Shown in pieces: positions 1 through 64,000 of a stretch of DNA of 64,000 bases. The DNA lies in contig NZ_CAMFLA010000007.1 of assembly GCF_945957525.1 (NCBI RefSeq), forward strand, positions 62,001-126,000, written 5' to 3'. The position numbers were made by a program, and so were the translations under genes. How positions within the stretch are numbered: position 1 is the stretch's first letter; every line of letters begins with the position of its first letter. A model generated the notes under the pieces. It was not told the DNA's origin and ran no database searches. It worked only from the letters and a program-made list of their open reading frames with translations. This DNA is from an uncultured Aquitalea sp. (GTDB lineage: Bacteria > Pseudomonadota > Gammaproteobacteria > Burkholderiales > Chromobacteriaceae).

Positions 1-602
1 TAACCTTCATGCAGCAGCGCGTGCTGTATCTCCGACAAGGCCTGCGGCACGCGGATGAAATTCAGCGGCATGCCCAGCCGGCGCGCCATGTGCGAGGTGG
101 AAAACAGGCCGCAAAGCTGATAGTGGCCGCTGCTGACATCCAGCTCGGCCACCAGCGCGTGCTGACGGCCCATTTTCTTCAACGTGGCCACCATATGGCC
201 CACTGTCGCGTGCGACACATCTGCATAGGACAGCATTTCTAGCTCGGTGCGGGTGCTCATCACATCGCGCACCAGCACGTCATGATGACGCTTGCCATGT
301 TCCTGCATGCGCTGCACCGGCCGTTCGCCCAGAATATCCGACGCGGTGATGATGCCCACCAGCCGGCTTTCGTCGTCCTGCACAAACAGCAGGCGGATAC
401 CACGGCTCACCATCAGGTTGTGCGCCACGCGCAGTGGCTCGTCCTGATCAATGCTGACCGGATCCACCACGCGCAGGTCCGTCATCACCTCCAGCGCCGG
501 GCTGCTCAGGTTGATGGGCCGCAAGGGCCGTTGGTCCAAATGAATGAGGTCGGTATGCTTGGGCATGGGCATGCTGGGAAGCGGCTGAAATGTGTTTTCC
601 AT
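1..602 (-). CDS. CBS-domain protein (runs off window start)
   Basis: Reading the minus strand from an ATG at 602 gives about 200 codons with no stop before the window edge; the last two visible bases are TA, so a stop may follow at once. A GGAGAGAG ribosome site precedes the ATG. Two CBS modules are visible: one around residues 40-90 (VMTDLRVVDPVSI, GIITASDILGERP) and a second around 105-185 (VRDVMSTRTELEML, LCGLFSTSHMARRL). Paired CBS modules usually bind adenosyl ligands and regulate a partner. No catalytic domain is seen, so this is a stand-alone CBS protein; its partner is unknown. Nothing else was found in 603-858 except one copy of the dispersed 11-mer. Confidence 0.8.
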   Translation of the reverse strand, partial: MENTFQPLPSMPMPKHTDLIHLDQRPLRPINLSSPALEVMTDLRVVDPVSIDQDEPLRVAHNLMVSRGIRLLFVQDDESRLVGIITASDILGERPVQRMQEHGKRHHDVLVRDVMSTRTELEMLSYADVSHATVGHMVATLKKMGRQHALVAELDVSSGHYQLCGLFSTSHMARRLGMPLNFIRVPQALSEIQHALLHEG

Positions 603-842
603 GTTCTCTCTCCGGCTTGGCTTGATGGCGTGCGATGATCCGGCCGATGCCCGCCGCAAGACGCGCTGGCGCGCCCTGCCGGGCTCGATCGGCACTCCCG
701 GCCCCCTCCCGGCCGGGTTTGCGGCAAACCGGCGGCTGTGCAGCGGGCCGGTTTGAACGCGATGAGGGTCAAGCTACCCGGATGGGCATTGCTGACCTTC
801 CGATTTTCATTCTAGGCAGGATTTTCAATCCGCAAGCACCAA

Positions 843-853
843 GTTGGCCGAAG
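843..853 (-). repeat. Dispersed 11-mer CTTCGGCCAAC, copy 1 (reference entry)
   Basis: Just downstream of the monooxygenase gene. Exact copies, given by first base: written CTTCGGCCAAC on the plus strand at 4189, 6033, 9026, 13690, 14926, 15907, 24129, 25030, 28136, 42307, 51732, 53856 and 63887; written GTTGGCCGAAG at 843, 18777, 30888, 32811, 35391, 44474, 45750, 57732 and 63519. Ten-base matches lie at 33590, 34562 and 39948. Seven exact copies are intergenic; the rest are inside genes on either strand. Several intergenic copies extend to CTTCGGCCAACCTT. Confidence 0.85.
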
Positions 854-858
854 ACGGT

Positions 859-1206
859 TCAGGCCGCGTGCCAACCCCGGCTGTCCGGCGGCGCTTCATC
901 GCGCGCCTCAAGCCCGTAGTCGCGCAGGACGGCGGCCACGCGCAAACGATAGGCGGCGAACACGCCGGCACGACCAAGCTGCTGGGCCTGGCGGTGTGCC
1001 GAGTGCTGCCGCCAGACCGCCACCGCAGCTTCGTCGCGCCAGAATGACAGCGACAGCAACTTGCCCGGCTGGCTCAAACTCTGGAAGCGCTCCACCGAGA
1101 TGAAGCCATCCATGCGCTCCAGCGCCGGGCGCAGCATGGCGGCTTCGTCCAGGTAGGCGGCCTCCGCGCCGGCGGCCGGTTCCACTTCAAAAATCACGGC
1201 GATCAT
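859..1206 (-). CDS. Antibiotic biosynthesis monooxygenase (ABM) family protein
   Basis: A 115-residue single-domain protein starting MIAVIFEVEPAAG. The reading frame stays open upstream, but the ATG at 1206 has an AGGAGAG site seven bases before it and follows the P450 stop by 11 bases. The fold signature is the ABM dimeric alpha-beta barrel: hydrophobic first strand, a middle section (MDGFISVERFQSL, KLLSLSFWRDEAAVAVW), and a His-containing helix (QHSAHRQAQQLG). Such proteins act as cofactor-free oxygenases or haem-binding proteins; the substrate here cannot be told. Tight linkage to the P450 suggests they share a pathway or are co-expressed. Confidence 0.7.
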   Translation of the reverse strand: MIAVIFEVEPAAGAEAAYLDEAAMLRPALERMDGFISVERFQSLSQPGKLLSLSFWRDEAAVAVWRQHSAHRQAQQLGRAGVFAAYRLRVAAVLRDYGLEARDEAPPDSRGWHAA

Positions 1207-1217
1207 GCTGTCTCTCC

Positions 1218-2222
1218 TCAGTAAAATTCCGGCACGCGGGCATTGGGCGAGCGTCGCCAGCGGTATTGGCGCAATGCCGCCGCAGGCAAACCCGCGCGGC
1301 GCAAGGCGCGCCAGCCGGCCAGTGCGATGATTTGCGCCCACGCGGCGCCCGGACACGCGTGCGGCCCGGCGCCGAAAGCCAGCCCGCCTTGTTCATCCTC
1401 CCCGTCCAGCGACAACACGAGCCCCTCCCCCGGCGCGTAGCGCTCGTCGCCCAGCCGGAACGCCGCCGCCGGAAAACGCCGCGTGTTGCGGATGGGAGGC
1501 GTGTTAGCCAATACCTGTTGCATGGCGGCGTACGGACACGCATCCGCCTTGTCCGCCATCTGCAACAACATCATGCCCAGCAAGCCGGCGCACCCTTCGC
1601 AAGCCTGAAACAGCAAACCCATCGCATTGGCTGTCAGCCAGTCCTCGTCGGCCGCCAAGTCTTGCCGCGCCATCGCCTCCGCCAGCCCGCGCATGAGGTC
1701 GCCCGGCGGCATTGCATGCAAGGCCGCGAGCAGCCGCACGGCAGCCGCTTTGCCGGCGTCGATTTCCGCATCGCTGCCGCCCGGCGCGATGCAACGCACA
1801 AAGGCAAGCGCATCCTCGCCCATAGCGCGCAGCTGATGGTCCGGCGCGCCAAACCCTTGCGCCAGCGTCATCCCCGGCAACAAGTAAAGACAGTCGGTCA
1901 GCGCTTGCGCCGTGAGGGGAACATCCGCCGTCAGGGTGGCGGCGGCGCGATCCGCCCAAGCTTGCAAAACGTCCGGGGCAATGCCGTCCAGCGCTTGTTG
2001 CAAGGCCTTCTTCAAGGCCTGATGCGTCTGGCCATCATTCATACGCGCCAGTCGGCCAAACACCACGCCGGCCAGGCTGCCTTGCAAAGCAGGCGGCACC
2101 GGCAGGCCGGGGGGGCGTACCCGGCAATCGGCATGCGTCAGCGCCTGGCGCACCAGCGCGGGCGAAGCTACGGTTCGGCCTTCCCCGGCCGATGAGGCGA
2201 TGCAGTGTGGATGCAGGCGCAC
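1218..2222 (-). CDS. Cytochrome P450-like protein (short)
   Basis: About 334 residues from a GTG at 2222; the frame is open further upstream, but that extension is Arg-rich, low in P450 similarity and runs into the divergent ArsR gene. The haem-ligand loop FGAGPHACPG is clear, with Cys about residue 290. A region resembling the I helix (LLFQACEGCAGLLG) lacks the usual acidic-Thr pair, which could mean unusual oxygen activation or non-monooxygenase chemistry. The protein is shorter than the roughly 400 residues normal for bacterial P450s. No ferredoxin or reductase is nearby. It is followed directly by the ABM gene and is divergent from the ArsR regulator, a likely controller. Confidence 0.65.
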   Translation of the reverse strand: MRLHPHCIASSAGEGRTVASPALVRQALTHADCRVRPPGLPVPPALQGSLAGVVFGRLARMNDGQTHQALKKALQQALDGIAPDVLQAWADRAAATLTADVPLTAQALTDCLYLLPGMTLAQGFGAPDHQLRAMGEDALAFVRCIAPGGSDAEIDAGKAAAVRLLAALHAMPPGDLMRGLAEAMARQDLAADEDWLTANAMGLLFQACEGCAGLLGMMLLQMADKADACPYAAMQQVLANTPPIRNTRRFPAAAFRLGDERYAPGEGLVLSLDGEDEQGGLAFGAGPHACPGAAWAQIIALAGWRALRRAGLPAAALRQYRWRRSPNARVPEFY

Positions 2223-2296
2223 GGTCAGACTTTCATGCTGTGGAAAGCGCCACCTTAGCGGGGCCGCGCGCGGCTTGCTTCGGCTATCATCGAAAC

Positions 2297-2986
2297 ATGG
2301 ATGAACACTTTCTCGAGACCAGGCTGGCGCAAACCGCCGCCGCCATCGCCGACAAAACCCGGGCCACCATGCTGTGCGCCCTGATGGACGGCCGCGCCTA
2401 CACCGCCACCGAGCTGAGCGCGCTGGCCGATGTGGCGGCCTCAACCGCCAGCAGCCATTTGAGCAAGCTGACCGAACAAGGATTGGTACAGTGCCTGCCG
2501 CAAGGCCGGCATCGTTATTTCCGGCTGGCCGACGCGCAAACTGCGCACGCGCTGGAAAACCTGATGGGCCTGGCGGCCGCGCGTCCCGCCCCGCCGCGCG
2601 TCTCCACGCCGGCGCCTTTGCGGCATGCCCGCACCTGTTACGACCACATGGCAGGCGCGGTGGCGGTGGCGCTGCATGACCACCTGCTGGCGCAGGCCTG
2701 GCTCCAGCCCGACGACTACAGCCTGAGCGCTGAAGGCCAGCGCGTACTGACGGCGCTGGGCATGACCTTGCCGGCGCAAGCGACGCGCCGACGCTTCGCT
2801 TGCGCCTGTCTCGACTGGAGCGAACGACGGCCCCATCTGGGCGGCGCGCTGGGTGCGGCGCTGCTGCAGTGCCTGAAAACGCGCGACTGGGTACGCGCTC
2901 ACCCGGACAGCCGCGCGCTCAGCCTCACTGCGGCCGGCCGCGCCGCGCTGGAAAACCGGCTGGGGCTTGGTTTGCCGAAGCCATGA
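2297..2986 (+). CDS. ArsR-family winged-helix regulator with C-terminal sensor region
   Basis: 229 residues from the ATG at 2297 (MDEHFLETRLAQ). Residues 10-85 form an ArsR winged helix (LADVAASTASSHLSKLTEQGL, then the wing QGRHRYFRL). The remaining 140 residues include a conserved-looking TCYDHMAG segment and a CACLDW motif. The family member with this layout is larger than metal-sensing ArsR proteins (about 100 residues) and is often listed near oxidoreductases. Diverging from the P450/ABM pair by 74 bp suggests it represses them and itself. A strong terminator follows immediately. Confidence 0.8.
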   Translation: MDEHFLETRLAQTAAAIADKTRATMLCALMDGRAYTATELSALADVAASTASSHLSKLTEQGLVQCLPQGRHRYFRLADAQTAHALENLMGLAAARPAPPRVSTPAPLRHARTCYDHMAGAVAVALHDHLLAQAWLQPDDYSLSAEGQRVLTALGMTLPAQATRRRFACACLDWSERRPHLGGALGAALLQCLKTRDWVRAHPDSRALSLTAAGRAALENRLGLGLPKP

Positions 2987-3016
2987 AAAAACCGCCGGTC
3001 AACGGCGGTTTTTTTT
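2986..3016 (+). terminator. Rho-independent terminator after the ArsR gene
   Basis: Stem AACCGCCG / CGGCGGTT with a GTCAA loop, then an eight-T run. It overlaps the last codon area of the regulator. The following 3017-3145 holds no gene. Confidence 0.9.
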
Positions 3017-3145
3017 GGGCAGGCAAAACAGCGGCGATGCCTGTAGTCGCTTGCAAAAGCTCCGAAAGCCCCTACCGGCGCAAACCGTACAAAACAAACG
3101 ACAAGGCAGTGCAAGGCACAAGGGCAGAGATTCTGTTAGCGGGCC

Positions 3146-4534
3146 TTACATGCGCATGATGGCTTCGATCTCGTCCACCGTCTTGGGAATGGGTTCGCCC
3201 AGCACGCGGGAACCGGTTTCGGTCACCAGCACATTGTCTTCGATGCGGATGCCGCCCATACCCAGATACTCGCGGAAACGTTCGTAGTTGATGTAGTCGC
3301 GATGACGGCCTTCCGCCTCCCACGCGGCCACCAGCGCCGGAATGAAGTACACGCCCGGCTCCACCGTCAGCACCATGCCAGCCTTGAGCGCCTTGCCCAG
3401 TCGCAGGTAACCCAAGCCGAACAGCGGGCTGCGCGCCACATCGTCGCCATAGCCCACCAGGTCTTCGCCCAGGCCTTCCATATCGTGCACGTCCATGCCT
3501 ATCTGGTGGCCCAGCCCGTGCGGAAAGGCAATGGCGTAGGCGCCGGACTCCACCACGTCTTCGGTCTTGCCCTTGAAGAATCCCAGTTCCGCCATGCGTT
3601 CCACCATCACGCTGGCGGACAGCTTGTGGATATCCAGATAGCGCGCACCCGGGCGGATGGCGGCAATGGCGGCTTCCTGCATCTCCAGCACGATGTTGTA
3701 CAACTCGCGCTGCTGCACGGTGAAGCGGCCGCCCACCGGGAAGGTGCGGGTGATATCGCTGGCGTAACCCTCGCCCGAGGTACAGCCGGTATCGTTCAGC
3801 ACCAGATCGCCGTTTTGCAGCACATTGTCGTGATGATGGTTATGCAGCACTTCGCCATGCTTGGAGAAGATGGACGGATAGGCCAGATGCCAGTCATGGC
3901 GGCGCATGATGCCCTCCATGATGCCCACCACCTGATGTTCCAGCACGCCGGCCTTGGACGACTGCATGGCCGCCACGTGCATCGCGCCGGTCACCGCCAG
4001 CGCGGCTTCCATCTGGGCGATTTCCTCCTCGCCCTTGATCTCGCGCAGCGCTACCACTGCCTGGGTCAGCGGCACGGAGAAACCATCCTTCACCTCTGCC
4101 GGATGCGCGCCCAGCAAGCGGCCCAGTTCAATCTTGGTTTCCCCTCGATAAGGGGCCAGGTAATGGATGGCGCGGCCGGCGGCGCGGGCTTCGGCCAACA
4201 CCGTCGCCAGTTGGGCGTAGGGCTGGCTGCGCGTCAGCGCGGCGGAGGCGGCGCGCTCGGCCAGCGACGGCAGCGGGCCGGTCCATACCACATCGGCCAC
4301 ATCCGGATCAGTGCCGAACAGGACGGCCTCACCGCTGTCGGCGTCGATCAGTCCGGCCAGGCCCGGCTCGTTCAGACCGAAGAAATAGCGGAAGCTGGAA
4401 TCCTGCACGAAAGGCAGAGTGTTGTCGGCGTAATTCATCGGCGAATCAACATTGCCGAGAAACAACAGCAGGCCGGACAGACCGGCCGCTTGCAGGTTTT
4501 GGCGGCGTTGCAGATAGATGTCGGGTGCGAACAT
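3146..4534 (-). CDS. pepP: Xaa-Pro aminopeptidase (M24B)
   Basis: 462 residues from the ATG at 4534, chosen because AAGGAG lies six bases upstream; an earlier in-frame ATG has no such site. N-terminal aminopeptidase-P domain (about 1-160) is followed by the pita-bread metallopeptidase domain. Metal ligands are visible: Asp in LNDTGCTSGEG, Asp in ASDITRTFP, His in HGLGHQIGMDVHD, Glu in TVEPGVYF and Glu in RIEDNVLV. The enzyme removes N-terminal residues preceding proline in the cytoplasm, using two Mn ions. Monocistronic and divergent from the CoA-transferase gene. It carries one copy of the dispersed 11-mer at 4189. Confidence 0.92.
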   Translation of the reverse strand: MFAPDIYLQRRQNLQAAGLSGLLLFLGNVDSPMNYADNTLPFVQDSSFRYFFGLNEPGLAGLIDADSGEAVLFGTDPDVADVVWTGPLPSLAERAASAALTRSQPYAQLATVLAEARAAGRAIHYLAPYRGETKIELGRLLGAHPAEVKDGFSVPLTQAVVALREIKGEEEIAQMEAALAVTGAMHVAAMQSSKAGVLEHQVVGIMEGIMRRHDWHLAYPSIFSKHGEVLHNHHHDNVLQNGDLVLNDTGCTSGEGYASDITRTFPVGGRFTVQQRELYNIVLEMQEAAIAAIRPGARYLDIHKLSASVMVERMAELGFFKGKTEDVVESGAYAIAFPHGLGHQIGMDVHDMEGLGEDLVGYGDDVARSPLFGLGYLRLGKALKAGMVLTVEPGVYFIPALVAAWEAEGRHRDYINYERFREYLGMGGIRIEDNVLVTETGSRVLGEPIPKTVDEIEAIMRM

Positions 4535-4737
4535 CGGCGGCTCCTTGACTGCGCCCTTCCGCGACAAAAACGAAAAGGCGGCGTGAACGGGGTGAATCCG
4601 CGCGAACGGATTGTATACAAAGTCCTACTCTACACGCCCAGCCCTCGGCCTGCCAATTTATCGCGCCGACATGCAGCATTGACATGGCATGTCAGGTCAA
4701 TCACGCTTACCTTTCCCCTTCAGGACAGGACAACGAC

Positions 4738-6144
4738 ATGAACCGCCTCCTCGCCCCCAATGCCGCGCTGGCCAGCTTGTGGCAGGCCGCCGGTTTGCCT
4801 GCCGATGCGCTGGGGCGCGTTTCGCTCACCGGCAACGAACCGGCGCTGCCATCCTCTTTCGCCTGCGGCACCGCAGCGCAGGCCAGCATCGCCGCGGCGG
4901 CGTTGGCGGCTACTGAAATCAGTGGCTTGCGCGGCAGCGCCCCGCCCGGTGTCGCAGTGGACATGGCGCACGCGGCGGCGGAATTTCGCAGCGAACGCTA
5001 CTTGCGCGTGGATGGCCAGCCGGCGCCGGAATTATGGGACCCCATCGCCGGCATTTACGCCTGCGCCGATGGCTGGGTGCGCATCCACACTAATTTTGCC
5101 CACCACCGCGACGGCATGCTGGCCTTGCTTGCCTGCGGCAACGACAAACACAGCGTGGCGCAAGCCATGCGCAAATGGCATGCGGAAGCACTGGAACAGG
5201 CAGCCGCCGAAAGCGGCCTGGTAGCCACCAAACTGCGCAGCTTCGACGAATGGGATGCACACCCGCAAGGGCTGGCCGTGGCGACGCAGCCCTTGATCGC
5301 GCTGGAAAAACTGGACGACTCGCCGCCGCGCCCGCTGCCGCCGCTGGCGGCGGGACAGGCGCCGCTGCACGGTCTGCGCGTGCTGGATCTCACCCGCATC
5401 ATCGCCGGCCCGGTGGCCGGCCGCGCGCTGGCCGCGTATGGCGCGGACGTGCTGCACATCAGCGCGCCGCATTTGCCGGGCATCCTGCCGCTGATCATGG
5501 ATACCGGGCGCGGCAAACGCTGCGCCGCACTGGATCTGGACCAACAAGCCGGCAGAGAAACACTGGCGGCGCTGGCAGCCGGCGCGGACCTGTTCTTGCA
5601 AGGCTATCGCCCCGGCGGACTGGCAGAGCGCGGCTTTGGCCCGGCAGCGCTGGCCGCGTTGCGCCCCGGCATCGTCTGCGCGTCCTTGTCGGCCTATGGC
5701 CACACCGGGCCTTGGGCGGGCAGACGCGGTTTCGATTCCCTGACGCAAACCGCCAGCGGTTTCAACCTTGCCGAGGCCACCGCCGCGGGACAGGACACCC
5801 CCCGCGCCTTGCCGGCTCAAGTGCTGGATCACACCGCCGGTTATCTGCTGGCGCTGGGCATGCTGGCCGCGCTGCGCCGCCGCGCCACGGAGGGCGGTAG
5901 CTGGCATGTGCGGGTGTCGCTGGCGCGCACTGGCTTGTGGCTGCGCAGCCTGGGACGGGTAGCGCAGGGACTGGCCGCGCCGGACCCGACACTGGAAAGC
6001 GTCGCGTCTTGCCTGGAAGACGCGCCTTCCGGCTTCGGCCAACTTCGCGCAGTGCGTCATGCGGCGGCGCTGTCCGGCGTGGCGGCAGGCTGGCGCTTGC
6101 CGGCTATGCCGCTGGGCAGCCACGCGCCGGCATGGATAGATTGA
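4738..6144 (+). CDS. CaiB/BaiF family III CoA transferase
   Basis: 468 residues from the ATG at 4738 with an AGGACAGG-type site upstream. Family III signature pieces appear in the second half (VLDLTRIIAGPVAGRALA, ADVLHISAP, GRGKRCAALDLD, LFLQGYRPGGLAERGFG, SLSAYGHTGPWAGRRGFD). The N-terminal 200 residues are a partly degenerate second copy of the fold, as in single-chain two-domain members. The family moves CoA between carboxylic acids; the Asp nucleophile position cannot be assigned with certainty by eye. Substrate is unknown. It converges with the benE-type gene with only 8 bp between stops. Confidence 0.8.
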   Translation: MNRLLAPNAALASLWQAAGLPADALGRVSLTGNEPALPSSFACGTAAQASIAAAALAATEISGLRGSAPPGVAVDMAHAAAEFRSERYLRVDGQPAPELWDPIAGIYACADGWVRIHTNFAHHRDGMLALLACGNDKHSVAQAMRKWHAEALEQAAAESGLVATKLRSFDEWDAHPQGLAVATQPLIALEKLDDSPPRPLPPLAAGQAPLHGLRVLDLTRIIAGPVAGRALAAYGADVLHISAPHLPGILPLIMDTGRGKRCAALDLDQQAGRETLAALAAGADLFLQGYRPGGLAERGFGPAALAALRPGIVCASLSAYGHTGPWAGRRGFDSLTQTASGFNLAEATAAGQDTPRALPAQVLDHTAGYLLALGMLAALRRRATEGGSWHVRVSLARTGLWLRSLGRVAQGLAAPDPTLESVASCLEDAPSGFGQLRAVRHAAALSGVAAGWRLPAMPLGSHAPAWID

Positions 6145-6152
6145 TCCGCCGC

Positions 6153-7370
6153 TCAGACGCGACGTTTTTCCAGCAGCCAACCCGCAAGGCCGCCGGCCAG
6201 CACCGCCCACAAAGGCGCGCCCAGACCGGCGATGCTGACGCCGGAAGCGGCTACCACAAAGGTAAGCAACGCTGCTTCGCGGTGGCTTTCATCGCGCAAG
6301 GCGGCGGCCAAGGCACTGGCCAGGGTATTGAACAGTGCCAGCCCGGCGGCAGTCACCACCAGCGCCTTGGGCAATTGCAGCACCATGCCGGCCAAGGCGC
6401 CGCCGGCGACGCCCAGCAGGATGTAGAGCACGCCGCACACCAGCCCGGCCACATAGCGACGCGACGGGTCGGGATGCGCTTCCGGCCCGGTGCAGATGGC
6501 GGCGATAATGGCGGCCAGCGTCACACCATGCCCGCCGAAAGGCGCGCTGAGCAGTGAAGCCACGCCCAGCGTGGTGACCGGCGAGCGGGCCGGCACGTCG
6601 TAGCCCGACGCCTTAAGCACCGCCATGCCGGGCAGAAACTGGCTGGTCAGCGCCAGCACCGCCAGCGGCAACCCCAAATTGACGAAGGCCGTCCACGACC
6701 AGGCCGGCGTAGTCCAACTGGGACCGCTGCTGCCTTGCCAGGCCGCGCCAGCGGCAAACTGCCCGCCCGCGCCGGCTATCGCCAATCCCAAGGCAATGGC
6801 AGCCAGCAGGGCAAAACGCGGAAACCAGCGCCGGCCGACAAAGAACAGCGCCGCCATCGGCCCCACTAGCATGGCCTGCTGATTGGCCGCGGCCGCCACA
6901 TCGGCCACGAAATGAAACAGGATGCCGCCCAGCAAGGCGGCCGCCAGCGGCGCTGGAAAGCGTTGCATCAGCCGGTCAAACGCGCCGCTGACGCCCACCA
7001 GCGTCACGATGAGGCCGGCGGCCAGGTAAGCGCCTACCGCCTCGCCATAGGGCACGCCCGGCAGGGCTGTCAGCAGCAGCGCCGCGCCCGGCGTGCTCCA
7101 GGCGGTGATAATCGGCATTTTCCAGCGCCAGCTCAGCCAGAAGCCGGCCACGCCTGAAGCCACCGACACCGCCCAGATCCACGAACCCAACTGGGCGGCG
7201 CTCAGGCCTGCCGACTGCGCAGCGTGGACAATGATGAGAAAGGGGCCGGAATAACCCACCAGCAATGCCAGAACGGCGGCCAGTCCGGCCGAGGGCGAAA
7301 AGTGGGACCAGCTGAAAGCCGGGGTCGCCGGCAGGCGGGCCACCGCTTCTCGCGGGGGGAAATCAGACAT
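6153..7370 (-). CDS. benE: BenE-type benzoate/H+ symporter
   Basis: 405 residues with about a dozen hydrophobic segments. The start at 7370 (MSDFPPREAV) is preferred over an ATG 12 bases upstream because GGAG is correctly placed for the inner one. BenE-like features include PSAGLAAVLALLVGYSGPFLI near the start and GWSTPGAALLL-like sequence (ITAWSTPGAALLLTALPG) in the third segment, plus a C-terminal APFGGHGVTLAAI motif. The family imports benzoate or related aromatic acids through the inner membrane; no benzoate-degradation genes lie nearby, so the substrate is open. It diverges from the MocR regulator, which may control it. Confidence 0.82.
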   Translation of the reverse strand: MSDFPPREAVARLPATPAFSWSHFSPSAGLAAVLALLVGYSGPFLIIVHAAQSAGLSAAQLGSWIWAVSVASGVAGFWLSWRWKMPIITAWSTPGAALLLTALPGVPYGEAVGAYLAAGLIVTLVGVSGAFDRLMQRFPAPLAAALLGGILFHFVADVAAAANQQAMLVGPMAALFFVGRRWFPRFALLAAIALGLAIAGAGGQFAAGAAWQGSSGPSWTTPAWSWTAFVNLGLPLAVLALTSQFLPGMAVLKASGYDVPARSPVTTLGVASLLSAPFGGHGVTLAAIIAAICTGPEAHPDPSRRYVAGLVCGVLYILLGVAGGALAGMVLQLPKALVVTAAGLALFNTLASALAAALRDESHREAALLTFVVAASGVSIAGLGAPLWAVLAGGLAGWLLEKRRV

Positions 7371-7462
7371 GTCTTGCTCCATATGACGAATGTTCTCAGA
7401 CTAGCCCGCCCTCGCCGCGCCGGCATGCCACACGCCGGCAAACAGCCGCCAGCCAGGGGAAT

Positions 7463-7478
7463 CTGTTATATATAACAG
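7463..7478. promoter_or_regulatory. 16-bp perfect palindrome in the benE-mocR divergent region
   Basis: CTGTTATATATAACAG ends one base before the ATG of the MocR gene, where a ribosome site would normally be. It is a likely operator or core promoter for the divergent pair. The nearest purine-rich stretch (AGGGGA) is about 20 bases from the ATG. Confidence 0.6.
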
Positions 7479-7479
7479 C

Positions 7480-8910
7480 ATGGAAGACCTGCCCCGCTAC
7501 CTCGCCATCGCCCGCCAACTGGAAGCCCTGCTGGACAGCGGCGAACTGCCGCCCGGCAGCCGCCTGCCCCCGGTGCGGCAACTGGCCGCCCAACACGGCG
7601 TCAACACCCTGACCGCGCTGGCCGCCTACCGCCATCTGGAAGAACGGCAACGCGTGGTGGCCCGGCCGCGCGCCGGCTTCTTCGCCGCCCTGCCCGGCGC
7701 GGACGCGGCCGGGCGCGCCGAGCGGCCCACGCCCTCGGTGGCCACGCTGGTGGATGTGGAAAGCCGCATGAGCAACCTGATCCGCCTGTCCGAGTCGCCC
7801 ATCCGTCAGCAATTGCACATGGCCGAAGCGCACAACAGCCTCTACCCGGCGCTGGAACTGTCGCGCCGTGTGCAACAGACGCTGGCGCGGCAACCGGAGC
7901 TGATCGGCGCTTACCTGCCCGCGGCGCGGCAAGCGTTGTTGCACCAGCAAATCAGCCAACTGGCGGCCGAGTGGCAGCTGGACATCCCGCAGGACCGCAT
8001 CCTGTTTACCGGCGGCATTACCGAGGCCATCAGCCTGTCGCTGCGCCTGCTGACCCGGCCGGGCGACACGGTGGCAGTGGAAACGCCGGTATATTTCGGC
8101 CTGCTGCAAACCCTGCAGACACTGGGCCTGAAAGCGCTGGAGATTCCTTGCACGCCCGACGCCGGCTTGTCGCTGGAAGCGCTGGAATTCGCCCTGCGCC
8201 ACGGCGCGCCGGTGAAGTGCCTGGTCACCGTCACCAACTTCCAGAACCCCACCGGGGCATTGATGCCGGAGGACAACAAAAAGCGGCTGCTGCAACTGGC
8301 CCGTCGCCATGGCCTGCCCGTCATCGAAGACGATGTCTTCGGCGAACTGTATTTCTCCGGCGCTCACCCCCCGCCACTCAAGGCCTGGGATCGCGACGGC
8401 GACGTCATCTACTGTTCCTCGTTCACCAAGAGCTTCGCACCCTCCTTCCGGCTGGGCTGGCTCTCAGGCGGCCGCCGGCACGCTGATCTGGCCCGCCAGC
8501 GCGAAAGCAGCAGCCTGGTCAGTCCGGCCCTGCTGCTTGGCGTGCTGTCCGACATGCTGGCCAGCGGCGACTACGCCCGCATCAGCCAGCGCATTCGTCA
8601 GCAACTGGCCCGTCAGCTCGACCAACTGGCCGATGCGGTGCTGGCGGCCTTTCCGCGCGACACCCACGTGCGCCGGCCGCAAGGCGGCATGCTGTTGTGG
8701 GTGGAAGGGCCGGAGGGCCTGGACAGCCGGCAACTGCTGCAGGCGGCGCTGACGCACTCCATCAGTTTTGCACCCGGCCTGCTGTTTTCCGCCGAACCAC
8801 GCTTCGGCCACTGCCTGCGCCTCAACTTCGGCCAGCCCTGGTCGGCGCAACTGGCCGAGGACATCCGGCTGCTGGGCAGTCTGGCCCAGCAGCAATTGCA
8901 AACGAGTTAA
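7480..8910 (+). CDS. MocR-type (GntR/aminotransferase) transcriptional regulator
   Basis: 476 residues. Residues 1-75 are a GntR winged helix ([30 protein letters not shown]); the rest is a class-I aminotransferase fold. The PLP lysine is in [15 protein letters not shown], with the Asn and Asp of NFQNPTG and IEDDVFGEL also present. MocR proteins bind PLP or its adduct to sense amino acids or vitamin B6. The start at 7480 directly abuts a perfect palindrome, suggesting autoregulation or leaderless initiation. Its stop overlaps the start of the following flavoprotein (TAATG), so the two are translationally coupled. Confidence 0.88.
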
Positions 8911-10013
8911 TGTCTATGGATACCCTGGATTGCGTCGTGATCGGCGCGGGCGTCATCGGCCTCGCCATCGCCCGCGAACTAGCCTTGCGCGGCCGTGACG
9001 TCATGCTGGTGGAGACCGAGGCCGCCTTCGGCCAACATGCCAGCAGCCGCAACAGCGAAGTGTTGCACGCCGGCATCTATTACCCGCCCGACAGCCTGAA
9101 AGCCCGTCTCTGCGTGGCGGGTCGCCGCCGGCTGTACGACTATTGCGCCGCCCGCGCCATCCCGCACCGCCGGCTGGGCAAGCTGCTGGTAGCCAGCCAT
9201 GAGGACGACCTGCCGCGCCTGCAGGCTTTGCACGCCAACGCCGAGGCCAATGGCGTGGAGGATCTGCAATGGCTGGACGCCGCCGACGTCCGTCGGCTGG
9301 AACCGGCGCTGGCGAGCGCGGGCGCATTGCTGTCGCCGTCCACCGGCATCATCGACAGTCATGCGCTGATGCAAGCCCTGTTGGCGGACGCGGAAGCGCA
9401 CGGCGCTCAACTGGCGCTGCGCTCGCCGCTGGAAACCGGCGCGATAGACACCCACGGCGCGACTCTGCGCATTGCCGGCTGCGACATCCGCGCCCGGCTG
9501 GTGATCAATGCCGCCGGCTTCGGCGCACAAAGCGTGGCCGCCGCGCTGGCGGGCGTTCCACGTGAAACCATTCCGCCGCTGCGACTGGCGCGCGGCGTGT
9601 ATTTCAGCCTTGCCGGGCGCTCGCCCTTCACGCACTTGATCTATCCCTTGCCGGAGCCCGGCGGGCTGGGCACGCACCTGACGCTGGATCTCGGCGGCCA
9701 AGCGCGCTTCGGGCCGGACGTGGAATGGGTGGACAGCCTGGACTACCGGGTAGACCCGGCCCGCAGCCGCGCCTTTGAAACCAGCATTCGTCGCTGGTGG
9801 CCCGCGCTGCCCGACGGCGCGCTGCAAGCCGCCTATGCCGGCATCCGTCCCAAGTTGACCGGCCCGGGCGAACCGGACGCCGACTTCCAGCTACAAGACA
9901 TGGCCGCGCACGGTCTGCCGTCGCTGATCAACCTCTACGGCATCGAATCGCCCGGACTGACCAGCTGCCTCGCCCTGGCCGAGCTGGTGGCGGATACTGT
10001 GCAAGGCCGGTAA
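8910..10013 (+). CDS. LhgO-like FAD-dependent oxidoreductase (DAO family)
   Basis: 367 residues starting [19 protein letters not shown], overlapping the MocR stop by one base. The FAD-binding GxGxxG motif is at residues 10-15. The section [14 protein letters not shown] is characteristic of the L-2-hydroxyglutarate oxidase subgroup, as is [12 protein letters not shown] near the C terminus. The family oxidises 2-hydroxy acids, passing electrons to oxygen or quinones. The exact substrate is inferred. It contains one dispersed 11-mer (9026) and a parS-like half-matching palindrome (9554). Spaced 41 bp from the DUF4188 gene. Confidence 0.8.
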
Positions 10014-10054
10014 GCGCCGGCCAGTCGCGCTGAACACAGAAGGAGCACCGCCGG

Positions 10055-10531
10055 ATGATCCACACTCAACGCATGTCCGCCGCGCTGCAAGGTGATTTCG
10101 TACTGTTTCTCATCGGCATGCGCATCAATAAACCGCTGCTTGCGCACAAATGGCTGCCCGTGATGCGGGCCATGCCCGGCATGATCGCCGAACTGACGCA
10201 CCAACCGCAGCGCGGACTGTTGCACGCCGAGATGTGGTTCGGCCGCACCACGCTGATGATGCAATACTGGCGCTCTCTGGATCAGCTGCTGGCCTACGCC
10301 GCTGACCGGCACAGCCGGCACCTGCCGGCCTGGCGCGACTTCAACCGCCGCATCGGCACGGACGGCTCGGTGGGCATCTGGCACGAAACCTATTGCGTCA
10401 GCGCTGGCCGCTACGAAAACATCTACGTCAACATGCCGCCTTTCGGGCTGGGCCGCGCCGGCGAACTCGCGCCGGTGGGTCCCGGCCGCCACAGCGCGCG
10501 GCAACGCTTGCACCCGGAGCCCGAGCAATGA
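10055..10531 (+). CDS. DUF4188 domain protein
   Basis: 158 residues with AAGGAG upstream. It matches what I know of DUF4188: an early FVLFLIGMRINKPL strand, a Trp-rich LHAEMWFGRTTLMMQYWRS core and a His-rich HSRHLPAW segment. The family is thought to have a dimeric alpha-beta barrel related to small monooxygenases, but no activity is established. The stop overlaps the start of the MOSC gene (ATGA), so the two proteins are likely produced together. Confidence 0.75.
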   Translation: MIHTQRMSAALQGDFVLFLIGMRINKPLLAHKWLPVMRAMPGMIAELTHQPQRGLLHAEMWFGRTTLMMQYWRSLDQLLAYAADRHSRHLPAWRDFNRRIGTDGSVGIWHETYCVSAGRYENIYVNMPPFGLGRAGELAPVGPGRHSARQRLHPEPEQ

Positions 10532-11121
10532 GCCCGTATTGTCGCATCCACGCCGTCTGCACCGCCAATGTCGCCCCCATGGACATCGACGGTCGCCGCA
10601 TCATGAGCGGCATCGCCAAAACCGCTGTCAGCCACTCAGCGCTACCGGCGCGCATTGCGGTGGGCAAGCTGGGACTGGCGGGCGACGAGCAGGCCGACCC
10701 CACCGTGCATGGCGGGCTGGCCAAAGCGGTATATGCCTATCCGCAGGAACACTACCCTTTCTGGGAAGACGCCTGCCGCCGGCACGGCGCCGCGCTGCCC
10801 CTGCCTTTGCCGCCCGGCGCGCTGGGCGAGAACCTGCTGATCAGCGGTCTGCTGGAGGGCGATGTCTGGGTGGGCGACCTGATCCGTTTCCCGGATTGCC
10901 TGCTGCGCGTCAGCGAGGCGCGCCAGCCTTGTTTCAAGTTTCAGGCGCGCATGGGCTTCCGTCTGGCGCCGAAACTGATGGCGCAAAGCGGCCATTGCGG
11001 CTTTTATCTGGCGGTGGAAACCCCAGGCACGCTGGGCGCGGGTGATGAAGGCGCGCTGGAACCCGGCCCCCGCCGGCAAGACCTGCCCGGCCTGTTCCGC
11101 CTGCGCATGCGCGGTCGCTGA
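10528..11121 (+). CDS. MOSC-domain protein (YiiM-like)
   Basis: 197 residues, translationally coupled to the DUF4188 gene through ATGA. MOSC features: DEQADPTVHGGLAKAVYAYP, then GENLLISGL, VWVGDLIRF, and the Cys of ARQPCFKF, which would bind molybdenum cofactor. YiiM-type proteins reduce N-hydroxylated bases such as 6-N-hydroxylaminopurine. Alternatives are other MOSC-dependent N-oxide reductions. A short gap of 82 bp leads to glpR. Confidence 0.82.
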   Translation: MSPYCRIHAVCTANVAPMDIDGRRIMSGIAKTAVSHSALPARIAVGKLGLAGDEQADPTVHGGLAKAVYAYPQEHYPFWEDACRRHGAALPLPLPPGALGENLLISGLLEGDVWVGDLIRFPDCLLRVSEARQPCFKFQARMGFRLAPKLMAQSGHCGFYLAVETPGTLGAGDEGALEPGPRRQDLPGLFRLRMRGR

Positions 11122-11203
11122 CATCGGCATATGGCAAGCGCGGCCGCTCATGTAGAATCAGTTGTCCGCTTTGCGCGCCCCCACCAACCAACTGCATACC
11201 GAC

Positions 11204-11968
11204 ATGATCATCCTCAACCATCGTCAGCAAGAACTCCTGGGCATTGTCCGCCGTGAAAGCTATGTGACGGTGGAAAAGCTGGCGGCCCATTTCGGCGTAA
11301 CGCACCAGACCATTCGCCGCGACATCTCGCTGATGGCCGAGCACCAGCTGCTGCAGCGCTACCATGGCGGGGCCAGTGTGTTGTCCAGCGTGGAAAACGT
11401 GGCCTACAACGCCCGTCAGGTGCTGTGCATCGAAGAAAAACGCCGCTTGGCGGCGCTGCTGGTGAAGCAAATTCCGGACAACGCCTCGCTGTTCATCAAT
11501 ATCGGCACCACCACCGAAGAAGTGGCCAAGGCGCTGCACCGGCATCGCGGCCTGCGCGTGATCACCAACAACCTGCATGTAGCCGACATGATGGCCGATT
11601 ACGCCGACTGCGAAGTGATTGTGCTGGGCGGCGTGCTGCGCAAGCGCGACCGCGGCGTCACCGGCGAAGCTACCGTGCAGCAAATCCGCCAGTTCAAGGT
11701 GGACTACGGCATCATCGGCATCTCCAGCATCGAGAGCGACGGCGTGCTGCGCGACTACGACTACCGCGAAGTACGCACCTCGGAAGCCATCATCCAGCAA
11801 TCGCGCCAGGTGATGCTGGCGGCCGACCACTCCAAATTCGGCCGGCCGGCGCTGGTGGAGCTGGGTCATCTTTCGCAAGTTCACGCGCTGTTCACCGACA
11901 AGCCGGTGCCGCCGGAAATGGAAGCCGTCATCGCCGAGGCGGGCACCGAACTCTTCGTGGCGGAATAA
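11204..11968 (+). CDS. glpR: Glycerol-3-phosphate regulon repressor (DeoR family)
   Basis: 254 residues from the ATG at 11204 (MIILNHRQQELL); an upstream TTG at 11162 is possible but would add residues not usual in the family. The DeoR helix-turn-helix is VEKLAAHFGVTHQTIRRDI (about 17-36), followed by QRYHGGAS. The sugar-phosphate-binding domain shows FINIGTTTEEVAKAL and MLAADHSKFGRPALV. Assignment to GlpR rests on this sequence plus glpD, glpF and glpK within 8 kb, whose promoters carry GlpR-type boxes. It is not in the same operon as those genes. Confidence 0.85.
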   Translation: MIILNHRQQELLGIVRRESYVTVEKLAAHFGVTHQTIRRDISLMAEHQLLQRYHGGASVLSSVENVAYNARQVLCIEEKRRLAALLVKQIPDNASLFINIGTTTEEVAKALHRHRGLRVITNNLHVADMMADYADCEVIVLGGVLRKRDRGVTGEATVQQIRQFKVDYGIIGISSIESDGVLRDYDYREVRTSEAIIQQSRQVMLAADHSKFGRPALVELGHLSQVHALFTDKPVPPEMEAVIAEAGTELFVAE

Positions 11969-12180
11969 GCGCCGCCAAGCAAAGTCCGTTGCACGGAGGA
12001 TGCAAAGTTGGCCAATACTGGCCGAGCGCGGCGTTCAAGCAGAAGGCGCAATGCGACGGCAGGCATTTGTCCGCCGCTGCAGGCACCGCGCAGCCGCAAA
12101 GCAATCTCCTCTCCGCCCTGCGGCAAACCCATGAGGCAACAGCGGAACCCGCCCTTGCCGACTATTCTCAAAGCCCTTAT

Positions 12181-12200
12181 GCCCGGCCCGCAGCCGGGCC
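12181..12200. other. GC-rich inverted repeat before the peroxiredoxin gene
   Basis: Arms GCCCGGC / GCCGGGC with a short spacer, 24 bp before the peroxiredoxin start. It has no T-run, so a terminator role is weak; a leader hairpin or partial terminator for glpR is possible. The surrounding 11969-12223 has no other recognisable gene. Confidence 0.4.
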
Positions 12201-12223
12201 AACTTGAATTCAGGAGACCGATC

Positions 12224-12772
12224 ATGCCGCTTTCCCGTCTGCTGCGCTTGCTGCCGCTGTGCGCGGCGCTGACCGCCCTGCCCGCCGCCGCCGCGCTGGT
12301 CAACGGCGCCATTGCGCCGGACTTCACCACCACCGCCGCCAAAGGCGGCGACAGCTTCCGTTTTTCCCTGTACGAAGCGCTGAAGCAAGGGCCGGTAATT
12401 CTCTATTTCTACCCGGCCGCCTTTACCAGCGGCTGCACGGTGGAAGCCCACCTGTTTGCCGAAGCCACCGATCGCTTCAAAGCGCTGGGGGCCACCGTCA
12501 TCGGCGTATCCAATGACAATATCGACACGCTCAAGCGCTTTTCCGTGTCCGAATGCCGCAGCAAGTTCGCCGTGGCCGCCGACGGCGACAAGGCCATCAT
12601 GAAAGCCTATGACGCGGTGATGGTGCCCGGCCTGGGCTACGCCAGCCGCACGTCTTACGTCATCACGCCCGATCACAAGGTGATTTACTCCTGGACGGCG
12701 CTGGACCCGAACCAGCACGTGGAAAACACCATGAAGGCGCTGGAAGCATGGAAAGCCGGCAAACAGCCCTGA
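12224..12772 (+). CDS. Exported peroxiredoxin (AhpC/TSA family)
   Basis: 182 residues with an AGGAG site. Residues 1-24 are a signal peptide (LLRLLPLCAALTALPAAAAL), so the enzyme should act in the periplasm. The thioredoxin fold carries the peroxidatic Cys71 in YFYPAAFTSGCT; the family motif PxxxTxxC is met. Cys111 (SVSECRSKF) is a possible resolving cysteine, as in BCP-like members. It would reduce hydrogen peroxide or alkyl hydroperoxides. Single gene; no electron donor adjacent. Confidence 0.85.
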   Translation: MPLSRLLRLLPLCAALTALPAAAALVNGAIAPDFTTTAAKGGDSFRFSLYEALKQGPVILYFYPAAFTSGCTVEAHLFAEATDRFKALGATVIGVSNDNIDTLKRFSVSECRSKFAVAADGDKAIMKAYDAVMVPGLGYASRTSYVITPDHKVIYSWTALDPNQHVENTMKALEAWKAGKQP

Positions 12773-12843
12773 TCAACCGGCCCGGTTCCGCTGCGTACAA
12801 AGCCGCTTGACTTCGAGCGCACTCGAAGCCGCACCCTGACGCC

Positions 12844-13644
12844 ATGGACACTCTTCTCAGCATCCGCGAGACAGCCGCCCGCACCGGTCTTACCGTGCAC
12901 ACGCTGCGCTATTACGAGGACATCGGTCTGATCGACCCGGTGCCGCGCAATGCCGGCGGGCAACGGCGCTACCGTCAGGCCGACCTCGACTGGATCGCCT
13001 TCCTGCTGCGCCTGAAAGCCACCGGCATGCCTATCCGGCACATGCAGGCTTACGCCGCGCTGCGGCGCGAAGGCAGCACGCTGGCCAGTGTCCTGGCGCG
13101 TCGGCGGCTGCTGGAAAGCCATACCGACGAGCTGGAAAGGCAATGGGCCGAGCTCGCCGACCATCTCGATCTGCTGCGCAGCAAGATCGCCCTGTACCGG
13201 GAGATGGAAGCCGCTCTTGCCTCCCCGAGCACAAGCGACAAGGAGCCGCAGCATGACCCCCCCCCCCGCTACCAACAGGGCCTGGCCCGACTGCATGAAG
13301 TGGACGGCGAGGCCGGCCAGCGCGTCATCGACAGCCTGGCCGACATCGCGCCGGATCTGGCGCGCTACATCATCGAGTTCGGTTTTGGCGATGTGTATTC
13401 CCGTCCCGGCCTCAGCCTGCCGCAGCGCGAGCTGGCCACCATCGCCGCGCTCACCGCGCTGGGCAACGCCGCGCCGCAACTGAAAGTGCATCTGCACGCC
13501 GCCCTCAATGTGGGGCTCAGCCGCCGGGAGATCACTGAAACCATCTTGCAGATGGCGGTGTACGCCGGCTTCCCCGCCGCGCTCAACGGCATGTTCGCCG
13601 CCAAGGAGGTGTTTGCCGAACACGACGCCCGCACGGCGGCCTAG
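12844..13644 (+). CDS. MerR regulator fused in frame to a carboxymuconolactone decarboxylase-like domain
   Basis: 266 residues as the sequence stands. Residues 1-70 are a MerR DNA-binding region ([25 protein letters not shown]), followed by a helical dimerisation section; residues 145-266 are a CMD fold ([40 protein letters not shown]) without the AhpD CxxC. The junction holds 11 consecutive C bases at 13257-13267, and an AAGGAG plus ATG (13253) immediately precede it. With 9 or 12 Cs the MerR frame stops at a nearby TGA and the CMD protein starts at that ATG with Pro-rich start. So this may be two genes joined by tract-length change, by sequencing error, or a true fusion. Confidence 0.75.
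13257..13267 (+). repeat. C11 homopolymer tract at the MerR/CMD junction
   Basis: Eleven Cs directly after an ATG that has its own AAGGAG. Tract length decides the reading frame across the junction: 11 gives the fusion, 9 or 12 give two overlapping genes, 10 gives neither. Confidence 0.85.
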
Positions 13645-13658
13645 CCGCGCGGATCACC

Positions 13659-13682
13659 GTCCCGCGCCAAGCGGCGCGGGAC
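13659..13682. other. GC-rich hairpin between convergent genes
   Basis: Arms GTCCCGCGCC / GGCGCGGGAC around an AAGC loop. There is no T-run on either side, but its place between converging genes suggests a transcription-end hairpin. Confidence 0.5.
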
Positions 13683-13689
13683 TGCCGCC

Positions 13690-13700
13690 CTTCGGCCAAC
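13690..13700 (+). repeat. Dispersed 11-mer, copy between the MerR/CMD and EamA genes
   Basis: Exact CTTCGGCCAAC extended by CTT, eight bases beyond the intergenic hairpin. Confidence 0.85.
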
Positions 13701-13706
13701 CTTGCC

Positions 13707-14591
13707 TCAAGCCGCCCGCGCCGGGTTGCGCGCCAGCCCCGTCAGCAGTGCGCCGCCAACAATCAGCAAGCAGGCCAGCAGCAAGCTCAGACTGGCCGTC
13801 GTTTCTCCCATCAAGCACAGCGACAGGGTAGAAATCAGCGGCGCTGCGTAAGCCAGCACGCCCAGCAAGGGCAGATTGCCGCGCTTGACCCCCACATCCC
13901 AACAATAGAAAGCCACGCCCACCGGCCCCAGGCCCAGGGCCAGCACGCCCAGCCACTGGCCTGCGCCATCCGGCCAGACGGTCTTCTCCCAAAGCAGATG
14001 GCAAAACAGCCCCAGCAAGGCCGTGACGGCACAAAATCCGCCAGTGGCCTCGGAAGGAGCCGCCGCTGTCAGACGGCTGAGCACGGAATACACCGACCAG
14101 ATCAGCGCGCAAGCCACCGCTAGCACATAACCCGACAGATAGCGCGCGTCAAAACCGCCCTGGCCGCCACGCAACAACAACCAGCAACCGGCCAGCGCAG
14201 ACAGCGCGCCGGCCACATGCGCGCCACGCAGGGCATGGCCGGGCAAGCAGGAAGACAACAGCACGATGAGCAAGGGCCAGAGATAAGCCAGCAAGCTGAC
14301 TTCCACCGCCGGCGCCTGCCGCATGGCGAGGAAATAACAGAAGTGATAGCCAAACAGGCCGCCTATGCCCAGCAGCCACACGCGGGCAGGCAATTGACGG
14401 CACGCCGCCAGCGAAGCCGGCCGCCGCACCCAGCCGCTGGCAGTCACCAGAAAACCGATGGCGAAGGTCATGGCCAGCAACTGAAAAGGCGGCACGGCCT
14501 TGCCGGCCAAGCGGGTCAGCGGCGCCAGCAAGCCCCAATTGAGAATGGCCGCCGCGCCGATCAGCGTGGCAGTGCGAGAGGAAAGCGACAT
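13707..14591 (-). CDS. EamA-family (DMT) exporter
   Basis: 294 residues from the ATG at 14591 (MSLSSRTATLIG), with AGGAAC upstream. About ten transmembrane helices arranged as two EamA repeats: helix starts include AAILNWGLLAPLTRLAG, FGYHFCYFLAMRQAP, VSLLAYLWPLLIVLLSS, and the second-repeat TGGFCAVTALLGLF, LALGLGPVGVAFYCWDVGVKRGNLPLLG. Drug/metabolite transporters of this kind export amino acids or small metabolites; substrate unknown. The divergent AraC gene 44 bp upstream on the same strand may regulate it or co-transcribe with it. Confidence 0.85.
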   Translation of the reverse strand: MSLSSRTATLIGAAAILNWGLLAPLTRLAGKAVPPFQLLAMTFAIGFLVTASGWVRRPASLAACRQLPARVWLLGIGGLFGYHFCYFLAMRQAPAVEVSLLAYLWPLLIVLLSSCLPGHALRGAHVAGALSALAGCWLLLRGGQGGFDARYLSGYVLAVACALIWSVYSVLSRLTAAAPSEATGGFCAVTALLGLFCHLLWEKTVWPDGAGQWLGVLALGLGPVGVAFYCWDVGVKRGNLPLLGVLAYAAPLISTLSLCLMGETTASLSLLLACLLIVGGALLTGLARNPARAA

Positions 14592-14635
14592 GGATGTTCC
14601 TGCGGCAAAACCCCAGTGTCGCGGGAAAAACGGGC

Positions 14636-15385
14636 TCAGTCTTTGTCGATCCGGCGCTCTGTTTTGCCGTGCCGGCGATAGTGGGTGGGGCTTTGCCCGG
14701 TATGGCGGGCAAAGCGGTCGCTGAAGGCGGCCAGGCTGCCGTAGCCGCAAGCCTCGGCCACTTGCTGCACCGGCAGACGGGTGCTTTCCAGCAGGCGGCG
14801 CGCCTTGTCCATGCGCAGGTTTTGCAGATACTGGCCGGGCGACACGCCCAGTTGCCGACGGAACAATTCGCTGAGCTGCCGCGGACTCAAATGCACGTCG
14901 CGGGCCAAATCGGCCAGCTTGCAGTCTTCGGCCAACCTTGCCTCCAGCCAGGCGCAAGCCCGCCGCAAGCGCGGGTCCGGCGCGGCATCGCCGCCGGGTA
15001 GAAGCTGCAGCAGCAAGGCCAACATGCTCAGCTGACAAGCGGGCGTTGCGGTCTGGCCGGCCATGTCGCGCAGAAAAACCAGATAGCTTTGCAGCGGCGG
15101 CGACAGCGGGCGAAATGGCGCGGCCGCCAGCCAGGCGCCGCTCATGGACAGCGGCACGTCGGCTACCAGAAAACGGTTGTCGCCGCTGGCGGCAAAGCCG
15201 TGGCTGGCGCCCGCCTCAATGACGGCAAGACTGCCGGCGTCCACCCGGCCGCCGCGCCCGTCCACCTCCAGCTCCAGACAGCCCCGCACCGGCAACACCA
15301 GCTGATGGTGATCATGCTGGTGGCTGTGACATTCGCCGGGATAGCTGCGCAAGCTGAGCCCGGGCTGGAGGAGCGGAGCGGTCAT
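14636..15385 (-). CDS. AraC-family regulator with N-terminal cupin
   Basis: 249 residues from the ATG at 15385. N-terminal cupin sensor (CHSHQHDHHQLVLPVRG, LAVIEAGASHGFAASGDN) about residues 15-90; C-terminal double helix-turn-helix about 150-249 (LADLARDVHLSPRQLSELFRRQLGVSPGQYL, VQQVAEACGYGSLAAFSDRFARHTGQSPTHYRR). Lies upstream of and in line with the EamA exporter gene, its probable target. The start has no strong ribosome site. One dispersed 11-mer lies at 14926. Confidence 0.85.
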   Translation of the reverse strand: MTAPLLQPGLSLRSYPGECHSHQHDHHQLVLPVRGCLELEVDGRGGRVDAGSLAVIEAGASHGFAASGDNRFLVADVPLSMSGAWLAAAPFRPLSPPLQSYLVFLRDMAGQTATPACQLSMLALLLQLLPGGDAAPDPRLRRACAWLEARLAEDCKLADLARDVHLSPRQLSELFRRQLGVSPGQYLQNLRMDKARRLLESTRLPVQQVAEACGYGSLAAFSDRFARHTGQSPTHYRRHGKTERRIDKD

Positions 15386-15409
15386 GGCGCGATGATAGCC
15401 GGAAAAACC

Positions 15410-15446
15410 GGCAAAAAAATGCCCCGCCGGGGGATGGCGGGGCAAA
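15410..15446 (-). terminator. Terminator after glpD
   Basis: On the minus strand, arms GCCCCGCC / GGCGGGGC with a short loop are followed by a seven-T run. It separates glpD from the AraC gene. Confidence 0.85.
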
Positions 15447-15469
15447 TGGAGCGACAATGCAACAACAAA

Positions 15470-16996
15470 TCAGGCAGCGCGGCCGGCGGCCTTCTCCAGC
15501 AGGAGGCGCGGGCCGCCGCCGCGATATTCCGCAATCCAGTCGTCCAGCACGCTTTGCGCATGCGCCGGCAAGTGCAGTTTGAGCTTGCTGCGCCGCCAGA
15601 GGATATCCTCGGCGCGGGTGGCCCATTCCTGATCCACCAGATAGCTCAATTCGGCTTCATACACGCCGGGCAACACTTCACGGCCCATCTGGTCCAGCCC
15701 GGTGGCGCTGCCGATCAGGGTGTCCAGGCGAGTGCCGTAGGCGCGGGCGTAACGTGTCAACAGCGCCGCAGGCATCCAGGGGAAACGCTGGCGACGCACA
15801 TTCAGGAAGCGTTCGAAACTGTCCATATCGCCGCCGGGCAAGGCTTCCTGCGCGGTGCCGCTGGGCTTGTTGTTGCCCAGCAGCGGCGCCAGGCGATCCA
15901 CCGCCTCTTCGGCCAACTTGCGGAAGGTGGTGATCTTGCCGCCAAACACCGACAACATGGGCGCGCCTTGCGCATCCAGCTCCAGCGAGTAATCACGGGT
16001 AACGCTGGCGGCGCTGGCGGCTTCGTCGTCCAGTAGCGGACGCACGCCGGAATAGGTGCTCACCACATCGGCCGGGCTGATGCTGCCCTTGAAATAGCGG
16101 TTGGCCATCTGGCACAGATAGGCGATTTCATCGCCGTCTATCGCCACCTGACCGGGGTCGCCGTGGTATTCGATGTCAGTGGTGCCGATCAGGGTGAAAT
16201 CCTGCTCGTAGGGAATGGCGAAAATGATGCGCTTGTCCGGGTTCTGGAAGATGTAGGCATAAGGGTGGTCAAACAGCTTCTTCACCACGATGTGGCTGCC
16301 CTTCACCAGCCGCACCGATTTGGGAGACGGCAAGCCCAGCGTGTCCTTGAGCAGGCTCTCCACCCACGGGCCGGCGGCGTTCACTACGGCGCAGGCGCGT
16401 ACTTCTTCACGCTCCCCGCCCGCTTTCTCCAGCGTGCACACCCAGTGCTCGCCGTCGCGCCGCGCCGCCACACAGGCCGTGCGCGTAGCAATGCGCGCGC
16501 CATGCTCGGCCGCGGACATGGCGTTGAGCACCACCAGCCGGGCGTCTTGCACCCAGCCGTCCGAATAGACGAAACCACGTCGGAAGTCCGCCTTCAGCGG
16601 GCCGCCGGCCGGATGGCTGGCAAAGCTGACGGTTTCCGAGCCGGGCAGAATCTCGCGCCGCGCCAGATGATCGTAGAGAAACAGACCGCAGCGGATCATC
16701 CACTCCGGACGCTGGCTCTTGTCGTGCGGCATGACAAAGCGCAGCGGCCAGATGATGTGCGGCGCGGCTTTCAGCAGCACTTCCCGCTCCTGCAGCGCTT
16801 TGCGCACCAGGCCGAACTCGTAGTACTCCAGATAGCGCAAGCCGCCATGAATCAGCTTGGTGCTGGCCGAAGAAGTGTGCGAGGCCAGGTCGTCCTTCTC
16901 GCACAGCATGACCGACAAGCCGCGGCCGGCCGCGTCGCGGGCAATGCCCGCGCCGTTGATGCCGCCGCCTATCACCAGGAGATCGTAGAGTTTCAC
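15470..16996 (-). CDS. glpD: Aerobic glycerol-3-phosphate dehydrogenase
   Basis: 508 residues from a GTG at 16996. FAD-binding motif DLLVIGGGINGAGIARDAAGRG (residues 5-26), then HTSSASTKLIHGGLRYLE, typical of GlpD. Further conserved parts are VRLVKGSHIVVKK and FGGKITTFRKLAEE. It oxidises sn-glycerol-3-phosphate to dihydroxyacetone phosphate and passes electrons to quinone at the inner membrane. Length is as expected for E. coli-type GlpD. Three boxes matching the GlpR half-site lie upstream. One 11-mer copy at 15907. Confidence 0.95.
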   Translation of the reverse strand: MKLYDLLVIGGGINGAGIARDAAGRGLSVMLCEKDDLASHTSSASTKLIHGGLRYLEYYEFGLVRKALQEREVLLKAAPHIIWPLRFVMPHDKSQRPEWMIRCGLFLYDHLARREILPGSETVSFASHPAGGPLKADFRRGFVYSDGWVQDARLVVLNAMSAAEHGARIATRTACVAARRDGEHWVCTLEKAGGEREEVRACAVVNAAGPWVESLLKDTLGLPSPKSVRLVKGSHIVVKKLFDHPYAYIFQNPDKRIIFAIPYEQDFTLIGTTDIEYHGDPGQVAIDGDEIAYLCQMANRYFKGSISPADVVSTYSGVRPLLDDEAASAASVTRDYSLELDAQGAPMLSVFGGKITTFRKLAEEAVDRLAPLLGNNKPSGTAQEALPGGDMDSFERFLNVRRQRFPWMPAALLTRYARAYGTRLDTLIGSATGLDQMGREVLPGVYEAELSYLVDQEWATRAEDILWRRSKLKLHLPAHAQSVLDDWIAEYRGGGPRLLLEKAAGRAA

Positions 16997-17083
16997 TGCT
17001 GTCGCCTTTCCATTGCCTGCCGCGCGCGGGCGGCGTGGTACATGCCATGAGCTTAGTCAAAGCCCAACATCAATTCAACATTT

Positions 17084-17146
17084 TATGTTCGTTTATTTTC
17101 GTTTTATGCACTGCAACGTGGGTTTTTGCCACATTAAATTTTCGTT
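17084..17146. promoter_or_regulatory. GlpR-type boxes upstream of glpD
   Basis: The E. coli GlpR half-site consensus WATKYTCGWW is matched exactly three times: TATGTTCGTT (17084-17093), TATTTTCGTT (17094-17103, directly adjacent) and AATTTTCGTT (17137-17146), all in the same orientation. They lie 88-150 bases upstream of glpD in an AT-rich stretch that contrasts with surrounding DNA. Confidence 0.7.
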
Positions 17147-17173
17147 ATTCCGCGATACGCGTAAGCAAGACGT

Positions 17174-17197
17174 AAAAAAAGCCACCCGAAGGTGGCT
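17174..17197 (-). terminator. Terminator after glpF
   Basis: On the minus strand, AGCCACC - TTCG - GGTGGCT followed by a seven-T run. A second GC-rich hairpin (17202-17220) precedes it. Confidence 0.9.
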
Positions 17198-17233
17198 GCC
17201 GGCCCCGCCGGAGCGGGGCTACCAGGAGCAAAC

Positions 17234-17938
17234 TTACAGATTGGTATAGATCAGCGCCGCCAGCGTGCCGCCCAGCAAAGAGCCCACCACCGGCACCCAG
17301 CTGTAGCCCCAGTCGCTGCCGCCCTTGCCCGGGATGGGCAACAGTGCGTGCATGATGCGCGGCGCCAGGTCGCGCGCCGGGCTCATGGCGTAACCGGTGG
17401 TGCCGCCCAGCGACACGCCGATGCCCAGCACCAGCAAGGCCACCGGCAAGGCGTCCATCGCGCCCAGCGACAGCTTGGGCGCCACCATGCTGAGAATGGC
17501 GAACACCAGCACGAATGTGGCCAGCACTTCGGACAAGAGATTGCCCGGCAGACTGCGGATGGCCGGCCCGGTGCAGAAGGTGGCCAGCTTGAGTCCCGCA
17601 TCGTCGGTGGTTTCATAATGCTGGCGGTACATCAGCCATACCAAGAAGGCGCCGGCCATGCCGCCCAGCATTTGCGCCAGCACATAGCCCGGCACCTTGC
17701 TCCAGGCAAACTTGCCGGCTACCGCCAGCGCCACGGACACCGCCGGGTTCAGGTGCGCGCCGCTGATGGCGGCCACGCTGAACACGCCGACAAACACCGC
17801 CATGGCCCAGCCGAAAGCGATGACGATCAGACCGCTATTGTGGCCCTTGGTGTTTTTCAACAGCACATTGGCGACAACGCCATTGCCCAACAGCACCAGC
17901 AAAGCAGTGCCGATGAACTCTCCAAAAAGGGGATTCAT
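17234..17938 (-). CDS. glpF: Glycerol facilitator (aquaglyceroporin)
   Basis: 234 residues with six transmembrane helices plus two re-entrant loops. First pore motif is HLNPAVSVALA; the second reads AMSPARDLAPR, so the usual Asn of the NPA box is Ser. The codon is AGC on the coding strand. The rest of the second loop (ARD, PR) is intact, including the Arg of the selectivity filter. It should pass glycerol through the inner membrane. Transcribed after glpK, the reverse of the common glpF-glpK order, across a 98-bp gap with large hairpins. Confidence 0.92.
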   Translation of the reverse strand: MNPLFGEFIGTALLVLLGNGVVANVLLKNTKGHNSGLIVIAFGWAMAVFVGVFSVAAISGAHLNPAVSVALAVAGKFAWSKVPGYVLAQMLGGMAGAFLVWLMYRQHYETTDDAGLKLATFCTGPAIRSLPGNLLSEVLATFVLVFAILSMVAPKLSLGAMDALPVALLVLGIGVSLGGTTGYAMSPARDLAPRIMHALLPIPGKGGSDWGYSWVPVVGSLLGGTLAALIYTNL

Positions 17939-17955
17939 TTTTGTTTCTCCGGGAC

Positions 17956-18016
17956 GGGGGCGCGCCGGCCCCCGGTTCGACAGTCCGCCCGCCGCGCCTC
18001 GGGCGAGGCGGCGGGC
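17956..18016. other. Two GC-rich hairpins between glpK and glpF
   Basis: First hairpin: GGGGGC / GCCCCC arms (17956-17973). Second: a long stem GCCCGCC..GCCTC / GAGGCGGCGGGC with a two-base bulge (17987-18016). No T-run follows on the minus strand. They may set the relative level of glpF and glpK mRNA or stabilise the upstream message. Confidence 0.5.
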
Positions 18017-18036
18017 AACGGTTTTTCAGCAAACGA

Positions 18037-19533
18037 TCAAGCGTCGGCCCAGGCTTTGGCGGCCATGACGGCGCGGTTCCAGCCGGCCACTTGCCGCGCC
18101 ACCTCTTCGGGGGTCTGCTGCGGCTTGAAGCGGCGGTCCAGCTGCCACTGGCCCTGGATGTCTTCCACGCCCTGCCAGTAACCCACCGCCAGACCGGCCA
18201 GATAGGCCGCGCCCAGCGCGGTGGTTTCAGTGATGCGCGGACGCACCACGTCCACCGACTGGATGTCGGACTGGAACTGCATCAGCAGTTCGTTGACCGT
18301 GGCGCCGCCGTCCACGCGCAATTCGGCAATGGCCATGCCCGCGTCGGCCTCCATGGCCTTGAGCACATCCATGGTCTGGTAGGCGATGCTGTCCAGCGCG
18401 GCGCGGGCAATATGCGCGGCGCGGGTGCCCAGGGTGGCGCCGACGATGGTGCCGCGCGCATTCGGGTTCCAGTGCGGCGCGCCCAGACCGGCAAAGGCCG
18501 GCACCAGGTACACCCCGTCGCTGCTGTCCACTTCCTGCGCCAGCGGGCCCACATCGGCCGAGTGACGGATGATGCCGAGACCGTCGCGCAGCCATTTCAC
18601 CACCGCGCCGCCAATGAAGATGGAGCCTTCCAGCGCGTACTGCACCTTGCCGTCCAGTTGCCAGGCAATGGTGGTCAGCAGGTTGTTGGAGGAGGAAATC
18701 GGCTTGTCGCCGGTGTTCATCATCATGAAGCAGCCGGTGCCATAGGTGTTCTTCACCATGCCCGGCTGGGTGCACTGTTGGCCGAAGAGCGCGGCCTGCT
18801 GGTCGCCCGCCACGCCGGCAATGGGAATCTCCACGCCCAGATGCGCGGCATGGGTATGGCCGTACACCTCGCTGGAGCTTTTCACCGCCGGCAGCATGCT
18901 GACCGGAATGCCCATGATGTCCAGCAGCTCGGCATCCCACTGCAGGGTATGAATGTTGAACAGCATGGTGCGCGAGGCGTTGGATACGTCGGTGACGTGC
19001 ACCTTGCCGTGGGTGAAGTTCCAGATCAGCCAGCTGTCCACCGTGCCGAAGGCAAGCTTGCCTTGCTGGGCGCGTTCGCGCGCGCCGGGCACGTTGTCCA
19101 AGATCCATTTGATCTTGCTGCCGGAGAAGTAGGCGTCCACCAGCAGACCGGTCTTGGCGCGGATGGCGTCCGCCAGACCGCGCTCTTTCAATTCGTCGCA
19201 AAAGCCGGCGGTGCGGCGATCCTGCCAGACGATGGCGTTGTAGACCGGGTGCCCGGTTTCACGGTCCCACACGATGGTGGTTTCCCGCTGGTTGGTGATG
19301 CCGATGGCGGCGATGCTGCGGCCATCAATGCCGGCTTTGGCCACGACTTCGGCGGCTACGCCCGCCTGGCCGCCCCAGATTTCCAGCGGATCGTGCTCAA
19401 CCCAGCCCGGCTGGGGATAAATCTGGCGAAATTCTTTCTGGGCCAGGGAAACAATGTCGCCGGCCTGATTGAACAGGATGGCACGCGAACTGGTGGTGCC
19501 CTGGTCCAGAGCGAGGACGAGTTTGTCGTTCAT
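18037..19533 (-). CDS. glpK: Glycerol kinase
   Basis: 498 residues from the ATG at 19533, with AAGGAG eight bases upstream. The FGGY-kinase hallmarks are [15 protein letters not shown] at the N terminus, the glycerol-contact [10 protein letters not shown], and the C-terminal [19 protein letters not shown]. It phosphorylates glycerol to sn-glycerol-3-phosphate in the cytoplasm, trapping it after entry by GlpF. First gene of a likely glpK-glpF unit; two imperfect GlpR boxes lie about 130 bases upstream. One 11-mer copy at 18777. Confidence 0.96.
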
Positions 19534-20119
19534 GAGGGTGTCTCCTTTGCAATCGAAATGGCGTAAAGCCTGAGCGCTGCTTTTTTTGCTGTCTGGTAGG
19601 TACGGCAATCCCCATCGCGCCCTTGTTGCTGCGCGTTGTGGTTTGCATTTTTGTTGTTATTTGTTCGTTTTATTTTCGTGCAATTCTAAATTGCGGTCGG
19701 GTTCTGTCAATTGACATGGCATTCTGCGACAAGTGATCACCGCTGTAATCTGGTAGTAATGACGCTTCATTTTACGCAGTCGTCATCCGCAACGCACAAA
19801 GGAAGCGGCTTAAATCCTTGTCTGACAAGGGCCACGCACCATGCTGCATGGCAGCATTTAAAAACACAGCCAGCACTTTGAAAACGCGGCAAAATCGCAA
19901 CAAAAAAGCAAAAAATCGTACATTAACCAAGCATGATTTTCCATACTCATATCGACTGAGCCGCTGCTCGCCGCATCAGGTCAAACAAGCCGCGGAGTAG
20001 TCAAGCCACTACATTGCAGTTATGGCAGCATGCAGAAAACACACCAGAATCCGCCCCTCGTCCATGCCGGCGCGGGGCGTCGAGGCAGGCTGGAGACCCT
20101 GCCGCCAGAAAGGACCCCC
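19534..20119. other. Intergenic region between glpK and pyk
   Basis: No convincing gene. AT-rich relative to the window. It holds the two glpK-side GlpR-like boxes, and on the pyk side two inverted repeats: CCTTGTC-T-GACAAGG (19816-19830) and ATGCTGC-ATG-GCAGCAT (19841-19857), possible operators for pyk. Short frames present here lack ribosome sites and family character. Confidence 0.6.
19660..19680. promoter_or_regulatory. GlpR-type boxes upstream of glpK
   Basis: TTTGTTCGTT (19660-19669) and TATTTTCGTG (19671-19680) each match WATKYTCGWW at nine of ten positions, in tandem as upstream of glpD. Confidence 0.6.
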
Positions 20120-21529
20120 ATGCTTCGCAACACCAAGATCGTCGCCACCCTCGGCCCCGCGTCCAGCGCGCCGGACCAGATCCTCGCCCTCGCCCGCGCC
20201 GGGGTGAACGTGTTTCGCCTCAACATGAGCCATGGCAGCCACGATGACCACCGTGCCCGCCTCTCCGCCATTCGGCAGGCGGAGGCCACGCTGGGCCGTC
20301 CCATCGGCGTGCTGATGGACCTGCAAGGCCCCAAGCTGCGTATCGGCACCTTCAAGGAAGGCCCGGTTTCGGTATTCAACGGCCAACCCTTCCGCTTTGT
20401 GCTGGACCCGGTGGACGGCGACGCTACCCAGGTGACCCTGCCGCACCCGGAAGCCTTCGGCGCCTTGCAGCCGGGCCATCACATTCTGGTGAACGACGGC
20501 AAACTGTCGTTCCACGTGGAACACGTTGACGGCCACACCATTCACACCCGCGTAGTGGTGGGCGGTGAACTGTCCGACCGTAAGGGCTTCAACCTGCCGC
20601 AAACCCTGCTGCCCTTGTCCGCCATCACCGAAAAAGACCGCAAGGATGTCGCCTTTGCCCTCAGCGAAGGGACGGAATGGATTGCGTTGTCCTTTGTGCA
20701 AACCGCCGAGGACGTGCGCGAACTGCGCAGCCTGATCGGCAACTCGGTAGGCATTGTGGTGAAGATCGAGAAACCGTCCGCCGTGGACCAACTGGAAGCC
20801 ATTGCCGAATTGGCCGACGCGGTGATGGTGGCGCGCGGCGATCTGGGCGTGGAACTGCCCACGGAGGACGTGCCGGTGGTACAGCGGCGCATCGTGCACC
20901 AGTGCCGCCACCTGGGCCGTCCGGTCATCGTGGCCACCCAGATGCTGGAATCCATGATTTCCTCGCCCACCCCCACTCGCGCTGAAGCCAATGACGTGGC
21001 CACCGCCGTGTACGAAGGGGCAGACGCGGTCATGTTGTCGGCCGAAACCGCCGCCGGCAGCTACCCGGTGGAAGCCGTGCAAATCATGGACCGCGTGATA
21101 CGCCGCGTGGAAGGCGCGCCGGACTACCGCAAAGTGATGTCGCTGGACCACAGCGCCGCCGACGCGCCGGATCAGGCCGACGCCATTGCCGCCTGCGTGC
21201 GCAAGGTGGCCTCGCTGCTGCCTGTCACCGTCTCCGCAGCCTTTACCACCAGCGGCTCCACCTGCCTGCGGCTGGCGCGCGAGCGGCCATCCACCCCCAT
21301 CATGGGCATCTCGCCCCGGCTGGATACCGCACGCCGCCTGACGCTGGTTTGGGGTGTGGTGGCCTACAACGGCCCGGATGCGGAAAACCTGGAAGACATG
21401 GTGGTAAAAACCACGTTCTGCGCCACCAAACTCGGCCTGGCCGAGCAAGGCAAGCCGATGGTGATTATCGCCGGCGTGCCTTTCGGCACCCCTGGCGCCA
21501 CCAACCTGCTGCGCATCGTCTACCCCTGA
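20120..21529 (+). CDS. pyk: Pyruvate kinase
   Basis: 469 residues from the ATG at 20120 with AAAGGA upstream; the frame is open 30 codons further but without family similarity. TIM-barrel motifs: TKIVATLGPASS, FRLNMSHGSHDDH, VLMDLQGPKLRIG, and the active-site stretch VMVARGDLGVELP; preceding KIEKPSAVDQ supplies the Lys-Glu pair. The C-terminal regulatory domain ends FGTPGATNLLRIV. It converts phosphoenolpyruvate and ADP to pyruvate and ATP. Close to glp genes, fitting glycerol catabolism. A 14-bp GTTCCACGTGGAAC palindrome is embedded at 20509. Confidence 0.95.
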   Translation: MLRNTKIVATLGPASSAPDQILALARAGVNVFRLNMSHGSHDDHRARLSAIRQAEATLGRPIGVLMDLQGPKLRIGTFKEGPVSVFNGQPFRFVLDPVDGDATQVTLPHPEAFGALQPGHHILVNDGKLSFHVEHVDGHTIHTRVVVGGELSDRKGFNLPQTLLPLSAITEKDRKDVAFALSEGTEWIALSFVQTAEDVRELRSLIGNSVGIVVKIEKPSAVDQLEAIAELADAVMVARGDLGVELPTEDVPVVQRRIVHQCRHLGRPVIVATQMLESMISSPTPTRAEANDVATAVYEGADAVMLSAETAAGSYPVEAVQIMDRVIRRVEGAPDYRKVMSLDHSAADAPDQADAIAACVRKVASLLPVTVSAAFTTSGSTCLRLARERPSTPIMGISPRLDTARRLTLVWGVVAYNGPDAENLEDMVVKTTFCATKLGLAEQGKPMVIIAGVPFGTPGATNLLRIVYP

Positions 21530-21916
21530 TCGCCCAGCCCCGCCGCCGGCTGCTTCCATGCCGGCGCGGGTAGCTACGCCAAAACATCAAGGCCGCCCAT
21601 GGGCGGCCTTGATGCTGTTCCAGCCGACGTCTTGCCAATGCCGTCAGCCAGCCTGTTTCCATCCCGGCGAATCCTGACCCTGCAAGGGTGAATTTAAGCC
21701 ACAACAGCTTGTTTCAAGCCATTGCACGCCGCCCTTTCACCCTCCCAAAGCAATATCCGCACTCTCGACAGTTATTGCCGCAACATAATTTGTCGGCTAT
21801 CAACAAGCTGTCGGCGTCGTGTTTTTTCGCACCGCCAAGAGGGGCTTTCCCTCGCCCCGCCGGCAAGCCATAAACAAAAATCTCCGTGCAGAGCAGGTAA
21901 CTCAAGGGGTAATACC
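21530..21916. other. Intergenic region between pyk and the chemoreceptor gene
   Basis: Holds the pyk palindromic hairpin at its start and then about 300 bases without a convincing gene. I looked for a sigma-28 type promoter before the chemoreceptor and did not find a clear one. Confidence 0.5.
21585..21614 (+). terminator. 30-bp perfect palindrome after pyk
   Basis: Arms CATCAAGGCCGCCCA and its exact complement meet with no spacer. As RNA it gives a very stable hairpin. The T-run is weak, so it may be a bidirectional or stabilising hairpin rather than a classical terminator. Confidence 0.65.
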
Positions 21917-24097
21917 ATGCCGCTCAAGGGTAAGGGCAAGCTCATTGGCTTGACGGCGAAATGCGCCGCCGTCAGCGGGATCTTCCTGTTGGGCGGGGCT
22001 GCAGGCTATGCCTGGCTGGACTCAAAATTGCAGACGGATCTGGCGGCATCGCGCAAGCTCGTCATTGATCAGCAGGCGAATCACCTGCTGACAAGCAAGC
22101 AAGCCGCCATTGAAGGCATTTTCAATGCCATGTACCAGAACATCCGTACCATCAGCCTGCTGCCCAGCGTACGCGCCATCAATGGCGGCAACCGGACGGA
22201 CGACAAACAGGATATCGTTGCCGAACACCGTTTCTCGGCAGACGCCTTCAATACTGTCCAGCAAATTTTCAATAACCTGGCCACCAAGGCCAGTGTTTCC
22301 GAAGTGTATGGCGTCATGCTCGGCCTGGACGCCGGCAAGGGGCAGGTTCCGTTTTTCATGTTTGACACCGTGCATCTGACGCCCGGCGAAAAAGAACCCG
22401 ACGAGCCCGAGTCCAAAGACCCGGACAAACCCAAGGAAGTGGAAGACGAGGAATACAGTTACTTTCCAAAGCAGATGGCCCAGCTGCAAGCGAGTTATCC
22501 CGGCTTCACCTTCAAGTCGCTGGATGACATTCCGGCCGCTACCTCGCCCATCATGCGTACCTGCGACAACAAGCAGTACTACTCGATCAAGCTGTGCAAT
22601 GTGTACGATGCGCGCGGCATGTTGTATTCCGTCCCGGTGTACAACGCGGAAAACCGCATGTCCGGCGTCATTTCCTCCATCATCCGCGCCAACGCCTTTG
22701 AGGCCGCATTGCTCGACGTGCCATTTCTGGTGCTGACCCCGAAAGACAAGGAAGAAGCCAACAAGATCGGCTTCAAGATGCCCGCCGAGCCCGGCACCTT
22801 TGTGCTGAGCAATCCGGAACGCGGCATTCGCATTTACGACCGGCGCAATGCCGAGCTGGACGGCGTGCTAAAGCACCCGGAGTCGGTTCAGCAGCAGGGC
22901 GGCAGTCTCATCGATCGCAAGCTGCAGGTTCACAGCGACAGCCCATGGGTTTTGTCTTACTACTTGTCCCCGGCCATGCTGGACAAAGCGCTGGCCGGCG
23001 TGCGCCAAACGCATCACGAACGACTCACCACCCTGGCGGGCATCTGGGCCGCCTTGCTGGCCGCCAGCCTGTTCGCGGTATGGCGCAGACACCGCTCCGG
23101 GATTGAAATCCGCGATTTGCGCCGGATCGAAAAAACCATCACCGCTGTGGCCACCAGTTTCGACCTCACCATACGCGTCAGCGAAACGGACAGCCCCAAG
23201 GTGGCCAGAACGGCCGAGGCCCTCAACAGGCTGCTGTCCGTATTGCAGAAACACATGCAAGGGGTGGAAGAGAGCACGCTGCGCTTGCGCGACGCCAGCC
23301 ATCACATGCAGGACTCGGCGCAGCGGCTGTCTCACTTTTCCGATGCCGGCAACAAGAGTTCATCGCATATCGACCGCGAACTGGGCGAACTGAGTCACGC
23401 CATGCAGGACATTTCCCTGCGTGGCGAAGAGGCCCGCATGCTGATGGTTTCCTCTGCGCAAACCGCGCGCGACAACGATGCCATGCTGCAAGAGGTGCAT
23501 CGCGACATCCAGAACGTCGCCTCCTCCGTCAACAAGACCGCCGCTTGCCTGGACGGGCTGGAACACTCGAGCGAGAAAATCACCCAGATTGTCGGTGTCA
23601 TCGAATCGCTGGCCGCGCAAACCAATCTGCTGGCGCTGAATGCGGCCATTGAAGCGGCCCGCGCCGGAGAAGCCGGACGCGGCTTTGCCGTGGTGGCTGA
23701 CGAGGTGCGCAAGCTGGCGGACAGCACCAGCAGCTCCACCAGTGAAATCGACAATATCGTCCAGTCCATCCGCAGCCAGGTGGCCACCAGTGTTGGCGAT
23801 ATCCGCCAAGTGGAAGAACGTGTCTCCACCGGCCTGGACAGCGTGGGGCAGGCCAGCGCGGCCATGAATCAGATCCGGGCGCAATCAGACCAGATGCTGC
23901 AGCTGGTGGCCGCCATGAGCCACAGCGTCAATACGCAGCAACAAAGCTGCCTCGGCTTGTCCGACGAGGTCAGCGGCATCTCGGATAACGCCCGCCAAAC
24001 CGGACAGGTCGTGCTCACCACAAACGAAACCGCGCAAAGCCTCAACCATCTTGTGGCCGAGATGCAAAGCATCGTCTCGCAATACCGCTTGAAATAA
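21917..24097 (+). CDS. Methyl-accepting chemotaxis protein
   Basis: 726 residues from the ATG at 21917 with AAGGGG upstream. TM1 about 10-33 ([15 protein letters not shown]), a large periplasmic sensor of about 335 residues, TM2 about 370-392 ([17 protein letters not shown]), then a cytoplasmic signalling coiled coil. The hairpin tip reads [23 protein letters not shown], followed by [15 protein letters not shown], typical of receptors that drive CheA. The sensor region resembles no ligand domain I can name; it contains an unusual Asp/Glu/Lys/Pro-rich insert (residues 158-179). No che genes adjacent. The C terminus lacks a CheR-docking pentapeptide. Confidence 0.9.
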
Positions 24098-24128
24098 GCG
24101 GTCATTCCAACGCCACGGCTGGCCCTTC

Positions 24129-24139
24129 CTTCGGCCAAC
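24129..24139 (+). repeat. Dispersed 11-mer, copy between convergent MCP and MerR genes
   Basis: Exact CTTCGGCCAAC followed by CTC, two bases upstream of the stop of the MerR gene on the opposite strand. Confidence 0.85.
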
Positions 24140-24140
24140 C

Positions 24141-24560
24141 TCAGTCCGGCTGCTCGCGACCCGCCCCCAGGCTGGCCAAGACGCGAGCGGCATTGGCCTG
24201 GCAGTCCATATCGTCGGGTTTCGCGTCAATCAGCGCCATCAGCGACTGGATGTGCGCCTTGCTTTGCGCCAGCCTCGCCTCCAGCACCTCGATATCCGCC
24301 ACCTTGTCCCGCAAGGCGGTCATCAGCTCGGCATGCCGCCAGACGGCGGCATCCGTCGGCAACAGGCGCTTGATTTCATCCAGCGTAAAGCCGGCTTGCT
24401 GCGCATCCATGATGATGCTCAACAAGGACAGCGCTTCCGGCGGGTAATCCCGATAGCCATTGCTCTGTCTGCTAGCCGCCTTCAGCAGACCCTTGCTTTC
24501 ATAAAAGCGGATGGCCGATGCCGCCAACCCGCTGCGTTTTGCCAGTTCGCCTATTTTCAT
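24141..24560 (-). CDS. MerR-family regulator
   Basis: 139 residues from the ATG at 24560 with AAGGA upstream. N-terminal MerR winged helix (MKIGELAKRSGLAASAIRFYESKGLL), then DEIKRLL and a long dimerisation helix. One C-terminal cysteine (DDMDCQANAARVL) only, so a SoxR-like iron-sulfur cluster is excluded and metal sensing is not supported. It resembles regulators that respond to electrophiles or redox compounds. Divergent from the old-yellow-enzyme gene, whose promoter has a MerR-type layout, so that gene is the likely target. Confidence 0.85.
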   Translation of the reverse strand: MKIGELAKRSGLAASAIRFYESKGLLKAASRQSNGYRDYPPEALSLLSIIMDAQQAGFTLDEIKRLLPTDAAVWRHAELMTALRDKVADIEVLEARLAQSKAHIQSLMALIDAKPDDMDCQANAARVLASLGAGREQPD

Positions 24561-24737
24561 GCCGCTTCCTTTTGCCTGTCCGCCCCCGGGCAGCCGCGCC
24601 AGCCAAGGCATGCCCGAACCCAGGCTTTACGCTGTCGCCCGGTTGCCGCAGCAAGCCATGCTAAGCTTCAAGCTCGCCTTAATGTCAACGCCCTGAACAC
24701 TGCGCGTCATAACGCTTTTGCCGTGGCGCGACCGCGC

Positions 24738-24766
24738 TTGACCTTCAAGCGAACTTTAACCTTATC
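24738..24766 (+). promoter_or_regulatory. MerR-type promoter for the old yellow enzyme gene
   Basis: TTGACC at 24738 and a TTATCG-like -10 near 24762 are separated by about 18 bases holding the imperfect dyad ACCTTCAAG..CTTTAACCT. Long spacers with a dyad between -35 and -10 are typical of MerR activators. Confidence 0.5.
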
Positions 24767-24796
24767 GTGCGGGTATCACCTGCCGAGAACCGCGCC

Positions 24797-26035
24797 ATGA
24801 CGCCCTTTTCCCCCCTCACGCTGCCCAATGGCAGTCAACTGGCCAACCGCCTTGCCAAAGCCGCCATGGAAGAAAACATGGCCGACCCGCAACACGCGCC
24901 TTCCGACGCGCTGATCCGCCTGTATCAGACCTGGGCCGAGGGCGGCGCTGGTCTGCTCATCACCGGCAATGTCATGGTAGACCGCCGCGCCATGACCGGC
25001 CCGGGCGGGGTGGTGCTGGAATCAGGGCGCTTCGGCCAACGTTTTGCCGCCTGGGCCGCCGCTGCCCGCTCGCACGGCGCGCAGGTGTGGATGCAGATCA
25101 ATCACCCCGGCCGGCAAATGCCGGCGGCGCTGGGCCAGCCCACGCTGGCGCCTTCGGTCGTACCGATGGATCTGGGTAACTTCTCCCGCCAGTTTGCCGC
25201 GCCGCGCGCCATGAGCGAGACCGACATCGACGAGGTGACGTCCCGCTTTGTCCGCACCGCGCAGCTGGCGGAGCAATTCGGCTTCAACGGCGTGCAGATC
25301 CATGCCGCACATGGCTACCTGCTCAGCCAGTTTCTCTCCCCGCTCACCAACCAGCGCAACGACCGCTGGGGCGGCAGTCTGGAAAACCGCGCGCGCTTGC
25401 TGCTGGAGATTGTGCGAGAAGTGCGCAAGGCCTGCGGCGCGGGCTTTGCCGTATCAGTCAAACTCAACTCGGCTGATTTCCAGCGCGGCGGCTTCAGCGC
25501 CGCTGACGCCAGACAAGTGGTGGCCTGGCTCAACCCTTTGGGGGTGGATCTGGTCGAACTCTCGGGCGGCAGCTACGAAGCGCCCGCCATGCACGGCCAG
25601 GCTCGCGACGGCCGCACGCTGGCGCGGGAAGCCTATTTTCTGGAGTTTGCCCAAGACATCGCCACCGTGGCGCGGATGCCGTTGATGGTGACCGGGGGCA
25701 TCCGCCGCTATGCCGTGGCGGAGCAGGTATTGCAAAGCGGCGTGGCGGTGACCGGCATGGCCACCGCGCTGGCCATCAGCCCGGACCTGCCGGCGCGCTG
25801 GCGTCGCACCCCCGCCTTTGCGCCGCAATTGCGCGCCATCACCTGGAAAAACAAGGTACTGGCCTCGATAGGCTATATGGCAATGGTGAAATACCAGCTG
25901 TTGCGACTCAGCCGGGGCCAAACCACCCAGCCGCGAGTGTGGCCGGCGCTTGCCCTGCTGTGTCAGCAGTGGGATACCCAACGCAAAACGCGCCAGTACC
26001 GGCGCTGGATGCAAGCGCAAGCCGCCGGGCATTGA
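24797..26035 (+). CDS. NADH:flavin oxidoreductase (old yellow enzyme family)
   Basis: 412 residues starting MTPFSPLTLPNGSQLANRLAKAAMEE. FMN-binding TIM barrel with QINHPGRQMP, the FNGVQIHAAHGYLLSQFLSP segment carrying the catalytic His pair, NQRNDRWGGSLENRAR, and phosphate-binding VTGGIRR. The family reduces activated alkenes, quinones or other electrophiles. The C-terminal 60 residues include a hydrophobic, Arg-rich tail of uncertain role. The MerR regulator faces it. One 11-mer copy at 25030. Confidence 0.88.
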   Translation: MTPFSPLTLPNGSQLANRLAKAAMEENMADPQHAPSDALIRLYQTWAEGGAGLLITGNVMVDRRAMTGPGGVVLESGRFGQRFAAWAAAARSHGAQVWMQINHPGRQMPAALGQPTLAPSVVPMDLGNFSRQFAAPRAMSETDIDEVTSRFVRTAQLAEQFGFNGVQIHAAHGYLLSQFLSPLTNQRNDRWGGSLENRARLLLEIVREVRKACGAGFAVSVKLNSADFQRGGFSAADARQVVAWLNPLGVDLVELSGGSYEAPAMHGQARDGRTLAREAYFLEFAQDIATVARMPLMVTGGIRRYAVAEQVLQSGVAVTGMATALAISPDLPARWRRTPAFAPQLRAITWKNKVLASIGYMAMVKYQLLRLSRGQTTQPRVWPALALLCQQWDTQRKTRQYRRWMQAQAAGH

Positions 26036-26066
26036 ACACAGCCTCAAGCCCGCGCCGGGCAAATGC

Positions 26067-26528
26067 CTACCACTCCCGGCTGTAAACGATGAAACCCTTG
26101 TGCTGCGCCAGTTTGTCGTACAGCGCGCGCCCGGCCTGATTGCTTTCATGCGTTTGCCAGTAAACCCGACGGCAGCCGGCGGCTTGCGCCATGGCGCATA
26201 CCGCCTCGATCAAGGCGCGGCCTATTCCCTGCCCGCGCGCGGTTTCATCGGTATAGAGGTCCTGCAGATAACACACATCTTCCAGGCGGGTAGTGCTGCG
26301 ATGAAAAACAATATGCGCCAGCCCCGCCACGCGGCCTTTCGCCTCGGCCACCAAGGCCGCCAGCGGTTCCGCCGGCGCAAAAAACCGCGCCCAGGTTTGC
26401 GCGGTGATGTTGTCATCCAGCGCGGTGGCGTCGTACCGGCCATAAAAACGGTTATAGCCATCCCATAATGGTCGCCAGGCGGCATAGTCCGCCTCTACCA
26501 CCGCTCTCACTCGAATCGCATCGCCCAT
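26067..26528 (-). CDS. GNAT acetyltransferase
   Basis: 153 residues from the ATG at 26528, chosen because GGGAG is six bases upstream. GNAT signatures: RVRAVVEADYAAW, the acetyl-CoA loop LYTDETARGQGIGRALIEAVC, and RVYWQTHESNQAGRALYDKL. It transfers acetyl from acetyl-CoA to an amine; the substrate is unknown. The gene lies convergent with the old yellow enzyme. Confidence 0.87.
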   Translation of the reverse strand: MGDAIRVRAVVEADYAAWRPLWDGYNRFYGRYDATALDDNITAQTWARFFAPAEPLAALVAEAKGRVAGLAHIVFHRSTTRLEDVCYLQDLYTDETARGQGIGRALIEAVCAMAQAAGCRRVYWQTHESNQAGRALYDKLAQHKGFIVYSREW

Positions 26529-26579
26529 GTTTGCTCCCAGATGCATGGCCCGCCTTCGGCCAAGCTTGTACACCAGCAA

Positions 26580-27497
26580 TCAATAGCCGATGGTGGCCAG
26601 AAACTCATCTAGCCAGCCCGACCAGTAACGCGCCGCGTGCCGGCTCAAACCATGCCCGTCGCCGTCCGGCACTGGCGGCGCGTGTACCAAGCGCGTCGGG
26701 CTGCCGCCGGCGCTGAACGCCGCATGCCAGGCCACCGGCGCTTCCGGCCCCCAGTACTGGTCGTTTTCCGCGTAGATCCACAAGCTGGGCATGCGGGTGC
26801 GCTTGCCCCACTCGGCAAACATGGCCTGCAAGGCTTCCGGGTGACACATGCGGCCGGGCGAGCGCTCCGGATTGCCGCCGCTGCCGCCGGCAAAATTGAT
26901 GTAGCCGGCCACCCCCTCGGGGCGCGTCGCCGCCACGGCGGCACTGGTGAAGCCGCCCATGGATTGCCCTGCCAGCACAATGCTGCTCGGACGCGCCCAG
27001 GGCTGCGTCTTTACCCAGTCCAGCGCGGCCTGCGTCACTTTAACCACTTGCGCTTCGGCCGCATGATAATCCAGCCGTTTTTCGTCGCCGCACTCGCCGT
27101 GCGTACCGTAATACTGCCCGCTCGACTCCTGGTCCTGCCCGCCGGTTTCGCCATAACCCGGCCGGATGGGCGCCACTACGGCAAAGCCCTTGCCAGTCCA
27201 GTAGGCGATTTGCGACTTGCTCACCGGGTAGCTCAACTTCAGCCGCTCCGCCTGCGAACCAGCCCTGCCATGGGAAAACACCAGCACCGGATAAGGCGGC
27301 TGGCCCTGCGCGGGCAGATACACCAGCGTCACCATGTTCAGGATTGAATCCGGCTGCCCTGCGCCAGTAACGGGGATGGGGTACTTGCCGGCCTCCGGAA
27401 TGGCGCTCTGCCCGGTTGCGGCGGCAGAGGCGTTTACGCCGGCGGCAAATCCGGCAGGGGACAGTAAAGTCAGCAGCAACAGGACCATGGCGCGCAT
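26580..27497 (-). CDS. Exported alpha/beta hydrolase
   Basis: 305 residues from the ATG at 27497, which gives a clear signal peptide (MRAMVLLLLTLLSPAGFAAG). Longer forms from earlier in-frame ATGs are possible. The oxyanion region is VFSHGRAGS; nucleophile elbow GQSMGG; acid in IYAENDQYWG; catalytic His in DGDGHGLSRH. It contains four to five cysteines suited to periplasmic disulfides (HGECGDE, RMCHPE). Resembles dienelactone-hydrolase or chlorophyllase-like lipases; substrate unknown. Confidence 0.78.
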   Translation of the reverse strand: MRAMVLLLLTLLSPAGFAAGVNASAAATGQSAIPEAGKYPIPVTGAGQPDSILNMVTLVYLPAQGQPPYPVLVFSHGRAGSQAERLKLSYPVSKSQIAYWTGKGFAVVAPIRPGYGETGGQDQESSGQYYGTHGECGDEKRLDYHAAEAQVVKVTQAALDWVKTQPWARPSSIVLAGQSMGGFTSAAVAATRPEGVAGYINFAGGSGGNPERSPGRMCHPEALQAMFAEWGKRTRMPSLWIYAENDQYWGPEAPVAWHAAFSAGGSPTRLVHAPPVPDGDGHGLSRHAARYWSGWLDEFLATIGY

Positions 27498-27632
27498 GAA
27501 AGAGATATCCGGCGGCAAAATCATGACTCTAGCATGATGCGCGCAGGTGCAGCGCAAGCTGGCGATGCGCTCACCGAATCAGTACATTAGCACTCGCGGC
27601 CGGCCAGCCGCCTCATTCCGCACGAGACCGAC

Positions 27633-29525
27633 ATGCCGAACATTACCCGCCGCGACTTTCTCAACGGCATCGCCCTGCTGGGCGCAGCCAGCGCCCTCAA
27701 ACCCACCAGCGCTCTTGCCGCCAGCGATGCCCCGTACCCGCCCGCCCTTACCGGCCTGCGCGGCTCGCAGCCCGGCTCCTTCGAACTGGCGCACAACCTG
27801 GCCTGGGCCGGCCAGCGCGATTTCGGCCCGCTCGCCGCCCCGCCGGAACAATACGACCTCATCGTGATCGGCGCGGGCATCAGCGGCCTGTCGGCGGCGC
27901 ATTTCTATCGCAGCCAGATCAAGGCGGACGCCCGCATCCTGCTTCTGGACAATCATGACGACTTCGGCGGCCACGCCCGTCGCAACGAATTCACGGTCGA
28001 TGGCCAGCGCTACCTGAGCTATGGCGGTACCCAGTCCTTCGACACCCCCTCCGCCTACAGCAAGGAAGCGCTGGCGCTGCTCAAGGAGCTGGGCATCAGC
28101 CTCACCCGGCTGGAAGACGCCTACGACATAGACTTCTTCGGCCAACATCAGCTCACCGCCGGGGTGTTTTACGATGCGGCGGACTACGGCCGCCACGCCC
28201 TGATCAAGAGCAGCCCGCCCACACAGGGACAGGCCGCCAGAGACATCCGCCAATGGCTGCCCGGGCTGCAGACGCCGCCCGCCTTTCGCGACACGCTGGC
28301 CGCCGCGCCGCTTACCCCCGCCCAACGCAACAAGCTGCGCGAGGTGCTGGCCGGCTCGAAAAAAGCCGTCGCCCATTTCAGCGGCGACGCCGGTGAAAAA
28401 CGCTTCTACCAGGGGCGCTACGTTGCTTTCCTGCAAACGGTGTATCAAGTGCGTGACCCGGCGCTGCTCAAACTGCTGTCCATGAGCCTGGCGGAAGAAG
28501 CCGCGCTGGGCGGCAACGGCGTATCGCTGCCGCTGGCGCAAGAAGGCGGCCTGCCCGGTTTGCCGGACGGCAAAACCCTGGCGCGACTGCTGGACGACGA
28601 CTCGCTATTGCCCGATGACGAGGATGACGAAGGCGACGCCTACGTCTATCACTTCCCCGACGGCAACGCCACGCTGGCCCGCCTGCTGGCGCGCCGGCTC
28701 ATCCCCTCGCTGGCCAGCTTCAGCAGCCCCGAAACCTGCCTCACCGCCCGCTTTGACTACAGCCGGCTTGACCAGCCCGGCCAGCCGGTGCGTTTGCGCC
28801 TCTCCAGCCTGGCGGTTAAAGCCGACAACGTCGGCAATGGCACGGCGGTGCAATACGTGAACCAGGGCAAACTCCATGAAGCGCGCGCCCGCCATACCGT
28901 CATGGCCGGTTGGCACATGATGGCGGCGCACATCATTCCCAGCCTGGGCGCGGAACAGAAAGCCGCCATGCGCGCCAACATCAAGATGCCGCTGCTCACT
29001 GTACAAGTGGCCTTGCGTCGCTGGCACGCCATCAAGCAAAGCGGCGTGGCCGCCGCCTACTGCCCCGGCTCCTACTTCCAGTTCGTGCAGATGGATTTTC
29101 CAGTCAGCATGGGCAACTACCAGCCCGACCGCTCGCCGGACAAACCCATCACCTTGTTCCTGTCGCGCATGCCCTGCCCTCCCTTGGCCGACGGCAGCGT
29201 GGAAGACCTGCTGCGCCAGGGCCGGGCCGACATCCTCGGCACCGACTTCGCCACCTATGAAACCCGCATCCGCCAGCAACTGGCCGCCATGTACGGCCCT
29301 TACGGCTTTGACGCCGAGCGGGACATTGCCGCCATCACCGTCAACCGCTGGCCGCACGGCTACACCTACGAAGACGCCATGTACAAAGGCCGCCCCGCCT
29401 GGCAACTGGCCAGCAAACGCCATGGCCGCATCGCCATCGCCAATGCCGACGCCACCGGCCGCGCCTACACCGACGCAGCGATAGACGCCGCCTGGCGCGC
29501 GGTGCAAGAGCTCAAGCGCGTCTGA
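27633..29525 (+). CDS. Tat-exported FAD oxidoreductase, spermidine dehydrogenase-like
   Basis: 630 residues. It begins with a twin-arginine signal (TRRDFLNGIALLGAASA), so it would fold with FAD before export to the periplasm. FAD motif DLIVIGAGISGLSAAHFYR near residue 75, then LLDNHDDFGGHARRNEF. Length and layout resemble the Pseudomonas spermidine dehydrogenase type, but I assign that with only moderate confidence; other polyamine or amine oxidases are possible. The stop overlaps the next gene (TGATG), so a membrane partner is co-translated. One 11-mer copy at 28136. Confidence 0.78.
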   Translation: MPNITRRDFLNGIALLGAASALKPTSALAASDAPYPPALTGLRGSQPGSFELAHNLAWAGQRDFGPLAAPPEQYDLIVIGAGISGLSAAHFYRSQIKADARILLLDNHDDFGGHARRNEFTVDGQRYLSYGGTQSFDTPSAYSKEALALLKELGISLTRLEDAYDIDFFGQHQLTAGVFYDAADYGRHALIKSSPPTQGQAARDIRQWLPGLQTPPAFRDTLAAAPLTPAQRNKLREVLAGSKKAVAHFSGDAGEKRFYQGRYVAFLQTVYQVRDPALLKLLSMSLAEEAALGGNGVSLPLAQEGGLPGLPDGKTLARLLDDDSLLPDDEDDEGDAYVYHFPDGNATLARLLARRLIPSLASFSSPETCLTARFDYSRLDQPGQPVRLRLSSLAVKADNVGNGTAVQYVNQGKLHEARARHTVMAGWHMMAAHIIPSLGAEQKAAMRANIKMPLLTVQVALRRWHAIKQSGVAAAYCPGSYFQFVQMDFPVSMGNYQPDRSPDKPITLFLSRMPCPPLADGSVEDLLRQGRADILGTDFATYETRIRQQLAAMYGPYGFDAERDIAAITVNRWPHGYTYEDAMYKGRPAWQLASKRHGRIAIANADATGRAYTDAAIDAAWRAVQELKRV

Positions 29526-30046
29526 TGCCGGCCCGCCCCATGCAAAGCTTCCGCACCGGCCTGCGACTGGCCGGCTTTCTGTCGCTGATAACGCTGGTGC
29601 TCGCCAGCTGGATATCCTGGGACATTTATCATGACCCGTTGAGCAGCCAGTACCACGATTTGCCCGGTCTGAGTCTGTTGGTCGCCGGCTTCTGCGCCAT
29701 ACAACTCGCCATCGCACTGAGCCTGTCTTTTCAGCGCATCAAGCTGGACAGCGCCAAGCAGAAACTGGCCTACGCCACCATCGGCACCCTGCACCGCTGG
29801 CGAGAAATTCCCGTGGCGGACATCCGGCGCATCAAGTTTTATCGCGCAGCCAACAGCTACCGGGGCATGGTGGACAAACTCGCCATCGGCTATGTCAGCC
29901 CCGCCGCGCAGCCAACCGAGCAATGGGTGGAGCTGCTCGACAAGCGGATGATGTCGCTCAGCAACCAGCCCTCCGACTTTTTCGACGCCATCATCGACTT
30001 TGTCCGCCAGCACAACCCGAGCGCCGAACTCCCGCCGCAGCGCTAA
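29525..30046 (+). CDS. Two-TM membrane protein coupled to the oxidoreductase
   Basis: 173 residues starting by TGATG overlap. TM helices at about 14-30 and 47-65 (LAGFLSLITLVLASWIS, LSLLVAGFCAIQLAIALSLSF), then a cytoplasmic domain with a PH-like or bPH look (KLDSAKQKLAYATIGTLHRWREIPVADIRRIKF). No known name recognised. Position after a Tat-exported flavoprotein suggests a role in its membrane attachment or electron transfer, but no cofactor site is visible. Confidence 0.7.
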   Translation: MPARPMQSFRTGLRLAGFLSLITLVLASWISWDIYHDPLSSQYHDLPGLSLLVAGFCAIQLAIALSLSFQRIKLDSAKQKLAYATIGTLHRWREIPVADIRRIKFYRAANSYRGMVDKLAIGYVSPAAQPTEQWVELLDKRMMSLSNQPSDFFDAIIDFVRQHNPSAELPPQR

Positions 30047-30242
30047 CGGCCTTGTGCCCGCCGCCACCGTCTAGCGTCCCGGCCGCCTCGGGAAACGCCT
30101 ACCCAACCCGCCCCCGCACGCCGCCGCGGCCCAGTGCCTCCAGCCTGCCACCGCCCCCCGCGTGAACGCGGCAGCCATTACCCGCTTTTCTTGCCTGCCC
30201 GACCATCCCCGCCGATACCCCCCGTGCCGTTCAATAGCGGCA
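30047..30242. other. Spacer before the structured leader
   Basis: About 200 Pro/Arg-codon-like C-rich bases with no supported gene, terminator or repeat. Confidence 0.5.
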
Positions 30243-30440
30243 TCAGGTTTGGCGACCTGAACCTAAGACGGACTGACGCAGCTGCGACTGCGTATTGTCC
30301 GACTACACCATTGCTTCGCAGCATCCATGACGGGCCTTGGTGGGGATACCCTCGGGTATGCCGGTTGTTAGGTCCGGTTCGCCAACCCTCCCTTGCGCCC
30401 GCCACCTCCGCTTGGCGACATGTGGCATGGCGAATCACCT
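30243..30440 (+). ncRNA. Candidate structured RNA / leader of a small gene
   Basis: Successive hairpins can be drawn: H1 TCAGGT-TTGGCG-ACCTGA (30243-30260); H2 outer CGGAC/GTCCG and inner ACGCAG/CTGCGT (30269-30301); H3 ATACC-CTCG-GGTAT (30346-30359); H4 GGTT-CGCC-AACC (30376-30387). The loop of H1, TTGGCG (30249-30254), is the exact complement of CGCCAA in H4 (30380-30385), allowing a kissing or pseudoknot contact. A second TTGGCG at 30412-30417, just before the ribosome site, offers an alternative partner for the same CGCCAA. It resembles leaders I have seen ahead of small genes in other proteobacteria, but I cannot name the family. It could equally be a folded repeat element. Confidence 0.5.
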
Positions 30441-30455
30441 GAGGAGGGTTTTGCC

Positions 30456-30770
30456 ATGAGCGATACACCCCGCAATGCACCGCGCCCCCAGTGGCCATCC
30501 ATCCCGTCCCTGCCCCTCGATTCCCACAGCCTGGCCGACCCGCGCTTTGCCCTGTTCCTGCAGCAGCTCGGCTTGGGCGAAAGCCCGACGCCAGAAAGCC
30601 GGCAGGCCCTCCTGCTGATCCACCACGCCTGCCACATCCTCGATGCGCGGCTGGAGAAAGTGCGCTACCTCATGAACGACAGCGCACAACTGATGAACAA
30701 GCTGCTGGCCATGCTGGACAGCAAAGAAGTGGCAGGGCTGGAGCAATACGACCGCTACATCCTGCTCTAG
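30456..30770 (+). CDS. Small protein of unknown function, ending at an amber codon
   Basis: 104 residues with a strong GAGGAGGG site eight bases before the ATG. No signal peptide or membrane segment; a Pro-rich N terminus then helical, coiled-coil-like sequence (HHACHILDARLEKVRYLMNDSAQLMNKLLAML). The last residues are YDRYILL before TAG; the same frame continues with 16 further plausible codons (HLQGGLDQARNELQLA) to a TAA at 30819-30821. So the gene may be truncated by a point mutation, or read through. Preceded by the structured leader and followed by terminator copy A. Confidence 0.65.
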   Translation: MSDTPRNAPRPQWPSIPSLPLDSHSLADPRFALFLQQLGLGESPTPESRQALLLIHHACHILDARLEKVRYLMNDSAQLMNKLLAMLDSKEVAGLEQYDRYILL

Positions 30771-30842
30771 CACCTGCAGGGCGGACTGGATCAAGCCCGC
30801 AACGAGCTGCAGCTGGCTTAAGCCCAGCGCGCGCCCCCATGT

Positions 30843-30875
30843 AAAAGCCCCCGACCATGCGGCGCGGGGGCTTTT
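30843..30875 (+). terminator. Terminator after the small gene (copy A)
   Basis: Arms AAAAGCCCCCG / CGGGGGCTTTT around an 11-base loop. It forms most of the left 53-bp repeat. Confidence 0.85.
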
Positions 30876-30897
30876 GGTCGGCGGAAGGTTGGCCGAA
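30845..30897 (+). repeat. Left 53-bp direct repeat bounding the restriction-modification cassette
   Basis: Matches 33547-33599 at 52 of 53 positions (A versus G at the tenth base). Contains the terminator hairpin and the GTTGGCCGAA motif. Confidence 0.9.
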
Positions 30898-30898
30898 G
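30888..30898 (-). repeat. Dispersed 11-mer at the cassette's left edge
   Basis: Exact GTTGGCCGAAG on the plus strand; preceded by GGAA, giving the extended CTTCGGCCAACCTTCC on the other strand. Confidence 0.85.
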
Positions 30899-30925
30899 AG
30901 TTGTGGTCGAGCATGGTCGCTGACT

Positions 30926-31327
30926 CTATTGTAAAAAGTTCTCCAACTTCGCCCTCAGCGCGTCTTCGTCCTTGATCATGCACTCCCAGAGGATAAGAAC
31001 CGACCAGCCCGCCTCACGCAAAGCAAACTGGGTTCGCGCGTCTCTTTCCACATTGCTCTTAATTTTGGCCATCCAATATTCTGTTCTGGTTTTCGGTATG
31101 CGGCAGCGGCCGCAATCATGCCCATGCCAAAAACACCCGTGTACAAAAATCACCTTGGCTTTCCGACGAAACACTAGGTCCGGCTTGCCGGGCAGCTTGG
31201 CTACATGCAAGCGGTAGCGAAAGCCCATGGAGAAAACTAAGCGCCGGACCTTCATCTCCGGCCCGGTATTCTTGCTGCGAACCCGAGACATGAGCTTGCT
31301 TCGCTGCTGCCGCGTCAACGTGTCCAT
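30926..31327 (-). CDS. vsr: Very-short-patch repair endonuclease
   Basis: 133 residues, the normal length for Vsr. Residue matches to E. coli Vsr, one number lower: catalytic Asp50 (GKPDLVF), His63 and His68 (FVHGCFWHGH), and zinc ligands Cys65, His70, Cys72 and Cys116. It nicks beside T:G mismatches made by deamination of 5-methylcytosine, thus protecting the cassette's own methylated sites. Divergent from the methylase, with a shared 121-bp promoter region carrying a TGTGATACTAT extended -10 sequence (about 31375-31385). Confidence 0.93.
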   Translation of the reverse strand: MDTLTRQQRSKLMSRVRSKNTGPEMKVRRLVFSMGFRYRLHVAKLPGKPDLVFRRKAKVIFVHGCFWHGHDCGRCRIPKTRTEYWMAKIKSNVERDARTQFALREAGWSVLILWECMIKDEDALRAKLENFLQ

Positions 31328-31448
31328 GGCGTCCCTCTGGCGACGGCTTCGCCTCGGGCGGAGCCTTTACGGATGTGTGATACTATACGCGCCGGCCTTC
31401 CAAGAGGGCCGAGACATTGGCAGAGGCTTGATTATTAAGGAGGGTTGA

Positions 31449-32606
31449 ATGGACTACGTGAATGAGCCGGATACGGCGCTCTATTCGCCGAGTGTCGCCT
31501 CCCCCATGGCCAGCCCCGTCGGAACAAAACGCCGCAAACCCGCCTTTCATGAGTTCTTCGCCGGCAGCGGACTGGTTTCCCACGCCTTGGCTCCCTATTT
31601 CGATGTAGTTTGGGCCAACGACATCAGCGCTAAGAAAGCCGCTGTTTACACGGCGAATCATGCTCCGGGCAAATTCCAATTGGGATCCATCACCGATGTC
31701 TACGGCGGGATGCTGCCCAGCGCGACATTGTCTTGGGCGAGCTTTCCTTGCCAGGATCTTTCCCTTGCAGGACAAACGGCCGGCATTGACGCGGAGCGCA
31801 GCGGCTTGGTTTGGCAATGGCTGCGCATTATTGACGAGGCCATCGAGCCGCCGCCGCTGCTAGTCGCTGAAAATGTGGTGGGCCTAGTGTCCGTCAAAGG
31901 CGGCGCGCATTACCGCGCGCTGCATGAAAAGCTTCGCCAGCGGGGTTATGCGGTGGGCGCGTTGATGCTGGACGCTGTCCGTTGGGTCCCGCAGTCGCGC
32001 CCTCGCATTTTCGTTGTGGCCTTTCATCAGGATTTCCCCATCCCGGCGGAGCTCACCGCCGCCGGACCAACTTGGGCTCATCCCGCAGCCGTCGTCAACG
32101 CCGCTCAAGGCATTTCCGACTGGGTGTGGTGGCGCTTGCCTGAACCCGAGCCGCGCAAAAAGGATCTCGCAGACATCATCGAATGGGACGCTCCTTGCGA
32201 TCCACCGGAAATCGCAGCGCGCAATATCGCGCTTATTCCCGATCATCACCGTCGCATGCTAGATGCCCTGGATACTTTCGCAGCGCCCGGCTACAAACGC
32301 ACGCGCGCCAACGGACAAACGCTAGAACTGCGCTTCGACGGCGTAGCCGGCTGCTTGCGAACCCCAAAAGGGGGCAGCAGCCGTCAGTTTTTAGTGCTCA
32401 AGCGCAATGGGACGCTGTCCACCCGATTGCTGACGGTAAGAGAAACCGCACGCTTGATGGGCGCTCCGGACTCTTTCCAATTGCCGGGCACTTACAACGA
32501 CGGCTATATGGCGATGGGCGACGCGGTCGCCGCTCCTGTGGCCGCGTATCTGGCAAAGCATCTTCTGTCCCCTCTCGCAAAGGCGCTGCATCGCGATGAC
32601 TCTTGA
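31449..32606 (+). CDS. DNA (cytosine-5-)-methyltransferase
   Basis: 385 residues with AAGGAGGG upstream. C5 motifs in order: I, FHEFFAGSGLVSHAL (33-47); IV, SFPCQDLS with catalytic Cys101; VI, ENV at 141-143; VIII, PQSRPRIFVV at 181-190. The target-recognition region is about 230-320 and cannot be read for specificity. The C-terminal motif X (LPGTYNDGYMAMGDAVAAPVAAYLAKHL) is present. The stop overlaps the following gene by 11 bases, so methylase and endonuclease are coupled, methylase first, the safe order. Most likely protects against the following endonuclease. Confidence 0.93.
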   Translation: MDYVNEPDTALYSPSVASPMASPVGTKRRKPAFHEFFAGSGLVSHALAPYFDVVWANDISAKKAAVYTANHAPGKFQLGSITDVYGGMLPSATLSWASFPCQDLSLAGQTAGIDAERSGLVWQWLRIIDEAIEPPPLLVAENVVGLVSVKGGAHYRALHEKLRQRGYAVGALMLDAVRWVPQSRPRIFVVAFHQDFPIPAELTAAGPTWAHPAAVVNAAQGISDWVWWRLPEPEPRKKDLADIIEWDAPCDPPEIAARNIALIPDHHRRMLDALDTFAAPGYKRTRANGQTLELRFDGVAGCLRTPKGGSSRQFLVLKRNGTLSTRLLTVRETARLMGAPDSFQLPGTYNDGYMAMGDAVAAPVAAYLAKHLLSPLAKALHRDDS

Positions 32607-33522
32607 ACAAAGCCTGCGTCATTATCAAAAAGACAAGCGGCTAAAGTCCAAAGGCCAGTTGGCAACTATGTTGTACGTCTCCAGGAAGGCGAGAACGCTC
32701 GGCTTACCGCTTGATCCCTCTTTATTGCTAACGAGCAAGCAGGGGCAGATCAATGGCCTGAGCAAAAGAGCCGTGCAAGCCATTCTTGCGGAATACGGCG
32801 AAACGCGGGTGTTGGCCGAAGAATGCGGAAGAACCAGCCGCGGCAGCTTGGGCAACATGCAGGATTACGTCGCCTTTCTCAACGATATTCATGCGAAGGG
32901 TTTGGCCGATTTAAGCAAAATCGAAGCATGGTGGGTGGAGCGCATCCGCGACTTCTTCGCCGCTAAACCATTCAAACTGAAGTACGACACCAGCAAGTCT
33001 TTTCGCGGCATCATCCGCGATCTGCTGCAGCAAGCGGAAAAACGGCAAAAGGACAATCCCGGCACGATGTACGCCGGCGCGGTGCTTCAGCATCTGGTCG
33101 GGGCCAAACTTACGTTGGCCCTGCCGGAGACCAGCATCGCCATGAATGGTTTTTCCGTTGCGGACGCCGTTAGCGACCGCAGCGGCGATTTCGTCATTGA
33201 GGATGTTGTGGTGCATGTGACCACCGCGCCGAGCGAAGCCTTGATGCGCAAGTGCGCGGCAAACTTGCAAGCCGGCTTGCGCCCTTTAATCGTCACCACC
33301 TATCGCAGCGTGCCGGCGGCGGAGTCTTTGGCGGAAATTCAGGGTATTGCCGATCGGTTGGACGTACTGGACGCGGAGCAATTCATCGCCGCCAATATCT
33401 ATGAATTGAGCGGCTTTCAGGCAATGCGACGCAAACCTACGTTTGACAAACTAGCCGAGACTTACAACGCCATTGTGGACCGTTGCGAGACCGACGCCAG
33501 CTTGAAAATTGCCGTAGATTAA
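32596..33522 (+). CDS. Putative type II restriction endonuclease (DUF4928-like)
   Basis: 308 residues, starting within the methylase gene. Sequence looks like the DUF4928 family commonly placed beside C5 methylases. A possible PD-(D/E)XK-like strand pair is SGDFVIEDVVVHVTTAPSE (about residues 195-213), with the expected Asp and Glu but His where Lys is usual. N-terminal 100 residues may bind DNA. Function as cognate nuclease is inferred from position; a non-nuclease role cannot be excluded. One 11-mer copy at 32811. Confidence 0.7.
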   Translation: MTLEQSLRHYQKDKRLKSKGQLATMLYVSRKARTLGLPLDPSLLLTSKQGQINGLSKRAVQAILAEYGETRVLAEECGRTSRGSLGNMQDYVAFLNDIHAKGLADLSKIEAWWVERIRDFFAAKPFKLKYDTSKSFRGIIRDLLQQAEKRQKDNPGTMYAGAVLQHLVGAKLTLALPETSIAMNGFSVADAVSDRSGDFVIEDVVVHVTTAPSEALMRKCAANLQAGLRPLIVTTYRSVPAAESLAEIQGIADRLDVLDAEQFIAANIYELSGFQAMRRKPTFDKLAETYNAIVDRCETDASLKIAVD

Positions 33523-33546
33523 GCAGGTATAACTCCCTCATGGAAT

Positions 33547-33599
33547 AAGCCCCCGGCCATGCGGCGCGGGGGCTTTTGGTCGGCGGAAGGTTGGCCGAA
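33547..33599 (+). repeat. Right 53-bp direct repeat bounding the restriction-modification cassette
   Basis: Second copy of the terminator hairpin (arms 33547-33555 and 33567-33575, then TT) and the GTTGGCCGAA decamer. It ends six bases before the LysE stop and now serves as terminator for the restriction gene. Confidence 0.9.
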
Positions 33600-33605
33600 A
33601 CCCTC

Positions 33606-34223
33606 TTACGCCAGCCATTGCCACGCCAGGCTGCCCGAGGCCAGCCACATGAACACTGCCGCCGCGCGGTGCAAACGGCCCAGTTGCGCGGCAAAGCGCC
33701 GCATGACTGTCGGGTGACCGGCCGCCCACGCCACCAAACCATCCCATAGCAACACCGCCAGCAACATCCACGCCCCGCAGGCGGCCTGCCAAGCCAAGGC
33801 CATGCCGCGCGCGCAGAGCAAGCCAAACAAGGTGGCGTAAAACAAGGCGTTCTTGGGGTTGAGCGCGCCGGAGAGAAAGCCGGCCAGCCAGGCGTTGCGC
33901 TCATGGCTTGATGCAGCGGCACTGTCAGCCAATGAGGCCGGGGCCGCCGCGGCGCGCCAGAACGCCCAGCCTAGCCAGGCCAGATAGACGGCCCCCGACA
34001 CCAGCAGCCATCGGCTGAAACCCGCGTGTCTAGCCAGGCCCTGCAAGCCGGCCAGCGCCATGAGGATGTACACGCCGTTGGCCGCCGCAATGCCCAGCGC
34101 CGTGAGATATCCGCGCCGACGGCCGGCCGCCAGCGACTGTCGCACCAGCAGGAAGAAATCCGGGCCGGGACTCAACAGCGCAAGAAAATGCGCCCCAGCC
34201 ACCAACAAGAACAATTCAAGCAT
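33606..34223 (-). CDS. LysE/RhtB-family exporter
   Basis: 205 residues from the ATG at 34223, placed six bases after AAAGGA; an ATG six bases earlier is too close to the site. Six predicted TM helices. Family features: LALLSPGPDFFLLVRQSLAAGRRRGY near the N terminus and FLSGALNPKNALFYATLF. Members export amino acids such as threonine, homoserine or lysine. The AraC gene upstream on the same strand is a plausible regulator. In 34224-34459 there is no gene, only a TCGACACC direct repeat. Confidence 0.87.
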   Translation of the reverse strand: MLELFLLVAGAHFLALLSPGPDFFLLVRQSLAAGRRRGYLTALGIAAANGVYILMALAGLQGLARHAGFSRWLLVSGAVYLAWLGWAFWRAAAAPASLADSAAASSHERNAWLAGFLSGALNPKNALFYATLFGLLCARGMALAWQAACGAWMLLAVLLWDGLVAWAAGHPTVMRRFAAQLGRLHRAAAVFMWLASGSLAWQWLA

Positions 34224-34459
34224 CGCCATTCCTTTAACGAAACGTCGACACCCCTTGCTGCGCGCCGCCCAAGGGCGATGCGCGCGGGTTGTCGACACCA
34301 GAGAAGATGGCGGCAGCATGCGACCGCGGCGCGGCGGCGTATTGGAGAAAAGTGCTCGGAAACGCTTGCAGTCGTCTGCGCGCGGCAAGCGGCAAGGGCG
34401 ACATCAGCGGCTCGTGCGCGCCTTTGCTGTCGTCACCGGCCACGAACGGGCAGGATGGT

Positions 34460-35260
34460 TCAATCCGCCCGGCTGCGGTACTGCTCGGGGGTGGCGGCCA
34501 CGCGCTGACGGAATGCGCGCTGGAAGTGGCTTTGGTCGCTGAAACCCAGCTCCAGCGCCAGTTCGGCCAACGTGACTGGTTGGCGCAGCCGCTGACGGGC
34601 AATGTTGATGCGGCAGTCCAGCAGATAGGCATGCGGGGTCTGACCCTGATGGCGCTGAAACTGGCGGATGAGGTGGAAACGGCTGACACCGGCGCGGCGG
34701 GCCAGCTCGGGCAACGGCCAGGGGCTGGCGCAATCTTTCCGTATGGCGTTGCATAGCGCCTGCAGCCAGTCGGGCGCGGGTTCGCGCTGCGGCAGGCCCT
34801 GCTCCTGCGCCAACAACGACAGCAGGGCGAGCAGTTGCTGCTCGCGTGCGTCCGGCTCGGCCTCGCTCAAACTGGCGCGCAGCATGACGTCAACGGCGGC
34901 GTACAGGGCCGGATCGGCCCGCCACAAGGGAAACGCATCGGCGCGCAAGGCGGGGCTTTCTTGCGCCAGCGCGCCAAACCAGTCGTCGCGCAGATAGAGC
35001 ATGCGGTAGCTCCAGCCACTGCCGGGCCGGGGGTTGCAGCGGTGCACCCGCCCCGGCGGGATCACCACCACATCGCCGGCCCCCAGCGCTTGCGGCGGCA
35101 AGTTTTCCAGCGTCAGTTCGGACGCGCCGCCGTCCACCAGCCCGACGGACAGCGCCGGATGTGAATGCGGGTGGTAACAGGCGCGGCTGTCGCGGGCCTG
35201 GCGATATTCCACGAAGGGCAGCGCCGGATCGCGCAAGAAGCGATGCACGGACGGTCTCAC
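34460..35260 (-). CDS. AraC-family regulator with cupin domain
   Basis: 266 residues from a GTG at 35260 that overlaps the hydrolase stop (GTGA). Cupin sensor (HSHPALSVGLVDGG, VVVIPPGRVHRCNPRP) about residues 30-95; the C-terminal double helix-turn-helix (LARRAGVSRFHLIRQFQRHQGQTPHAYLL, LALELGFSDQSHFQRAFRQ) about 165-266. Translational coupling with the hydrolase means both are made together; the exporter downstream on the same strand is a likely target. Confidence 0.85.
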   Translation of the reverse strand: MRPSVHRFLRDPALPFVEYRQARDSRACYHPHSHPALSVGLVDGGASELTLENLPPQALGAGDVVVIPPGRVHRCNPRPGSGWSYRMLYLRDDWFGALAQESPALRADAFPLWRADPALYAAVDVMLRASLSEAEPDAREQQLLALLSLLAQEQGLPQREPAPDWLQALCNAIRKDCASPWPLPELARRAGVSRFHLIRQFQRHQGQTPHAYLLDCRINIARQRLRQPVTLAELALELGFSDQSHFQRAFRQRVAATPEQYRSRAD

Positions 35261-36012
35261 GCCAGCCTCGCCAGCAAACGGGCCAACTCGTCCGGATTGT
35301 CTTCGCTCATGGCGTGGCCGGCGTCCGGCAATACGGCTACCGCCACGCCAAGGGGCGGCAGGCGGTGCAAGTCCTCATCCGGCAGCGAACGTTGGCCGAA
35401 GACCACACAGCGCGGCAGACGCAGCACCAGCAGTTGTTCCCGCCAGGACGGCTGCGCACCGGTCACCAGCGACACCGCGGCGCGGTGCACGGCCTGCGGC
35501 GCGCAGCTGGCCAGCGTGCCGGCCCACAGCTTGCTGCCCTCTTTCGCCGCCATGGCCGCCATGCGGCGCTGGCCGGTTTCGGCAAACCGCGCTTCGCTCT
35601 GTGCCGCCACGGCGCGGCTGAACACACCGCCGCCAGCATCAAGATTGGGTTCCAGCAGCGTTAGCGCGCTGGCGCGCTCGCCCAGCAGGCCCGCCAGCTC
35701 GATGGCCACCGCCCCGCCCATGCTGTGGCCCACCAGCCGGACCGCCGGCAGCGCCAATGCCTGCAGCAGATCATGCAGGGTGCGCGCATGGGCGCTGATG
35801 CTGTAGGGAAAATCCGCCGGCTTGTCGCTGAAACCGCTGCCAAGCAAGTCCACGACCAGCCGCCGATGGCCGGCCAGCGCCGGATGCGCGGCGACGCCCG
35901 CCCAGTCGGCGGAACCGGCGCAGCCTAGGCCAGGCACAAACAATAGCGGAACGCCCTGTCCGGGCCAGTCGTGATAGCGCAGGCCGCCGTGGCCGGTGTC
36001 GAAATAGTGCAT
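35257..36012 (-). CDS. Alpha/beta-fold hydrolase
   Basis: 251 residues. Motifs: oxyanion PGLGCAGS, nucleophile elbow VGHSMGGAV, acid probably Asp in the RSLPDEDL stretch, catalytic His in LPDAGHAMSEDNP. Cytoplasmic, no signal. Substrate unknown. Overlaps the AraC gene. One 11-mer copy at 35391 reads through the codons for VFGQ. Confidence 0.83.
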   Translation of the reverse strand: MHYFDTGHGGLRYHDWPGQGVPLLFVPGLGCAGSADWAGVAAHPALAGHRRLVVDLLGSGFSDKPADFPYSISAHARTLHDLLQALALPAVRLVGHSMGGAVAIELAGLLGERASALTLLEPNLDAGGGVFSRAVAAQSEARFAETGQRRMAAMAAKEGSKLWAGTLASCAPQAVHRAAVSLVTGAQPSWREQLLVLRLPRCVVFGQRSLPDEDLHRLPPLGVAVAVLPDAGHAMSEDNPDELARLLARLA

Positions 36013-36110
36013 GGAATACTATATGGAATAAGAAAACAAATTTTTATTACTTTGCGCAATAAAAGCAGCAAGCAATAATGAGATCAACAACATAGCAAGG
36101 AGACAGCCCG

Positions 36111-36683
36111 ATGACGAGACTGTCTGAAGATTTCGATTACATCATCCAACCCGGCTGGCGCAATTCCGGCCCCACGCACTGGCAAAGCCATTGGGCCGAC
36201 AAGCTGAACGCCATCCGGGTGCAAAACGATAACTGGGAAACCCCGCAGCTGGAAGACTGGCTGCACGGGCTGGATCGCGCGCTGGATCAGGCCCGCCGCC
36301 CGGCCATTGTCATTGCCCATAGCCTGGGCTGCATCGCCACCGCCCATTACGCCCTGCGCCACCCGCGCCGCATTGCCGGCGCCTTGCTGGTGGCCCCGGC
36401 CGATGTGGAACGCGCCTTCGTCCCGCGCGAACTGATGCCCTTTGCGCCCTTGCCGCGCCTGCCCCTGCCGTTTCCGGCGCTGGTGGCCGCCAGCGACACC
36501 GACCCCTTCTGCCAACCACCGCGCTCGGCGCGGCTGGCCGGTTACTGGGGCTGCCCCATCCGCTGGCTGCCGGGCGCCGGCCACATCAATGTGGATTCCG
36601 GCCATCACCAATGGGAAGACGGCTTTGCCCTGCTGGAAGCGGTAAACCGGCGCGCCGCGCTGCATCGCCAGCTGGCGGCCTGA
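36111..36683 (+). CDS. RBBP9/YdeN-type serine hydrolase
   Basis: 190 residues with AAGGAG upstream. The family layout is clear: IIQPGWRNSGPTHWQSHW at the start, nucleophile in IAHSLGCIA, and GAGHINVDSGHHQWEDG carrying the catalytic His. Small alpha/beta hydrolases of this family are active serine hydrolases with poorly known substrates. The 98-bp AT-rich gap to the divergent hydrolase gene probably contains both promoters. Confidence 0.85.
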   Translation: MTRLSEDFDYIIQPGWRNSGPTHWQSHWADKLNAIRVQNDNWETPQLEDWLHGLDRALDQARRPAIVIAHSLGCIATAHYALRHPRRIAGALLVAPADVERAFVPRELMPFAPLPRLPLPFPALVAASDTDPFCQPPRSARLAGYWGCPIRWLPGAGHINVDSGHHQWEDGFALLEAVNRRAALHRQLAA

Positions 36684-36918
36684 ACGCCATAGGAGCTTGT
36701 GCGCCCAGGAAGAAACTCAGCCGGGAAAGCACTGCGGCCTGTGCATTTTGCTGGCGTTTTCTACGTCTTGACCTTGCTGCGCGGCCCGATTTGCACAGCG
36801 GCTGACAACGATATGACGGGAACCTTGCGGCCGGATGACAACTCCATCCGCTTTTGACCATCGGCGGCTGGAATGTCACACTGCCGCATCCGTCTTGTCT
36901 TTCCATAAGGAAACGCCC

Positions 36919-37461
36919 ATGTTTGCCGTACGCCAACTTGCCGCCGGCCTCGCCGTCGCCGCCCTGTCCATGCCGATGCTGGCCCACGCCGACGCCGCTC
37001 AGGACGCCGCCGCCAAGGAGCTGGCCCAGACCATCGGTCTGAACAACATGCCCACAGATCTGGCGCAGCGCACCACCGCCTCCGCCGGCCCGCTGCTGCA
37101 GGAATACTTCGTCAAGAACAAGATCAACCTGTCGCCGGAACAGCAGAAGAAAGCCCAGGACGGCTTCAAGACGTATGCCGAAGGCGTACACAAGTCCGCC
37201 GTGGACTACTTCAACTCCGCCGCCGTGAAAAAGCAGTTTGAAGACGAAGTGGCCAAGTCTTACAGCGCCAAGTTCAGCGCCGACGAACTGAAGCAGATCG
37301 CCGCCTTCTACAAGACGCCGGCTGGCCAGAAGATGATCAAGGAACAACCGGGTGTCATCGACAACATCGCCAAGAACATGCTGGCCAGCGCGGAAAAAAC
37401 CCTGCTGCCCAAAATGCGCACCGCCGCCGAGAAATACGGCAAAAGCGTTTCCGCCAAGTAA
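36919..37461 (+). CDS. Secreted DUF2059 protein
   Basis: 180 residues from the ATG at 36919. Signal peptide about residues 1-24 (QLAAGLAVAALSMPMLAHADA). The conserved DUF2059 core is FSADELKQIAAFYKTPAGQKMIKEQPGV. Helical, Lys-rich; periplasmic or outer-membrane-associated function unknown. Transcribed in line with the VOC gene 66 bp downstream. Nothing else was found in the 235-bp gap before it. Confidence 0.85.
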   Translation: MFAVRQLAAGLAVAALSMPMLAHADAAQDAAAKELAQTIGLNNMPTDLAQRTTASAGPLLQEYFVKNKINLSPEQQKKAQDGFKTYAEGVHKSAVDYFNSAAVKKQFEDEVAKSYSAKFSADELKQIAAFYKTPAGQKMIKEQPGVIDNIAKNMLASAEKTLLPKMRTAAEKYGKSVSAK

Positions 37462-37526
37462 GGCTGCCGTTGTTTGACGCTTAGCCTTGCGCGGTGCGCT
37501 GCGCAGGCCAACAGGGAGTCGAGGGC

Positions 37527-37916
37527 ATGGTGAAGTTGGGCTATCTGATCAGCTATGTGGACAATGTGGAAGCCGCGCTGACGTTTTTTGAACAGGCTTT
37601 CGCCTTCAAACGACGGCTGCTGGTGGAAACCGGCGACTATGGCGAACTGGAAAGCGGCGACGCCGTGATCGCCTTCGCCGCGCATTCGCTGGGCCGCGAC
37701 AACCTGCCCGCCGGCTATGTGCGCATGGATGCCTCCGCGCTGCCGCTGGGCATGGAACTGGCGCTGGTCTGCGACGACCTGGCCGCCACTCATCAGCGCT
37801 GTTTGCAGCACGGCGCCGCCGAACTGCAGGCCCCCGCGCAAAAACCTTGGGGCCAGACGGTGTCTTACCTGCGCACGCCATTCGGCCTGCTGCTGGAATT
37901 GTGCACCCCGCTCTAA
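37527..37916 (+). CDS. Glyoxalase/VOC superfamily protein
   Basis: 129 residues, two beta-alpha-beta-beta-beta modules: KLGYLISYVDNVEAALTFFEQAF and LALVCDDLAATHQRCLQHGA, ending with LRTPFGLLLELCTPL. The final Glu is in the place of the usual metal ligand. Family covers glyoxalase I, dioxygenases and resistance proteins, and the exact role here is unknown. A bidirectional terminator follows. Confidence 0.82.
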   Translation: MVKLGYLISYVDNVEAALTFFEQAFAFKRRLLVETGDYGELESGDAVIAFAAHSLGRDNLPAGYVRMDASALPLGMELALVCDDLAATHQRCLQHGAAELQAPAQKPWGQTVSYLRTPFGLLLELCTPL

Positions 37917-37943
37917 GCGCTGCCCGGCTGCACCGCCTGAATC

Positions 37944-37969
37944 AAACGGCCCCCTTCGGGGCCGTTTTT
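37944..37969. terminator. Bidirectional terminator
   Basis: Arms AAACGGCCCC / GGGGCCGTTT with a CTTC-type loop and T-run on the plus strand; A-run gives Ts on the minus. Lies between the convergent VOC and XRE genes. Confidence 0.9.
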
Positions 37970-38544
37970 CATGGCTGCGGCAAGGGCACCATGATGATGC
38001 TTTTGGTGAAGGCGACCGTGTCGTCGCCGGCATTGAGGTAGTCGTAAGGGATGTCGGAAGCGAAAGACAACGCCTGACCGGCCGCCAGCATCGCGCGGCG
38101 GTCCGGCAACACCACTTCCAGCGTGCCCCGATAGACATACAGCATCTCGTGACAACCCGGCGCGTCCGGCTCCGCGCGATAACCATCGCCCGGGCCCAGC
38201 TGCCAGTGCCACAGCTCGAACACCATGCCGGGGCGGGGGATGGTTTCCATCAGACTGGCGTGACTGTCCGTATGCGCGCCCTTCCAGATGCGCAGCGGCA
38301 GGGCCAGTTCCGGCACGGGCATCGGCGGGCGCACCGCTTCGGCAAACGTCAGCCCCAGCGCGCCGGCCAGCTTGTCCACCGTGGCGATGCTGGCGTTGTT
38401 TTCTCCTGCTTCGATGTTGACCAGCATGCGCCGGCTGACGCCGGCCAGCTCGGCCAGTTTTTCCTGACTCCAGCCCTTGGCCACCCGAGCCTGCCGGATA
38501 TTGGTCGATACGTGCTGGATGACAGACAGCGTGCCGTTGCTCAT
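37969..38544 (-). CDS. XRE-family regulator with C-terminal cupin
   Basis: 191 residues. Helix-turn-helix about residues 14-70 (IRQARVAKGWSQEKLAELAGVSRRMLVNIEAGENNASIATVDKLAGAL) and a cupin of about 80 residues (HEMLYVYRGTLEVVLPDRRAMLAAGQALSFASDIPYDYLNAGDD). Such regulators commonly repress a divergent transporter and sense a small molecule. Two GCAATATATTGC-type palindromes lie in the gap to the divergent EamA gene. Confidence 0.86.
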   Translation of the reverse strand: MSNGTLSVIQHVSTNIRQARVAKGWSQEKLAELAGVSRRMLVNIEAGENNASIATVDKLAGALGLTFAEAVRPPMPVPELALPLRIWKGAHTDSHASLMETIPRPGMVFELWHWQLGPGDGYRAEPDAPGCHEMLYVYRGTLEVVLPDRRAMLAAGQALSFASDIPYDYLNAGDDTVAFTKSIIMVPLPQP

Positions 38545-38553
38545 AGAGTTTGT

Positions 38554-38565
38554 GCAATATATTGC
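38554..38565. promoter_or_regulatory. Operator-like palindrome 1 for the XRE/EamA pair
   Basis: GCAATATATTGC, a perfect 12-bp dyad in the divergent promoter region, ten bases from the XRE start. Confidence 0.6.
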
Positions 38566-38581
38566 GCCATGATTGACATGT

Positions 38582-38593
38582 GCATTATATTGC
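38582..38593. promoter_or_regulatory. Operator-like palindrome 2 for the XRE/EamA pair
   Basis: GCATTATATTGC, one mismatch from the first site and 28 bases (about 2.7 helical turns) away. It may overlap the EamA promoter. Confidence 0.55.
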
Positions 38594-38623
38594 TCACACC
38601 CCTACCTGACAATCGCACCCGCC

Positions 38624-39517
38624 ATGAACACCACGCTTAGCGCCGCACCGCCACAGGGCGGCCACTCTTCCCGCTTGCCGGACTTGGTGCTGATCGGCAT
38701 CACCATGATCTGGGGCTTTACCTTCCTGACCGTGCAGCACGCCTTGCAATGGGCCGGCCCGCTCACTTTCGTAGCGCTGCGCTTCGGCGCGGCGGCGCTG
38801 ATCGCCGCGCTCTACGGCTGGCGACAACTGGCCGGCCTCACCCGCCGCGAGCTGCTCACCGGCGCGCTGGTGGGCTGTGTGCTGTTTGGCAGTTACAGTC
38901 TGCAAACCATCGGCCTGCAATACATCCCCAGCAGCAAATCCGCCTTTCTCACCGGGCTGTATGTGCCGCTGGTGCCCTTGATCCAGCTGCTGCTGTTCCG
39001 TCGCCATCCCAAACTTGCCGCCTGGCTCGGCATCGCCGTGGCCTTTGTCGGCCTTACCCTGCTGTCCGACCCGCGCGGCATGACACTGACGCTGGGCAAG
39101 GGCGAATGGCTGACCATTGCCGGCGCGGCGGCCATTGCGCTGGAGATCAGCCTGATCAGCCGCTTCGCCAATGGCGTGGAGGCGCGCCGGGTAGCGGTGG
39201 TGCAGTTGTTCACCGTGTCCTTGCTGGCCGGGCTGGGATCGCAACTGAGCGGCGAGGCCGCACCGCAGTGGAACCCGGTGCTGCTGATCAGTCTCTTGGG
39301 GCTGGGGCTGGCTACCGCGCTGATCCAGATCGCCATGAATTGGGCGCAGAAAACCGTGCCGGCCACCCGCGCCACCATCATCTACGCCATGGAGCCGGTC
39401 TGGGCCGGGCTGGTGGGCGCGCTGGCCGGCGAAAATCTCAGTGCGATGGCCATCACGGGCGCGGCGCTGATCGTGGCCAGCGTGCTGATCAGCGAGCTGG
39501 GCGGCGCGTCTGACTGA
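38624..39517 (+). CDS. EamA-family (DMT) exporter
   Basis: 297 residues with ten TM helices in two EamA halves (LVLIGITMIWGFTFLTVQHAL, then second-half LLISLLGLGLATALIQIAMNWAQKTVPATRATIIYAMEPVWAGL). The C-terminal half has the EPVWAGLVG signature. Substrate unknown. The start is at 38624 in the operator region shared with the XRE regulator. A terminator (39540-39565) follows. Confidence 0.87.
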   Translation: MNTTLSAAPPQGGHSSRLPDLVLIGITMIWGFTFLTVQHALQWAGPLTFVALRFGAAALIAALYGWRQLAGLTRRELLTGALVGCVLFGSYSLQTIGLQYIPSSKSAFLTGLYVPLVPLIQLLLFRRHPKLAAWLGIAVAFVGLTLLSDPRGMTLTLGKGEWLTIAGAAAIALEISLISRFANGVEARRVAVVQLFTVSLLAGLGSQLSGEAAPQWNPVLLISLLGLGLATALIQIAMNWAQKTVPATRATIIYAMEPVWAGLVGALAGENLSAMAITGAALIVASVLISELGGASD

Positions 39518-39539
39518 CAACCGCATGCCAGCCACATGG

Positions 39540-39565
39540 AAAAAGCCCGCGTCTGCGGGCTTTTT
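39540..39565. terminator. Bidirectional terminator
   Basis: AAAAAGCCCGC-GTCT-GCGGGCTTTTT, between the convergent EamA and C69 peptidase genes. Confidence 0.92.
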
Positions 39566-39614
39566 CTTTGCTGGCGTTTCCGCCGCATCACGCGAATCAG
39601 ATACGGCGCAGCGC

Positions 39615-41105
39615 TTACAGCGCCTTGATTTTCTCCAGCTCCGCCGGGCTGTACTTCTTCTCGGTGGATTTGGTGATGTCGGTCATCAGGGTGCTGTTCA
39701 GATCATGCGCGGACTGCACCGCCCACAGCATATTGCCGTTGCTCCATTGGTTGGCGAAGGCCAGCGCAGCCTCCGGAGAGCTGGCGTAGAGCGAGCGCAG
39801 CATGGCATCCACTGCCGGCTGCTGGGTGACGAGGCGCGCTTCCAGCTTGCCTTGCCAGGCCTTGAGCAAGGGGCCGTACTTGGCCGGCTGGGTTTGCGCC
39901 AGCGTGGCGTTGGCGCGGAATGCCCAGTAGGCGGAGGTGGTGTCGTAGTTGGCCGAACCGGCGCGCATCGGCTGCGGCACGTCCTTGAGCGCGCCCTCGT
40001 ACAGGGGCACGAACAGCGCGCCCGCCGGGCTGCCGAAGGACTGCCAAGTCAGCGCGCCCAGCTCCGCCGGCATGTCGGCGCGCAACTGGATGATATGGGT
40101 TTCGATGGTGCGATCCACGCCCATAGGCCGGTCGGCATCCTTCACCGAGGCCAGCGGCGTGCCGTCAAATCGGGCTCGCAGCACACGGGCGGCGTCCGCC
40201 ACACCGATGGCCTTTTCGGGCTTCATCACCAGCGGATACTGCTGCTGGCGAATCTTTTGCGCCGTAGCGGGGTTGAGCAGGTGCTGGCCCAGCCATTCAC
40301 GGTCCACATTGTAGCGATCGCCCACCACGCCAAAGGCTTTGGCGAAGTTGAAGCGGTGACGATCCACCTTGTCCAGCAGGCCGTGTTTGGCGACAAAATC
40401 CGCCAGACCGGGGCTGGCGATCACATTGGCGCTGTCATCCAGATCGATATCATGCAGGCGCAGACCGTTGGCCACCATGATGTAGCCGTCCTGCGGCACG
40501 CGGTAGGCCAGATAATGATGGCCGGAGCCGATTTCCATATACCAGGCTTCCTTGGTATCGGCGATCAGCACGCCGTTGCCCTCGCCCGCGCCGAAACGGT
40601 CGATGTAAGCGGCCAGCAGCGTCACCGCTTCGCGCGCATCGCGGGCTTGCGGCAGCAACAACGAAGGAATCACCGCTTCCACCACGCCGCTGTCCACCAG
40701 CGGGTCGGCCTTCTTGGCGCGCTCGTTCACCTCGGCGCTGTTGGTGGCGGATACCGCCACATTGCGTTCGTTCACGCCGCGCTCTTCATACAGCCCATCG
40801 CCGCCGGCGGTATCGCCATTCCAGTCCATCAGGCCGCTATAGCGCAGGAAGTTGGCCGGCGCCGGCACCTTGAGCCCGTTCTTGAAGCTAAGGGTTTCGT
40901 CTTTGTCCGCCACCCGCGCCGGATGCAGCACCAGCCGCTTGTTCCAGTTGTTGATGTAATAGTCTTCGTTGCGGGCAATGATAACCGAGCCGTCGGCGGA
41001 AGCTTTGCTGCCCACGATCAGCGAGGAGCAGGCTTGGGCGAGGTCGCTGCCCAGCAGTGCCAGCGCGGCAAAGGAAATAGCGGTAAGTCGTGAAAACTGC
41101 GACAT
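39615..41105 (-). CDS. Exported C69-family peptidase/dipeptidase
   Basis: 496 residues from the ATG at 41105 with GGAGAG upstream. A signal peptide ends before Cys26 (LAQACSSLIVG); in the C69 (U34) Ntn-hydrolase family this Cys becomes the N-terminal nucleophile, so cleavage after Ala25 would also activate it. Further family pieces: DGSVIIARNEDY and the conserved VSATNSAEVN; the C-terminal 300 residues are less conserved. Probably a periplasmic dipeptidase. The ten-base 11-mer match at 39948 reads SANYD on the coding strand. Confidence 0.85.
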   Translation of the reverse strand: MSQFSRLTAISFAALALLGSDLAQACSSLIVGSKASADGSVIIARNEDYYINNWNKRLVLHPARVADKDETLSFKNGLKVPAPANFLRYSGLMDWNGDTAGGDGLYEERGVNERNVAVSATNSAEVNERAKKADPLVDSGVVEAVIPSLLLPQARDAREAVTLLAAYIDRFGAGEGNGVLIADTKEAWYMEIGSGHHYLAYRVPQDGYIMVANGLRLHDIDLDDSANVIASPGLADFVAKHGLLDKVDRHRFNFAKAFGVVGDRYNVDREWLGQHLLNPATAQKIRQQQYPLVMKPEKAIGVADAARVLRARFDGTPLASVKDADRPMGVDRTIETHIIQLRADMPAELGALTWQSFGSPAGALFVPLYEGALKDVPQPMRAGSANYDTTSAYWAFRANATLAQTQPAKYGPLLKAWQGKLEARLVTQQPAVDAMLRSLYASSPEAALAFANQWSNGNMLWAVQSAHDLNSTLMTDITKSTEKKYSPAELEKIKAL

Positions 41106-41429
41106 GATGCTCTCCAGATTGGCAAGATAACTGGAATGAAATGCTAGTCTTGCCGCAGCCAACATGCACTGTCTGCCATGACGCCAGCTTGACCCCCGTC
41201 AATAATATGAAAACATCCTGATATTCAAACTTTCACTTTTCAGTATCAAGCACTTGTTATTTCAGACTTTTCTCGGCATAAATACGGACTACCCATCGGC
41301 AGCCGCGCCTCATGCGCCGACGGGCTGATGCCGCCCCGCGCTTTCCCTCCGCCGACAAGAATCAGTGCTCTGGCGGGGGCGCAACGCTGCATCAGGTGTT
41401 TGTTAGCCGCTCTTGAGTCTTGCCGCGCC
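41106..41429. other. Intergenic region before the UDG-like gene
   Basis: 324 bp, AT-rich near 41220-41275. It should contain promoters for the divergent peptidase and UDG genes. No gene, hairpin or repeat identified. Confidence 0.45.
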
Positions 41430-42020
41430 ATGAATCCGCCATTTGATCGCCTGCTGGCCGACGTGCTCGCCTGCCGCCATTGTGAAGCCCTGTTGCCCGA
41501 AGCCCCGCGCCCGGTGCTGCAATGCCATCCGGACGCACGCCTGCTGATTGCCGGCCAGGCGCCGGGACGCAAGGCGCACGCTGCCGGCAAGCCGTTTGCC
41601 GACGCCAGCGGCGACAGGCTTCGCGACTGGCTTGGGCTGGATGAAGAGACCTTCTACAACCCGCGCCGGGTGGCGACTCTGCCCATGGGCTTTTGCTATC
41701 CGGGCAGTGGTCGCGCCGGTGATTTGCCGCCGCGACCGGAGTGCGCGCCGAGGTGGCGAGCTGCGTTGCTGGACGCGCTGCCCGCCGTACGCATGACGCT
41801 GGTGATCGGACAATACGCCCTGCGCTGGCATCTGCCCGGCAGCGGCAGCGTGAGCGAGGCCGTCGGCAACTGGCGTGCGTACTGGCCCCGGCCGGCGCCC
41901 TTGCCGCACCCTAGCCCGCGTAACCAACTGTGGTTGCGTCGGCACCCCTGGTTTGAAACCGATTTGCTGCCCGCGCTGCGTGCTGAAGTGGCGCGGCTGA
42001 TGGAGGACCCTGCGGCATGA
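41430..42020 (+). CDS. Uracil-DNA glycosylase family protein
   Basis: 196 residues. The UDG fold motifs are AGQAPGRKAHAAGKPFAD (motif A, about 41-58) and PHPSPRNQLW (motif B near residue 160). Two N-terminal cysteines (ACRHCEALL) and CysX further on fit the 4Fe-4S cluster binding seen in some UDG families but are not complete enough to assert. Unlike family 1, the catalytic Asp is not obvious. It may remove uracil or act on other bases. The stop overlaps the next gene (ATGA). Confidence 0.75.
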   Translation: MNPPFDRLLADVLACRHCEALLPEAPRPVLQCHPDARLLIAGQAPGRKAHAAGKPFADASGDRLRDWLGLDEETFYNPRRVATLPMGFCYPGSGRAGDLPPRPECAPRWRAALLDALPAVRMTLVIGQYALRWHLPGSGSVSEAVGNWRAYWPRPAPLPHPSPRNQLWLRRHPWFETDLLPALRAEVARLMEDPAA

Positions 42021-42643
42021 GCCACGCTTTTGCACTGTACACACTGACCTGCCTCGCCCTGGTGGCGGCGCCGGGCCCGGATAACTTGCTGGCCATCGCC
42101 CGCGGCCTGTCGCAAGGCAAGCAGGCCGCCGCCGTGTCGGCGCTGGCCTCCGGCGCGGCCATCTTTACCCATGTCAGCGCCGCCGCGCTGGGCCTGACTG
42201 CCTTGCTGATGGCCTCCGCCGCCGCCTTCATGGTGGTGAAACTGATTGGCGCGGCCTATCTGCTGTGGCTGGGCGTGCAGGCCATTCGTCACCGCTCGCT
42301 GGTGCGCTTCGGCCAACTGCAGCCGCTCCCCTTGTGGCACGTGTTCAAGAGCGGCTTTCTGTCCGGCAGCCTGAATCCCAAGGTGGGGATTTTCATCATG
42401 GCCTTCGTGCCGCAGTTCATCCCGCCAGCGTCTGCCAACGTAGGCATGCAAATGCTGTTGCTGGGCGGCTGGTTCGCCCTGCTCACCACGCTGGGCTTCG
42501 CCGCCATGGGACTGTCCGCCAGCCTGCTTTCGCGCTGGCTGACGTCTCGGCCCCGCCTGATTGCCGGCCTGAACGTGGGCGCGGGCCTGGCTTTCATTGC
42601 AGCCGGCTTGTCCGTCGGGTTTGCCAAGGCGCGGCAAAGCTGA
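42017..42643 (+). CDS. LysE/RhtB-family exporter
   Basis: 208 residues, start overlapping the UDG stop by four bases. N-terminal AAPGPDNLLAIARGLSQGK and FLSGSLNPKVGIFIMAFVPQF are the family signatures; six TM helices. The second such exporter in this window; about 30% similar by eye to the one at 33606 and not adjacent to it, so not a tandem duplication. Transcription continues into the small membrane gene. Confidence 0.88.
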   Translation: MSHAFALYTLTCLALVAAPGPDNLLAIARGLSQGKQAAAVSALASGAAIFTHVSAAALGLTALLMASAAAFMVVKLIGAAYLLWLGVQAIRHRSLVRFGQLQPLPLWHVFKSGFLSGSLNPKVGIFIMAFVPQFIPPASANVGMQMLLLGGWFALLTTLGFAAMGLSASLLSRWLTSRPRLIAGLNVGAGLAFIAAGLSVGFAKARQS

Positions 42644-42675
42644 TTACCCTTGCGTTTTCCCCCTCCTGTCGCGCC

Positions 42676-42975
42676 ATGAAAGTACTCGAACTGATCAAGC
42701 TGCTGGCCTTTGGCCTGCTGGGGCTCAGCTGCCTGCTGTGGGTGTACGGCACCTTTGCCGGCCAGCCGGGTTTTGTCGACATTGCCATCTATATCGGCGA
42801 CGCAGTCATCATGACCGGCGCCTACCTGATTCCCAGCTTCACCGCCGCGCTGGTGAAAACGCCGCGACTCAAACTGGTGGTGCTGATTAATGTGCTGGGC
42901 GGCTGGCTGATCCTGCCATGGATCATCGCCATGGGCATGGCCTTGAAGCGCGACGACCTGCGCGAGCAGCACTGA
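42676..42975 (+). CDS. Small three-TM membrane protein
   Basis: 99 residues, predicted helices at about 8-25, 34-54 and 66-86. No motif or family recognised. It sits in the same-strand run UDG - LysE - this gene - SLC13 transporter, with 32 and 9 bp gaps, suggesting co-transcription and possibly help for one of the transporters. Confidence 0.7.
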   Translation: MKVLELIKLLAFGLLGLSCLLWVYGTFAGQPGFVDIAIYIGDAVIMTGAYLIPSFTAALVKTPRLKLVVLINVLGGWLILPWIIAMGMALKRDDLREQH

Positions 42976-42984
42976 CTCCGCCGC

Positions 42985-44121
42985 ATGCCCCTTTCCACGT
43001 TTGCCGAAGGCTGCCGCGCCCTGTGGCGGCCCTTCGCGCGCGACCGTCTGCTGCACGCGCTGCTCCTGTTTTTGCCCCTGTTGTGGTGGCAGGCCCCGCC
43101 GCCGGCGCGCGCCTTGCGCGGCGCGGTGGACTGGCCCACGCTGGCCACCTTGTCCGGCTTGCTGCTGCTGACCCAGTGCGTGCAACAAAGCGGCTATCTG
43201 GATCACCTCGGCCGGCAAATCCTCAACCGCCTGCGGCATGAACGCGCGCTGGCGCTGTTTTTGATCAGCGCCGCCGCCGCGCTGTCCACCGTGCTCACCA
43301 ACGATGTCGCCTTGTTCGTGGTGGTGCCGCTGACGCTGGGCCTTGCCGGCGTGCCGGGCCTGCCCGTGGGACGACTGGTCATCTTCGAGGCGTTGGCGGT
43401 CAACGCCGGCTCGCTGCTGACGCCCATCGGCAATCCGCAAAACATCCTGCTGTGGCAAAAAAGCGGCCTTTCCTTCGCCGCCTTCACCCTGCAGATGGCC
43501 CCGCTGGCGCTGGGCTGCTTCGCCGCCTTGCTGATTGCCGCCTGCTTCGCCTTTCCCGATCAGCGCATCGCGCCCCACGTATCCGGGCAGGCCGGCGGCT
43601 ATCACGGCGGTTTGCTGGCCCGCGCGCTGGCGCTCTACGGGCTGTTTCTGCTGACGGTGGACAGCGGCCACGCCGGGGCCGGCCTGCTGGGGCTGGCGCT
43701 GGTCTTGCTGCTGACCCGGCGCGCCGTGCTGCTGGCGGTAGACTGGAGTTTGATTGCCGTCTTTCTGCTGATGTTCGTGGATATCCACTTGCTGGCATCG
43801 CTGCCGCTATTGCGTGAAGCTCTGGCGGCCCTGCCCGCCTCCGGCCCGGCCGGGCTGTATCTGGCGGGGCTGCTGGGCTCGCAAGTGATCAGCAATGTGC
43901 CGGCCACCATGCTGCTGGTGGATCGCGCCGGCGATTTGCGTCTGCTGGCTTATGCCGTCAACGCCGGCGGCTTCGGCTTTGCGCTGGGTTCGCTGGCTAA
44001 TCTCATCGCCCTGCGCATGGCGGCCGAACCCGGCCTGACCCGGCGCTTTCATTACTGGTCGCTGCCAGCGCTGGCGCTGGCCGGTTTTGCCGGCTGGTGG
44101 CTGGCGCAACTCACCACATAA
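42985..44121 (+). CDS. SLC13/ArsB-like anion transporter
   Basis: 378 residues with ten or more TM helices. Ion-transporter-superfamily signs: TNDVALFVVVPLTLGLAG in the first half, NAGSLLTPIGNPQNILLW at the re-entrant loop, and SNVPATMLLVDRAGD in the second half. The asparagine-containing pairs (TPIGNPQN, SNVPATM) match SLC13/ArsB/CitM family hairpins. Substrate could be dicarboxylate, sulfate, arsenite or protons/sodium; no arsR or arsC next to it. Ends at a strong terminator. Confidence 0.82.
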   Translation: MPLSTFAEGCRALWRPFARDRLLHALLLFLPLLWWQAPPPARALRGAVDWPTLATLSGLLLLTQCVQQSGYLDHLGRQILNRLRHERALALFLISAAAALSTVLTNDVALFVVVPLTLGLAGVPGLPVGRLVIFEALAVNAGSLLTPIGNPQNILLWQKSGLSFAAFTLQMAPLALGCFAALLIAACFAFPDQRIAPHVSGQAGGYHGGLLARALALYGLFLLTVDSGHAGAGLLGLALVLLLTRRAVLLAVDWSLIAVFLLMFVDIHLLASLPLLREALAALPASGPAGLYLAGLLGSQVISNVPATMLLVDRAGDLRLLAYAVNAGGFGFALGSLANLIALRMAAEPGLTRRFHYWSLPALALAGFAGWWLAQLTT

Positions 44122-44154
44122 AAAAGCCGACGCCCGCAAGGACGTCGGCTTTTT
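44121..44154. terminator. Bidirectional terminator
   Basis: AAAAAGCCGACG / CGTCGGCTTTTT with a ten-base loop between the convergent transporter gene and hutH. Confidence 0.9.
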
Positions 44155-44179
44155 CTGAACGCGCTATCCGCGCAGCGGC

Positions 44180-45712
44180 TTACAGGGACGGCAGCATGCC
44201 GGCGCCGACAAAGCGGTTGTAGCTGCCGCTGGCCACCAGGGCGGCGGCTTTCTCGATGTCCGGCGCAAAGTAGCGATCCTTGTCGTAGAAAGTCACGCGC
44301 TCTCGCAATTCAGCCTTGGCCTGCTCCAGCTTGACGCTAGTTTTGTTGGGGGCGCGGAAATCCACGCCCTGGCACGCCGCCAGCAACTCCACCGCCAGAA
44401 TGCCGGCCGTGTTGCCCGCCATGTCGCGCAGACGACGGCCGGCGAAAGTGGCCATGGAGACATGGTCTTCCTGGTTGGCCGAAGTGGGCAGGCTGTCCAC
44501 CGAGGCCGGATGCGCCAGCGATTTGTTCTCCGAGGCCAGCGCGGCGCTGGTGACCTGGGCGATCATGAAGCCGGAATTCACCCCGCCGTTGTTCACCAGG
44601 AAGGGCGGCAGCTTGGACAGATTGCTGTCGATCAGCAAGGCCATGCGACGTTCGGACAAGGAACCGATTTCAGCAATGGCCAGCGCCAGGTTGTCGGCGG
44701 CAAACGCCACCGGCTCGGCATGGAAGTTGCCGCCGGACAGGATGTCATTGTCTTCGGCAAACACCAGCGGGTTGTCCGACACCGAGTTGGCTTCCACCTC
44801 CAGCACGCTGGCCGACTGGCGGATCTGCGTCAGGCAAGCGCCCATCACCTGCGGCTGGCAGCGCAGGCTGTACGGGTCCTGCACCTTGCCGCAGTTTTCA
44901 TGCGAGCCTTCGATTTCGCTGTGTTCCAGCAGCTCGCGGTAGGCGGCGGCGGCGTCGATCTGCCCCTGATGACCGCGCACGGCGTGAATGCGGGCATCAA
45001 AAGGCGTGCGGCTGCCCAGCGCGGCTTCCACCGACATGGCGCCGGCCACGACGGCGGAAGCAAACAGGTCTTCTGCGGCAAACAGGCCTTCCAGCGCAAA
45101 GGCGGTGGAGGCCTGGGTGCCGTTCAGCAGGGCCAGCCCCTCTTTCGGCGCCAAGGTAATCGGCTCGAGGCCGGCGGCGCGCATCGCCTCCGCGCCGGAC
45201 ACGCGCTGGCCGGCGACAAAGGCTTCGCCTTCGCCGATCAACACCGCGCTCATGTGCGACAGCGGCGCCAGATCGCCGGACGCGCCCACGGAGCCCTTCT
45301 GCGGAATCACCGGATAGATGCCCTTGTTGAACAGGGTGACCAGCGCTTCGATCACCAGACGGCGAATACCGGAAAAACCGCGCGACAGCGAGTTGATCTT
45401 CAGCGCCATCACCAGACGCACGGTGGCGTCGCTCATCGGCTCGCCAATGCCGGCGGCGTGCGACAGCACGATGGAACGCTGCAGCAGTTCCAGCTCTTCC
45501 GGGGCGATGCGGGTATTGGCCAGCAGGCCGAAACCGGTGTTGATGCCGTAAGCGGTGCGGCCTTCGGACAACACGCGCGCCACAGTGGCGGCGGAGGCGT
45601 CGATGCCGGCATGGCAGGACGGGTCCAGCTGCAGGGTAAGGCCTGTTTCACGTGAAACGCGGCGCAGGTCGGCCAGCGTCAGGCGGCCCGGTACGATGTT
45701 GAGAACGCTCAT
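44180..45712 (-). CDS. hutH: Histidine ammonia-lyase
   Basis: 510 residues. The Ala144-Ser145-Gly146 triad ([14 protein letters not shown]) self-cyclises to the MIO electrophile. Other family parts: [12 protein letters not shown] near 58-69 and [13 protein letters not shown]. It converts L-histidine to urocanate and ammonia, first step of the Hut pathway. Downstream of hutU in the same direction but with a 108-bp gap holding a hairpin, so perhaps its own promoter. Codons for residues 18-23 carry the parS-like site. Confidence 0.96.
45644..45659. promoter_or_regulatory. Candidate parS site within hutH
   Basis: TGTTTCACGTGAAACG matches the parS consensus TGTTTCACGTGAAACA at 15 of 16 positions, with a perfect 14-bp core palindrome. 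It encodes Val-Ser-Arg-Glu-Thr of HutH. Confidence 0.6.
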
Positions 45713-45749
45713 GGTTTCTGTCTCTAGTGTTGTTCTGTGACTCAGGGAG

Positions 45750-45774
45750 GTTGGCCGAAGGGCAAGCTTCGGCC
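45750..45774. repeat. Hairpin built on the dispersed 11-mer, between hutU and hutH
   Basis: The exact GTTGGCCGAAG at 45750-45760 is followed by its partial complement CTTCGGCC six bases later, so the motif forms the arm of a hairpin (GGCCGAAG / CTTCGGCC) at the end of hutU. There is no T-run. Confidence 0.7.
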
Positions 45775-45820
45775 GGACAGTGACCGGCAGTGTACGCCGC
45801 CGGCCGCCGTCAGTCCCTGC

Positions 45821-47491
45821 TTACTTCAGCATCGGCAGGTCTAGACCCTGCTCTTTGGCGCAATTCACGGCGATATCGTAGCCGGCGTCGGCATGACGCA
45901 TCACGCCGGTACCCGGGTCGTTGCGCAGTACGCGGCCCACGCGCTTGGCGGCTTCGTCCGAACCATCGCACACAATGACTACGCCGGAGTGCTGCGAGAA
46001 GCCCATGCCCACTCCGCCGCCATGGTGCAGCGACACCCAGGTGGCGCCGCCGGCGGTGTTCAGCAGCGCATTCAACAGCGGCCAGTCGGATACGGCGTCA
46101 GAGCCGTCCTTCATGGATTCGGTTTCACGGTTGGGGCTGGCCACCGAACCGGAATCCAGATGGTCGCGACCGATGACGATCGGCGCTTTCAGTTCGCCGT
46201 TCTTCACCATTTCATTGAAGGCCAGACCCAGGCGGGCGCGGTCTTTCAGGCCCACCCAGCAGATGCGCGCCGGCAAGCCCTGGAAGCTGATGCGTTCGCG
46301 CGCCATGTCCAGCCAGTTGTGCAGGTGCGGATCGTCCGGAATCAGCTCTTTCACCTTCTGGTCGGTCTTGTAGATGTCTTCCGGGTCGCCGGACAGCGCC
46401 ACCCAACGGAAGGGGCCGATGCCCTCGCAGAACAGCGGGCGCACATAGGCCGGCACAAAGCCCGGGAAATTGAAGGCATTCGCCACGCCCTCTTCCAGCG
46501 CCATCTGGCGGATGTTGTTGCCGTAGTCCAGCGTGGCCGCGCCGCGTTCTTGCAGCGCCAGCATGGCGCGCACTTGCACGGCCATGGATTTCTTGGCGGC
46601 GGCGGTGATTTCCGCGGCGGCGGTCTTTTGCTTGGCGCGCCATTCTTCCACCGTCCAGCCCTGCGGCAGGTAGCCGTGCACCGGATCGTGAGCGGAAGTC
46701 TGGTCAGTCACCACATCGGGGGTGATGCCGCGGTTTACCAGTTCGGTGAACACGTCGGCGGCATTGCCCAGCAAGCCGACGGACACGGCCTGACCGCTTT
46801 GCTTGGCGTCTTCGATGATGGCCAGCGCCTCGTCCAGCGTCTTGGCCTTGCGGTCCACATAACGGGTTTTCAGGCGGAAATCGATGCGGGTTTCGTCGCA
46901 TTCGACGGCGATCATGGAAAAACCGGCCATGGTGGCGGCCAGCGGCTGCGCGCCGCCCATGCCGCCCAGGCCGCCGGTAAGAATCCAGCGACCCTTGGGT
47001 TCGTTGTTGAAGTGCTGCTTGGCCACCGAGAAGAAGGTCTCGTAGGTGCCTTGCACGATGCCCTGGCTGCCGATGTAGATCCAGCTGCCGGCGGTCATCT
47101 GGCCGTACATCATCAGGCCTTTTTTATCCAGCTCGTTGAAGTGCTCCCAGTTGGCCCAGTGCGGCACCAAATTGGAGTTGGCCAGCAGCACGCGCGGCGC
47201 GTCGGCGTGGGTCTTGAACACGCCCACCGGCTTGCCGGACTGGATCAACAGCGTTTCATCGTCTTCCAGGCGCTTGAGCACGTCGAGGATGGTGTCGAAG
47301 CATTCCCAGTTGCGGGCGGCGCGACCGATGCCGCCGTACACCACCAGGCTTTGCGGATGCTCGGCCACTTCCGGGTCGAGGTTGTTCTGGATCATGCGGT
47401 AGGCGGCTTCGGTGAGCCAGCTCTTGCAAGACAGTTCGGTACCGTGCGGGGCGCGGATGACGCGGGACGGGTCGTGGCGGGGATCGGTCAT
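45821..47491 (-). CDS. hutU: Urocanate hydratase
   Basis: 556 residues, full length for urocanase, with AGGAGAAC upstream of the ATG. Characteristic parts are [18 protein letters not shown] and [20 protein letters not shown]; the GxGxxG-like NAD loop GGLGGMGG is visible. The NAD-dependent enzyme converts urocanate to imidazolonepropionate in the cytoplasm. Precedes hutH in transcription and follows hutG after 154 bp (47492-47645) with no gene. Confidence 0.96.
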
Positions 47492-47645
47492 GGTGTTCTC
47501 CTAAAAGACTTCTTCAGACTGCTTTGTTGTCGTACAGACACGATGGGGCGCGGCGTAGCGCTGCTGACAAAACCTCGTAGAGGCCTGAGCCAAGGCGCGC
47601 CATCGCAGGCACGCAACGCAGGTTCAGGGGTGTTGTCAGCGAGGC

Positions 47646-48578
47646 TTAGCGCGCCAGATGTCGTGTGAGGGTCCAGGCCAGCCGGGCAGCGGTCTTCGCG
47701 CCATGGCCATCGATATCGAAATGCGGGTTCAGCTCCACCAGATCGGCGGCGGCCAGCTTGCCGCTGGCGGCGATCCGGCGACAGAGCGCCTCCACCACCG
47801 GCAGTTCCACGCCCATGGCGGCGGGCGCGGAGACGGCGGGCATGACCGAGGCGGGCAGCACGTCCAGATCGATGGTGAGGTAGACGATGTCCACCTTGTC
47901 GATAAAGGACTGCAGCGCATGGTCGGCGGCCGGCAGGTCGGCGGCGGTCAGCTGGCTGTCCAGCAGCCATTGCACGCCCAGTGTTTCCGCACGGGCGAAC
48001 AAGGCGCGGGTGTTGGATGGTTCGGCCACGCCCAGGCACAAGTAATGGAAAGGGCGGTCCTGACGCTGGCACTCGGCGGCAATCTGCGCAAACGGCGTGC
48101 CGGAGGTGGCCTCCGCCGCTTCGCGGATATCGAAATGGGCGTCGAAATTGATGATGCCGATCACCTGATCCGGCGCCGCCGCCGCCAGTCCGCTCCAGGT
48201 GCCGAAGGCGGTTTCATGACCGCCGCCCAGTACCAGCGGAAAGTGGCCGGCGCACATCAGTTCGCGCACGGCATCTGCCAGCCGCTGGTGTGCGGCGGCC
48301 AGATCGCCGTCGGTGCAGGCCACATCGCCCTTATCGCACAGCGGTTGGGCCTGGTGCCAGGCCAGATTGGCCAAAGCCTTGCGCAGCGTCTGCGGCGCGG
48401 CGGCCGCGCCCACGCGCCCCTGATTGCGGCGCACGCCTTCATCGCAGGCAAAGCCGATAATGCCCACGCCCTTCGGCAAACCTTGCGCAAACGGCGCCAC
48501 TTGCTGGTGCCAGCGGCGCGCCAGTTCGCCTTCGCCGGCATCCACGCGGCCGGTCCAGATGCTCATGTCGGGTGTCAT
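47646..48578 (-). CDS. hutG: Formimidoylglutamase
   Basis: 310 residues from the ATG at 48578 with AAGGA upstream; a second in-frame ATG at 48566 is less well placed. Arginase-superfamily Mn motifs: GGGHET, NFDAHFDIRE, LDVLPASVMPAVSAPA. It hydrolyses N-formimidoyl-L-glutamate to glutamate and formamide, so this organism uses the four-step route (no HutF/HutG deformylase pair). Start and hutI stop share one base (TAATG), implying coupling. Confidence 0.93.
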   Translation of the reverse strand: MTPDMSIWTGRVDAGEGELARRWHQQVAPFAQGLPKGVGIIGFACDEGVRRNQGRVGAAAAPQTLRKALANLAWHQAQPLCDKGDVACTDGDLAAAHQRLADAVRELMCAGHFPLVLGGGHETAFGTWSGLAAAAPDQVIGIINFDAHFDIREAAEATSGTPFAQIAAECQRQDRPFHYLCLGVAEPSNTRALFARAETLGVQWLLDSQLTAADLPAADHALQSFIDKVDIVYLTIDLDVLPASVMPAVSAPAAMGVELPVVEALCRRIAASGKLAAADLVELNPHFDIDGHGAKTAARLAWTLTRHLAR

Positions 48579-49825
48579 TACGCGTTTTCCTTGTGCTGGC
48601 GGCGACCGCGAAACACGCGCTCGGCCAGCGGATTGACGCCGAGTCCGTAGACGATTTCGGCGGGGTGTTGGATGTCCCACAGCAAGAGGTCGGCCACGCA
48701 GCCCTCGGCCAGACGGCCATGGCTGCCGGCCCGGCCCAGCGCTTGCGCCGCATGGCGGGTGACGCCGGCCAAGGCCTCTTCCGGCGTCAGGCCAAACAGT
48801 ACGCAAGCCTGATTCATGGTCAGACGCAGCGAGGCAAAGGGGCTGGTACCGGGGTTGAGGTCGGTGGACACCGCCATCGGCACGCCGGCGGCGCGCAACA
48901 GCTCCACCGGCGGTTTGCGCGTTTCACGCAGAAAATAAAACGCGCCGGGCAACAGCACGGCCACGGTGCCGGCGGCCTTGAGCGCCGCCACGCCGGCCTC
49001 GTCCAGATATTCGATATGGTCGGCCGAAAGGCCGCCGAACTCGGCCACCAGCGCCGCGCCGTTCAGATTGGACAGCTGCTCCACATGGCCTTTCACTCTC
49101 AGGCCATGCGCCGCGGCGGCGGCAAACACGCGGCGGGTTTGCGCCGGAGAAAACCCCACGCTTTCACAGAACACGTCCACCGCCTCGGCCAGGCCTTGCT
49201 CCGCCACCGCCGGCAGGATGTCGCGACAGACATGCTCGATGTAGCCGTCGGCGTCGCCGGCGAACTCCGGCGGCAAGGCATGCGCGGACAACAGGGTGGG
49301 GGCGATTTCCACCGGCAGGGTCTCGCCCAGCCGGCGCGACACCTGCAGTTGCTTGATTTCTTCGGTCAGGCTGAGGCCGTAGCCAGATTTGCTTTCCAGC
49401 GTGGTCACGCCTTCGGCCATCAGCGCCCGCAAGCGCGGCAGGCTGGCGTCGTACAGCGCCCCGGCGCTCAGGGCGCGCGTGGCGCGCACCGTGGAGACAA
49501 TACCGCCGCCCTCGGCGGCGATTTGCTGATAAGGCACGCCTTTGAGGCGTTTTTCCCATTCGGCGGCGCGGTTTCCGCCGTACACCAGATGGGTGTGGCA
49601 ATCGATGAAGCCCGGCGTGATCCAGCGTCCCCCCGCGTCCACCACCTCGCCGTCAAAGCGGGCAACGTCCACATCGGACTCCGGCGACACGGCGACAATG
49701 CGGCCATCCTCCACCACCAGCGCATGCCCCTCCAGCGCGCCATAAGGCGCCTCATGGCGAGGATCCAGGGTGGCCAGCCGGGCGTTGCGCCACAGGCTGC
49801 GGGGGGTTTGCTGCTGTCGGGTCAT
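48578..49825 (-). CDS. hutI: Imidazolonepropionase
   Basis: 415 residues from the ATG at 49825 with AGGAG upstream. Amidohydrolase signatures: [37 protein letters not shown], and a later VKGHVEQLS and DHIEYLD for metal and water ligands, then [10 protein letters not shown]. It opens the imidazolone ring to formimidoylglutamate, Zn/Fe-dependent. First gene of the hutI-hutG unit; the HutC-type palindrome at 49840 overlaps its promoter area. Confidence 0.95.
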
Positions 49826-49839
49826 GGTGCTTGCTCCTG

Positions 49840-49855
49840 ATTTGTATATACAAAT
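49840..49855. promoter_or_regulatory. HutC operator upstream of hutI
   Basis: ATTTGTATATACAAAT is a perfect 16-bp palindrome containing the TGTATATACA core known for HutC. A weaker relative, TTGGATACACAA, lies at 49890-49901. Confidence 0.75.
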
Positions 49856-49944
49856 AGCCGGATTAGAGCAGACTGTCAACGACAATATTTTGGATACACA
49901 AGTTTCAGACTAGTTGATAACCCCATTAATACAACAGTTTGGCC

Positions 49945-49975
49945 AATAAAAAAGGGAAGCCGCCGGCTTCCCTTT
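49945..49975 (-). terminator. Terminator after uppP
   Basis: AAAGGGAAGCCG / CGGCTTCCCTTT hairpin with a six-T run on the minus strand. It separates uppP transcription from the hutI promoter. Confidence 0.85.
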
Positions 49976-50031
49976 GAGAAAAAAACGCAACATAAATTTG
50001 TATAGTCAATTAATGCCGCCACGCGGCAGCA

Positions 50032-50856
50032 TCAGCTGTCCACCCAGTTGACGAGGCCATAGTGCCAGGTCAGCAACACCACCAGACCAAAAGCAATGCG
50101 GTACCAGGCGAAAGCGACAAAACTGTGGCTGGAAATGAAACGCAGCAACCAGCGCACACAGAAGAAAGCGGAGATGAAGGAAAAGGCCAGCCCCACCGCC
50201 CACACCCCCAGATCGTCCGCCGACAGCAGGGCGCGGTCTTTGTACAGCGAGTACAGCGAGGCAATGATCAGCGTTGGAATGGCCAGAAAGAAAGAAAACT
50301 CGGTAGCCGCCTTGCGCGAGAGGCCGAACAGCATGCCGCCGATGATGGTGGCCCCGGAACGCGACGTGCCAGGCACCAGCGCGAACGCCTGGGCGCAACC
50401 CACCTTCAGCGCGTCCAGCGGCGTCATTTCCTCCACCGTCATTACCCGTATCCGGTGCTGGCGGCGCTCGGCCCACAGAATGACCAGCGCGCCGATGATG
50501 AACATGGTGGCCACCACCGGCGCGTTGAACAGATGCGCCTTGATGGCCTTGCTGAACAGGAAACCCAGACCCGCCGCCGGGCAGAACGCAATCATCAGGT
50601 TGAGGATGAAACGCTGCGCCGCGCGGTCCTTGAACGCGCCCCCCACCACGGCGGCGATACGGGCGCGATATTCCCACATCACGGCAAGGATAGCGCCGGA
50701 CTGGATGACGATTTCAAACAGCTTGCCGCGCTCGTCGTTGAACTTGAGCAGTTCGCCGGCCAAGATCAGGTGGCCGGTGGAAGAAATCGGCAAAAACTCG
50801 GTCAGCCCCTCGACAATGCCGAGAATGGCCGCCTTGATCAGCAGCAGGGTATCCAT
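50032..50856 (-). CDS. uppP: Undecaprenyl-diphosphatase
   Basis: 274 residues, seven to eight TM helices. Hallmarks are [20 protein letters not shown] (residues 13-32) and [17 protein letters not shown] with the active Ser and Arg. It recycles undecaprenyl pyrophosphate for cell-wall synthesis at the inner membrane; high copies give bacitracin tolerance. It sits between hutI and hutC, an unusual guest among histidine genes, with its own terminator. Confidence 0.95.
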
Positions 50857-50877
50857 GGGTGGTCAGGACTCATCATG

Positions 50878-50901
50878 AAAAAGGCCACGGTGGGCGTGGC
50901 C
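50878..50901 (-). terminator. Terminator after hutC
   Basis: GGCCACG-CCCAC-CGTGGCC followed by five Ts on the minus strand. Confidence 0.8.
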
Positions 50902-50930
50902 GGTTGGCAACAGCAGGCAGTGCCTGCGCG

Positions 50931-51659
50931 TCATTTCTTGACCCGCGTTTGCGAACGCAGCTTGTAGCGGCTGCCCGGGTGCACCAGCCGGGCGAAGCTC
51001 ACCAGATTCTTGTAGGACCACGTGCGGCGCAGCACCAGCAGGCAAGGCTCATTGTCCGCCATTTCCAGCAGATTCACTTCGCGCGCACTGGGCGTTACCG
51101 CTTCCACCGCGTGCTCGATATCGGTGAGCGGACAGGTTTCCATCAAATAGTTGTTGGGCGTGCGACGGCTGAAGTCCTGCTCCAGGTAGTCCGGCGCCCA
51201 GGCCGGGTTGACGTAACGGTCTTCCAGCTGGATGGGTACGCCGTCCTCCCGATGTACCAGCACCGAGTGGAACACCAGCGCCCCCACCTTCACGCCCAGT
51301 TGCAGCGCCACATCCTCGCCGGCCAGCACGCTTTCCAGTAAATGCACATCGGCGCTGTGCGCATGCCCGCGCGCCTCTACCTCGGCCGAAATATTGTTGA
51401 TGTCCAGCAAAGGCGATTCGGCCTTGCGTTCAGCCACATAGGTGCCGTCGCCGGCGAAGCGCAACAGGATGCCGGCCTCGGCCAGATCGCGCACGGCCTT
51501 GTTCACCGTCATGCGGGAGACGGAAAACTGTCGCGCCAGCTCCAGTTCCGGCGGAATCTTGCTGCCCGGCAAAAACTGACGGCTGCGGATGCCTTCCAGA
51601 ATGTATTCCTTGATGCGCAGATAGCGCGGTTGAGCTGTGGCGGACACCTTGTTTTCCAT
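50931..51659 (-). CDS. hutC: Histidine utilisation repressor (GntR/HutC family)
   Basis: 242 residues. GntR winged helix at residues 12-75 (PRYLRIKEYILEGIRSRQFLPGSKIPPELELARQFSVSRMTVNKAVRDL), then the UTRA effector domain. HutC-specific features include VHREDGVPIQLEDRYVNP and PSAREVNLLEMADNEPCL. It binds urocanate and releases the hut promoter. The gene is separated from hutI by uppP but still lies on the same strand. Confidence 0.93.
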   Translation of the reverse strand: MENKVSATAQPRYLRIKEYILEGIRSRQFLPGSKIPPELELARQFSVSRMTVNKAVRDLAEAGILLRFAGDGTYVAERKAESPLLDINNISAEVEARGHAHSADVHLLESVLAGEDVALQLGVKVGALVFHSVLVHREDGVPIQLEDRYVNPAWAPDYLEQDFSRRTPNNYLMETCPLTDIEHAVEAVTPSAREVNLLEMADNEPCLLVLRRTWSYKNLVSFARLVHPGSRYKLRSQTRVKK

Positions 51660-51731
51660 GTAAAACGTTTGAATACCGCGATTCTAGCCTGCAATGGCCG
51701 CTTTCCGGCTGATCCAGCGCAGAAAACGCGC

Positions 51732-51742
51732 CTTCGGCCAAC
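51732..51742 (+). repeat. Dispersed 11-mer before the DUF962 gene
   Basis: Exact CTTCGGCCAAC followed by CTT, 27 bases upstream of the ATG. Here it lies in a leader or promoter, not at a gene end. Confidence 0.8.
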
Positions 51743-51768
51743 CTTACGACAGAAAGCGAGGCACTGTC

Positions 51769-52188
51769 ATGACGCTGGAGCAATGGCTGGCGGAATACGA
51801 CCTGAGTCACCGCCACCCGGTCAACATCCGCATCCACAAGGTGTGCGTGCCGCTGATCCTGTTCAGCGTGCTGGGCATGCTGGCCGCGCTACCGCTGGGG
51901 CCGGTCAACGCCGGCTGGCTGGCCGCGGCGCTGGGTCTGGCTTACTACCTCAAATTGTCGCCGCGCGCCGCGCTGGTCATGGCCGCCATTGTCGTACCGA
52001 TGTTGCTCATCGCCGGGCAAATGCCTCACTGGGGCGCGCCGCTGCTGCCGGTATGCGCCGCCATCTTCGCCCTGGCCTGGGTGGGCCAGTTTGTCGGCCA
52101 CAAGCTGGAAGGCAAAAAACCGTCGTTCTTCCGCGATGTGCAATTCCTGCTGATCGGCCCCCTGTGGACGGTGCGCGGCATGCTGTAG
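51769..52188 (+). CDS. DUF962/Mpo1-like membrane protein
   Basis: 139 residues. Four hydrophobic helices; conserved family traits include LSHRHPVNIRIHKVCVPLI at the N terminus with two His, and GHKLEGKKPSFFRDVQFLLIGPLW at the C terminus. The yeast relative Mpo1 is an Fe-dependent dioxygenase of 2-hydroxy fatty acids; bacterial function is inferred only. The first His and the later GHKLEGKKP are the likely metal ligands. Confidence 0.82.
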   Translation: MTLEQWLAEYDLSHRHPVNIRIHKVCVPLILFSVLGMLAALPLGPVNAGWLAAALGLAYYLKLSPRAALVMAAIVVPMLLIAGQMPHWGAPLLPVCAAIFALAWVGQFVGHKLEGKKPSFFRDVQFLLIGPLWTVRGML

Positions 52189-52283
52189 GCTCATCGCAAC
52201 CTTGCCCGCCAGCGACAGTTCGGCGACAAGCGCTGCGCGGCTGGTTATCATCCCGCGATACCCCGAAATACCCGGTATTCGCC

Positions 52284-53132
52284 ATGACCCTTTCTTTGCC
52301 CGCCGGCGCCTCGCTGGCCCGTCTTGCCGACAGCGTGGATGTCCTGCAACTGGACTCCCCGCTGTTTAGCGCCCGCATCGCCCTCTTGGGCGGCCAGTTG
52401 ATTGACTTCACCCCGACCGGCGACCGGCCCTGGCTGTATCTTTCGCCCAAAGCCGCCTTCCAGCCGGGCAAGGCCATTCGTGGCGGTGTGCCCTTGTGCT
52501 GGCCTTGGTTCGGCCCGCATCCGCAAGACAGCGCGCAGCCGGCACACGGCGTGGCGCGCAGCCAGGCATGGCGGCTGGACACGGTGGCGCGAGAAGGCGA
52601 GGCGTTTCACGTGGAACTGTCCGGCCCGCGTCACGCCGGGCTGGCCGCCGTCATGCGTTATCGCCTGGCCCCCGACGGCGTGGACATGACGCTGACTACC
52701 CGCAACCACAGCACCGCCGACCTCGCCTTCAGTGCGGCGCTGCATACTTACCTTGCGGTCAGCGATATTGCCGGTATCACGCTCGGCGGTCTGGAAAACG
52801 CGCCCTGCCACGACAAACTCAGCGATACACGCGCCACCCTGCCCGCCGGGCCGTTGCGTTTTGACGGCGAACGGGACGCCATCGTCTACAGCACACAAGA
52901 TGTCTCACTGGACGACGCCGGCTGGGCGCGCCGCCTGCTTGTCAGCCGCACCGGTTCGGCCAGCGTGGTGGTGTGGAACCCTTGGCAAGACAAAACCGCA
53001 CGGCTCGGCGATCTGCCGGCCGATGGCTGGCGTCATTTTGTCTGCGTGGAGGCCGCCAACGCCGGCGATGACAGTCGCACCCTGGCGCCGGGCGGCTGCC
53101 ATCAGTTGGTCTGCCGTCTGCGCAAAGGATAG
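52284..53132 (+). CDS. D-hexose-6-phosphate mutarotase
   Basis: 282 residues from the ATG at 52284; the frame stays open far upstream but without family similarity. Galactose-mutarotase-like beta sandwich: FSARIALLGGQLIDFTP, GKAIRGGVPLCWPWFGPHP, AALHTYLAVSDI, and WNPWQDK. His and Glu catalytic residues of the family (YeaD-type) are in HGVARSQAW and the late FVCVEAAN. It should interconvert alpha and beta glucose 6-phosphate. A GTTTCACGTGGAAC palindrome is embedded at 52604. Confidence 0.88.
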   Translation: MTLSLPAGASLARLADSVDVLQLDSPLFSARIALLGGQLIDFTPTGDRPWLYLSPKAAFQPGKAIRGGVPLCWPWFGPHPQDSAQPAHGVARSQAWRLDTVAREGEAFHVELSGPRHAGLAAVMRYRLAPDGVDMTLTTRNHSTADLAFSAALHTYLAVSDIAGITLGGLENAPCHDKLSDTRATLPAGPLRFDGERDAIVYSTQDVSLDDAGWARRLLVSRTGSASVVVWNPWQDKTARLGDLPADGWRHFVCVEAANAGDDSRTLAPGGCHQLVCRLRKG

Positions 53133-53231
53133 ACGAGACGCCCGCAAGCAAACTGCTCAGGCCGCGCCGCAGGCGGTATACTGTGGCGCGTTATCCCGTC
53201 GCCAGAATGCGACATCAGCTAGACAGGCAGC

Positions 53232-53810
53232 ATGGCTCAATACCACCCGATTTCCCGATATCTTCCGGTCACCTTCCCCAACGGCAACCGCGTGCGCCGC
53301 TTCGGCAAACACTGTCCGGCCTGCCGCAAGATGGTGGGCTGTGAAAACATGTTCGGCATCGCCACGCTGGAACAGGACAAACTGTTCCTGGCGGCGCAAG
53401 CTCATTGTCCGGCCTGCGGCCATCGCTTTCCCGTGGCCTGCGTCATCAACGACAACAAGCACGTCAATCGCGTGGCCTTGCCGATGTGGCTGTTCCGCTT
53501 CTGGCTGAAAATGATCACCCGCAATCGTCCCTTGCCGCCGCAGGTGGAAAGCTGGGAACTGTCGGACGCCGAAGCGGCGGCCGCGCCCAGCGGCGCGATT
53601 GTGGAAAAAATGAGCGATGTGGTCTGCTCCGAAGACGTGCTGGGCCGTTTTGACAACCAGCCCATCTGCGCCTGGGTGGAATACCAGGGCCGGCGCTTCG
53701 AATTCGAACGCACCGCGCCGCCGGGCGGCAAGTGGCAACTGAACGCCAATGAACTATTGCTGGAAGGCCGGCTGATCTACCGGCTGCCCTCCGTGGAAAC
53801 CACCGCCTGA
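53232..53810 (+). CDS. Zinc-ribbon-like protein of unknown function
   Basis: 192 residues. Two CxxC pairs (CPACRKM at about 28-34 and CPACGHR at about 61-67) suggest a zinc ribbon in the N-terminal half. The rest (MWLFRFWLKMI, then an acidic linker and beta-rich C terminus WVEYQGRRFEFE) is unrecognised. No signal. It lies between the mutarotase gene and rsmE, and no operon partner is evident. Confidence 0.65.
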   Translation: MAQYHPISRYLPVTFPNGNRVRRFGKHCPACRKMVGCENMFGIATLEQDKLFLAAQAHCPACGHRFPVACVINDNKHVNRVALPMWLFRFWLKMITRNRPLPPQVESWELSDAEAAAAPSGAIVEKMSDVVCSEDVLGRFDNQPICAWVEYQGRRFEFERTAPPGGKWQLNANELLLEGRLIYRLPSVETTA

Positions 53811-53842
53811 GCGCTTGCGCGCATCGTGCCGTTTCGCGCATG

Positions 53843-53872
53843 AAAAAGGTTGGCTCTTCGGCCAACCTTTTT
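53843..53872. terminator. Bidirectional terminator built from the dispersed 11-mer
   Basis: AAAAAGGTTGGC - TCTTCG - GCCAACCTTTTT, a 12-bp perfect stem. The right arm with its loop is the exact 11-mer (53856-53866). Sits between the convergent zinc-ribbon gene and rsmE. Confidence 0.9.
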
Positions 53873-53901
53873 GTTTTTGCCGCGCGGAATCAACAACCGG
53901 C

Positions 53902-54627
53902 TTAGCAGTAATCGCCCCACACGCTCTGAATGGCCGCCACCGCGGCCAGACCGGCCGTTTCCGTGCGTAGAATGCGCGGCCCCAGCTTCAGCGGCGTCCA
54001 GCCCGCCTCCAGCGCGGCGGCTTCTTCGCGGGCGGAAAACCCGCCTTCCGGCCCCGCCATCAACCAAGCGCGACGGGGGGCGGCGGCCATGTCGGATAAG
54101 CGCTGCGTGCCCAGCGGCGACAAAATCAGCCGCGCATCCGCCTCCCGCTGCTGCCGCAGCCAAGCCTCCAGCGTCAAAATGGGCAACACCGCCGGCACAG
54201 TATTACGGCCGCACTGTTCACAGGCGGACTGCACGATCTCCTGCCAGCGGCCGATGCGTTTGTCGGCGCGATCGCCAGCCAGCTTCACCACCGAACGTTC
54301 GGCGGCGATGGGCTGAAACACCGACACCCCCATTTCCACGCCCTTCTGCAGGGTGAACTCCATGCGGTCGCCGCTGGAAATGCCCTGCGCCAACCCCAAC
54401 CACACGGGCGACTCGCGCGAGACGTCGTCGAAACGCTCCACGCGACAATGCGCCTCGCGTTTCATCAGCGCGGTCAGCACCGCCTGATACTCGCCCCCGC
54501 GACCGTTAAAAAGGGTCAGCGCGTCGCCCTCGCGCAAACGCAGCACCTGCGCATGGCGCACCACCTCGTCGGGCAGCGTCAGACTCTGGTCGACGCGGAG
54601 GTCGCCATCGATAAAAAACCTTGGCAT
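53902..54627 (-). CDS. rsmE: 16S rRNA m3U1498 methyltransferase
   Basis: 241 residues from the ATG at 54627 (MPRFFIDGDLRV). N-terminal PUA-like domain with HAQVLRLREGDALTLFNGRGGEY, C-terminal SPOUT knot with RSVVKLAGDRADKRIGRWQEIVQSACEQCGRNTVP, LMAGPEGGFSAREEAAA and LGPRILRTETAGLAA. It methylates U1498 of 16S rRNA in the assembled 30S subunit. Confidence 0.95.
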   Translation of the reverse strand: MPRFFIDGDLRVDQSLTLPDEVVRHAQVLRLREGDALTLFNGRGGEYQAVLTALMKREAHCRVERFDDVSRESPVWLGLAQGISSGDRMEFTLQKGVEMGVSVFQPIAAERSVVKLAGDRADKRIGRWQEIVQSACEQCGRNTVPAVLPILTLEAWLRQQREADARLILSPLGTQRLSDMAAAPRRAWLMAGPEGGFSAREEAAALEAGWTPLKLGPRILRTETAGLAAVAAIQSVWGDYC

Positions 54628-54854
54628 AACGTATTGAAAGTCGCTGTTGATAACGGTATTTTGCTTTGTTTGCTGCAGTTGCAACAAGTCGCGCCTTGCC
54701 GGGCACATCCCGGCCTCAGGCAGCGCCCAGCCCGGCCCATCAGACCGGTGCGCCGCGCACCCCGTTTCGGCCCGCCCCGCAACCCGGCGGTCAGGCCGTC
54801 CCCGCAGCCGATTCGCCTCGGCCTGCGCTTTCACGCTGACGCTGGAGATGACGA

Positions 54855-55646
54855 ATGCAGGTGGTAGAACAGGTAATGCAGCTTGTCCGCGACGTGGCCG
54901 CCCATGAGGTGATGCCGCGTTTTCTGCGCGTCGGCAAAACGCGCAAGGACGACGGCTCGCTGTTCACCGAAGCCGATCTGGCCTGTCAGCAAGCACTGAG
55001 CGAACGTCTGCCCGCCATTCTGCCGCATCCGGTGCTGGGTGAGGAGATGACGCGTGAAGAACAGGATGCGCTGTGGGACGGCAATCGCAACGGTCTGTGG
55101 GTAGTGGACCCTATCGACGGCACCACCAACTTCCTCAATGGCCTGCCGTACTTCGCCATTTCCGTGGCCTGGATGGTGAATGGCGTCAGCCAGCTGGGCG
55201 TGATCTACAACCCGGTGTCCGACGAAATGTTCTACGCCCGGCGCGGTCACGGCGCTTGGCTCAACCAGCAGCGCCTGCCCTTGAAAACTACCCGCAACAG
55301 CATGGGCGACGCCATTGCCGCGGTAGAAGTGAAATACCTGCGCTCCGGCAAGCTGGCTTCACGCATGAGCAGCGTGGCGCCGTTCGGCAGCCAGCGCAGC
55401 ATGGGCTCCAGCACGCTGGACTGGTGCTTTCTGGCCGCCGGCCGCTACGACCTCTATCTGCATGGCGGACAGCGGCTGTGGGACTACGCCGCCGGCGCGG
55501 TGATCCTGGAAGAGGCCGGCGGCCGCGTCGCCAGCCTCAATACCGACGACTACTGGACCGACACGGTATGGAAGCGCTCGGTGATTGCCGCCATCGACCC
55601 GGAGCTCTATGCCCAATGGCATCGCTGGGTACGCGCCAACCAGTAG
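54855..55646 (+). CDS. Inositol monophosphatase family phosphatase
   Basis: 263 residues with GGAG upstream. IMPase motifs: Glu in LGEEMTREE, DPIDGTTNF for metal ligands, and WDYAAGAVILEEAGG near the C terminus. Family includes inositol monophosphatase, CysQ and SuhB; sequence does not separate them cleanly. Mg-dependent, cytoplasmic. Divergent from rsmE, with no hairpin between, and converging with the small secreted gene. Confidence 0.87.
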   Translation: MQVVEQVMQLVRDVAAHEVMPRFLRVGKTRKDDGSLFTEADLACQQALSERLPAILPHPVLGEEMTREEQDALWDGNRNGLWVVDPIDGTTNFLNGLPYFAISVAWMVNGVSQLGVIYNPVSDEMFYARRGHGAWLNQQRLPLKTTRNSMGDAIAAVEVKYLRSGKLASRMSSVAPFGSQRSMGSSTLDWCFLAAGRYDLYLHGGQRLWDYAAGAVILEEAGGRVASLNTDDYWTDTVWKRSVIAAIDPELYAQWHRWVRANQ

Positions 55647-55659
55647 CGCCTGCATGCGC

Positions 55660-56265
55660 TCAAGGCGCCGTGCGGTAATCCACCAGCTCGGTTTGCTGCC
55701 AGTTGAAACGGCCGCCCTTGCTGTTGAAGTCGCTGTATTCCGATTTGACGATGTGGCCGATGGCGGGCGCGTACCAGGTAGTTTCTTCAAAGGGCCCGGA
55801 ATAGCTGTCAAATGACCACTGTCCTTTGCGCACCAGCTTGTAGGCCATGAATTCGCCGGCCTTCACTTTGACGCTTTCCTGCCCCTTCACCATCACTTCG
55901 CCCTTGAACGCTTCATTGCCCAGCTGGAATTCGAAAGGCATGCGCCCGCCTTCGCGCAAAGGCCAGAAGAACAAAGGAATCACCTTGGCCTTGCCTGTGG
56001 CCGGGTCTGCGATATAACGGTTGAAATCGGCATCGCGCGGGCTCTGACAAGGGTTTTGCTGATTCTCACACAGCGTGAACTGGTACTTGCCGCCCTTCAT
56101 GGCGCGAAACACAAATACCAAATGCTGGACTTCCTGGTGGCTGTAGCCATCGTACACCGCGTATTCGAAACGGCTGCCCGGCTTGAGCTCGGGCCGCATG
56201 ATCTCTTCGGCAAACGTCGCCGCCGCGGCACCCAGCATGGCAAGGCCCAAAAGCAATGTCTTCAT
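55660..56265 (-). CDS. Secreted protein of unknown function
   Basis: 201 residues from the ATG at 56265 with CGGAG upstream. Signal peptide about 1-20 (LLLGLAMLGAAAATFAEE). Beta-rich mature protein (RFEYAVYDGYSHQEVQHLVFVF, QESVKVKAGEFMAYKLVRKG, HIVKSEY) that could be a lipid- or polymer-binding barrel. A CysX11Cys pair (CENQQNPC) may form a disulfide. No family named with confidence. Downstream of gmhA with a 65-bp gap and could be co-transcribed. Confidence 0.65.
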   Translation of the reverse strand: MKTLLLGLAMLGAAAATFAEEIMRPELKPGSRFEYAVYDGYSHQEVQHLVFVFRAMKGGKYQFTLCENQQNPCQSPRDADFNRYIADPATGKAKVIPLFFWPLREGGRMPFEFQLGNEAFKGEVMVKGQESVKVKAGEFMAYKLVRKGQWSFDSYSGPFEETTWYAPAIGHIVKSEYSDFNSKGGRFNWQQTELVDYRTAP

Positions 56266-56330
56266 GTCGGCTCCGAAAATGAAAATGTCATTGTCAGCAG
56301 CCCAACATGTCCCTGCAAGAACCCGCGGCA

Positions 56331-56924
56331 TCAGGCCTCGGTATAGTTCTCCGGGCAGAAATGCCGCTCCACCAGCTCGATGAGGATATGCAGCACCTTG
56401 ATGTGCAGCTCTTGCACGCGGTCGGCGTAATGTCCGCCCGGGGTATTGACGTACACATCGGCCAGCGGCTCCAGGCGGGTGCCGGCGCGACCGGTGAGAA
56501 TCACCACCTTCATGCCCAGCTCGCGCGCCGCTTGCGCCGCGTTGACGATGGTCTGGCTATTGCCGCTGGTGCTGATGCCGATCAGCACGTCGCCGGCGCG
56601 GCCATGGCTTTCCAGATAGCGGGAGAACACGTACTCATAGCCGTAGTCGTTGGCCACGCAGGTCAGGTGGCTGGGGTCGGCGATGGCGATGGCGGCCATG
56701 CCGCGACGGTTGTTGCGGTAGCGGCCGGTCAGCTCTTCCGCAAAGTGCATGGCGTCGCACATGGAGCCGCCATTGCCGCAGGAAAAGATGCGCCCGCCGG
56801 CCGCCAGACTGGCGATCAACGTTTGCGCCGCCGCTTCGACGCTGGCCAGCGCGGCCGGATTGGCCAGCAAATTGTCGAGCGCGCTCTGCGCTTCCTTGAG
56901 GCTGTTCTGGATATGTTGAAGCAT
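56331..56924 (-). CDS. gmhA: Sedoheptulose-7-phosphate isomerase (SIS domain)
   Basis: 197 residues, whole length is one SIS domain. Key parts: [66 protein letters not shown]. Converts sedoheptulose 7-phosphate to D-glycero-D-manno-heptose 7-phosphate for lipopolysaccharide core. A related DiaA-type regulator of replication has the same fold and cannot be fully excluded. Confidence 0.85.
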
Positions 56925-56965
56925 GGCAACTCACCGTCTGGCGCCCCTGCCGGGGCCTGAAACAA

Positions 56966-56989
56966 TAAAAAACCGGCCAACTGGCCGGT
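56966..56989 (-). terminator. Terminator after the EamA gene
   Basis: ACCGGCC-AGTT-GGCCGGT then six Ts on the minus strand. A small GCCCC/GGGGC hairpin lies beside it (56942-56956). Confidence 0.85.
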
Positions 56990-57029
56990 CCCTATCATAC
57001 CCTTGCGCCCTGATTCTCGCTTGCGCCTG

Positions 57030-57920
57030 TCAGCGGGCGACGATCAGCGCCGTACCGGCGCAACTGATCAGCGCGCCCAACCAGGCCAGCGCGGGCGGGG
57101 GCTGCCGCGTTGCCGCCCACAGCATGGGCAGGATCAGCACCGGGCTGAGCGCGGAGAGCATGCCCACCGTGGCCACATTGGCGCGCTGCAAGGCCAGCAT
57201 GATCAACGTCATGCCCAAGCCCAGCGCCACCAAGCCGTTCAGCGCGGTCAAGCCCAGCATGCGCGGGGTGTAAGCGCCCCGGCTGCGCGCCAACCGCACA
57301 CCGGCCAGCAACAACACATAGTGCGCGCCGCAGCTGACACCCATGCGCAAGGCGGAGGCGGTAACGGGTTCCAGCCCGGCAGCCATTGCCGGCTTGGCGA
57401 AAAAGGTGCCCAGCGCCTGACACAGCGCGGCCAGCAAACCCAAGGCCACGCCTGCCGCCAGATGCTCGCTGCGCTCCCAGGCGTGGTTGTCAGCCTGACG
57501 TTTGCCGAAGGCCACCGCCAGCAACACGCCGCCAAACACCAGCACACTGCCCAAGGCCGCTGTCAGGCTCAGCCTTTCAGACAAAAACAGTACGCCCAGC
57601 AACACGGAAAACACGGAGTGCGTGGCAAACAGCAAGCCGGCGCGACGGGGCCCCAGACGGTTCATGGCGGCAAAATACAAGGTATCGCCAAAGAAAATGC
57701 CGGCCAGGCCGGACAGCAAGGCCGGCGGCAGGTTGGCCGAAGACAGGCTGTGCCAGCCGCCGCTGATCAGGCTGATACCGCCCAGTACCACGGTCAGCAA
57801 AGTGAGCCGCAAACGGGTAAACGCGAATGGACCGAAGTGACGGGACGGCGTGGCGCCCAGCATGGCGCCGAAAGCCCAGCATGCGGCAGCGCCCACGGCG
57901 GCCAGATCGTAAAGCAGCAT
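57030..57920 (-). CDS. EamA-family (DMT) exporter
   Basis: 296 residues from the ATG at 57920. Ten TM helices in two EamA halves; the second half has TALNGLVALGLGMTLIMLALQRANVATVGMLSALSPVLILPMLW, typical of the family. Substrate unknown. Third of four DMT proteins here, and not obviously a recent duplicate of the others. One 11-mer copy at 57732. Confidence 0.86.
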   Translation of the reverse strand: MLLYDLAAVGAAACWAFGAMLGATPSRHFGPFAFTRLRLTLLTVVLGGISLISGGWHSLSSANLPPALLSGLAGIFFGDTLYFAAMNRLGPRRAGLLFATHSVFSVLLGVLFLSERLSLTAALGSVLVFGGVLLAVAFGKRQADNHAWERSEHLAAGVALGLLAALCQALGTFFAKPAMAAGLEPVTASALRMGVSCGAHYVLLLAGVRLARSRGAYTPRMLGLTALNGLVALGLGMTLIMLALQRANVATVGMLSALSPVLILPMLWAATRQPPPALAWLGALISCAGTALIVAR

Positions 57921-57997
57921 GATGTTTTTCTGTTGGTTAGCGTTGTCAGGGGGCGGGCCAGGCAGCAAGGATCAGCGCCCGGCATCCGTCGTCGGCA

Positions 57998-58639
57998 TCA
58001 GACGAGGGTAATCTCCACCCGCTCCTTGCCCTTGCCCACATTGCGCCGCTTGAGCGCGATGCGCCCCACCTCGCCGGTGCGGGCCGGATGGGTGCCGCCG
58101 CAGGGTACGCGGCAATAGTTTTCCACTTCCCAGTAGCGCCGTCCGGCAGCCTCGTCGGAAAACGCGCTGATGACGGGCAAGTCGGCGTCTATCAGGGCCT
58201 GCACCTTGGCGGCGATGGCCGGCAAATGAGGCGTGATGGGCTCGGATAAGGCGAAATCGATGCGCGCTTTGTCTTCGCCGATATGCGCGCCGATCTTCTC
58301 TACAGCGGGCAACTCGCGGCAGAGGGTTTCCAGTGTCAGCTCGGCGGCGAAATGCAGGCGGATCAGCCGGTCGCGCCGCGCACCGTCAATTTGCACGTTC
58401 ACCACATCGCCGGCCGCCAGGCCATGCCCGGCCGGCAGCAGGTAGGCGATATCGTCGCCGCGCTTTTCCGCCGCCAGCACCTCCTGCCCGCCGATGCTGC
58501 CGCGGTCGCTCTCCTGACCGCCGCTGAAAGCGAAGAAGATGGTTTCGGCCAGATACACCTCATCGCCGGCCACCCGGCTGACGGTGGTCTGCAGTGACAA
58601 CTGGCGCGGTGCGCGCCAGAACAATTTTCGTGTGCTCAT
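57998..58639 (-). CDS. AlaX-like aminoacyl-tRNA editing protein with altered zinc site
   Basis: 213 residues from the ATG at 58639. The AlaRS-editing fold is clear: FSGGQESDRGSIGG and the second zinc motif VPCGGTHPARTGEVGRI (Cys180, His184). The first zinc motif, normally HxxxH, reads HFAAE (His96, Glu100). It would hydrolyse mischarged tRNA(Ala) in trans, unless the altered ligand changes zinc binding. Start overlaps the stop of the upstream methyltransferase (ATGA), so they are coupled. Confidence 0.83.
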   Translation of the reverse strand: MSTRKLFWRAPRQLSLQTTVSRVAGDEVYLAETIFFAFSGGQESDRGSIGGQEVLAAEKRGDDIAYLLPAGHGLAAGDVVNVQIDGARRDRLIRLHFAAELTLETLCRELPAVEKIGAHIGEDKARIDFALSEPITPHLPAIAAKVQALIDADLPVISAFSDEAAGRRYWEVENYCRVPCGGTHPARTGEVGRIALKRRNVGKGKERVEITLV

Positions 58640-59562
58640 AACAGACGGGAGAGATAGTCGATCAGGCTCATCGGATAGTGAAAGGGATGTCCAGTCAGTT
58701 GCTGGTACGCCTGCTGGTAATCCACGTTGCGCGGCTGCAGCACCAGCGCCTGGGTCAGCGATTGCGCCGCGCAGGCCGGATCTCCCGCCTGCCAGCGGCA
58801 CATGGCATGCATGAACCAGGCCTCGTGCACGCGGAAGTTGAGCGACAGCACCTCGGCGGCGCGCTGCTCGGCCTCCGCGTAGCGCTGTTGGCCAAAATGG
58901 CCGCTCAAGGCCTGCGCCGACTCAGCCAACGGCGGCAACTCTGCCGTTTTTCGCAAGACCAGCGTGTGACCGTTGCCGACATTGCTGTCGGTTTCCTCCT
59001 GCGCCAGCAACAGCCAGCCGCCCATGCCCTGCTGGTTGAACCAGTTGAGCGCGGCCAACAGGCCCTGCAGGGTGAACACATGATAATGCGTGCGCCAGGG
59101 CAGTCCCGGAAACAGATTGTCCGGCGTCAGTCGCCGCTGGAAGGCATCGATGTGCGCCTCCAGCCCGGTGATGGGCCGCACGCTGTCCTCGGTGGTGGCA
59201 TCGCGCTTGGGAACGATCATGAAATTCACGCCGCCAGGCTTGAGCACCCGCCACCACTCCAGCCAGGCGGTAAAGATGTCCGGCACATGCTCCAGCACAT
59301 GCGACGAGGCGACGTAGTCCAGCTCGCCGTCGGCAAACGGCAGCGCCGTGGCTTCCGCCACGACATCCACGCGCGCGGGTTCACGCCCGTGCCGCGCCTG
59401 CTCCGCCACATACACCTTGTAGTCTTCCAGATCGCGCGAATCCACCGCGGTGACGCCATCCGACGGCGCTACGCTGAGACAGTCCGCCGGCGCCAGCGGG
59501 TTGTGCGCGGCGCGGCCCAGCTCGATGCCGCGTCCACGCAGCCAGTGTTCGGCCAATTGCAT
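58636..59562 (-). CDS. SAM-dependent methyltransferase (class I) with C-terminal helical repeats
   Basis: 308 residues from the ATG at 59562 with AGGGG upstream. Rossmann-like core with VVAEATALPFADGELDYVASSHVLEHVPD and VLKPGGVNFMIVPKRD (methyltransferase type 11). The C-terminal 90 residues are TPR-like (RYAEAEQRAAEVLSLNFRVHEAWFMHAMCRWQAGDPACAAQSL). Target unknown; the layout resembles methyltransferases of surface glycans. Coupled to the AlaX-like gene. Confidence 0.82.
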   Translation of the reverse strand: MQLAEHWLRGRGIELGRAAHNPLAPADCLSVAPSDGVTAVDSRDLEDYKVYVAEQARHGREPARVDVVAEATALPFADGELDYVASSHVLEHVPDIFTAWLEWWRVLKPGGVNFMIVPKRDATTEDSVRPITGLEAHIDAFQRRLTPDNLFPGLPWRTHYHVFTLQGLLAALNWFNQQGMGGWLLLAQEETDSNVGNGHTLVLRKTAELPPLAESAQALSGHFGQQRYAEAEQRAAEVLSLNFRVHEAWFMHAMCRWQAGDPACAAQSLTQALVLQPRNVDYQQAYQQLTGHPFHYPMSLIDYLSRLL

Positions 59563-59602
59563 GCTTTTCCCCTGCGGGCGGCGCAAAACCGCCCTCTTGC
59601 GG

Positions 59603-60049
59603 TCAGCCAGCGGTTTTCGCCAGCTTGCGATAAATATCCTGGTCCAGCTTTTCCATGAGCCGTTCTGGCTTTGACAGCGCGGTGAAGCCGAACTGCCGGT
59701 ACAGTTCGTGCGCGTCCGCCGTGGCCAGCATCATGCGCCTCAGGTGCTGCAGATCGGGATGTTGCCCGATGAAGGCCATCAAGGCCTTGCTGACGCCTTG
59801 CCCGCGCGCGTCCGGCCTGACGAACACATCGGCAAGATACGCAAAAGTGGCCTTGTCGGTGATCATGCGGGCAAACGCCACCTGCTTGCCGTCGCGATAG
59901 ACGCCAAAGCAAAGCGACCCGGCCAGCGAGCGCTCGAAGATATCGCGCGGAATGCCGCGCGCCCAGTAGGATTCCTCGCTGAGATAGCGAAACACCATTT
60001 CGCGGTCCAGCCGCGCGATATCGGTGTCGAATTCCAGTGATTGCGGCAT
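59603..60049 (-). CDS. GNAT acetyltransferase
   Basis: 148 residues. Acetyl-CoA motif VRPDARGQGVSKALMAFIGQH, then ADAHELYRQFGFTAL. N terminus MVFRYLSEESYWARGIPRDIFERSL is shared with many small GNAT proteins of unknown target. The upstream 78-residue gene stops directly before this start, so they are coupled. Confidence 0.87.
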   Translation of the reverse strand: MPQSLEFDTDIARLDREMVFRYLSEESYWARGIPRDIFERSLAGSLCFGVYRDGKQVAFARMITDKATFAYLADVFVRPDARGQGVSKALMAFIGQHPDLQHLRRMMLATADAHELYRQFGFTALSKPERLMEKLDQDIYRKLAKTAG

Positions 60050-60286
60050 TCAGCCCTCCTTGCCAGAGTCATTGGCCATTGTGACCGATAGCGGGGGCTT
60101 GCGCACCACGGCTTTGCCGCGCATGCGCGCGAAAGCCGCTGCCAGTCGCCGCCAGAGGCTGCGCCGTACGGCGACCACCGGATCAAGGCGGGCTTCCAGC
60201 AGGGCGGCCCGGTCGCGGGCCACGAGTTCGTCGGGAATGAGGTCGCGCTGTCTGTGGCGCGACAGATGCTTAAAGATCAATGCCAT
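60050..60286 (-). CDS. Small basic protein of unknown function
   Basis: 78 residues from the ATG at 60286. Arg-rich (ALIFKHLSRHRQRDLIPDELVARDRAALLEARLDPVVAVRRSLWRRLAAA), no domain recognised. The GNAT start follows its stop directly, with the ribosome site inside the end of this gene. It could be a leader-like coupling peptide or a small regulator. Confidence 0.5.
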   Translation of the reverse strand: MALIFKHLSRHRQRDLIPDELVARDRAALLEARLDPVVAVRRSLWRRLAAAFARMRGKAVVRKPPLSVTMANDSGKEG

Positions 60287-60418
60287 GATGGCGGTACCTG
60301 TAAAGAACGATAAAGAACAGTGGCCCGCAAACGGATGAGGCGGGCCGCACATGCCGCCATCGCGGCGGCACGCCGGCAGTATCAAATCAATGCCATGCGC
60401 ATGTCAATGTCGGGATAC

Positions 60419-60442
60419 AAAAAAGGCATGCCATGGCATGCC
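60419..60442 (-). terminator. Terminator after rarD
   Basis: The 18-bp palindrome GGCATGCCATGGCATGCC (60425-60442) is followed on the minus strand by six Ts. Confidence 0.85.
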
Positions 60443-60470
60443 TGCATTTGTGGGCGCCGGACGCCGCCTC

Positions 60471-61385
60471 TCACGCGGCGGAAGCGCCGCGCGCCGCGCG
60501 CATCTGCCAGAAACCAGCCGCGGAATACAGCACCAGCGCCGTCCAGATCAGGGCGAAGCCGGCCAGCCGCGCGCTGTCGAAAGGTTCGCCGAACAGCAGC
60601 ACGCCCAGGCCCAGCTGGATGGAGGGGCCTACATACTGGATCAGCCCCACCGTGGCCAGCTTTAGCCGGCGCGCGCCAGAGGCGAACAGCAGCAGCGGAA
60701 TGGCGGTCACCACGCCTGCGCCCATCAGCAAGCCGTCCAACAACGAGCTGATGTGGCCGTAAGCGCCGTCGCCCCGTCCTTCAAACATCAGCAAAGCCGC
60801 CAGGGCCAGCGGCGCCATGAGGAAGGTTTCCAGCGCCAGCCCTTCCAGCGACGCCAGCGGGGCCTTCTTGCGCAACAGTCCGTAAAAACCGAAGGTGGCC
60901 GCCAGCGACAGCGCCACCCAGGGCAAAGCACCGGCAGAGAAAGTAATCCAGGCTACGCCCAGCGTGGCCAGACCCACGGCCAGCGATTGCGGCAGGGTAA
61001 GCCGTTCCGACAGAAACAGACGGCCCAGCAACACGTTCACCAGCGGGTTGATGAAGTAGCCCAGGCTGGCTTCCACCACTCGCCCCTGGTTCACCGCCCA
61101 GATGTAAATGCCCCAGTTCATGGACAACAGCAAGGAAGACAGCGCAAAAATGCCCAGCTTGCGCGGGTCTTTCACCGCCGCCGGCAGCCAGGCCCATTGT
61201 TTGCGCACCAGCAGGATGCCGGCGACAAACAAGGCAGACCAGACAATGCGATGGCAAAGGATTTGAAGCGCCGGCACTTGATGCAGCGGTTTCCAGTAAA
61301 GGGGAAACAGGCCCCAGATGACAAAGGCGACAAAGGTGTACAGCACGCCTTGCGTGGCGTGCTGTCGATCGGATGCGGAGGACAT
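60471..61385 (-). CDS. rarD: RarD-type DMT transporter
   Basis: 304 residues from the ATG at 61385. RarD features: YTFVAFVIWGLFPLYWKPLHQVPALQILCHRIVWS at the start, then NWGIYIWAVNQGRVVEASLGYFINPLVNVLLG and GLIQYVGPSIQLGLGVLLFGEPFD. Ten TM helices. RarD is listed for chloramphenicol sensitivity; true substrate unknown. The only DMT member here with a recognisable subfamily. Confidence 0.88.
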   Translation of the reverse strand: MSSASDRQHATQGVLYTFVAFVIWGLFPLYWKPLHQVPALQILCHRIVWSALFVAGILLVRKQWAWLPAAVKDPRKLGIFALSSLLLSMNWGIYIWAVNQGRVVEASLGYFINPLVNVLLGRLFLSERLTLPQSLAVGLATLGVAWITFSAGALPWVALSLAATFGFYGLLRKKAPLASLEGLALETFLMAPLALAALLMFEGRGDGAYGHISSLLDGLLMGAGVVTAIPLLLFASGARRLKLATVGLIQYVGPSIQLGLGVLLFGEPFDSARLAGFALIWTALVLYSAAGFWQMRAARGASAA

Positions 61386-61767
61386 GGCGGGCGGATACAG
61401 CTTGTAGTGAGTCAGTATCACAGCTTACCGGCTAGTGCCCTGCGCCGAAACCATGACGGATGCACAGGGTGTTCTGGATACAAAACAATGCCTCTGCCGC
61501 ATGCTGCGTTGGCACAATCGCCGCAGTCAGCGCGGCAATCGCGTCAATCTCTTTGACGTTGACGTAAACGTAACTTATATTCCGCCCACAGCCGCCCCGA
61601 CAAGGCGCGATCCGGCGACATCACCCGCATTCGGGCCGAATCCGGCCTACAACAGAAGAATAAAACCGGACGCGCACCCTGGGCGCCACACCACGCCACA
61701 AGCGAGAAATCGACCGCAGCCCTTCGGCCACCATGCCGGAGAGAGTCGTGCGGCAGGAGGAGAAAGC
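61386..61767. other. Divergent promoter region between rarD and the indolepyruvate oxidoreductase gene
   Basis: No gene. A TTGACGTAAACGTAA box at 61559-61573, overlapping a repeated TTGACGTTGACGT, resembles the LiuR-type operators known in branched-chain amino acid catabolism and precedes the ATG by about 195 bp. Confidence 0.5.
61559..61573 (+). promoter_or_regulatory. LiuR-like box upstream of the indolepyruvate oxidoreductase gene
   Basis: TTGACGTAAACGTAA is close to the reported LiuR consensus (TTTACGTNNACGTAAA type) but not exact; assignment from memory. Confidence 0.45.
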
Positions 61768-64000
61768 ATGTCGATCCGCCATGTAGATCTGGAAGAAAAG
61801 TACACCGCGGCCACCGGCCAGGTACTGATGACCGGCATTCAGGCGCTGGTGCGCCTGCCCATGCTGCAACAAGAGCTGGACCGCGCCGCCGGCCTCAATA
61901 CCGCCGGCTACGTCACCGGCTACCGCGGCTCGCCGCTGGGCAACGTCGATCAGGCCATGCAAAAAGCCGAGGCCTATCTCAAGCCGCACAATGTGGTGTT
62001 CCATCCCGGCCTTAATGAGGATCTGGCCGCCACGGCGGTATGGGGCACGCAACAGGTCAACATGTTCGAAGGCGCCAAGTACGACGGCGTCTACGCCATG
62101 TGGTACGGCAAGGGGCCGGGCGTGGACCGTTCCGGCGACGTGATCAAGCACGGCAATGTGGCCGGCACCTCGCGCCACGGCGGCGTGCTGCTGGTGGCTG
62201 GCGACGACCACGCCGCCAAATCCTCCACCTTCCCGCACCAGTCCGACCATATTCTCGCCGCCAGCATGATTCCGGTGCTGTCGCCCTCCGGCGTGCAGGA
62301 GGTCATCGATTTCGGCCTGCACGGCTGGGCGATGAGCCGCTATTCCGGTTGCTGGACCGCCATCAAGGCCATTTCCGACACCATCGAAAGCTCGGCGGTG
62401 GTGGACATCTCGCCGGAGCGCTTCCAATTTGTCATCCCGGCGGACTTCCCCATTCCGGAAGGCGGCCTGTCCATCCGCTGGCCGGATCCGCCGCTAGTGC
62501 AGGAAAAACGCGTACTGCATCACCGCCTCTACGCCGCCCTCGCCTACGCCCGCGCCAACAAACTCAACCGGGTCACGCTCGATTCGCCCAAACCGCGCCT
62601 GGGCATCATCACCTGCGGCAAGAGCTATCTGGACGTGATGCAGGCGCTGGACGATCTGGGCATCGATGAAAAACTGGCCGCCGACATCGGCCTGCGCATC
62701 TTCAAGGTGGGCATGGTATGGCCGCTGGAGCCGGAAGGCGTGCGTCAGTTTGCCGAAGGCCTGGACGAGATTCTGGTGGTGGAAGAAAAACGCCAGATCA
62801 TCGAATACCAATTGAAAGAACAGCTCTACAACTGGCGCGACGACGTGCGTCCGCGCGTGGTGGGCAAGTTTGCCGAAAAAGGCGAATGGGCGTTGCCGCA
62901 CGGCGACTGGTTGCTGCCCGCCGCCGGAGAACTGACGCCGGCCATGATTGCGCGCGCCATCGCCAGCCGCTTGGCGCTGATCTTTGACAGCCCGGTGATC
63001 CATGACCGGCTGAAGTTCTACGACGAAAAAGAAGCGCAGTTGGTGAAGCCGCGCGAAAACATCGCCCGCGTGCCGCATTACTGCTCAGGCTGTCCGCACA
63101 ACACCAGCACCCGCGTGCCGGAAGGCAGCCGCGCGGTCGCCGGCATTGGCTGCCATTACATGGCGCACTGGATTGAAGGCGACAGCACCAAAACCTTCAC
63201 CCAGATGGGTGGCGAAGGCATCACCTGGGTGGGCCAGGCGCCCTTCACCCATACCCGCCACATTTTCACCAATCTGGGCGACGGTACTTACTTCCACTCC
63301 GGCATTCTGGCCATCCGCGCCGCCGTGGCGGCCAAGGTCAACATCACCTACAAGCTGCTCTACAACGACGCGGTGGCCATGACCGGCGGCCAGCATGTGG
63401 ACGGCTATCTCGATGTGCCGATGATTACCCGCCAACTGGCGGCCGAGGGCGTGAAACGCATCGTTATCACCAGCGACGATCCGGACAAATACCGCGGCGC
63501 GCACGGCCCGGTGACGGGGTTGGCCGAAGGCGTGGACATTTTTCATCGCCGCGAGCTGGACCGTCTGCAACGCGAGTTGCGCGAGACCGAAGGCGTCACC
63601 GTGCTGATCCACGATCAGACCTGCGCCGCTGAAAAACGCCGCCGCCGCAAACGCAAAGAGTTTCCCGATCCGGCCAAACGCGCCGTCATCAACGAGCGCG
63701 TCTGCGAGGGTTGCGGCGACTGCGGGCAGAAATCCGGCTGCCTGTCGGTGTTGCCGGTGGAAACCGCGCTAGGCCGCAAACGCCGCATCGATCAGTCCAG
63801 CTGCAACAAGGACTTCAGCTGCGTGGAAGGCTTCTGTCCCAGCTTCGTCACCGTGGAAGGCGGCCAGTTGAAGAAACAGGCCGGCGCTTCGGCCAACCTT
63901 GCCGACATGCCGCCGCTGCCCGCCCCGGCCATTCCGGCGCTGGATCAGCCCTACGGCATCATGGTGACCGGCATTGGCGGCACAGGCGTGGTCACTATCG
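61768..64000 (+). CDS. Fused indolepyruvate ferredoxin oxidoreductase (runs off window end)
   Basis: About 744 codons visible, with AGGAGGAG upstream of the ATG. N-terminal pyruvate:ferredoxin-type domain (GYVTGYRGSPLGNVDQAM, GPGVDRSGDVIKHGN), TPP-binding half (IGCHYMAHWIEGD, NLGDGTYFHSGI, DAVAMTGGQHVDG) and a 4Fe-4S pair near codons 645-690 (CEGCGDC, CNKDFSC, CPS). The C-terminal gamma domain begins (GIMVTGIGGTGVV) as the window ends. Fused forms of about 1150 residues are typical of proteobacteria. It decarboxylates aryl- and branched-chain 2-oxo acids with ferredoxin reduction. Two 11-mer copies (63519, 63887). Confidence 0.93.
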   Translation, partial: MSIRHVDLEEKYTAATGQVLMTGIQALVRLPMLQQELDRAAGLNTAGYVTGYRGSPLGNVDQAMQKAEAYLKPHNVVFHPGLNEDLAATAVWGTQQVNMFEGAKYDGVYAMWYGKGPGVDRSGDVIKHGNVAGTSRHGGVLLVAGDDHAAKSSTFPHQSDHILAASMIPVLSPSGVQEVIDFGLHGWAMSRYSGCWTAIKAISDTIESSAVVDISPERFQFVIPADFPIPEGGLSIRWPDPPLVQEKRVLHHRLYAALAYARANKLNRVTLDSPKPRLGIITCGKSYLDVMQALDDLGIDEKLAADIGLRIFKVGMVWPLEPEGVRQFAEGLDEILVVEEKRQIIEYQLKEQLYNWRDDVRPRVVGKFAEKGEWALPHGDWLLPAAGELTPAMIARAIASRLALIFDSPVIHDRLKFYDEKEAQLVKPRENIARVPHYCSGCPHNTSTRVPEGSRAVAGIGCHYMAHWIEGDSTKTFTQMGGEGITWVGQAPFTHTRHIFTNLGDGTYFHSGILAIRAAVAAKVNITYKLLYNDAVAMTGGQHVDGYLDVPMITRQLAAEGVKRIVITSDDPDKYRGAHGPVTGLAEGVDIFHRRELDRLQRELRETEGVTVLIHDQTCAAEKRRRRKRKEFPDPAKRAVINERVCEGCGDCGQKSGCLSVLPVETALGRKRRIDQSSCNKDFSCVEGFCPSFVTVEGGQLKKQAGASANLADMPPLPAPAIPALDQPYGIMVTGIGGTGVVTI

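What the first reader, a model, noticed from the sequence alone, without database searches (positions are those of the whole stretch)
843..63897. A dispersed 11-mer, CTTCGGCCAAC, occurs 22 times exactly: candidate DNA uptake-type sequence
Twenty-two exact copies plus three ten-base matches lie in 64 kb, about one per 3 kb, on both strands (13 one way, 9 the other). Chance expectation for an 11-mer of this composition is well under one. Seven copies are intergenic, several carry the extension CTTCGGCCAACCTT, one forms a terminator arm, one lies in the restriction cassette and one in its boundary repeat. Even density, presence within genes and use in terminator stems are features of DNA uptake sequences in Neisseriaceae and Pasteurellaceae. 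The motif is not one I recognise from published dialects. Alternative explanations are a nucleoid or methylation site.
Basis: partly seen in the sequence, partly recalled or inferred. Interest (0 to 1): 0.85.

Follow-up and report, generated by a model that had tools for sequence, protein, structure and literature searches.

The report
New DNA uptake sequence in Chromobacteriaceae
This bacterium's genome carries more than a thousand copies of one 11-letter word that looks like a "take up my own kind's DNA" address label, of a sort known from Neisseria but, as far as I could find, not described for this family, and with a different core.

Summary
Confirmed. CTTCGGCCAAC occurs 22 times in the window (0.06 expected) and 1069 times in the 4.05-Mb genome (5 for the reversed control). 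The genome is in Chromobacteriaceae. De novo counts in relatives show one invariant core, CGGCCAAC, with genus-specific ends (dialects): GTTGGCCGAA(G), GTTGGCCGAG (Crenobacter), GTTGGCCGCA, GTTGGCCGAAC. Carriers are 23 of 61 family genomes; 19 of 19 in the Chromobacterium genus lack it. Inside genes, synonymous codons are chosen to spell the word (80 of 203 Leu-Ala-Glu, 9.9 expected). Read as AGGTTGGCCGAA it lines up with Neisseriaceae DUS (9 of 12), but their "invariant" CTG core is CCG. An orthologue of ComP, the DUS receptor, is encoded, without one of its disulfides. Best explanation: a divergent DNA-uptake-sequence system, ancestral to the family and lost repeatedly. Binding, uptake and transformation are not shown. 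Frye et al. 2013 list Chromobacterium and Pseudogulbenkiania genomes as lacking an obvious DUS. Filed as a new variant of a known kind.

The parts
843..853 (-). CTTCGGCCAAC copy
   Evidence: intergenic
4189..4199 (+). CTTCGGCCAAC copy
   Evidence: in gene
6033..6043 (+). CTTCGGCCAAC copy
   Evidence: in gene
9026..9036 (+). CTTCGGCCAAC copy
   Evidence: in gene
13690..13700 (+). CTTCGGCCAAC copy, followed by CTT
   Evidence: intergenic
14926..14936 (+). CTTCGGCCAAC copy, followed by CTT
   Evidence: in gene
15907..15917 (+). CTTCGGCCAAC copy
   Evidence: in gene
18777..18787 (-). CTTCGGCCAAC copy
   Evidence: in gene
24129..24139 (+). CTTCGGCCAAC copy
   Evidence: intergenic
25030..25040 (+). 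CTTCGGCCAAC copy
   Evidence: in gene
28136..28146 (+). CTTCGGCCAAC copy
   Evidence: in gene
30888..30898 (-). CTTCGGCCAAC copy, followed by CTT, at the end of the left 53-nt repeat of the restriction cassette
32811..32821 (-). CTTCGGCCAAC copy inside the restriction enzyme gene
35391..35401 (-). CTTCGGCCAAC copy
   Evidence: in gene
42307..42317 (+). CTTCGGCCAAC copy
   Evidence: in gene
44474..44484 (-). CTTCGGCCAAC copy; the aligned site in Crenobacter luteus, and also in two Chromobacterium non-carriers, reads GTTGGCCGAGG
   Evidence: in gene
45750..45760 (-). CTTCGGCCAAC copy between the urocanate hydratase gene (45821-47491, -) and the next gene (44180-45712, -)
51732..51742 (+). CTTCGGCCAAC copy, followed by CTT
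   Evidence: in gene by the crude caller
53856..53866 (+). CTTCGGCCAAC copy, followed by CTT, arm of a terminator-like hairpin 53843-53872
57732..57742 (-). CTTCGGCCAAC copy
   Evidence: in gene
63519..63529 (-). CTTCGGCCAAC copy
   Evidence: intergenic by the crude caller
63887..63897 (+). CTTCGGCCAAC copy, followed by CTT
   Evidence: intergenic by the crude caller
2970..2980 (-). variant CTTCGGCAAAC
   Evidence: 449 genome-wide
12454..12464 (-). variant CTTCGGCAAAC
38337..38347 (+). variant CTTCGGCAAAC
42999..43009 (-). variant CTTCGGCAAAC
44752..44762 (+). variant CTTCGGCAAAC
48471..48481 (+). variant CTTCGGCAAAC
53300..53310 (+). variant CTTCGGCAAAC
56205..56215 (+). variant CTTCGGCAAAC
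57500..57510 (-). variant CTTCGGCAAAC
62748..62758 (-). variant CTTCGGCAAAC

Best explanation
[quoted passage not shown] A type IV minor pilin of the ComP family on the cell surface would bind DNA carrying the word and favour its entry through the pilus machinery and ComEC. Uptake of kin DNA followed by homologous recombination then spreads and keeps the word, as argued for Neisseria. The system was probably present in the ancestor of Chromobacteriaceae. It split into dialects around an invariant CGGCCAAC core and was lost in Chromobacterium, in the other nine sampled species of this genus and in two further genera. Shown: counts, dialects, phylogenetic pattern, codon choice, ComP and ComEC genes. 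Inferred: binding by ComP, biased uptake, and descent from the same ancestral DUS as in Neisseriaceae.
For: 1069 copies genome-wide, 549 and 520 per strand, 5 for the control. Top word de novo in 464 kb of this genome (137 vs 0.67), with related top words in samples of 7 other genomes from 6 genera. Whole-genome counts of YKCGGCCAAC: 23 carriers (294-3107) and 38 non-carriers (53-245). The lowest carrier, G046 (84% complete, 294), is close to the highest non-carrier, G039 (245), but the exact 11-mer parts them (116 vs 17). None of the 338 sampled genomes of the order outside the family exceeds 64 copies of CGGCCAACCT; the six carriers in that draw have 442-1267. Codon choice: TTG-GCC-GAA 80 of 203 Leu-Ala-Glu (9.9 expected), TTC-GGC-CAA 31 of 44 (7.1), TCG-GCC-AAC 29 of 48 (3.6); same-genus non-carriers G003 and G005: 0/25, 0/11, 1/5 and 0/27, 0/10, 1/5. 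Intergenic share 32 of 137 vs 12.6% non-coding. Register match 9 of 12 to AG-simDUS and AG-mucDUS, same strand; 1.2% of shuffled words do as well. A is the favoured base at -2 in 8 of 8 carrier samples of the family and G at -1 in 7 of 8, as in AG-DUS. ComP orthologue at C9:75195-75596 has solved ComP as its best hits (2M3K, E 2.8e-10). N-[TAV]-D-x2-3-[YF] in ComP: 18 of 19 carriers, 1 of 31 non-carriers (pattern chosen after looking).
Against: The CTG core, described as conserved and essential in all known DUS dialects, is CCG here. All 50 ComP orthologues read lack the beta-1 Cys: beyond residue 60 their only Cys lie within 16 residues of the end, whereas two disulfides are reported as crucial for DUS binding in Neisseria. 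ComP and ComEC also occur in most non-carriers, so their presence does not predict the word; and ComEC was not found in two carriers, G057 and G058 (98% and 88% complete). The ComP loop correlation is post hoc and confounded by kinship: two independent pairs on supported branches, four on the whole tree. Hairpin pairing is weak: 5 of 41 intergenic sites, 0.58 expected. Of two f44 samples only one showed a DUS. One search listed three papers for competence in Chromobacterium; by title none is on these species, and none was opened. Statistics other than whole-genome counts rest on 464 kb of 4.05 Mb.
Confidence: 0.85

Rival explanations
1. A chromosome-maintenance site such as a Chi-like recombination hotspot, an FtsK-orienting (KOPS-like) word, or a nucleoid-organising site.
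For: Dispersed, non-palindromic, about one per 3.8 kb. One 80-kb stretch (C14) had 18 vs 7 in orientation.
Against: No orientation bias over 320 kb of constant GC-skew sign: 46 vs 44, runs test z 0.43. Absence from whole genera and dialect drift are unlike essential segregation sites.
Confidence: 0.07
2. A relic: the word spread by biased uptake in the past but the system is no longer active in this species.
For: All nine other sampled species of the genus lack the word. Own ComP is on a long branch and three residues shorter after the NTD motif.
Against: Positions +6 to +10 are almost free of one-mismatch copies (0-2 per substitution against 137 intact). Codon choice is strong.
Confidence: 0.1
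3. A methylation or restriction recognition site (it contains GGCC, and the window holds a C5-methylase and restriction gene pair).
For: C5 methylase at 31449-32606 and DUF4928/REase_II at 32596-33522.
Against: The over-represented unit is 11-14 nt, not a 4-6 nt palindrome. Dialects vary at the flanks in other genera. An R-M site gives no reason for 1069 copies.
Confidence: 0.03
4. A mobile repeat (MITE/REP type) or a codon/peptide-repeat artefact.
For: Some copies sit in hairpins.
Against: Flanks show little conservation beyond about three bases on either side. In alignments to relatives the orthologous columns are ungapped in 25 of 29 comparisons, covering 10 distinct sites. It sits in several reading frames (LAE, FGQ, SAN) with synonymous bias.
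Confidence: 0.02

Closest known systems
DNA uptake sequence (DUS) of Neisseriaceae, read by ComP
   Same: Abundant short non-palindromic word on both strands; dialects that follow phylogeny; 12-mer register with favoured AG at -2,-1; best 9 of 12 identity to AG-simDUS and AG-mucDUS; ComP orthologue encoded; intergenic enrichment.
   Different: CTG core replaced by CCG; +5 is G; the ComP orthologue lacks the beta-1 Cys; density 54 per 100 kb for both words together against 92 in the Neisseria-type sample G187; few hairpin pairs; a different family, of which some members were reported to lack an obvious DUS.
Uptake signal sequence (USS) of Pasteurellaceae
   Same: Works like it: a self-address repeated on the order of 1,000 times.
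   Different: No shared register was looked for; another bacterial class; core GCGG, receptor predicted to be another minor pilin, PpdA/ComN (PMC12616744, passages read).

Membership tests
DNA uptake sequence (DUS) system | Hundreds to thousands of copies, far above expectation | tested here: met
   1069 vs 5 control; 137 vs 0.67 in 464 kb
DNA uptake sequence (DUS) system | Both strands about equally, no replication polarity | tested here: met
   549 vs 520; 46 vs 44 on a 320-kb stretch, though 18 vs 7 on one of 80 kb
DNA uptake sequence (DUS) system | Present in genes by codon choice as well as between genes | tested here: met
DNA uptake sequence (DUS) system | Inverted pairs serving as terminators | tested here: inconclusive
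   5 of 41 intergenic and 8 of 155 genic sites (both words) have an arm within 22 nt, 0.58 and 2.1 expected; one clear terminator-like hairpin in the window stretch scanned
DNA uptake sequence (DUS) system | Dialects congruent with phylogeny | tested here: met
   the tree held 27 of 61 family genomes
DNA uptake sequence (DUS) system | Invariant 5'-CTG-3' core at +6 to +8 (all published Neisseriaceae dialects) | tested here: not met
   CCG in all dialects found; seven known dialect words occur 0-7 times each in the 13 Chromobacteriaceae samples
DNA uptake sequence (DUS) system | Word enhances DNA uptake and transformation | not testable with these tools
   needs a wet experiment
ComP DUS receptor | Sequence orthology to Neisseria ComP | tested here: met
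   own protein's best solved hits are 2M3K, 5HZ7, 2NBA (E about 3e-10); G047 orthologue E 1.8e-13
ComP DUS receptor | Two disulfides (beta1-DD loop and beta4-beta5) | tested here: not met
   no Cys in the column of the Neisseria 'GFC' residue in own ComP or in the 13 aligned orthologues; in 50 of 50 the Cys beyond residue 60 are all near the C-terminus, exactly two in 49
ComP DUS receptor | Specific binding to the cognate word | not testable with these tools
   needs EMSA
Natural competence machinery | ComEC channel | tested here: met
   own genome E 7.9e-53; 59 of 61 family genomes, the two misses being carriers G057 and G058

The most novel reading that the evidence does not exclude
DNA uptake sequences are older than Neisseriaceae: the ancestor of Neisseriaceae and Chromobacteriaceae already had one. 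The supposedly untouchable CTG core has since switched to CCG together with a remodelled ComP that dispenses with one disulfide. Whole genera, Chromobacterium among them, then shed the word while keeping ComP and ComEC.
Probability: 0.45. Interest if true: 0.85.

Novelty: new variant of a known kind. Interest (0 to 1): 0.77.

Why it matters
[quoted passage not shown] A family-wide dialect system with a different core would supply a natural series of word-receptor pairs, including losses inside one genus. That makes two open questions directly testable: how ComP reads the word, and how such self-recognition arises, drifts and disappears. It would also extend or correct the published statement that genomes of this group have no obvious DUS.

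Tried and rejected
The first species tree mixed strands of the rpoB loci and was discarded for the oriented one; G046 was left out of both because its locus is short. The first regular expression for the ComP loop was wrong by one residue and was replaced; the single non-carrier match there (G021, DNVDQASF) looks like chance. ComP was read from 50 of 61 genomes; left out were the four g3 genomes (only background hits) and G013, G026, G040, G049, G052, G056, G057. A TGA reported inside the G038 ComP match turned out to be its ordinary stop codon. The strongest PF16732 (ComP_DUS) hit in this genome, C14:124554-124805, was rejected as the receptor: its globular-domain match is PilE (4NOA) and it follows a large gene that I read as PilY1-like (no family search). 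PF16732 hits occur in 61 of 61 family genomes and do not discriminate; nor does ComEC. Competence genes other than ComEC and ComP were not searched. Table S1D of Frye et al., which lists over-represented 10-mers of the 'no DUS' genomes, could not be read (no supplement look-ups), so part of the observation may sit there unrecognised. I found no paper with the motif in an uptake context: CTTCGGCCAAC, 6 papers, none with an uptake-related title (listing only); CGGCCAAC plus 'uptake sequence', one paper, where it is inside a cloning primer; other searches, of which 22 and 23 showed 25 of 44 and 25 of 42 papers. The library holds no preprints and few subscription papers.
Full report
OBSERVATION. 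CTTCGGCCAAC occurs 22 times in the window, 13 on + and 9 on -, with 25 copies of the inner ten bases, and is the most over-represented 11-mer (22 vs 0.06 under an order-3 Markov model). In the whole genome (4.05 Mb, 35 contigs) it occurs 549 + 520 = 1069 times; the reversed word, used as a control, occurs 5 times. A second word, CTTCGGCAAAC, occurs 224 + 225 = 449 times, control 3.

WHO CARRIES IT. The window's urocanate hydratase is closest to those of Chromobacterium and Crenobacter among named records, which places the genome in Chromobacteriaceae. In the 61 genomes searched of the family the exact 11-mer is abundant in this genome but near background (2-10 copies; controls 2-7) in the nine other species of its genus. 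De novo word counts in 100-kb samples (464 kb for this genome) gave the answer: CTTCGGCCAAC here; GCTCGGCCAAC in g4; TGCGGCCAAC in g10; GTTCGGCCAAC in g5; CTTCGGCCAAC(C) in g6 and g9; TTCGGCCAACC in g8. Nothing comparable was seen in G003 and G005 (same genus), G016 (g2), G029 (g3) or G038 (g7). The constant part is CGGCCAAC. Whole-genome counts of YKCGGCCAAC split the 61 genomes into 23 carriers (294-3107 copies) and 38 non-carriers (53-245; reversed word 23-123 in those). The gap is narrow at one place: G046 (84% complete) has 294 and non-carrier G039 has 245, but the exact 11-mer gives 116 against 17. Comparison with named records shows that g2 includes Chromobacterium (G014 = C. haemolyticum, G010 = C. 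alkanivorans, each 100% over the locus; G020 = the record titled Xenophilus sp. AP218F) and g4 is Crenobacter (G034 = C. luteus). The named C. luteus record itself holds CTCGGCCAAC 10 times in 17 kb. In 349 genomes drawn from the order, CGGCCAACCT is abundant only in the six family carriers of that draw (442-1267); none of the 338 genomes outside the family exceeds 64 (G190, 6.6 Mb).

POSITIVE CONTROL. From G187, which I expected to be Neisseriaceae from its ComP hits and size, it returned AGGCCGTCTGAA (55 copies, 0.02 expected, 80 kb), i.e. the AG-DUS of Neisseria. The second genome of that family, G147, showed no DUS but another repeat (12 copies in 80 kb); G108 showed 5-copy repeats; G254 and G273 nothing comparable. 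Seven known Neisseriaceae dialect words occur 0-7 times each in the 13 Chromobacteriaceae samples.

HOW THE WORD SITS IN THE GENOME. In 464 kb, 32 of 137 copies (23%) are intergenic against 12.6% non-coding sequence. Of 105 genic ones, 97 lie in three frame contexts that encode Leu-Ala-Glu (54), Phe-Gly-Gln (28) or Ser-Ala-Asn (15) (crude gene caller). Codon choice inside those tripeptides is bent to spell the word: 80 of 203, 31 of 44 and 29 of 48, where codon usage predicts 9.9, 7.1 and 3.6. The same-genus non-carriers G003 and G005, scanned in long open frames, give 0/25, 0/11, 1/5 and 0/27, 0/10, 1/5. This rejects codon bias and protein repeats. In alignments to relatives, columns of the word are ungapped in 25 of 29 comparisons (10 distinct sites, both words), so copies look like products of substitution, not insertion. 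At 44474 the Crenobacter site reads GTTGGCCGAGG, which contains that genus's dialect, but two Chromobacterium non-carriers read the same, so this site does not show dialect replacement. There is no orientation bias along 320 kb of constant GC-skew sign (46 vs 44), though one 80-kb stretch had 18 vs 7. Spacing is slightly more even than random (89 of 2000 simulations as even), and low-G+C bins hold fewer copies (Spearman 0.33, p 0.03). Hairpin partners are modestly enriched (5 of 41 intergenic sites, 0.58 expected; 8 of 155 genic, 2.1 expected). One clear terminator-like hairpin uses the word (53843-53872).

REGISTER WITH DUS. Read on the other strand with its favoured flank, the word is AG-GTTGGCCGAA-G. 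It matches AG-simDUS and AG-mucDUS in 9 of 12 positions on the same strand without a shift; 1.2% of shuffled words of the same make-up do as well against any of eight dialects, allowing both strands and shifts. A is the favoured base at -2 in 8 of 8 carrier samples (37-83%) and G at -1 in 7 of 8 (44-77%; g5 favours A), as in AG-DUS. One-mismatch copies are rare at +6 to +10 (0-2 per substitution) and somewhat commoner outside, with a large T class at +4 (59 in the sample). The published core CTG at +6 to +8 is CCG here. Frye et al. 2013 (PMC3630211, passages read) state that CTG is conserved in all dialects and essential, and that Laribacter hongkongensis, Lutiella nitroferrum 2002, Pseudogulbenkiania NH8B and two Chromobacterium genomes have no obvious DUS. 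Our Chromobacterium counts agree. Whether g9 is Pseudogulbenkiania is my guess from genome size and G+C, not a result.

RECEPTOR. This genome encodes a minor pilin at C9:75195-75596, last in a run of genes that I read as minor pilins (no family search), whose best solved relatives are ComP of Neisseria (2M3K 2.8e-10, 5HZ7, 2NBA). A profile of such proteins finds orthologues across the family; g3 has only background-level hits (best 9.0e-18 to 3.5e-16) and g7 copies are diverged (2.8e-35 to 8.2e-23). ComP was read from 50 of 61 genomes. After the W-P-x-L-P stretch, N-[TAV]-D-x2-3-[YF] occurs in 18 of 19 carriers (not g8) and in 1 of 31 non-carriers. This genome has NTDAGKF while its nine congeners have NAR. 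The pattern was chosen after seeing the sequences, and kinship confounds it: two independent pairs on supported branches. The ComP tree puts this genome's ComP beside those of its congeners (support 85, long branch), so the gene looks inherited, not imported. In all 50 the Cys beyond residue 60 lie near the C-terminus, exactly two in 49, whereas Neisseria ComP needs two disulfides (PMC12061091, passages read). ComEC is found in 59 of 61, missing in carriers G057 and G058.

HISTORY. The oriented rpoB-region tree holds 27 of the 61 family genomes. Carriers occupy deep branches (g10; g4 with g5) and also nest among non-carriers (g6 and g9 beside g7; g8 and this genome beside Chromobacterium and the congeners, the exact places there being weakly supported). 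The best tree needs 5 changes (bootstrap range 4-6; starred branches alone force 3). Presence in the ancestor with repeated loss fits best, and the dialects follow the branches. Repeated gain is not excluded.

VERDICT. The best reading is a DNA-uptake-sequence system with a divergent core in Chromobacteriaceae. Binding, uptake and transformation are inferred, not shown.

Noticed in passing
window 30845-30897 and 33547-33599: 53-nt direct repeats (98% alike) flank a cassette of a C5 cytosine methylase (31449-32606) and a DUF4928 type II restriction enzyme gene (32596-33522); each repeat ends in the uptake-type word AAGGTTGGCCGAA.
   Followed up: partly
whole genome G000; ten copies in the window: A second word CTTCGGCAAAC (T for G at +4 on the other strand), 449 copies, is abundant only in this genome among the 13 Chromobacteriaceae samples: 80 of the ten-base form in 464 kb, 0-2 per 100 kb elsewhere. 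It may be a second dialect or a relaxed position.
   Followed up: partly
L332-L335 (G147, family f44): A genome of the Neisseria-like family with a ComP-profile hit has none of the seven known dialect words in 80 kb; its top repeat includes GTAGCGGTATCAGA, 12 copies.
   Followed up: no
L344-L347 (G108, family f49): Repeated words such as CGACAGGCTCAG and CTCAGCCCGAAC, 5 copies each in 80 kb, suggest a longer interspersed repeat.
   Followed up: no
G000:C1:32332-48760 and 5818-21364: Two stretches of 15-16 kb without the exact word in a genome averaging one per 3.8 kb; the first is low in G+C (0.556).
   Followed up: no
G057 and G058 (g10 carriers): No match to the ComEC family (PF03772) in two carrier genomes of 98% and 88% completeness, although both are rich in the word: assembly gap or a recent loss of uptake.
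   Followed up: no

What the first reader, a model, noticed from the sequence alone, without database searches (positions are those of the whole stretch)
30845..33599. Restriction-modification cassette with vsr bounded by duplicated terminator-plus-motif repeats
A vsr, C5 methylase and restriction gene, lower in GC, sit between 53-bp direct repeats that differ at one base. Each repeat carries a terminator and the dispersed motif. No transposase or integrase is present. Collapsing the repeats restores a simple small gene - terminator - LysE order, which suggests a clean insertion by recombination at a natural terminator, possibly after DNA uptake through the same motif.
Basis: partly seen in the sequence, partly recalled or inferred. 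Interest (0 to 1): 0.75.

Follow-up and report, generated by a model that had tools for sequence, protein, structure and literature searches.

The report
Restriction cassette between duplicated terminator repeats
A foreign three-gene DNA-defence cassette has been inserted behind a small gene so that the gene's own transcription terminator, together with a short genome-wide motif resembling the DNA-uptake tags of Neisseria, is now present on both sides of it; the insertion style is already known, but the motif appears to be an undescribed uptake-tag-like signal.

Summary
Two 53-bp direct repeats (30845-30897, 33547-33599; one mismatch) bracket a compact type II restriction-modification cassette: vsr (-), C5-cytosine methylase (+), DUF4928 restriction-endonuclease-family gene (+). 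It is lower in GC (57% against 65%), with no transposase or integrase. In 464 kb of the genome this is the only non-tRNA direct repeat of 28 bp or more within 10 kb.

No strain with an empty site is held, and the flanking genes are not syntenic in the family genomes searched. An internal outgroup helps: a 72%-identical paralogue of the upstream small gene elsewhere in the genome has one homologous terminator-plus-motif at the same spacing, and the homology ends where repeat A ends. [quoted passage not shown]

The motif in each repeat, AGGTTGGCCGAA, occurs 417 times in the genome; its core is 35-50-fold over expectation in four family genomes. A sister genus has about 1,900-2,900 copies of a one-base variant, GTTGGCCGCA. 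This resembles Neisseria DNA-uptake-sequence dialects, but no report for this group was found in the papers I could search. That uptake or the motif drove this insertion is untested.

The parts
30453..30770 (+). small gene upstream; internal TAG at 30768-30770; the frame of its paralogue continues to TAA 30819-30821
   Evidence: ORF; 66% identical to a product at G000:C28; DNA alignment with the paralogue shows AAG there
30845..30897 (+). direct repeat A: terminator-like hairpin plus dispersed motif; resident copy of the small gene
30886..30897 (+). motif AGGTTGGCCGAA in repeat A
30926..31327 (-). vsr, very-short-patch-repair endonuclease
   Evidence: PF03852 7e-32, TIGR00632 2e-43; aligns with E. 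coli Vsr structures 1cw0/1vsr/1odg
31449..32606 (+). C5-cytosine DNA methyltransferase
   Evidence: PF00145 5e-43; FAGSGL, PCQ, ENV, QSRPR and GDAV motifs intact
32596..33522 (+). DUF4928 / REase_II restriction endonuclease candidate
   Evidence: PF16280 2e-60, PADLOC REase_II 2e-46; model's best PDB matches are restriction enzymes EcoT38I and MspJI
32811..32820 (+). 10-mer GTTGGCCGAA inside the endonuclease gene (codes V-L-A-E)
   Evidence: the V-L-A-E stretch is largely conserved in relatives, so it may be incidental
33547..33599 (+). direct repeat B: duplicate of A, now between the cassette and LysE
33588..33599 (+). motif AGGTTGGCCGAA in repeat B
33606..34223 (-). LysE-type exporter, right neighbour of the insertion
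   Evidence: PF01810 2e-23

Best explanation
A foreign, probably functional type II restriction-modification unit (C5 methylase plus DUF4928 endonuclease, with Vsr to repair T:G mismatches left by deaminated 5-methylcytosine) was inserted immediately behind the terminator-plus-motif of a resident small gene. The 53-bp (possibly about 65-bp) target was duplicated in the process, so each side of the cassette ends in a terminator and the cassette is insulated from its neighbours. SHOWN: gene content, repeat identity, uniqueness, deviant composition, absence of mobility genes, and single-copy terminator order in the paralogue. INFERRED: that A is the resident and B the copy; that the mechanism is the 'insertion with long target duplication' known for R-M systems, probably by recombination at the terminator during or after transformation; that the enzymes are active; that recombination between the 43 exactly identical base pairs could delete or amplify the cassette.
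For: 52/53 repeats at the cassette edges, unique in the genome. The internal paralogue with one terminator ends its homology at the right edge of A; repeats A and B resemble each other (98%) far more than either resembles the paralogue's terminator (83-85%). The cassette is absent from 60 other family genomes (nearest methylase match 35%; endonuclease in 3 of 398 other genomes drawn from the order, at about 51%), while relatives sit on small plasmids of Pseudomonas, Achromobacter, Burkholderia and Serratia and in Paenibacillus sedimenti with the same vsr(-) M(+) R(+) order at 63-65% protein identity. Low GC and GC3. Precedent: R-M systems inserting with long, variable target duplications of about 100 bp (PMC3874152; PMC3031569).
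Against: No empty-site strain could be examined. Six relatives of the cassette elsewhere show no flanking direct repeats of 24 bp or more, so duplication is not a property of the cassette itself. The left border of the duplication is uncertain. Terminators of similar hairpin sequence recur in the genome (C25, C28), so gene conversion between two pre-existing terminators is conceivable.
Confidence: 0.72

Rival explanations
1. Minimal-mobile-element-like exchange: the cassette plus both terminators came in as one linear fragment from another strain of the species by transformation and double crossover in the flanking genes; the duplication arose earlier in the donor lineage.
For: Transformable Neisseria keep such gene-cassette sites between conserved genes (PMC3898611). 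The genome carries a DUS-like motif at high density, including in both repeats.
Against: The defining evidence, different cassettes between the same conserved genes in different strains, could not be seen; the flanks are not conserved in other species. It shifts the origin of the duplication rather than explaining it.
Confidence: 0.15
2. Single-crossover (Campbell-type) integration of a circular molecule that carried the cassette and one copy of the terminator-motif.
For: Gives exactly one repeat on each side; relatives of the cassette are on small plasmids.
Against: No plasmid backbone genes between the repeats; the circle would have to carry a host-type terminator 98% identical to this one, which is otherwise unique in the genome.
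Confidence: 0.08
3. The two terminators are independent and were made alike by gene conversion, or are merely similar members of a terminator family; the cassette's age and mode of arrival are unrelated to them.
For: Similar hairpins with the same motif downstream recur at C28 and C25.
Against: Those are only 77-85% alike over the full length; identity here includes 24 bp past the hairpin that occur nowhere else.
Confidence: 0.05

Closest known systems
R-M systems inserted with long target duplication (Helicobacter and others; Nobusato 2000, Furuta 2010, as cited in PMC3874152 and PMC3031569)
   Same: Type II R-M unit, no mobility genes, long direct repeats of target DNA at both edges.
   Different: Duplication here is 53-65 bp rather than about 100 bp; the target is a terminator carrying a DUS-like motif; the empty site was not observed.
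DUF4928-type R-M modules on plasmids of Pseudomonas/Achromobacter/Burkholderia (NZ_LC155907, NZ_CP019671)
   Same: C5 methylase followed directly by a DUF4928 endonuclease; vsr present in the Burkholderia plasmid.
   Different: About 42% (M) and 50-53% (R) identity; vsr is divergent and upstream here, downstream and co-directional in the Burkholderia plasmid; this one is chromosomal, without plasmid genes.
Paenibacillus sedimenti R-M locus (NZ_JACVVD010000010)
   Same: Same gene order and orientation, vsr(-) M(+) R(+); 65% (M) and 63% (R) identity, the closest found.
   Different: Another phylum, GC 40%, no flanking direct repeats.
Minimal mobile elements and DUS-bearing terminators of Neisseria (PMC3898611, PMC3630211)
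   Same: Gene cassette next to a terminator carrying a short, very abundant motif.
   Different: The motif differs (GTTGGCCGAA against GCCGTCTGAA; T of the invariant CTG core replaced by C); close inverted motif pairs are not enriched here.

Membership tests
Type II restriction-modification system | C5-cytosine methyltransferase with catalytic motifs | tested here: met
   PF00145 5e-43; PCQ, ENV, QxRxR motifs present
Type II restriction-modification system | adjacent restriction endonuclease | tested here: met
   By homology only: PADLOC REase_II 2e-46; model (pLDDT 80.5) best matches EcoT38I at E 4.5e-5, then MspJI. TM-score only 0.44
Type II restriction-modification system | cleavage and protective methylation at one site | not testable with these tools
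   needs enzyme assay or methylome
Vsr mismatch endonuclease | homology and active-site region | tested here: met
   TIGR00632 above cut-off; aligned with 1cw0 over residues 5-124
Insertion with long target duplication | long direct repeats exactly at the edges of an R-M unit | tested here: met
Insertion with long target duplication | no transposase, integrase or IS at the ends | tested here: met
   ORFs between the repeats; no IS-like terminal inverted repeats seen
Insertion with long target duplication | relative with an empty site carrying one copy | tested here: inconclusive
   no syntenic relative held; paralogue with one copy is indirect support
Minimal mobile element | different cassettes between the same conserved genes in different strains | tested here: inconclusive
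   flanking genes not syntenic in the family genomes searched; no conspecific strain held
Composite transposon | IS copies at both ends | tested here: not met
   repeats are 53 bp, non-coding
DNA uptake sequence (Neisseria type) | one 10-12-mer in about a thousand or more copies, on both strands | tested here: met
   GTTGGCCGAA 164 in 464 kb, 4.0 expected; no strand bias; 12-mer 197 forward / 220 reverse genome-wide
DNA uptake sequence (Neisseria type) | lineage-specific dialects differing by single bases | tested here: met
   GTTGGCCGCA about 1,870-2,900 copies in all 13 g5 genomes, background elsewhere
DNA uptake sequence (Neisseria type) | CTG at positions +6 to +8 (PMC3630211) | tested here: not met
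   motif has CCG there; +10 A is met
DNA uptake sequence (Neisseria type) | inverted motif pairs at terminators | tested here: not met
   3 pairs within 60 bp in 464 kb, about 7.5 expected at random
DNA uptake sequence (Neisseria type) | ComP-type receptor | tested here: inconclusive
   PF16732 matches in all 61 family genomes and in none of 14 controls, including genomes that lack the motif
DNA uptake sequence (Neisseria type) | enhances transformation | not testable with these tools
   needs transformation assay

The most novel reading that the evidence does not exclude
The repeats are built around an undescribed DNA-uptake-sequence family of the Chromobacteriaceae-like group (GTTGGCCGAA, with GTTTGCCGAA and GTTGGCCGCA dialects), and uptake-tagged terminators behind genes act as landing sites where incoming R-M cassettes integrate with duplication of the tagged terminator, so that the acquired cassette is both insulated and tagged for onward transfer within the species.
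Probability: 0.2. Interest if true: 0.78.

Novelty: new member of a known kind. Interest (0 to 1): 0.5.

Why it matters
The insertion is a clean example of how restriction-modification systems spread without mobility genes, and the duplicated element suggests where they land in a genome that appears to be built for transformation. The by-product matters more: a DUS-like motif in genomes probably related to groups for which the 2013 survey (PMC3630211) reported no obvious uptake sequence. It occurs as lineage-specific one-base dialects, while some close relatives lack it. That gives a natural experiment for how uptake specificity arises, shifts and disappears.

Tried and rejected
Empty-site search with the small gene, LysE and the upstream flavoprotein: orthologues of the flavoprotein exist (68% in G016, 63% in G031) but none of the other window genes lies within the stretches fetched around them. 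Phage origin: no phage record matches the endonuclease. Cassette-borne direct repeats in relatives: none. Assembly artefact: rejected, because both repeats lie inside one 222-kb contig and are short. Chi/KOPS-type reading of the motif: not favoured, because there is no strand bias. Motif as paired terminator stem, as in Neisseria: not enriched. ComP presence as a discriminator: uninformative. Recognition site: no characterised close relative in the PDB; not inferred.

Full report
OBSERVATION. Between 30845 and 33599 the window holds two 53-bp direct repeats with one mismatch, vsr on the minus strand (30926-31327), a C5 methylase (31449-32606) and, overlapping it by 11 bp, a DUF4928 gene (32596-33522). 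PADLOC places the last among type II restriction enzymes. The DNA between the repeats is 57.4% GC against 64.6% outside. The repeat pair is far beyond chance: in 464 kb of this genome all other exact direct repeats of 28 bp or more within 10 kb are tRNA clusters, and genome-wide only these two places match the 29-nt right part of the repeat. Both copies fold into a strong hairpin on either strand, but with only four U after the stem, so the terminator assignment rests on hairpin strength and position between converging genes, not on the scan tool.

WHICH COPY IS ORIGINAL. The small gene to the left has a paralogue at G000:C28. The alignment runs from 30183 through the gene, its stop and the hairpin to the last base of the motif (72%), plus one matching G, and stops there, at the right edge of repeat A. 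In the paralogue a single terminator-motif follows the gene at the same spacing. A and B are 98% alike, whereas they are 83% and 85% like the paralogue's terminator. The simplest history is: small gene - terminator - motif - LysE, then insertion of the cassette directly after the motif with duplication of the terminator-motif. The one base that differs (30854) has the family base G in B and the derived A in A. Similarity possibly continues 12 bp to the left (about 2% by chance).

NO EMPTY SITE SEEN. The held genomes are one per species. Neither LysE nor the small gene has a syntenic counterpart in the relatives searched. The upstream flavoprotein has orthologues in other genera, but none of the other window genes is found near them.

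THE CASSETTE. The closest relative found is in Paenibacillus sedimenti, with identical gene order (M 65%, R 63%, Vsr 42%). Others are on small plasmids of Pseudomonas, Achromobacter, Burkholderia and Serratia (about 50-53% for R). No phage record matches. In the order, only 3 of 398 other sampled genomes carry the endonuclease, at about 51%. Methylase motifs are intact, and Vsr aligns with the E. coli enzyme. A model of the endonuclease (pLDDT 80.5, pTM 0.64) finds EcoT38I at E 4.5e-5 as the only PDB match below E 0.001, followed by MspJI. Invariant residues D198, D203, H207 and T209 sit on or next to the strands of a PD-(D/E)XK-like core; catalysis is inferred, not shown. The cassette edges carry no IS, integrase or plasmid genes, and relatives lack direct repeats, so the repeat belongs to the target, not to the cassette.

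MECHANISM. R-M systems are known to insert with long, variable target duplications (PMC3874152, PMC3031569); of the cited original work (Nobusato 2000, Furuta 2010), Furuta 2010 was looked up and is not held and Nobusato 2000 was not looked up, so both are known here only through these citations. I take that as the best class. The joining mechanism is not established here; homologous recombination at the terminator on one side and illegitimate joining on the other during transformation would do it, but this is inference.

THE MOTIF. AGGTTGGCCGAA occurs 417 times in this genome, 384-610 times in five other genomes of the family, and 0-5 times in the nine other genomes labelled as the same genus. 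In 464 kb the 10-mer core GTTGGCCGAA occurs 164 times against 4.0 expected; all one-base variants are rare (0-15) except GTTTGCCGAA (79). It has no strand bias and lies in genes and between them, with intergenic copies of the 12-mer mostly nearer to gene 3' ends (15 of 20). The family's genus g5 has GTTGGCCGCA instead, with about 1,870-2,900 copies in each of 13 genomes and equal on both strands, against background everywhere else. Copy number, both-strand distribution and one-base dialects are hallmarks of Neisseria DNA uptake sequences; the A-to-C change at position +9 is the same as the one described between kingDUS and king3DUS (PMC3630211). Against simple membership: the invariant CTG core is CCG here, and inverted pairs are not enriched. 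ComP-like pilins are present in all family members, with or without the motif. The 2013 survey found no obvious uptake sequence in Laribacter, Lutiella, Pseudogulbenkiania or Chromobacterium, and searches of the held library found no later report. The motif works, in sequence terms, like an uptake signal; function is untested.

VERDICT. Observation confirmed; insertion at a resident terminator with target duplication is well supported though not proven; the uptake step is plausible but untested. The cassette is a new member of a known kind. The DUS-like dialects are the more surprising by-product.

Noticed in passing
genome-wide; in the window e.g. 13691, 14927, 24130, 30886, 33588, 45748, 51733, 53857, 57730, 63888: AGGTTGGCCGAA / core GTTGGCCGAA is a DUS-like motif (417 12-mers in the genome; core 40-fold enriched) with a second form GTTTGCCGAA; related genera carry it at similar density, congeners lack it.
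   Followed up: partly
G084 and all 13 genomes of genus g5: A distinct dialect GTTGGCCGCA at about 1,870-2,900 copies per genome, 50-fold enriched in G084, with no GTTGGCCGAA in the 200-kb stretch examined.
   Followed up: partly
30453-30821: Small gene of unknown family (no Pfam/NCBIfam match) with an in-frame TAG at 30768 and an internal deletion relative to its paralogue at G000:C28; a third relative at G000:C25 also precedes the same hairpin type.
   Followed up: partly
G000:C28:2867, 5081, 6668 and G000:C25:36373, 36641: Small family of near-identical GC-rich hairpins (GCCCCCGG..CGGCGCGGGGGC), several followed by the motif, clustered in two short regions.
   Followed up: partly
G011 C1:100001-300000: Over-represented GGTTGCGGTTGCGG-type repeat (GCAACCGCAA etc., up to about 57-fold); not examined.
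   Followed up: no
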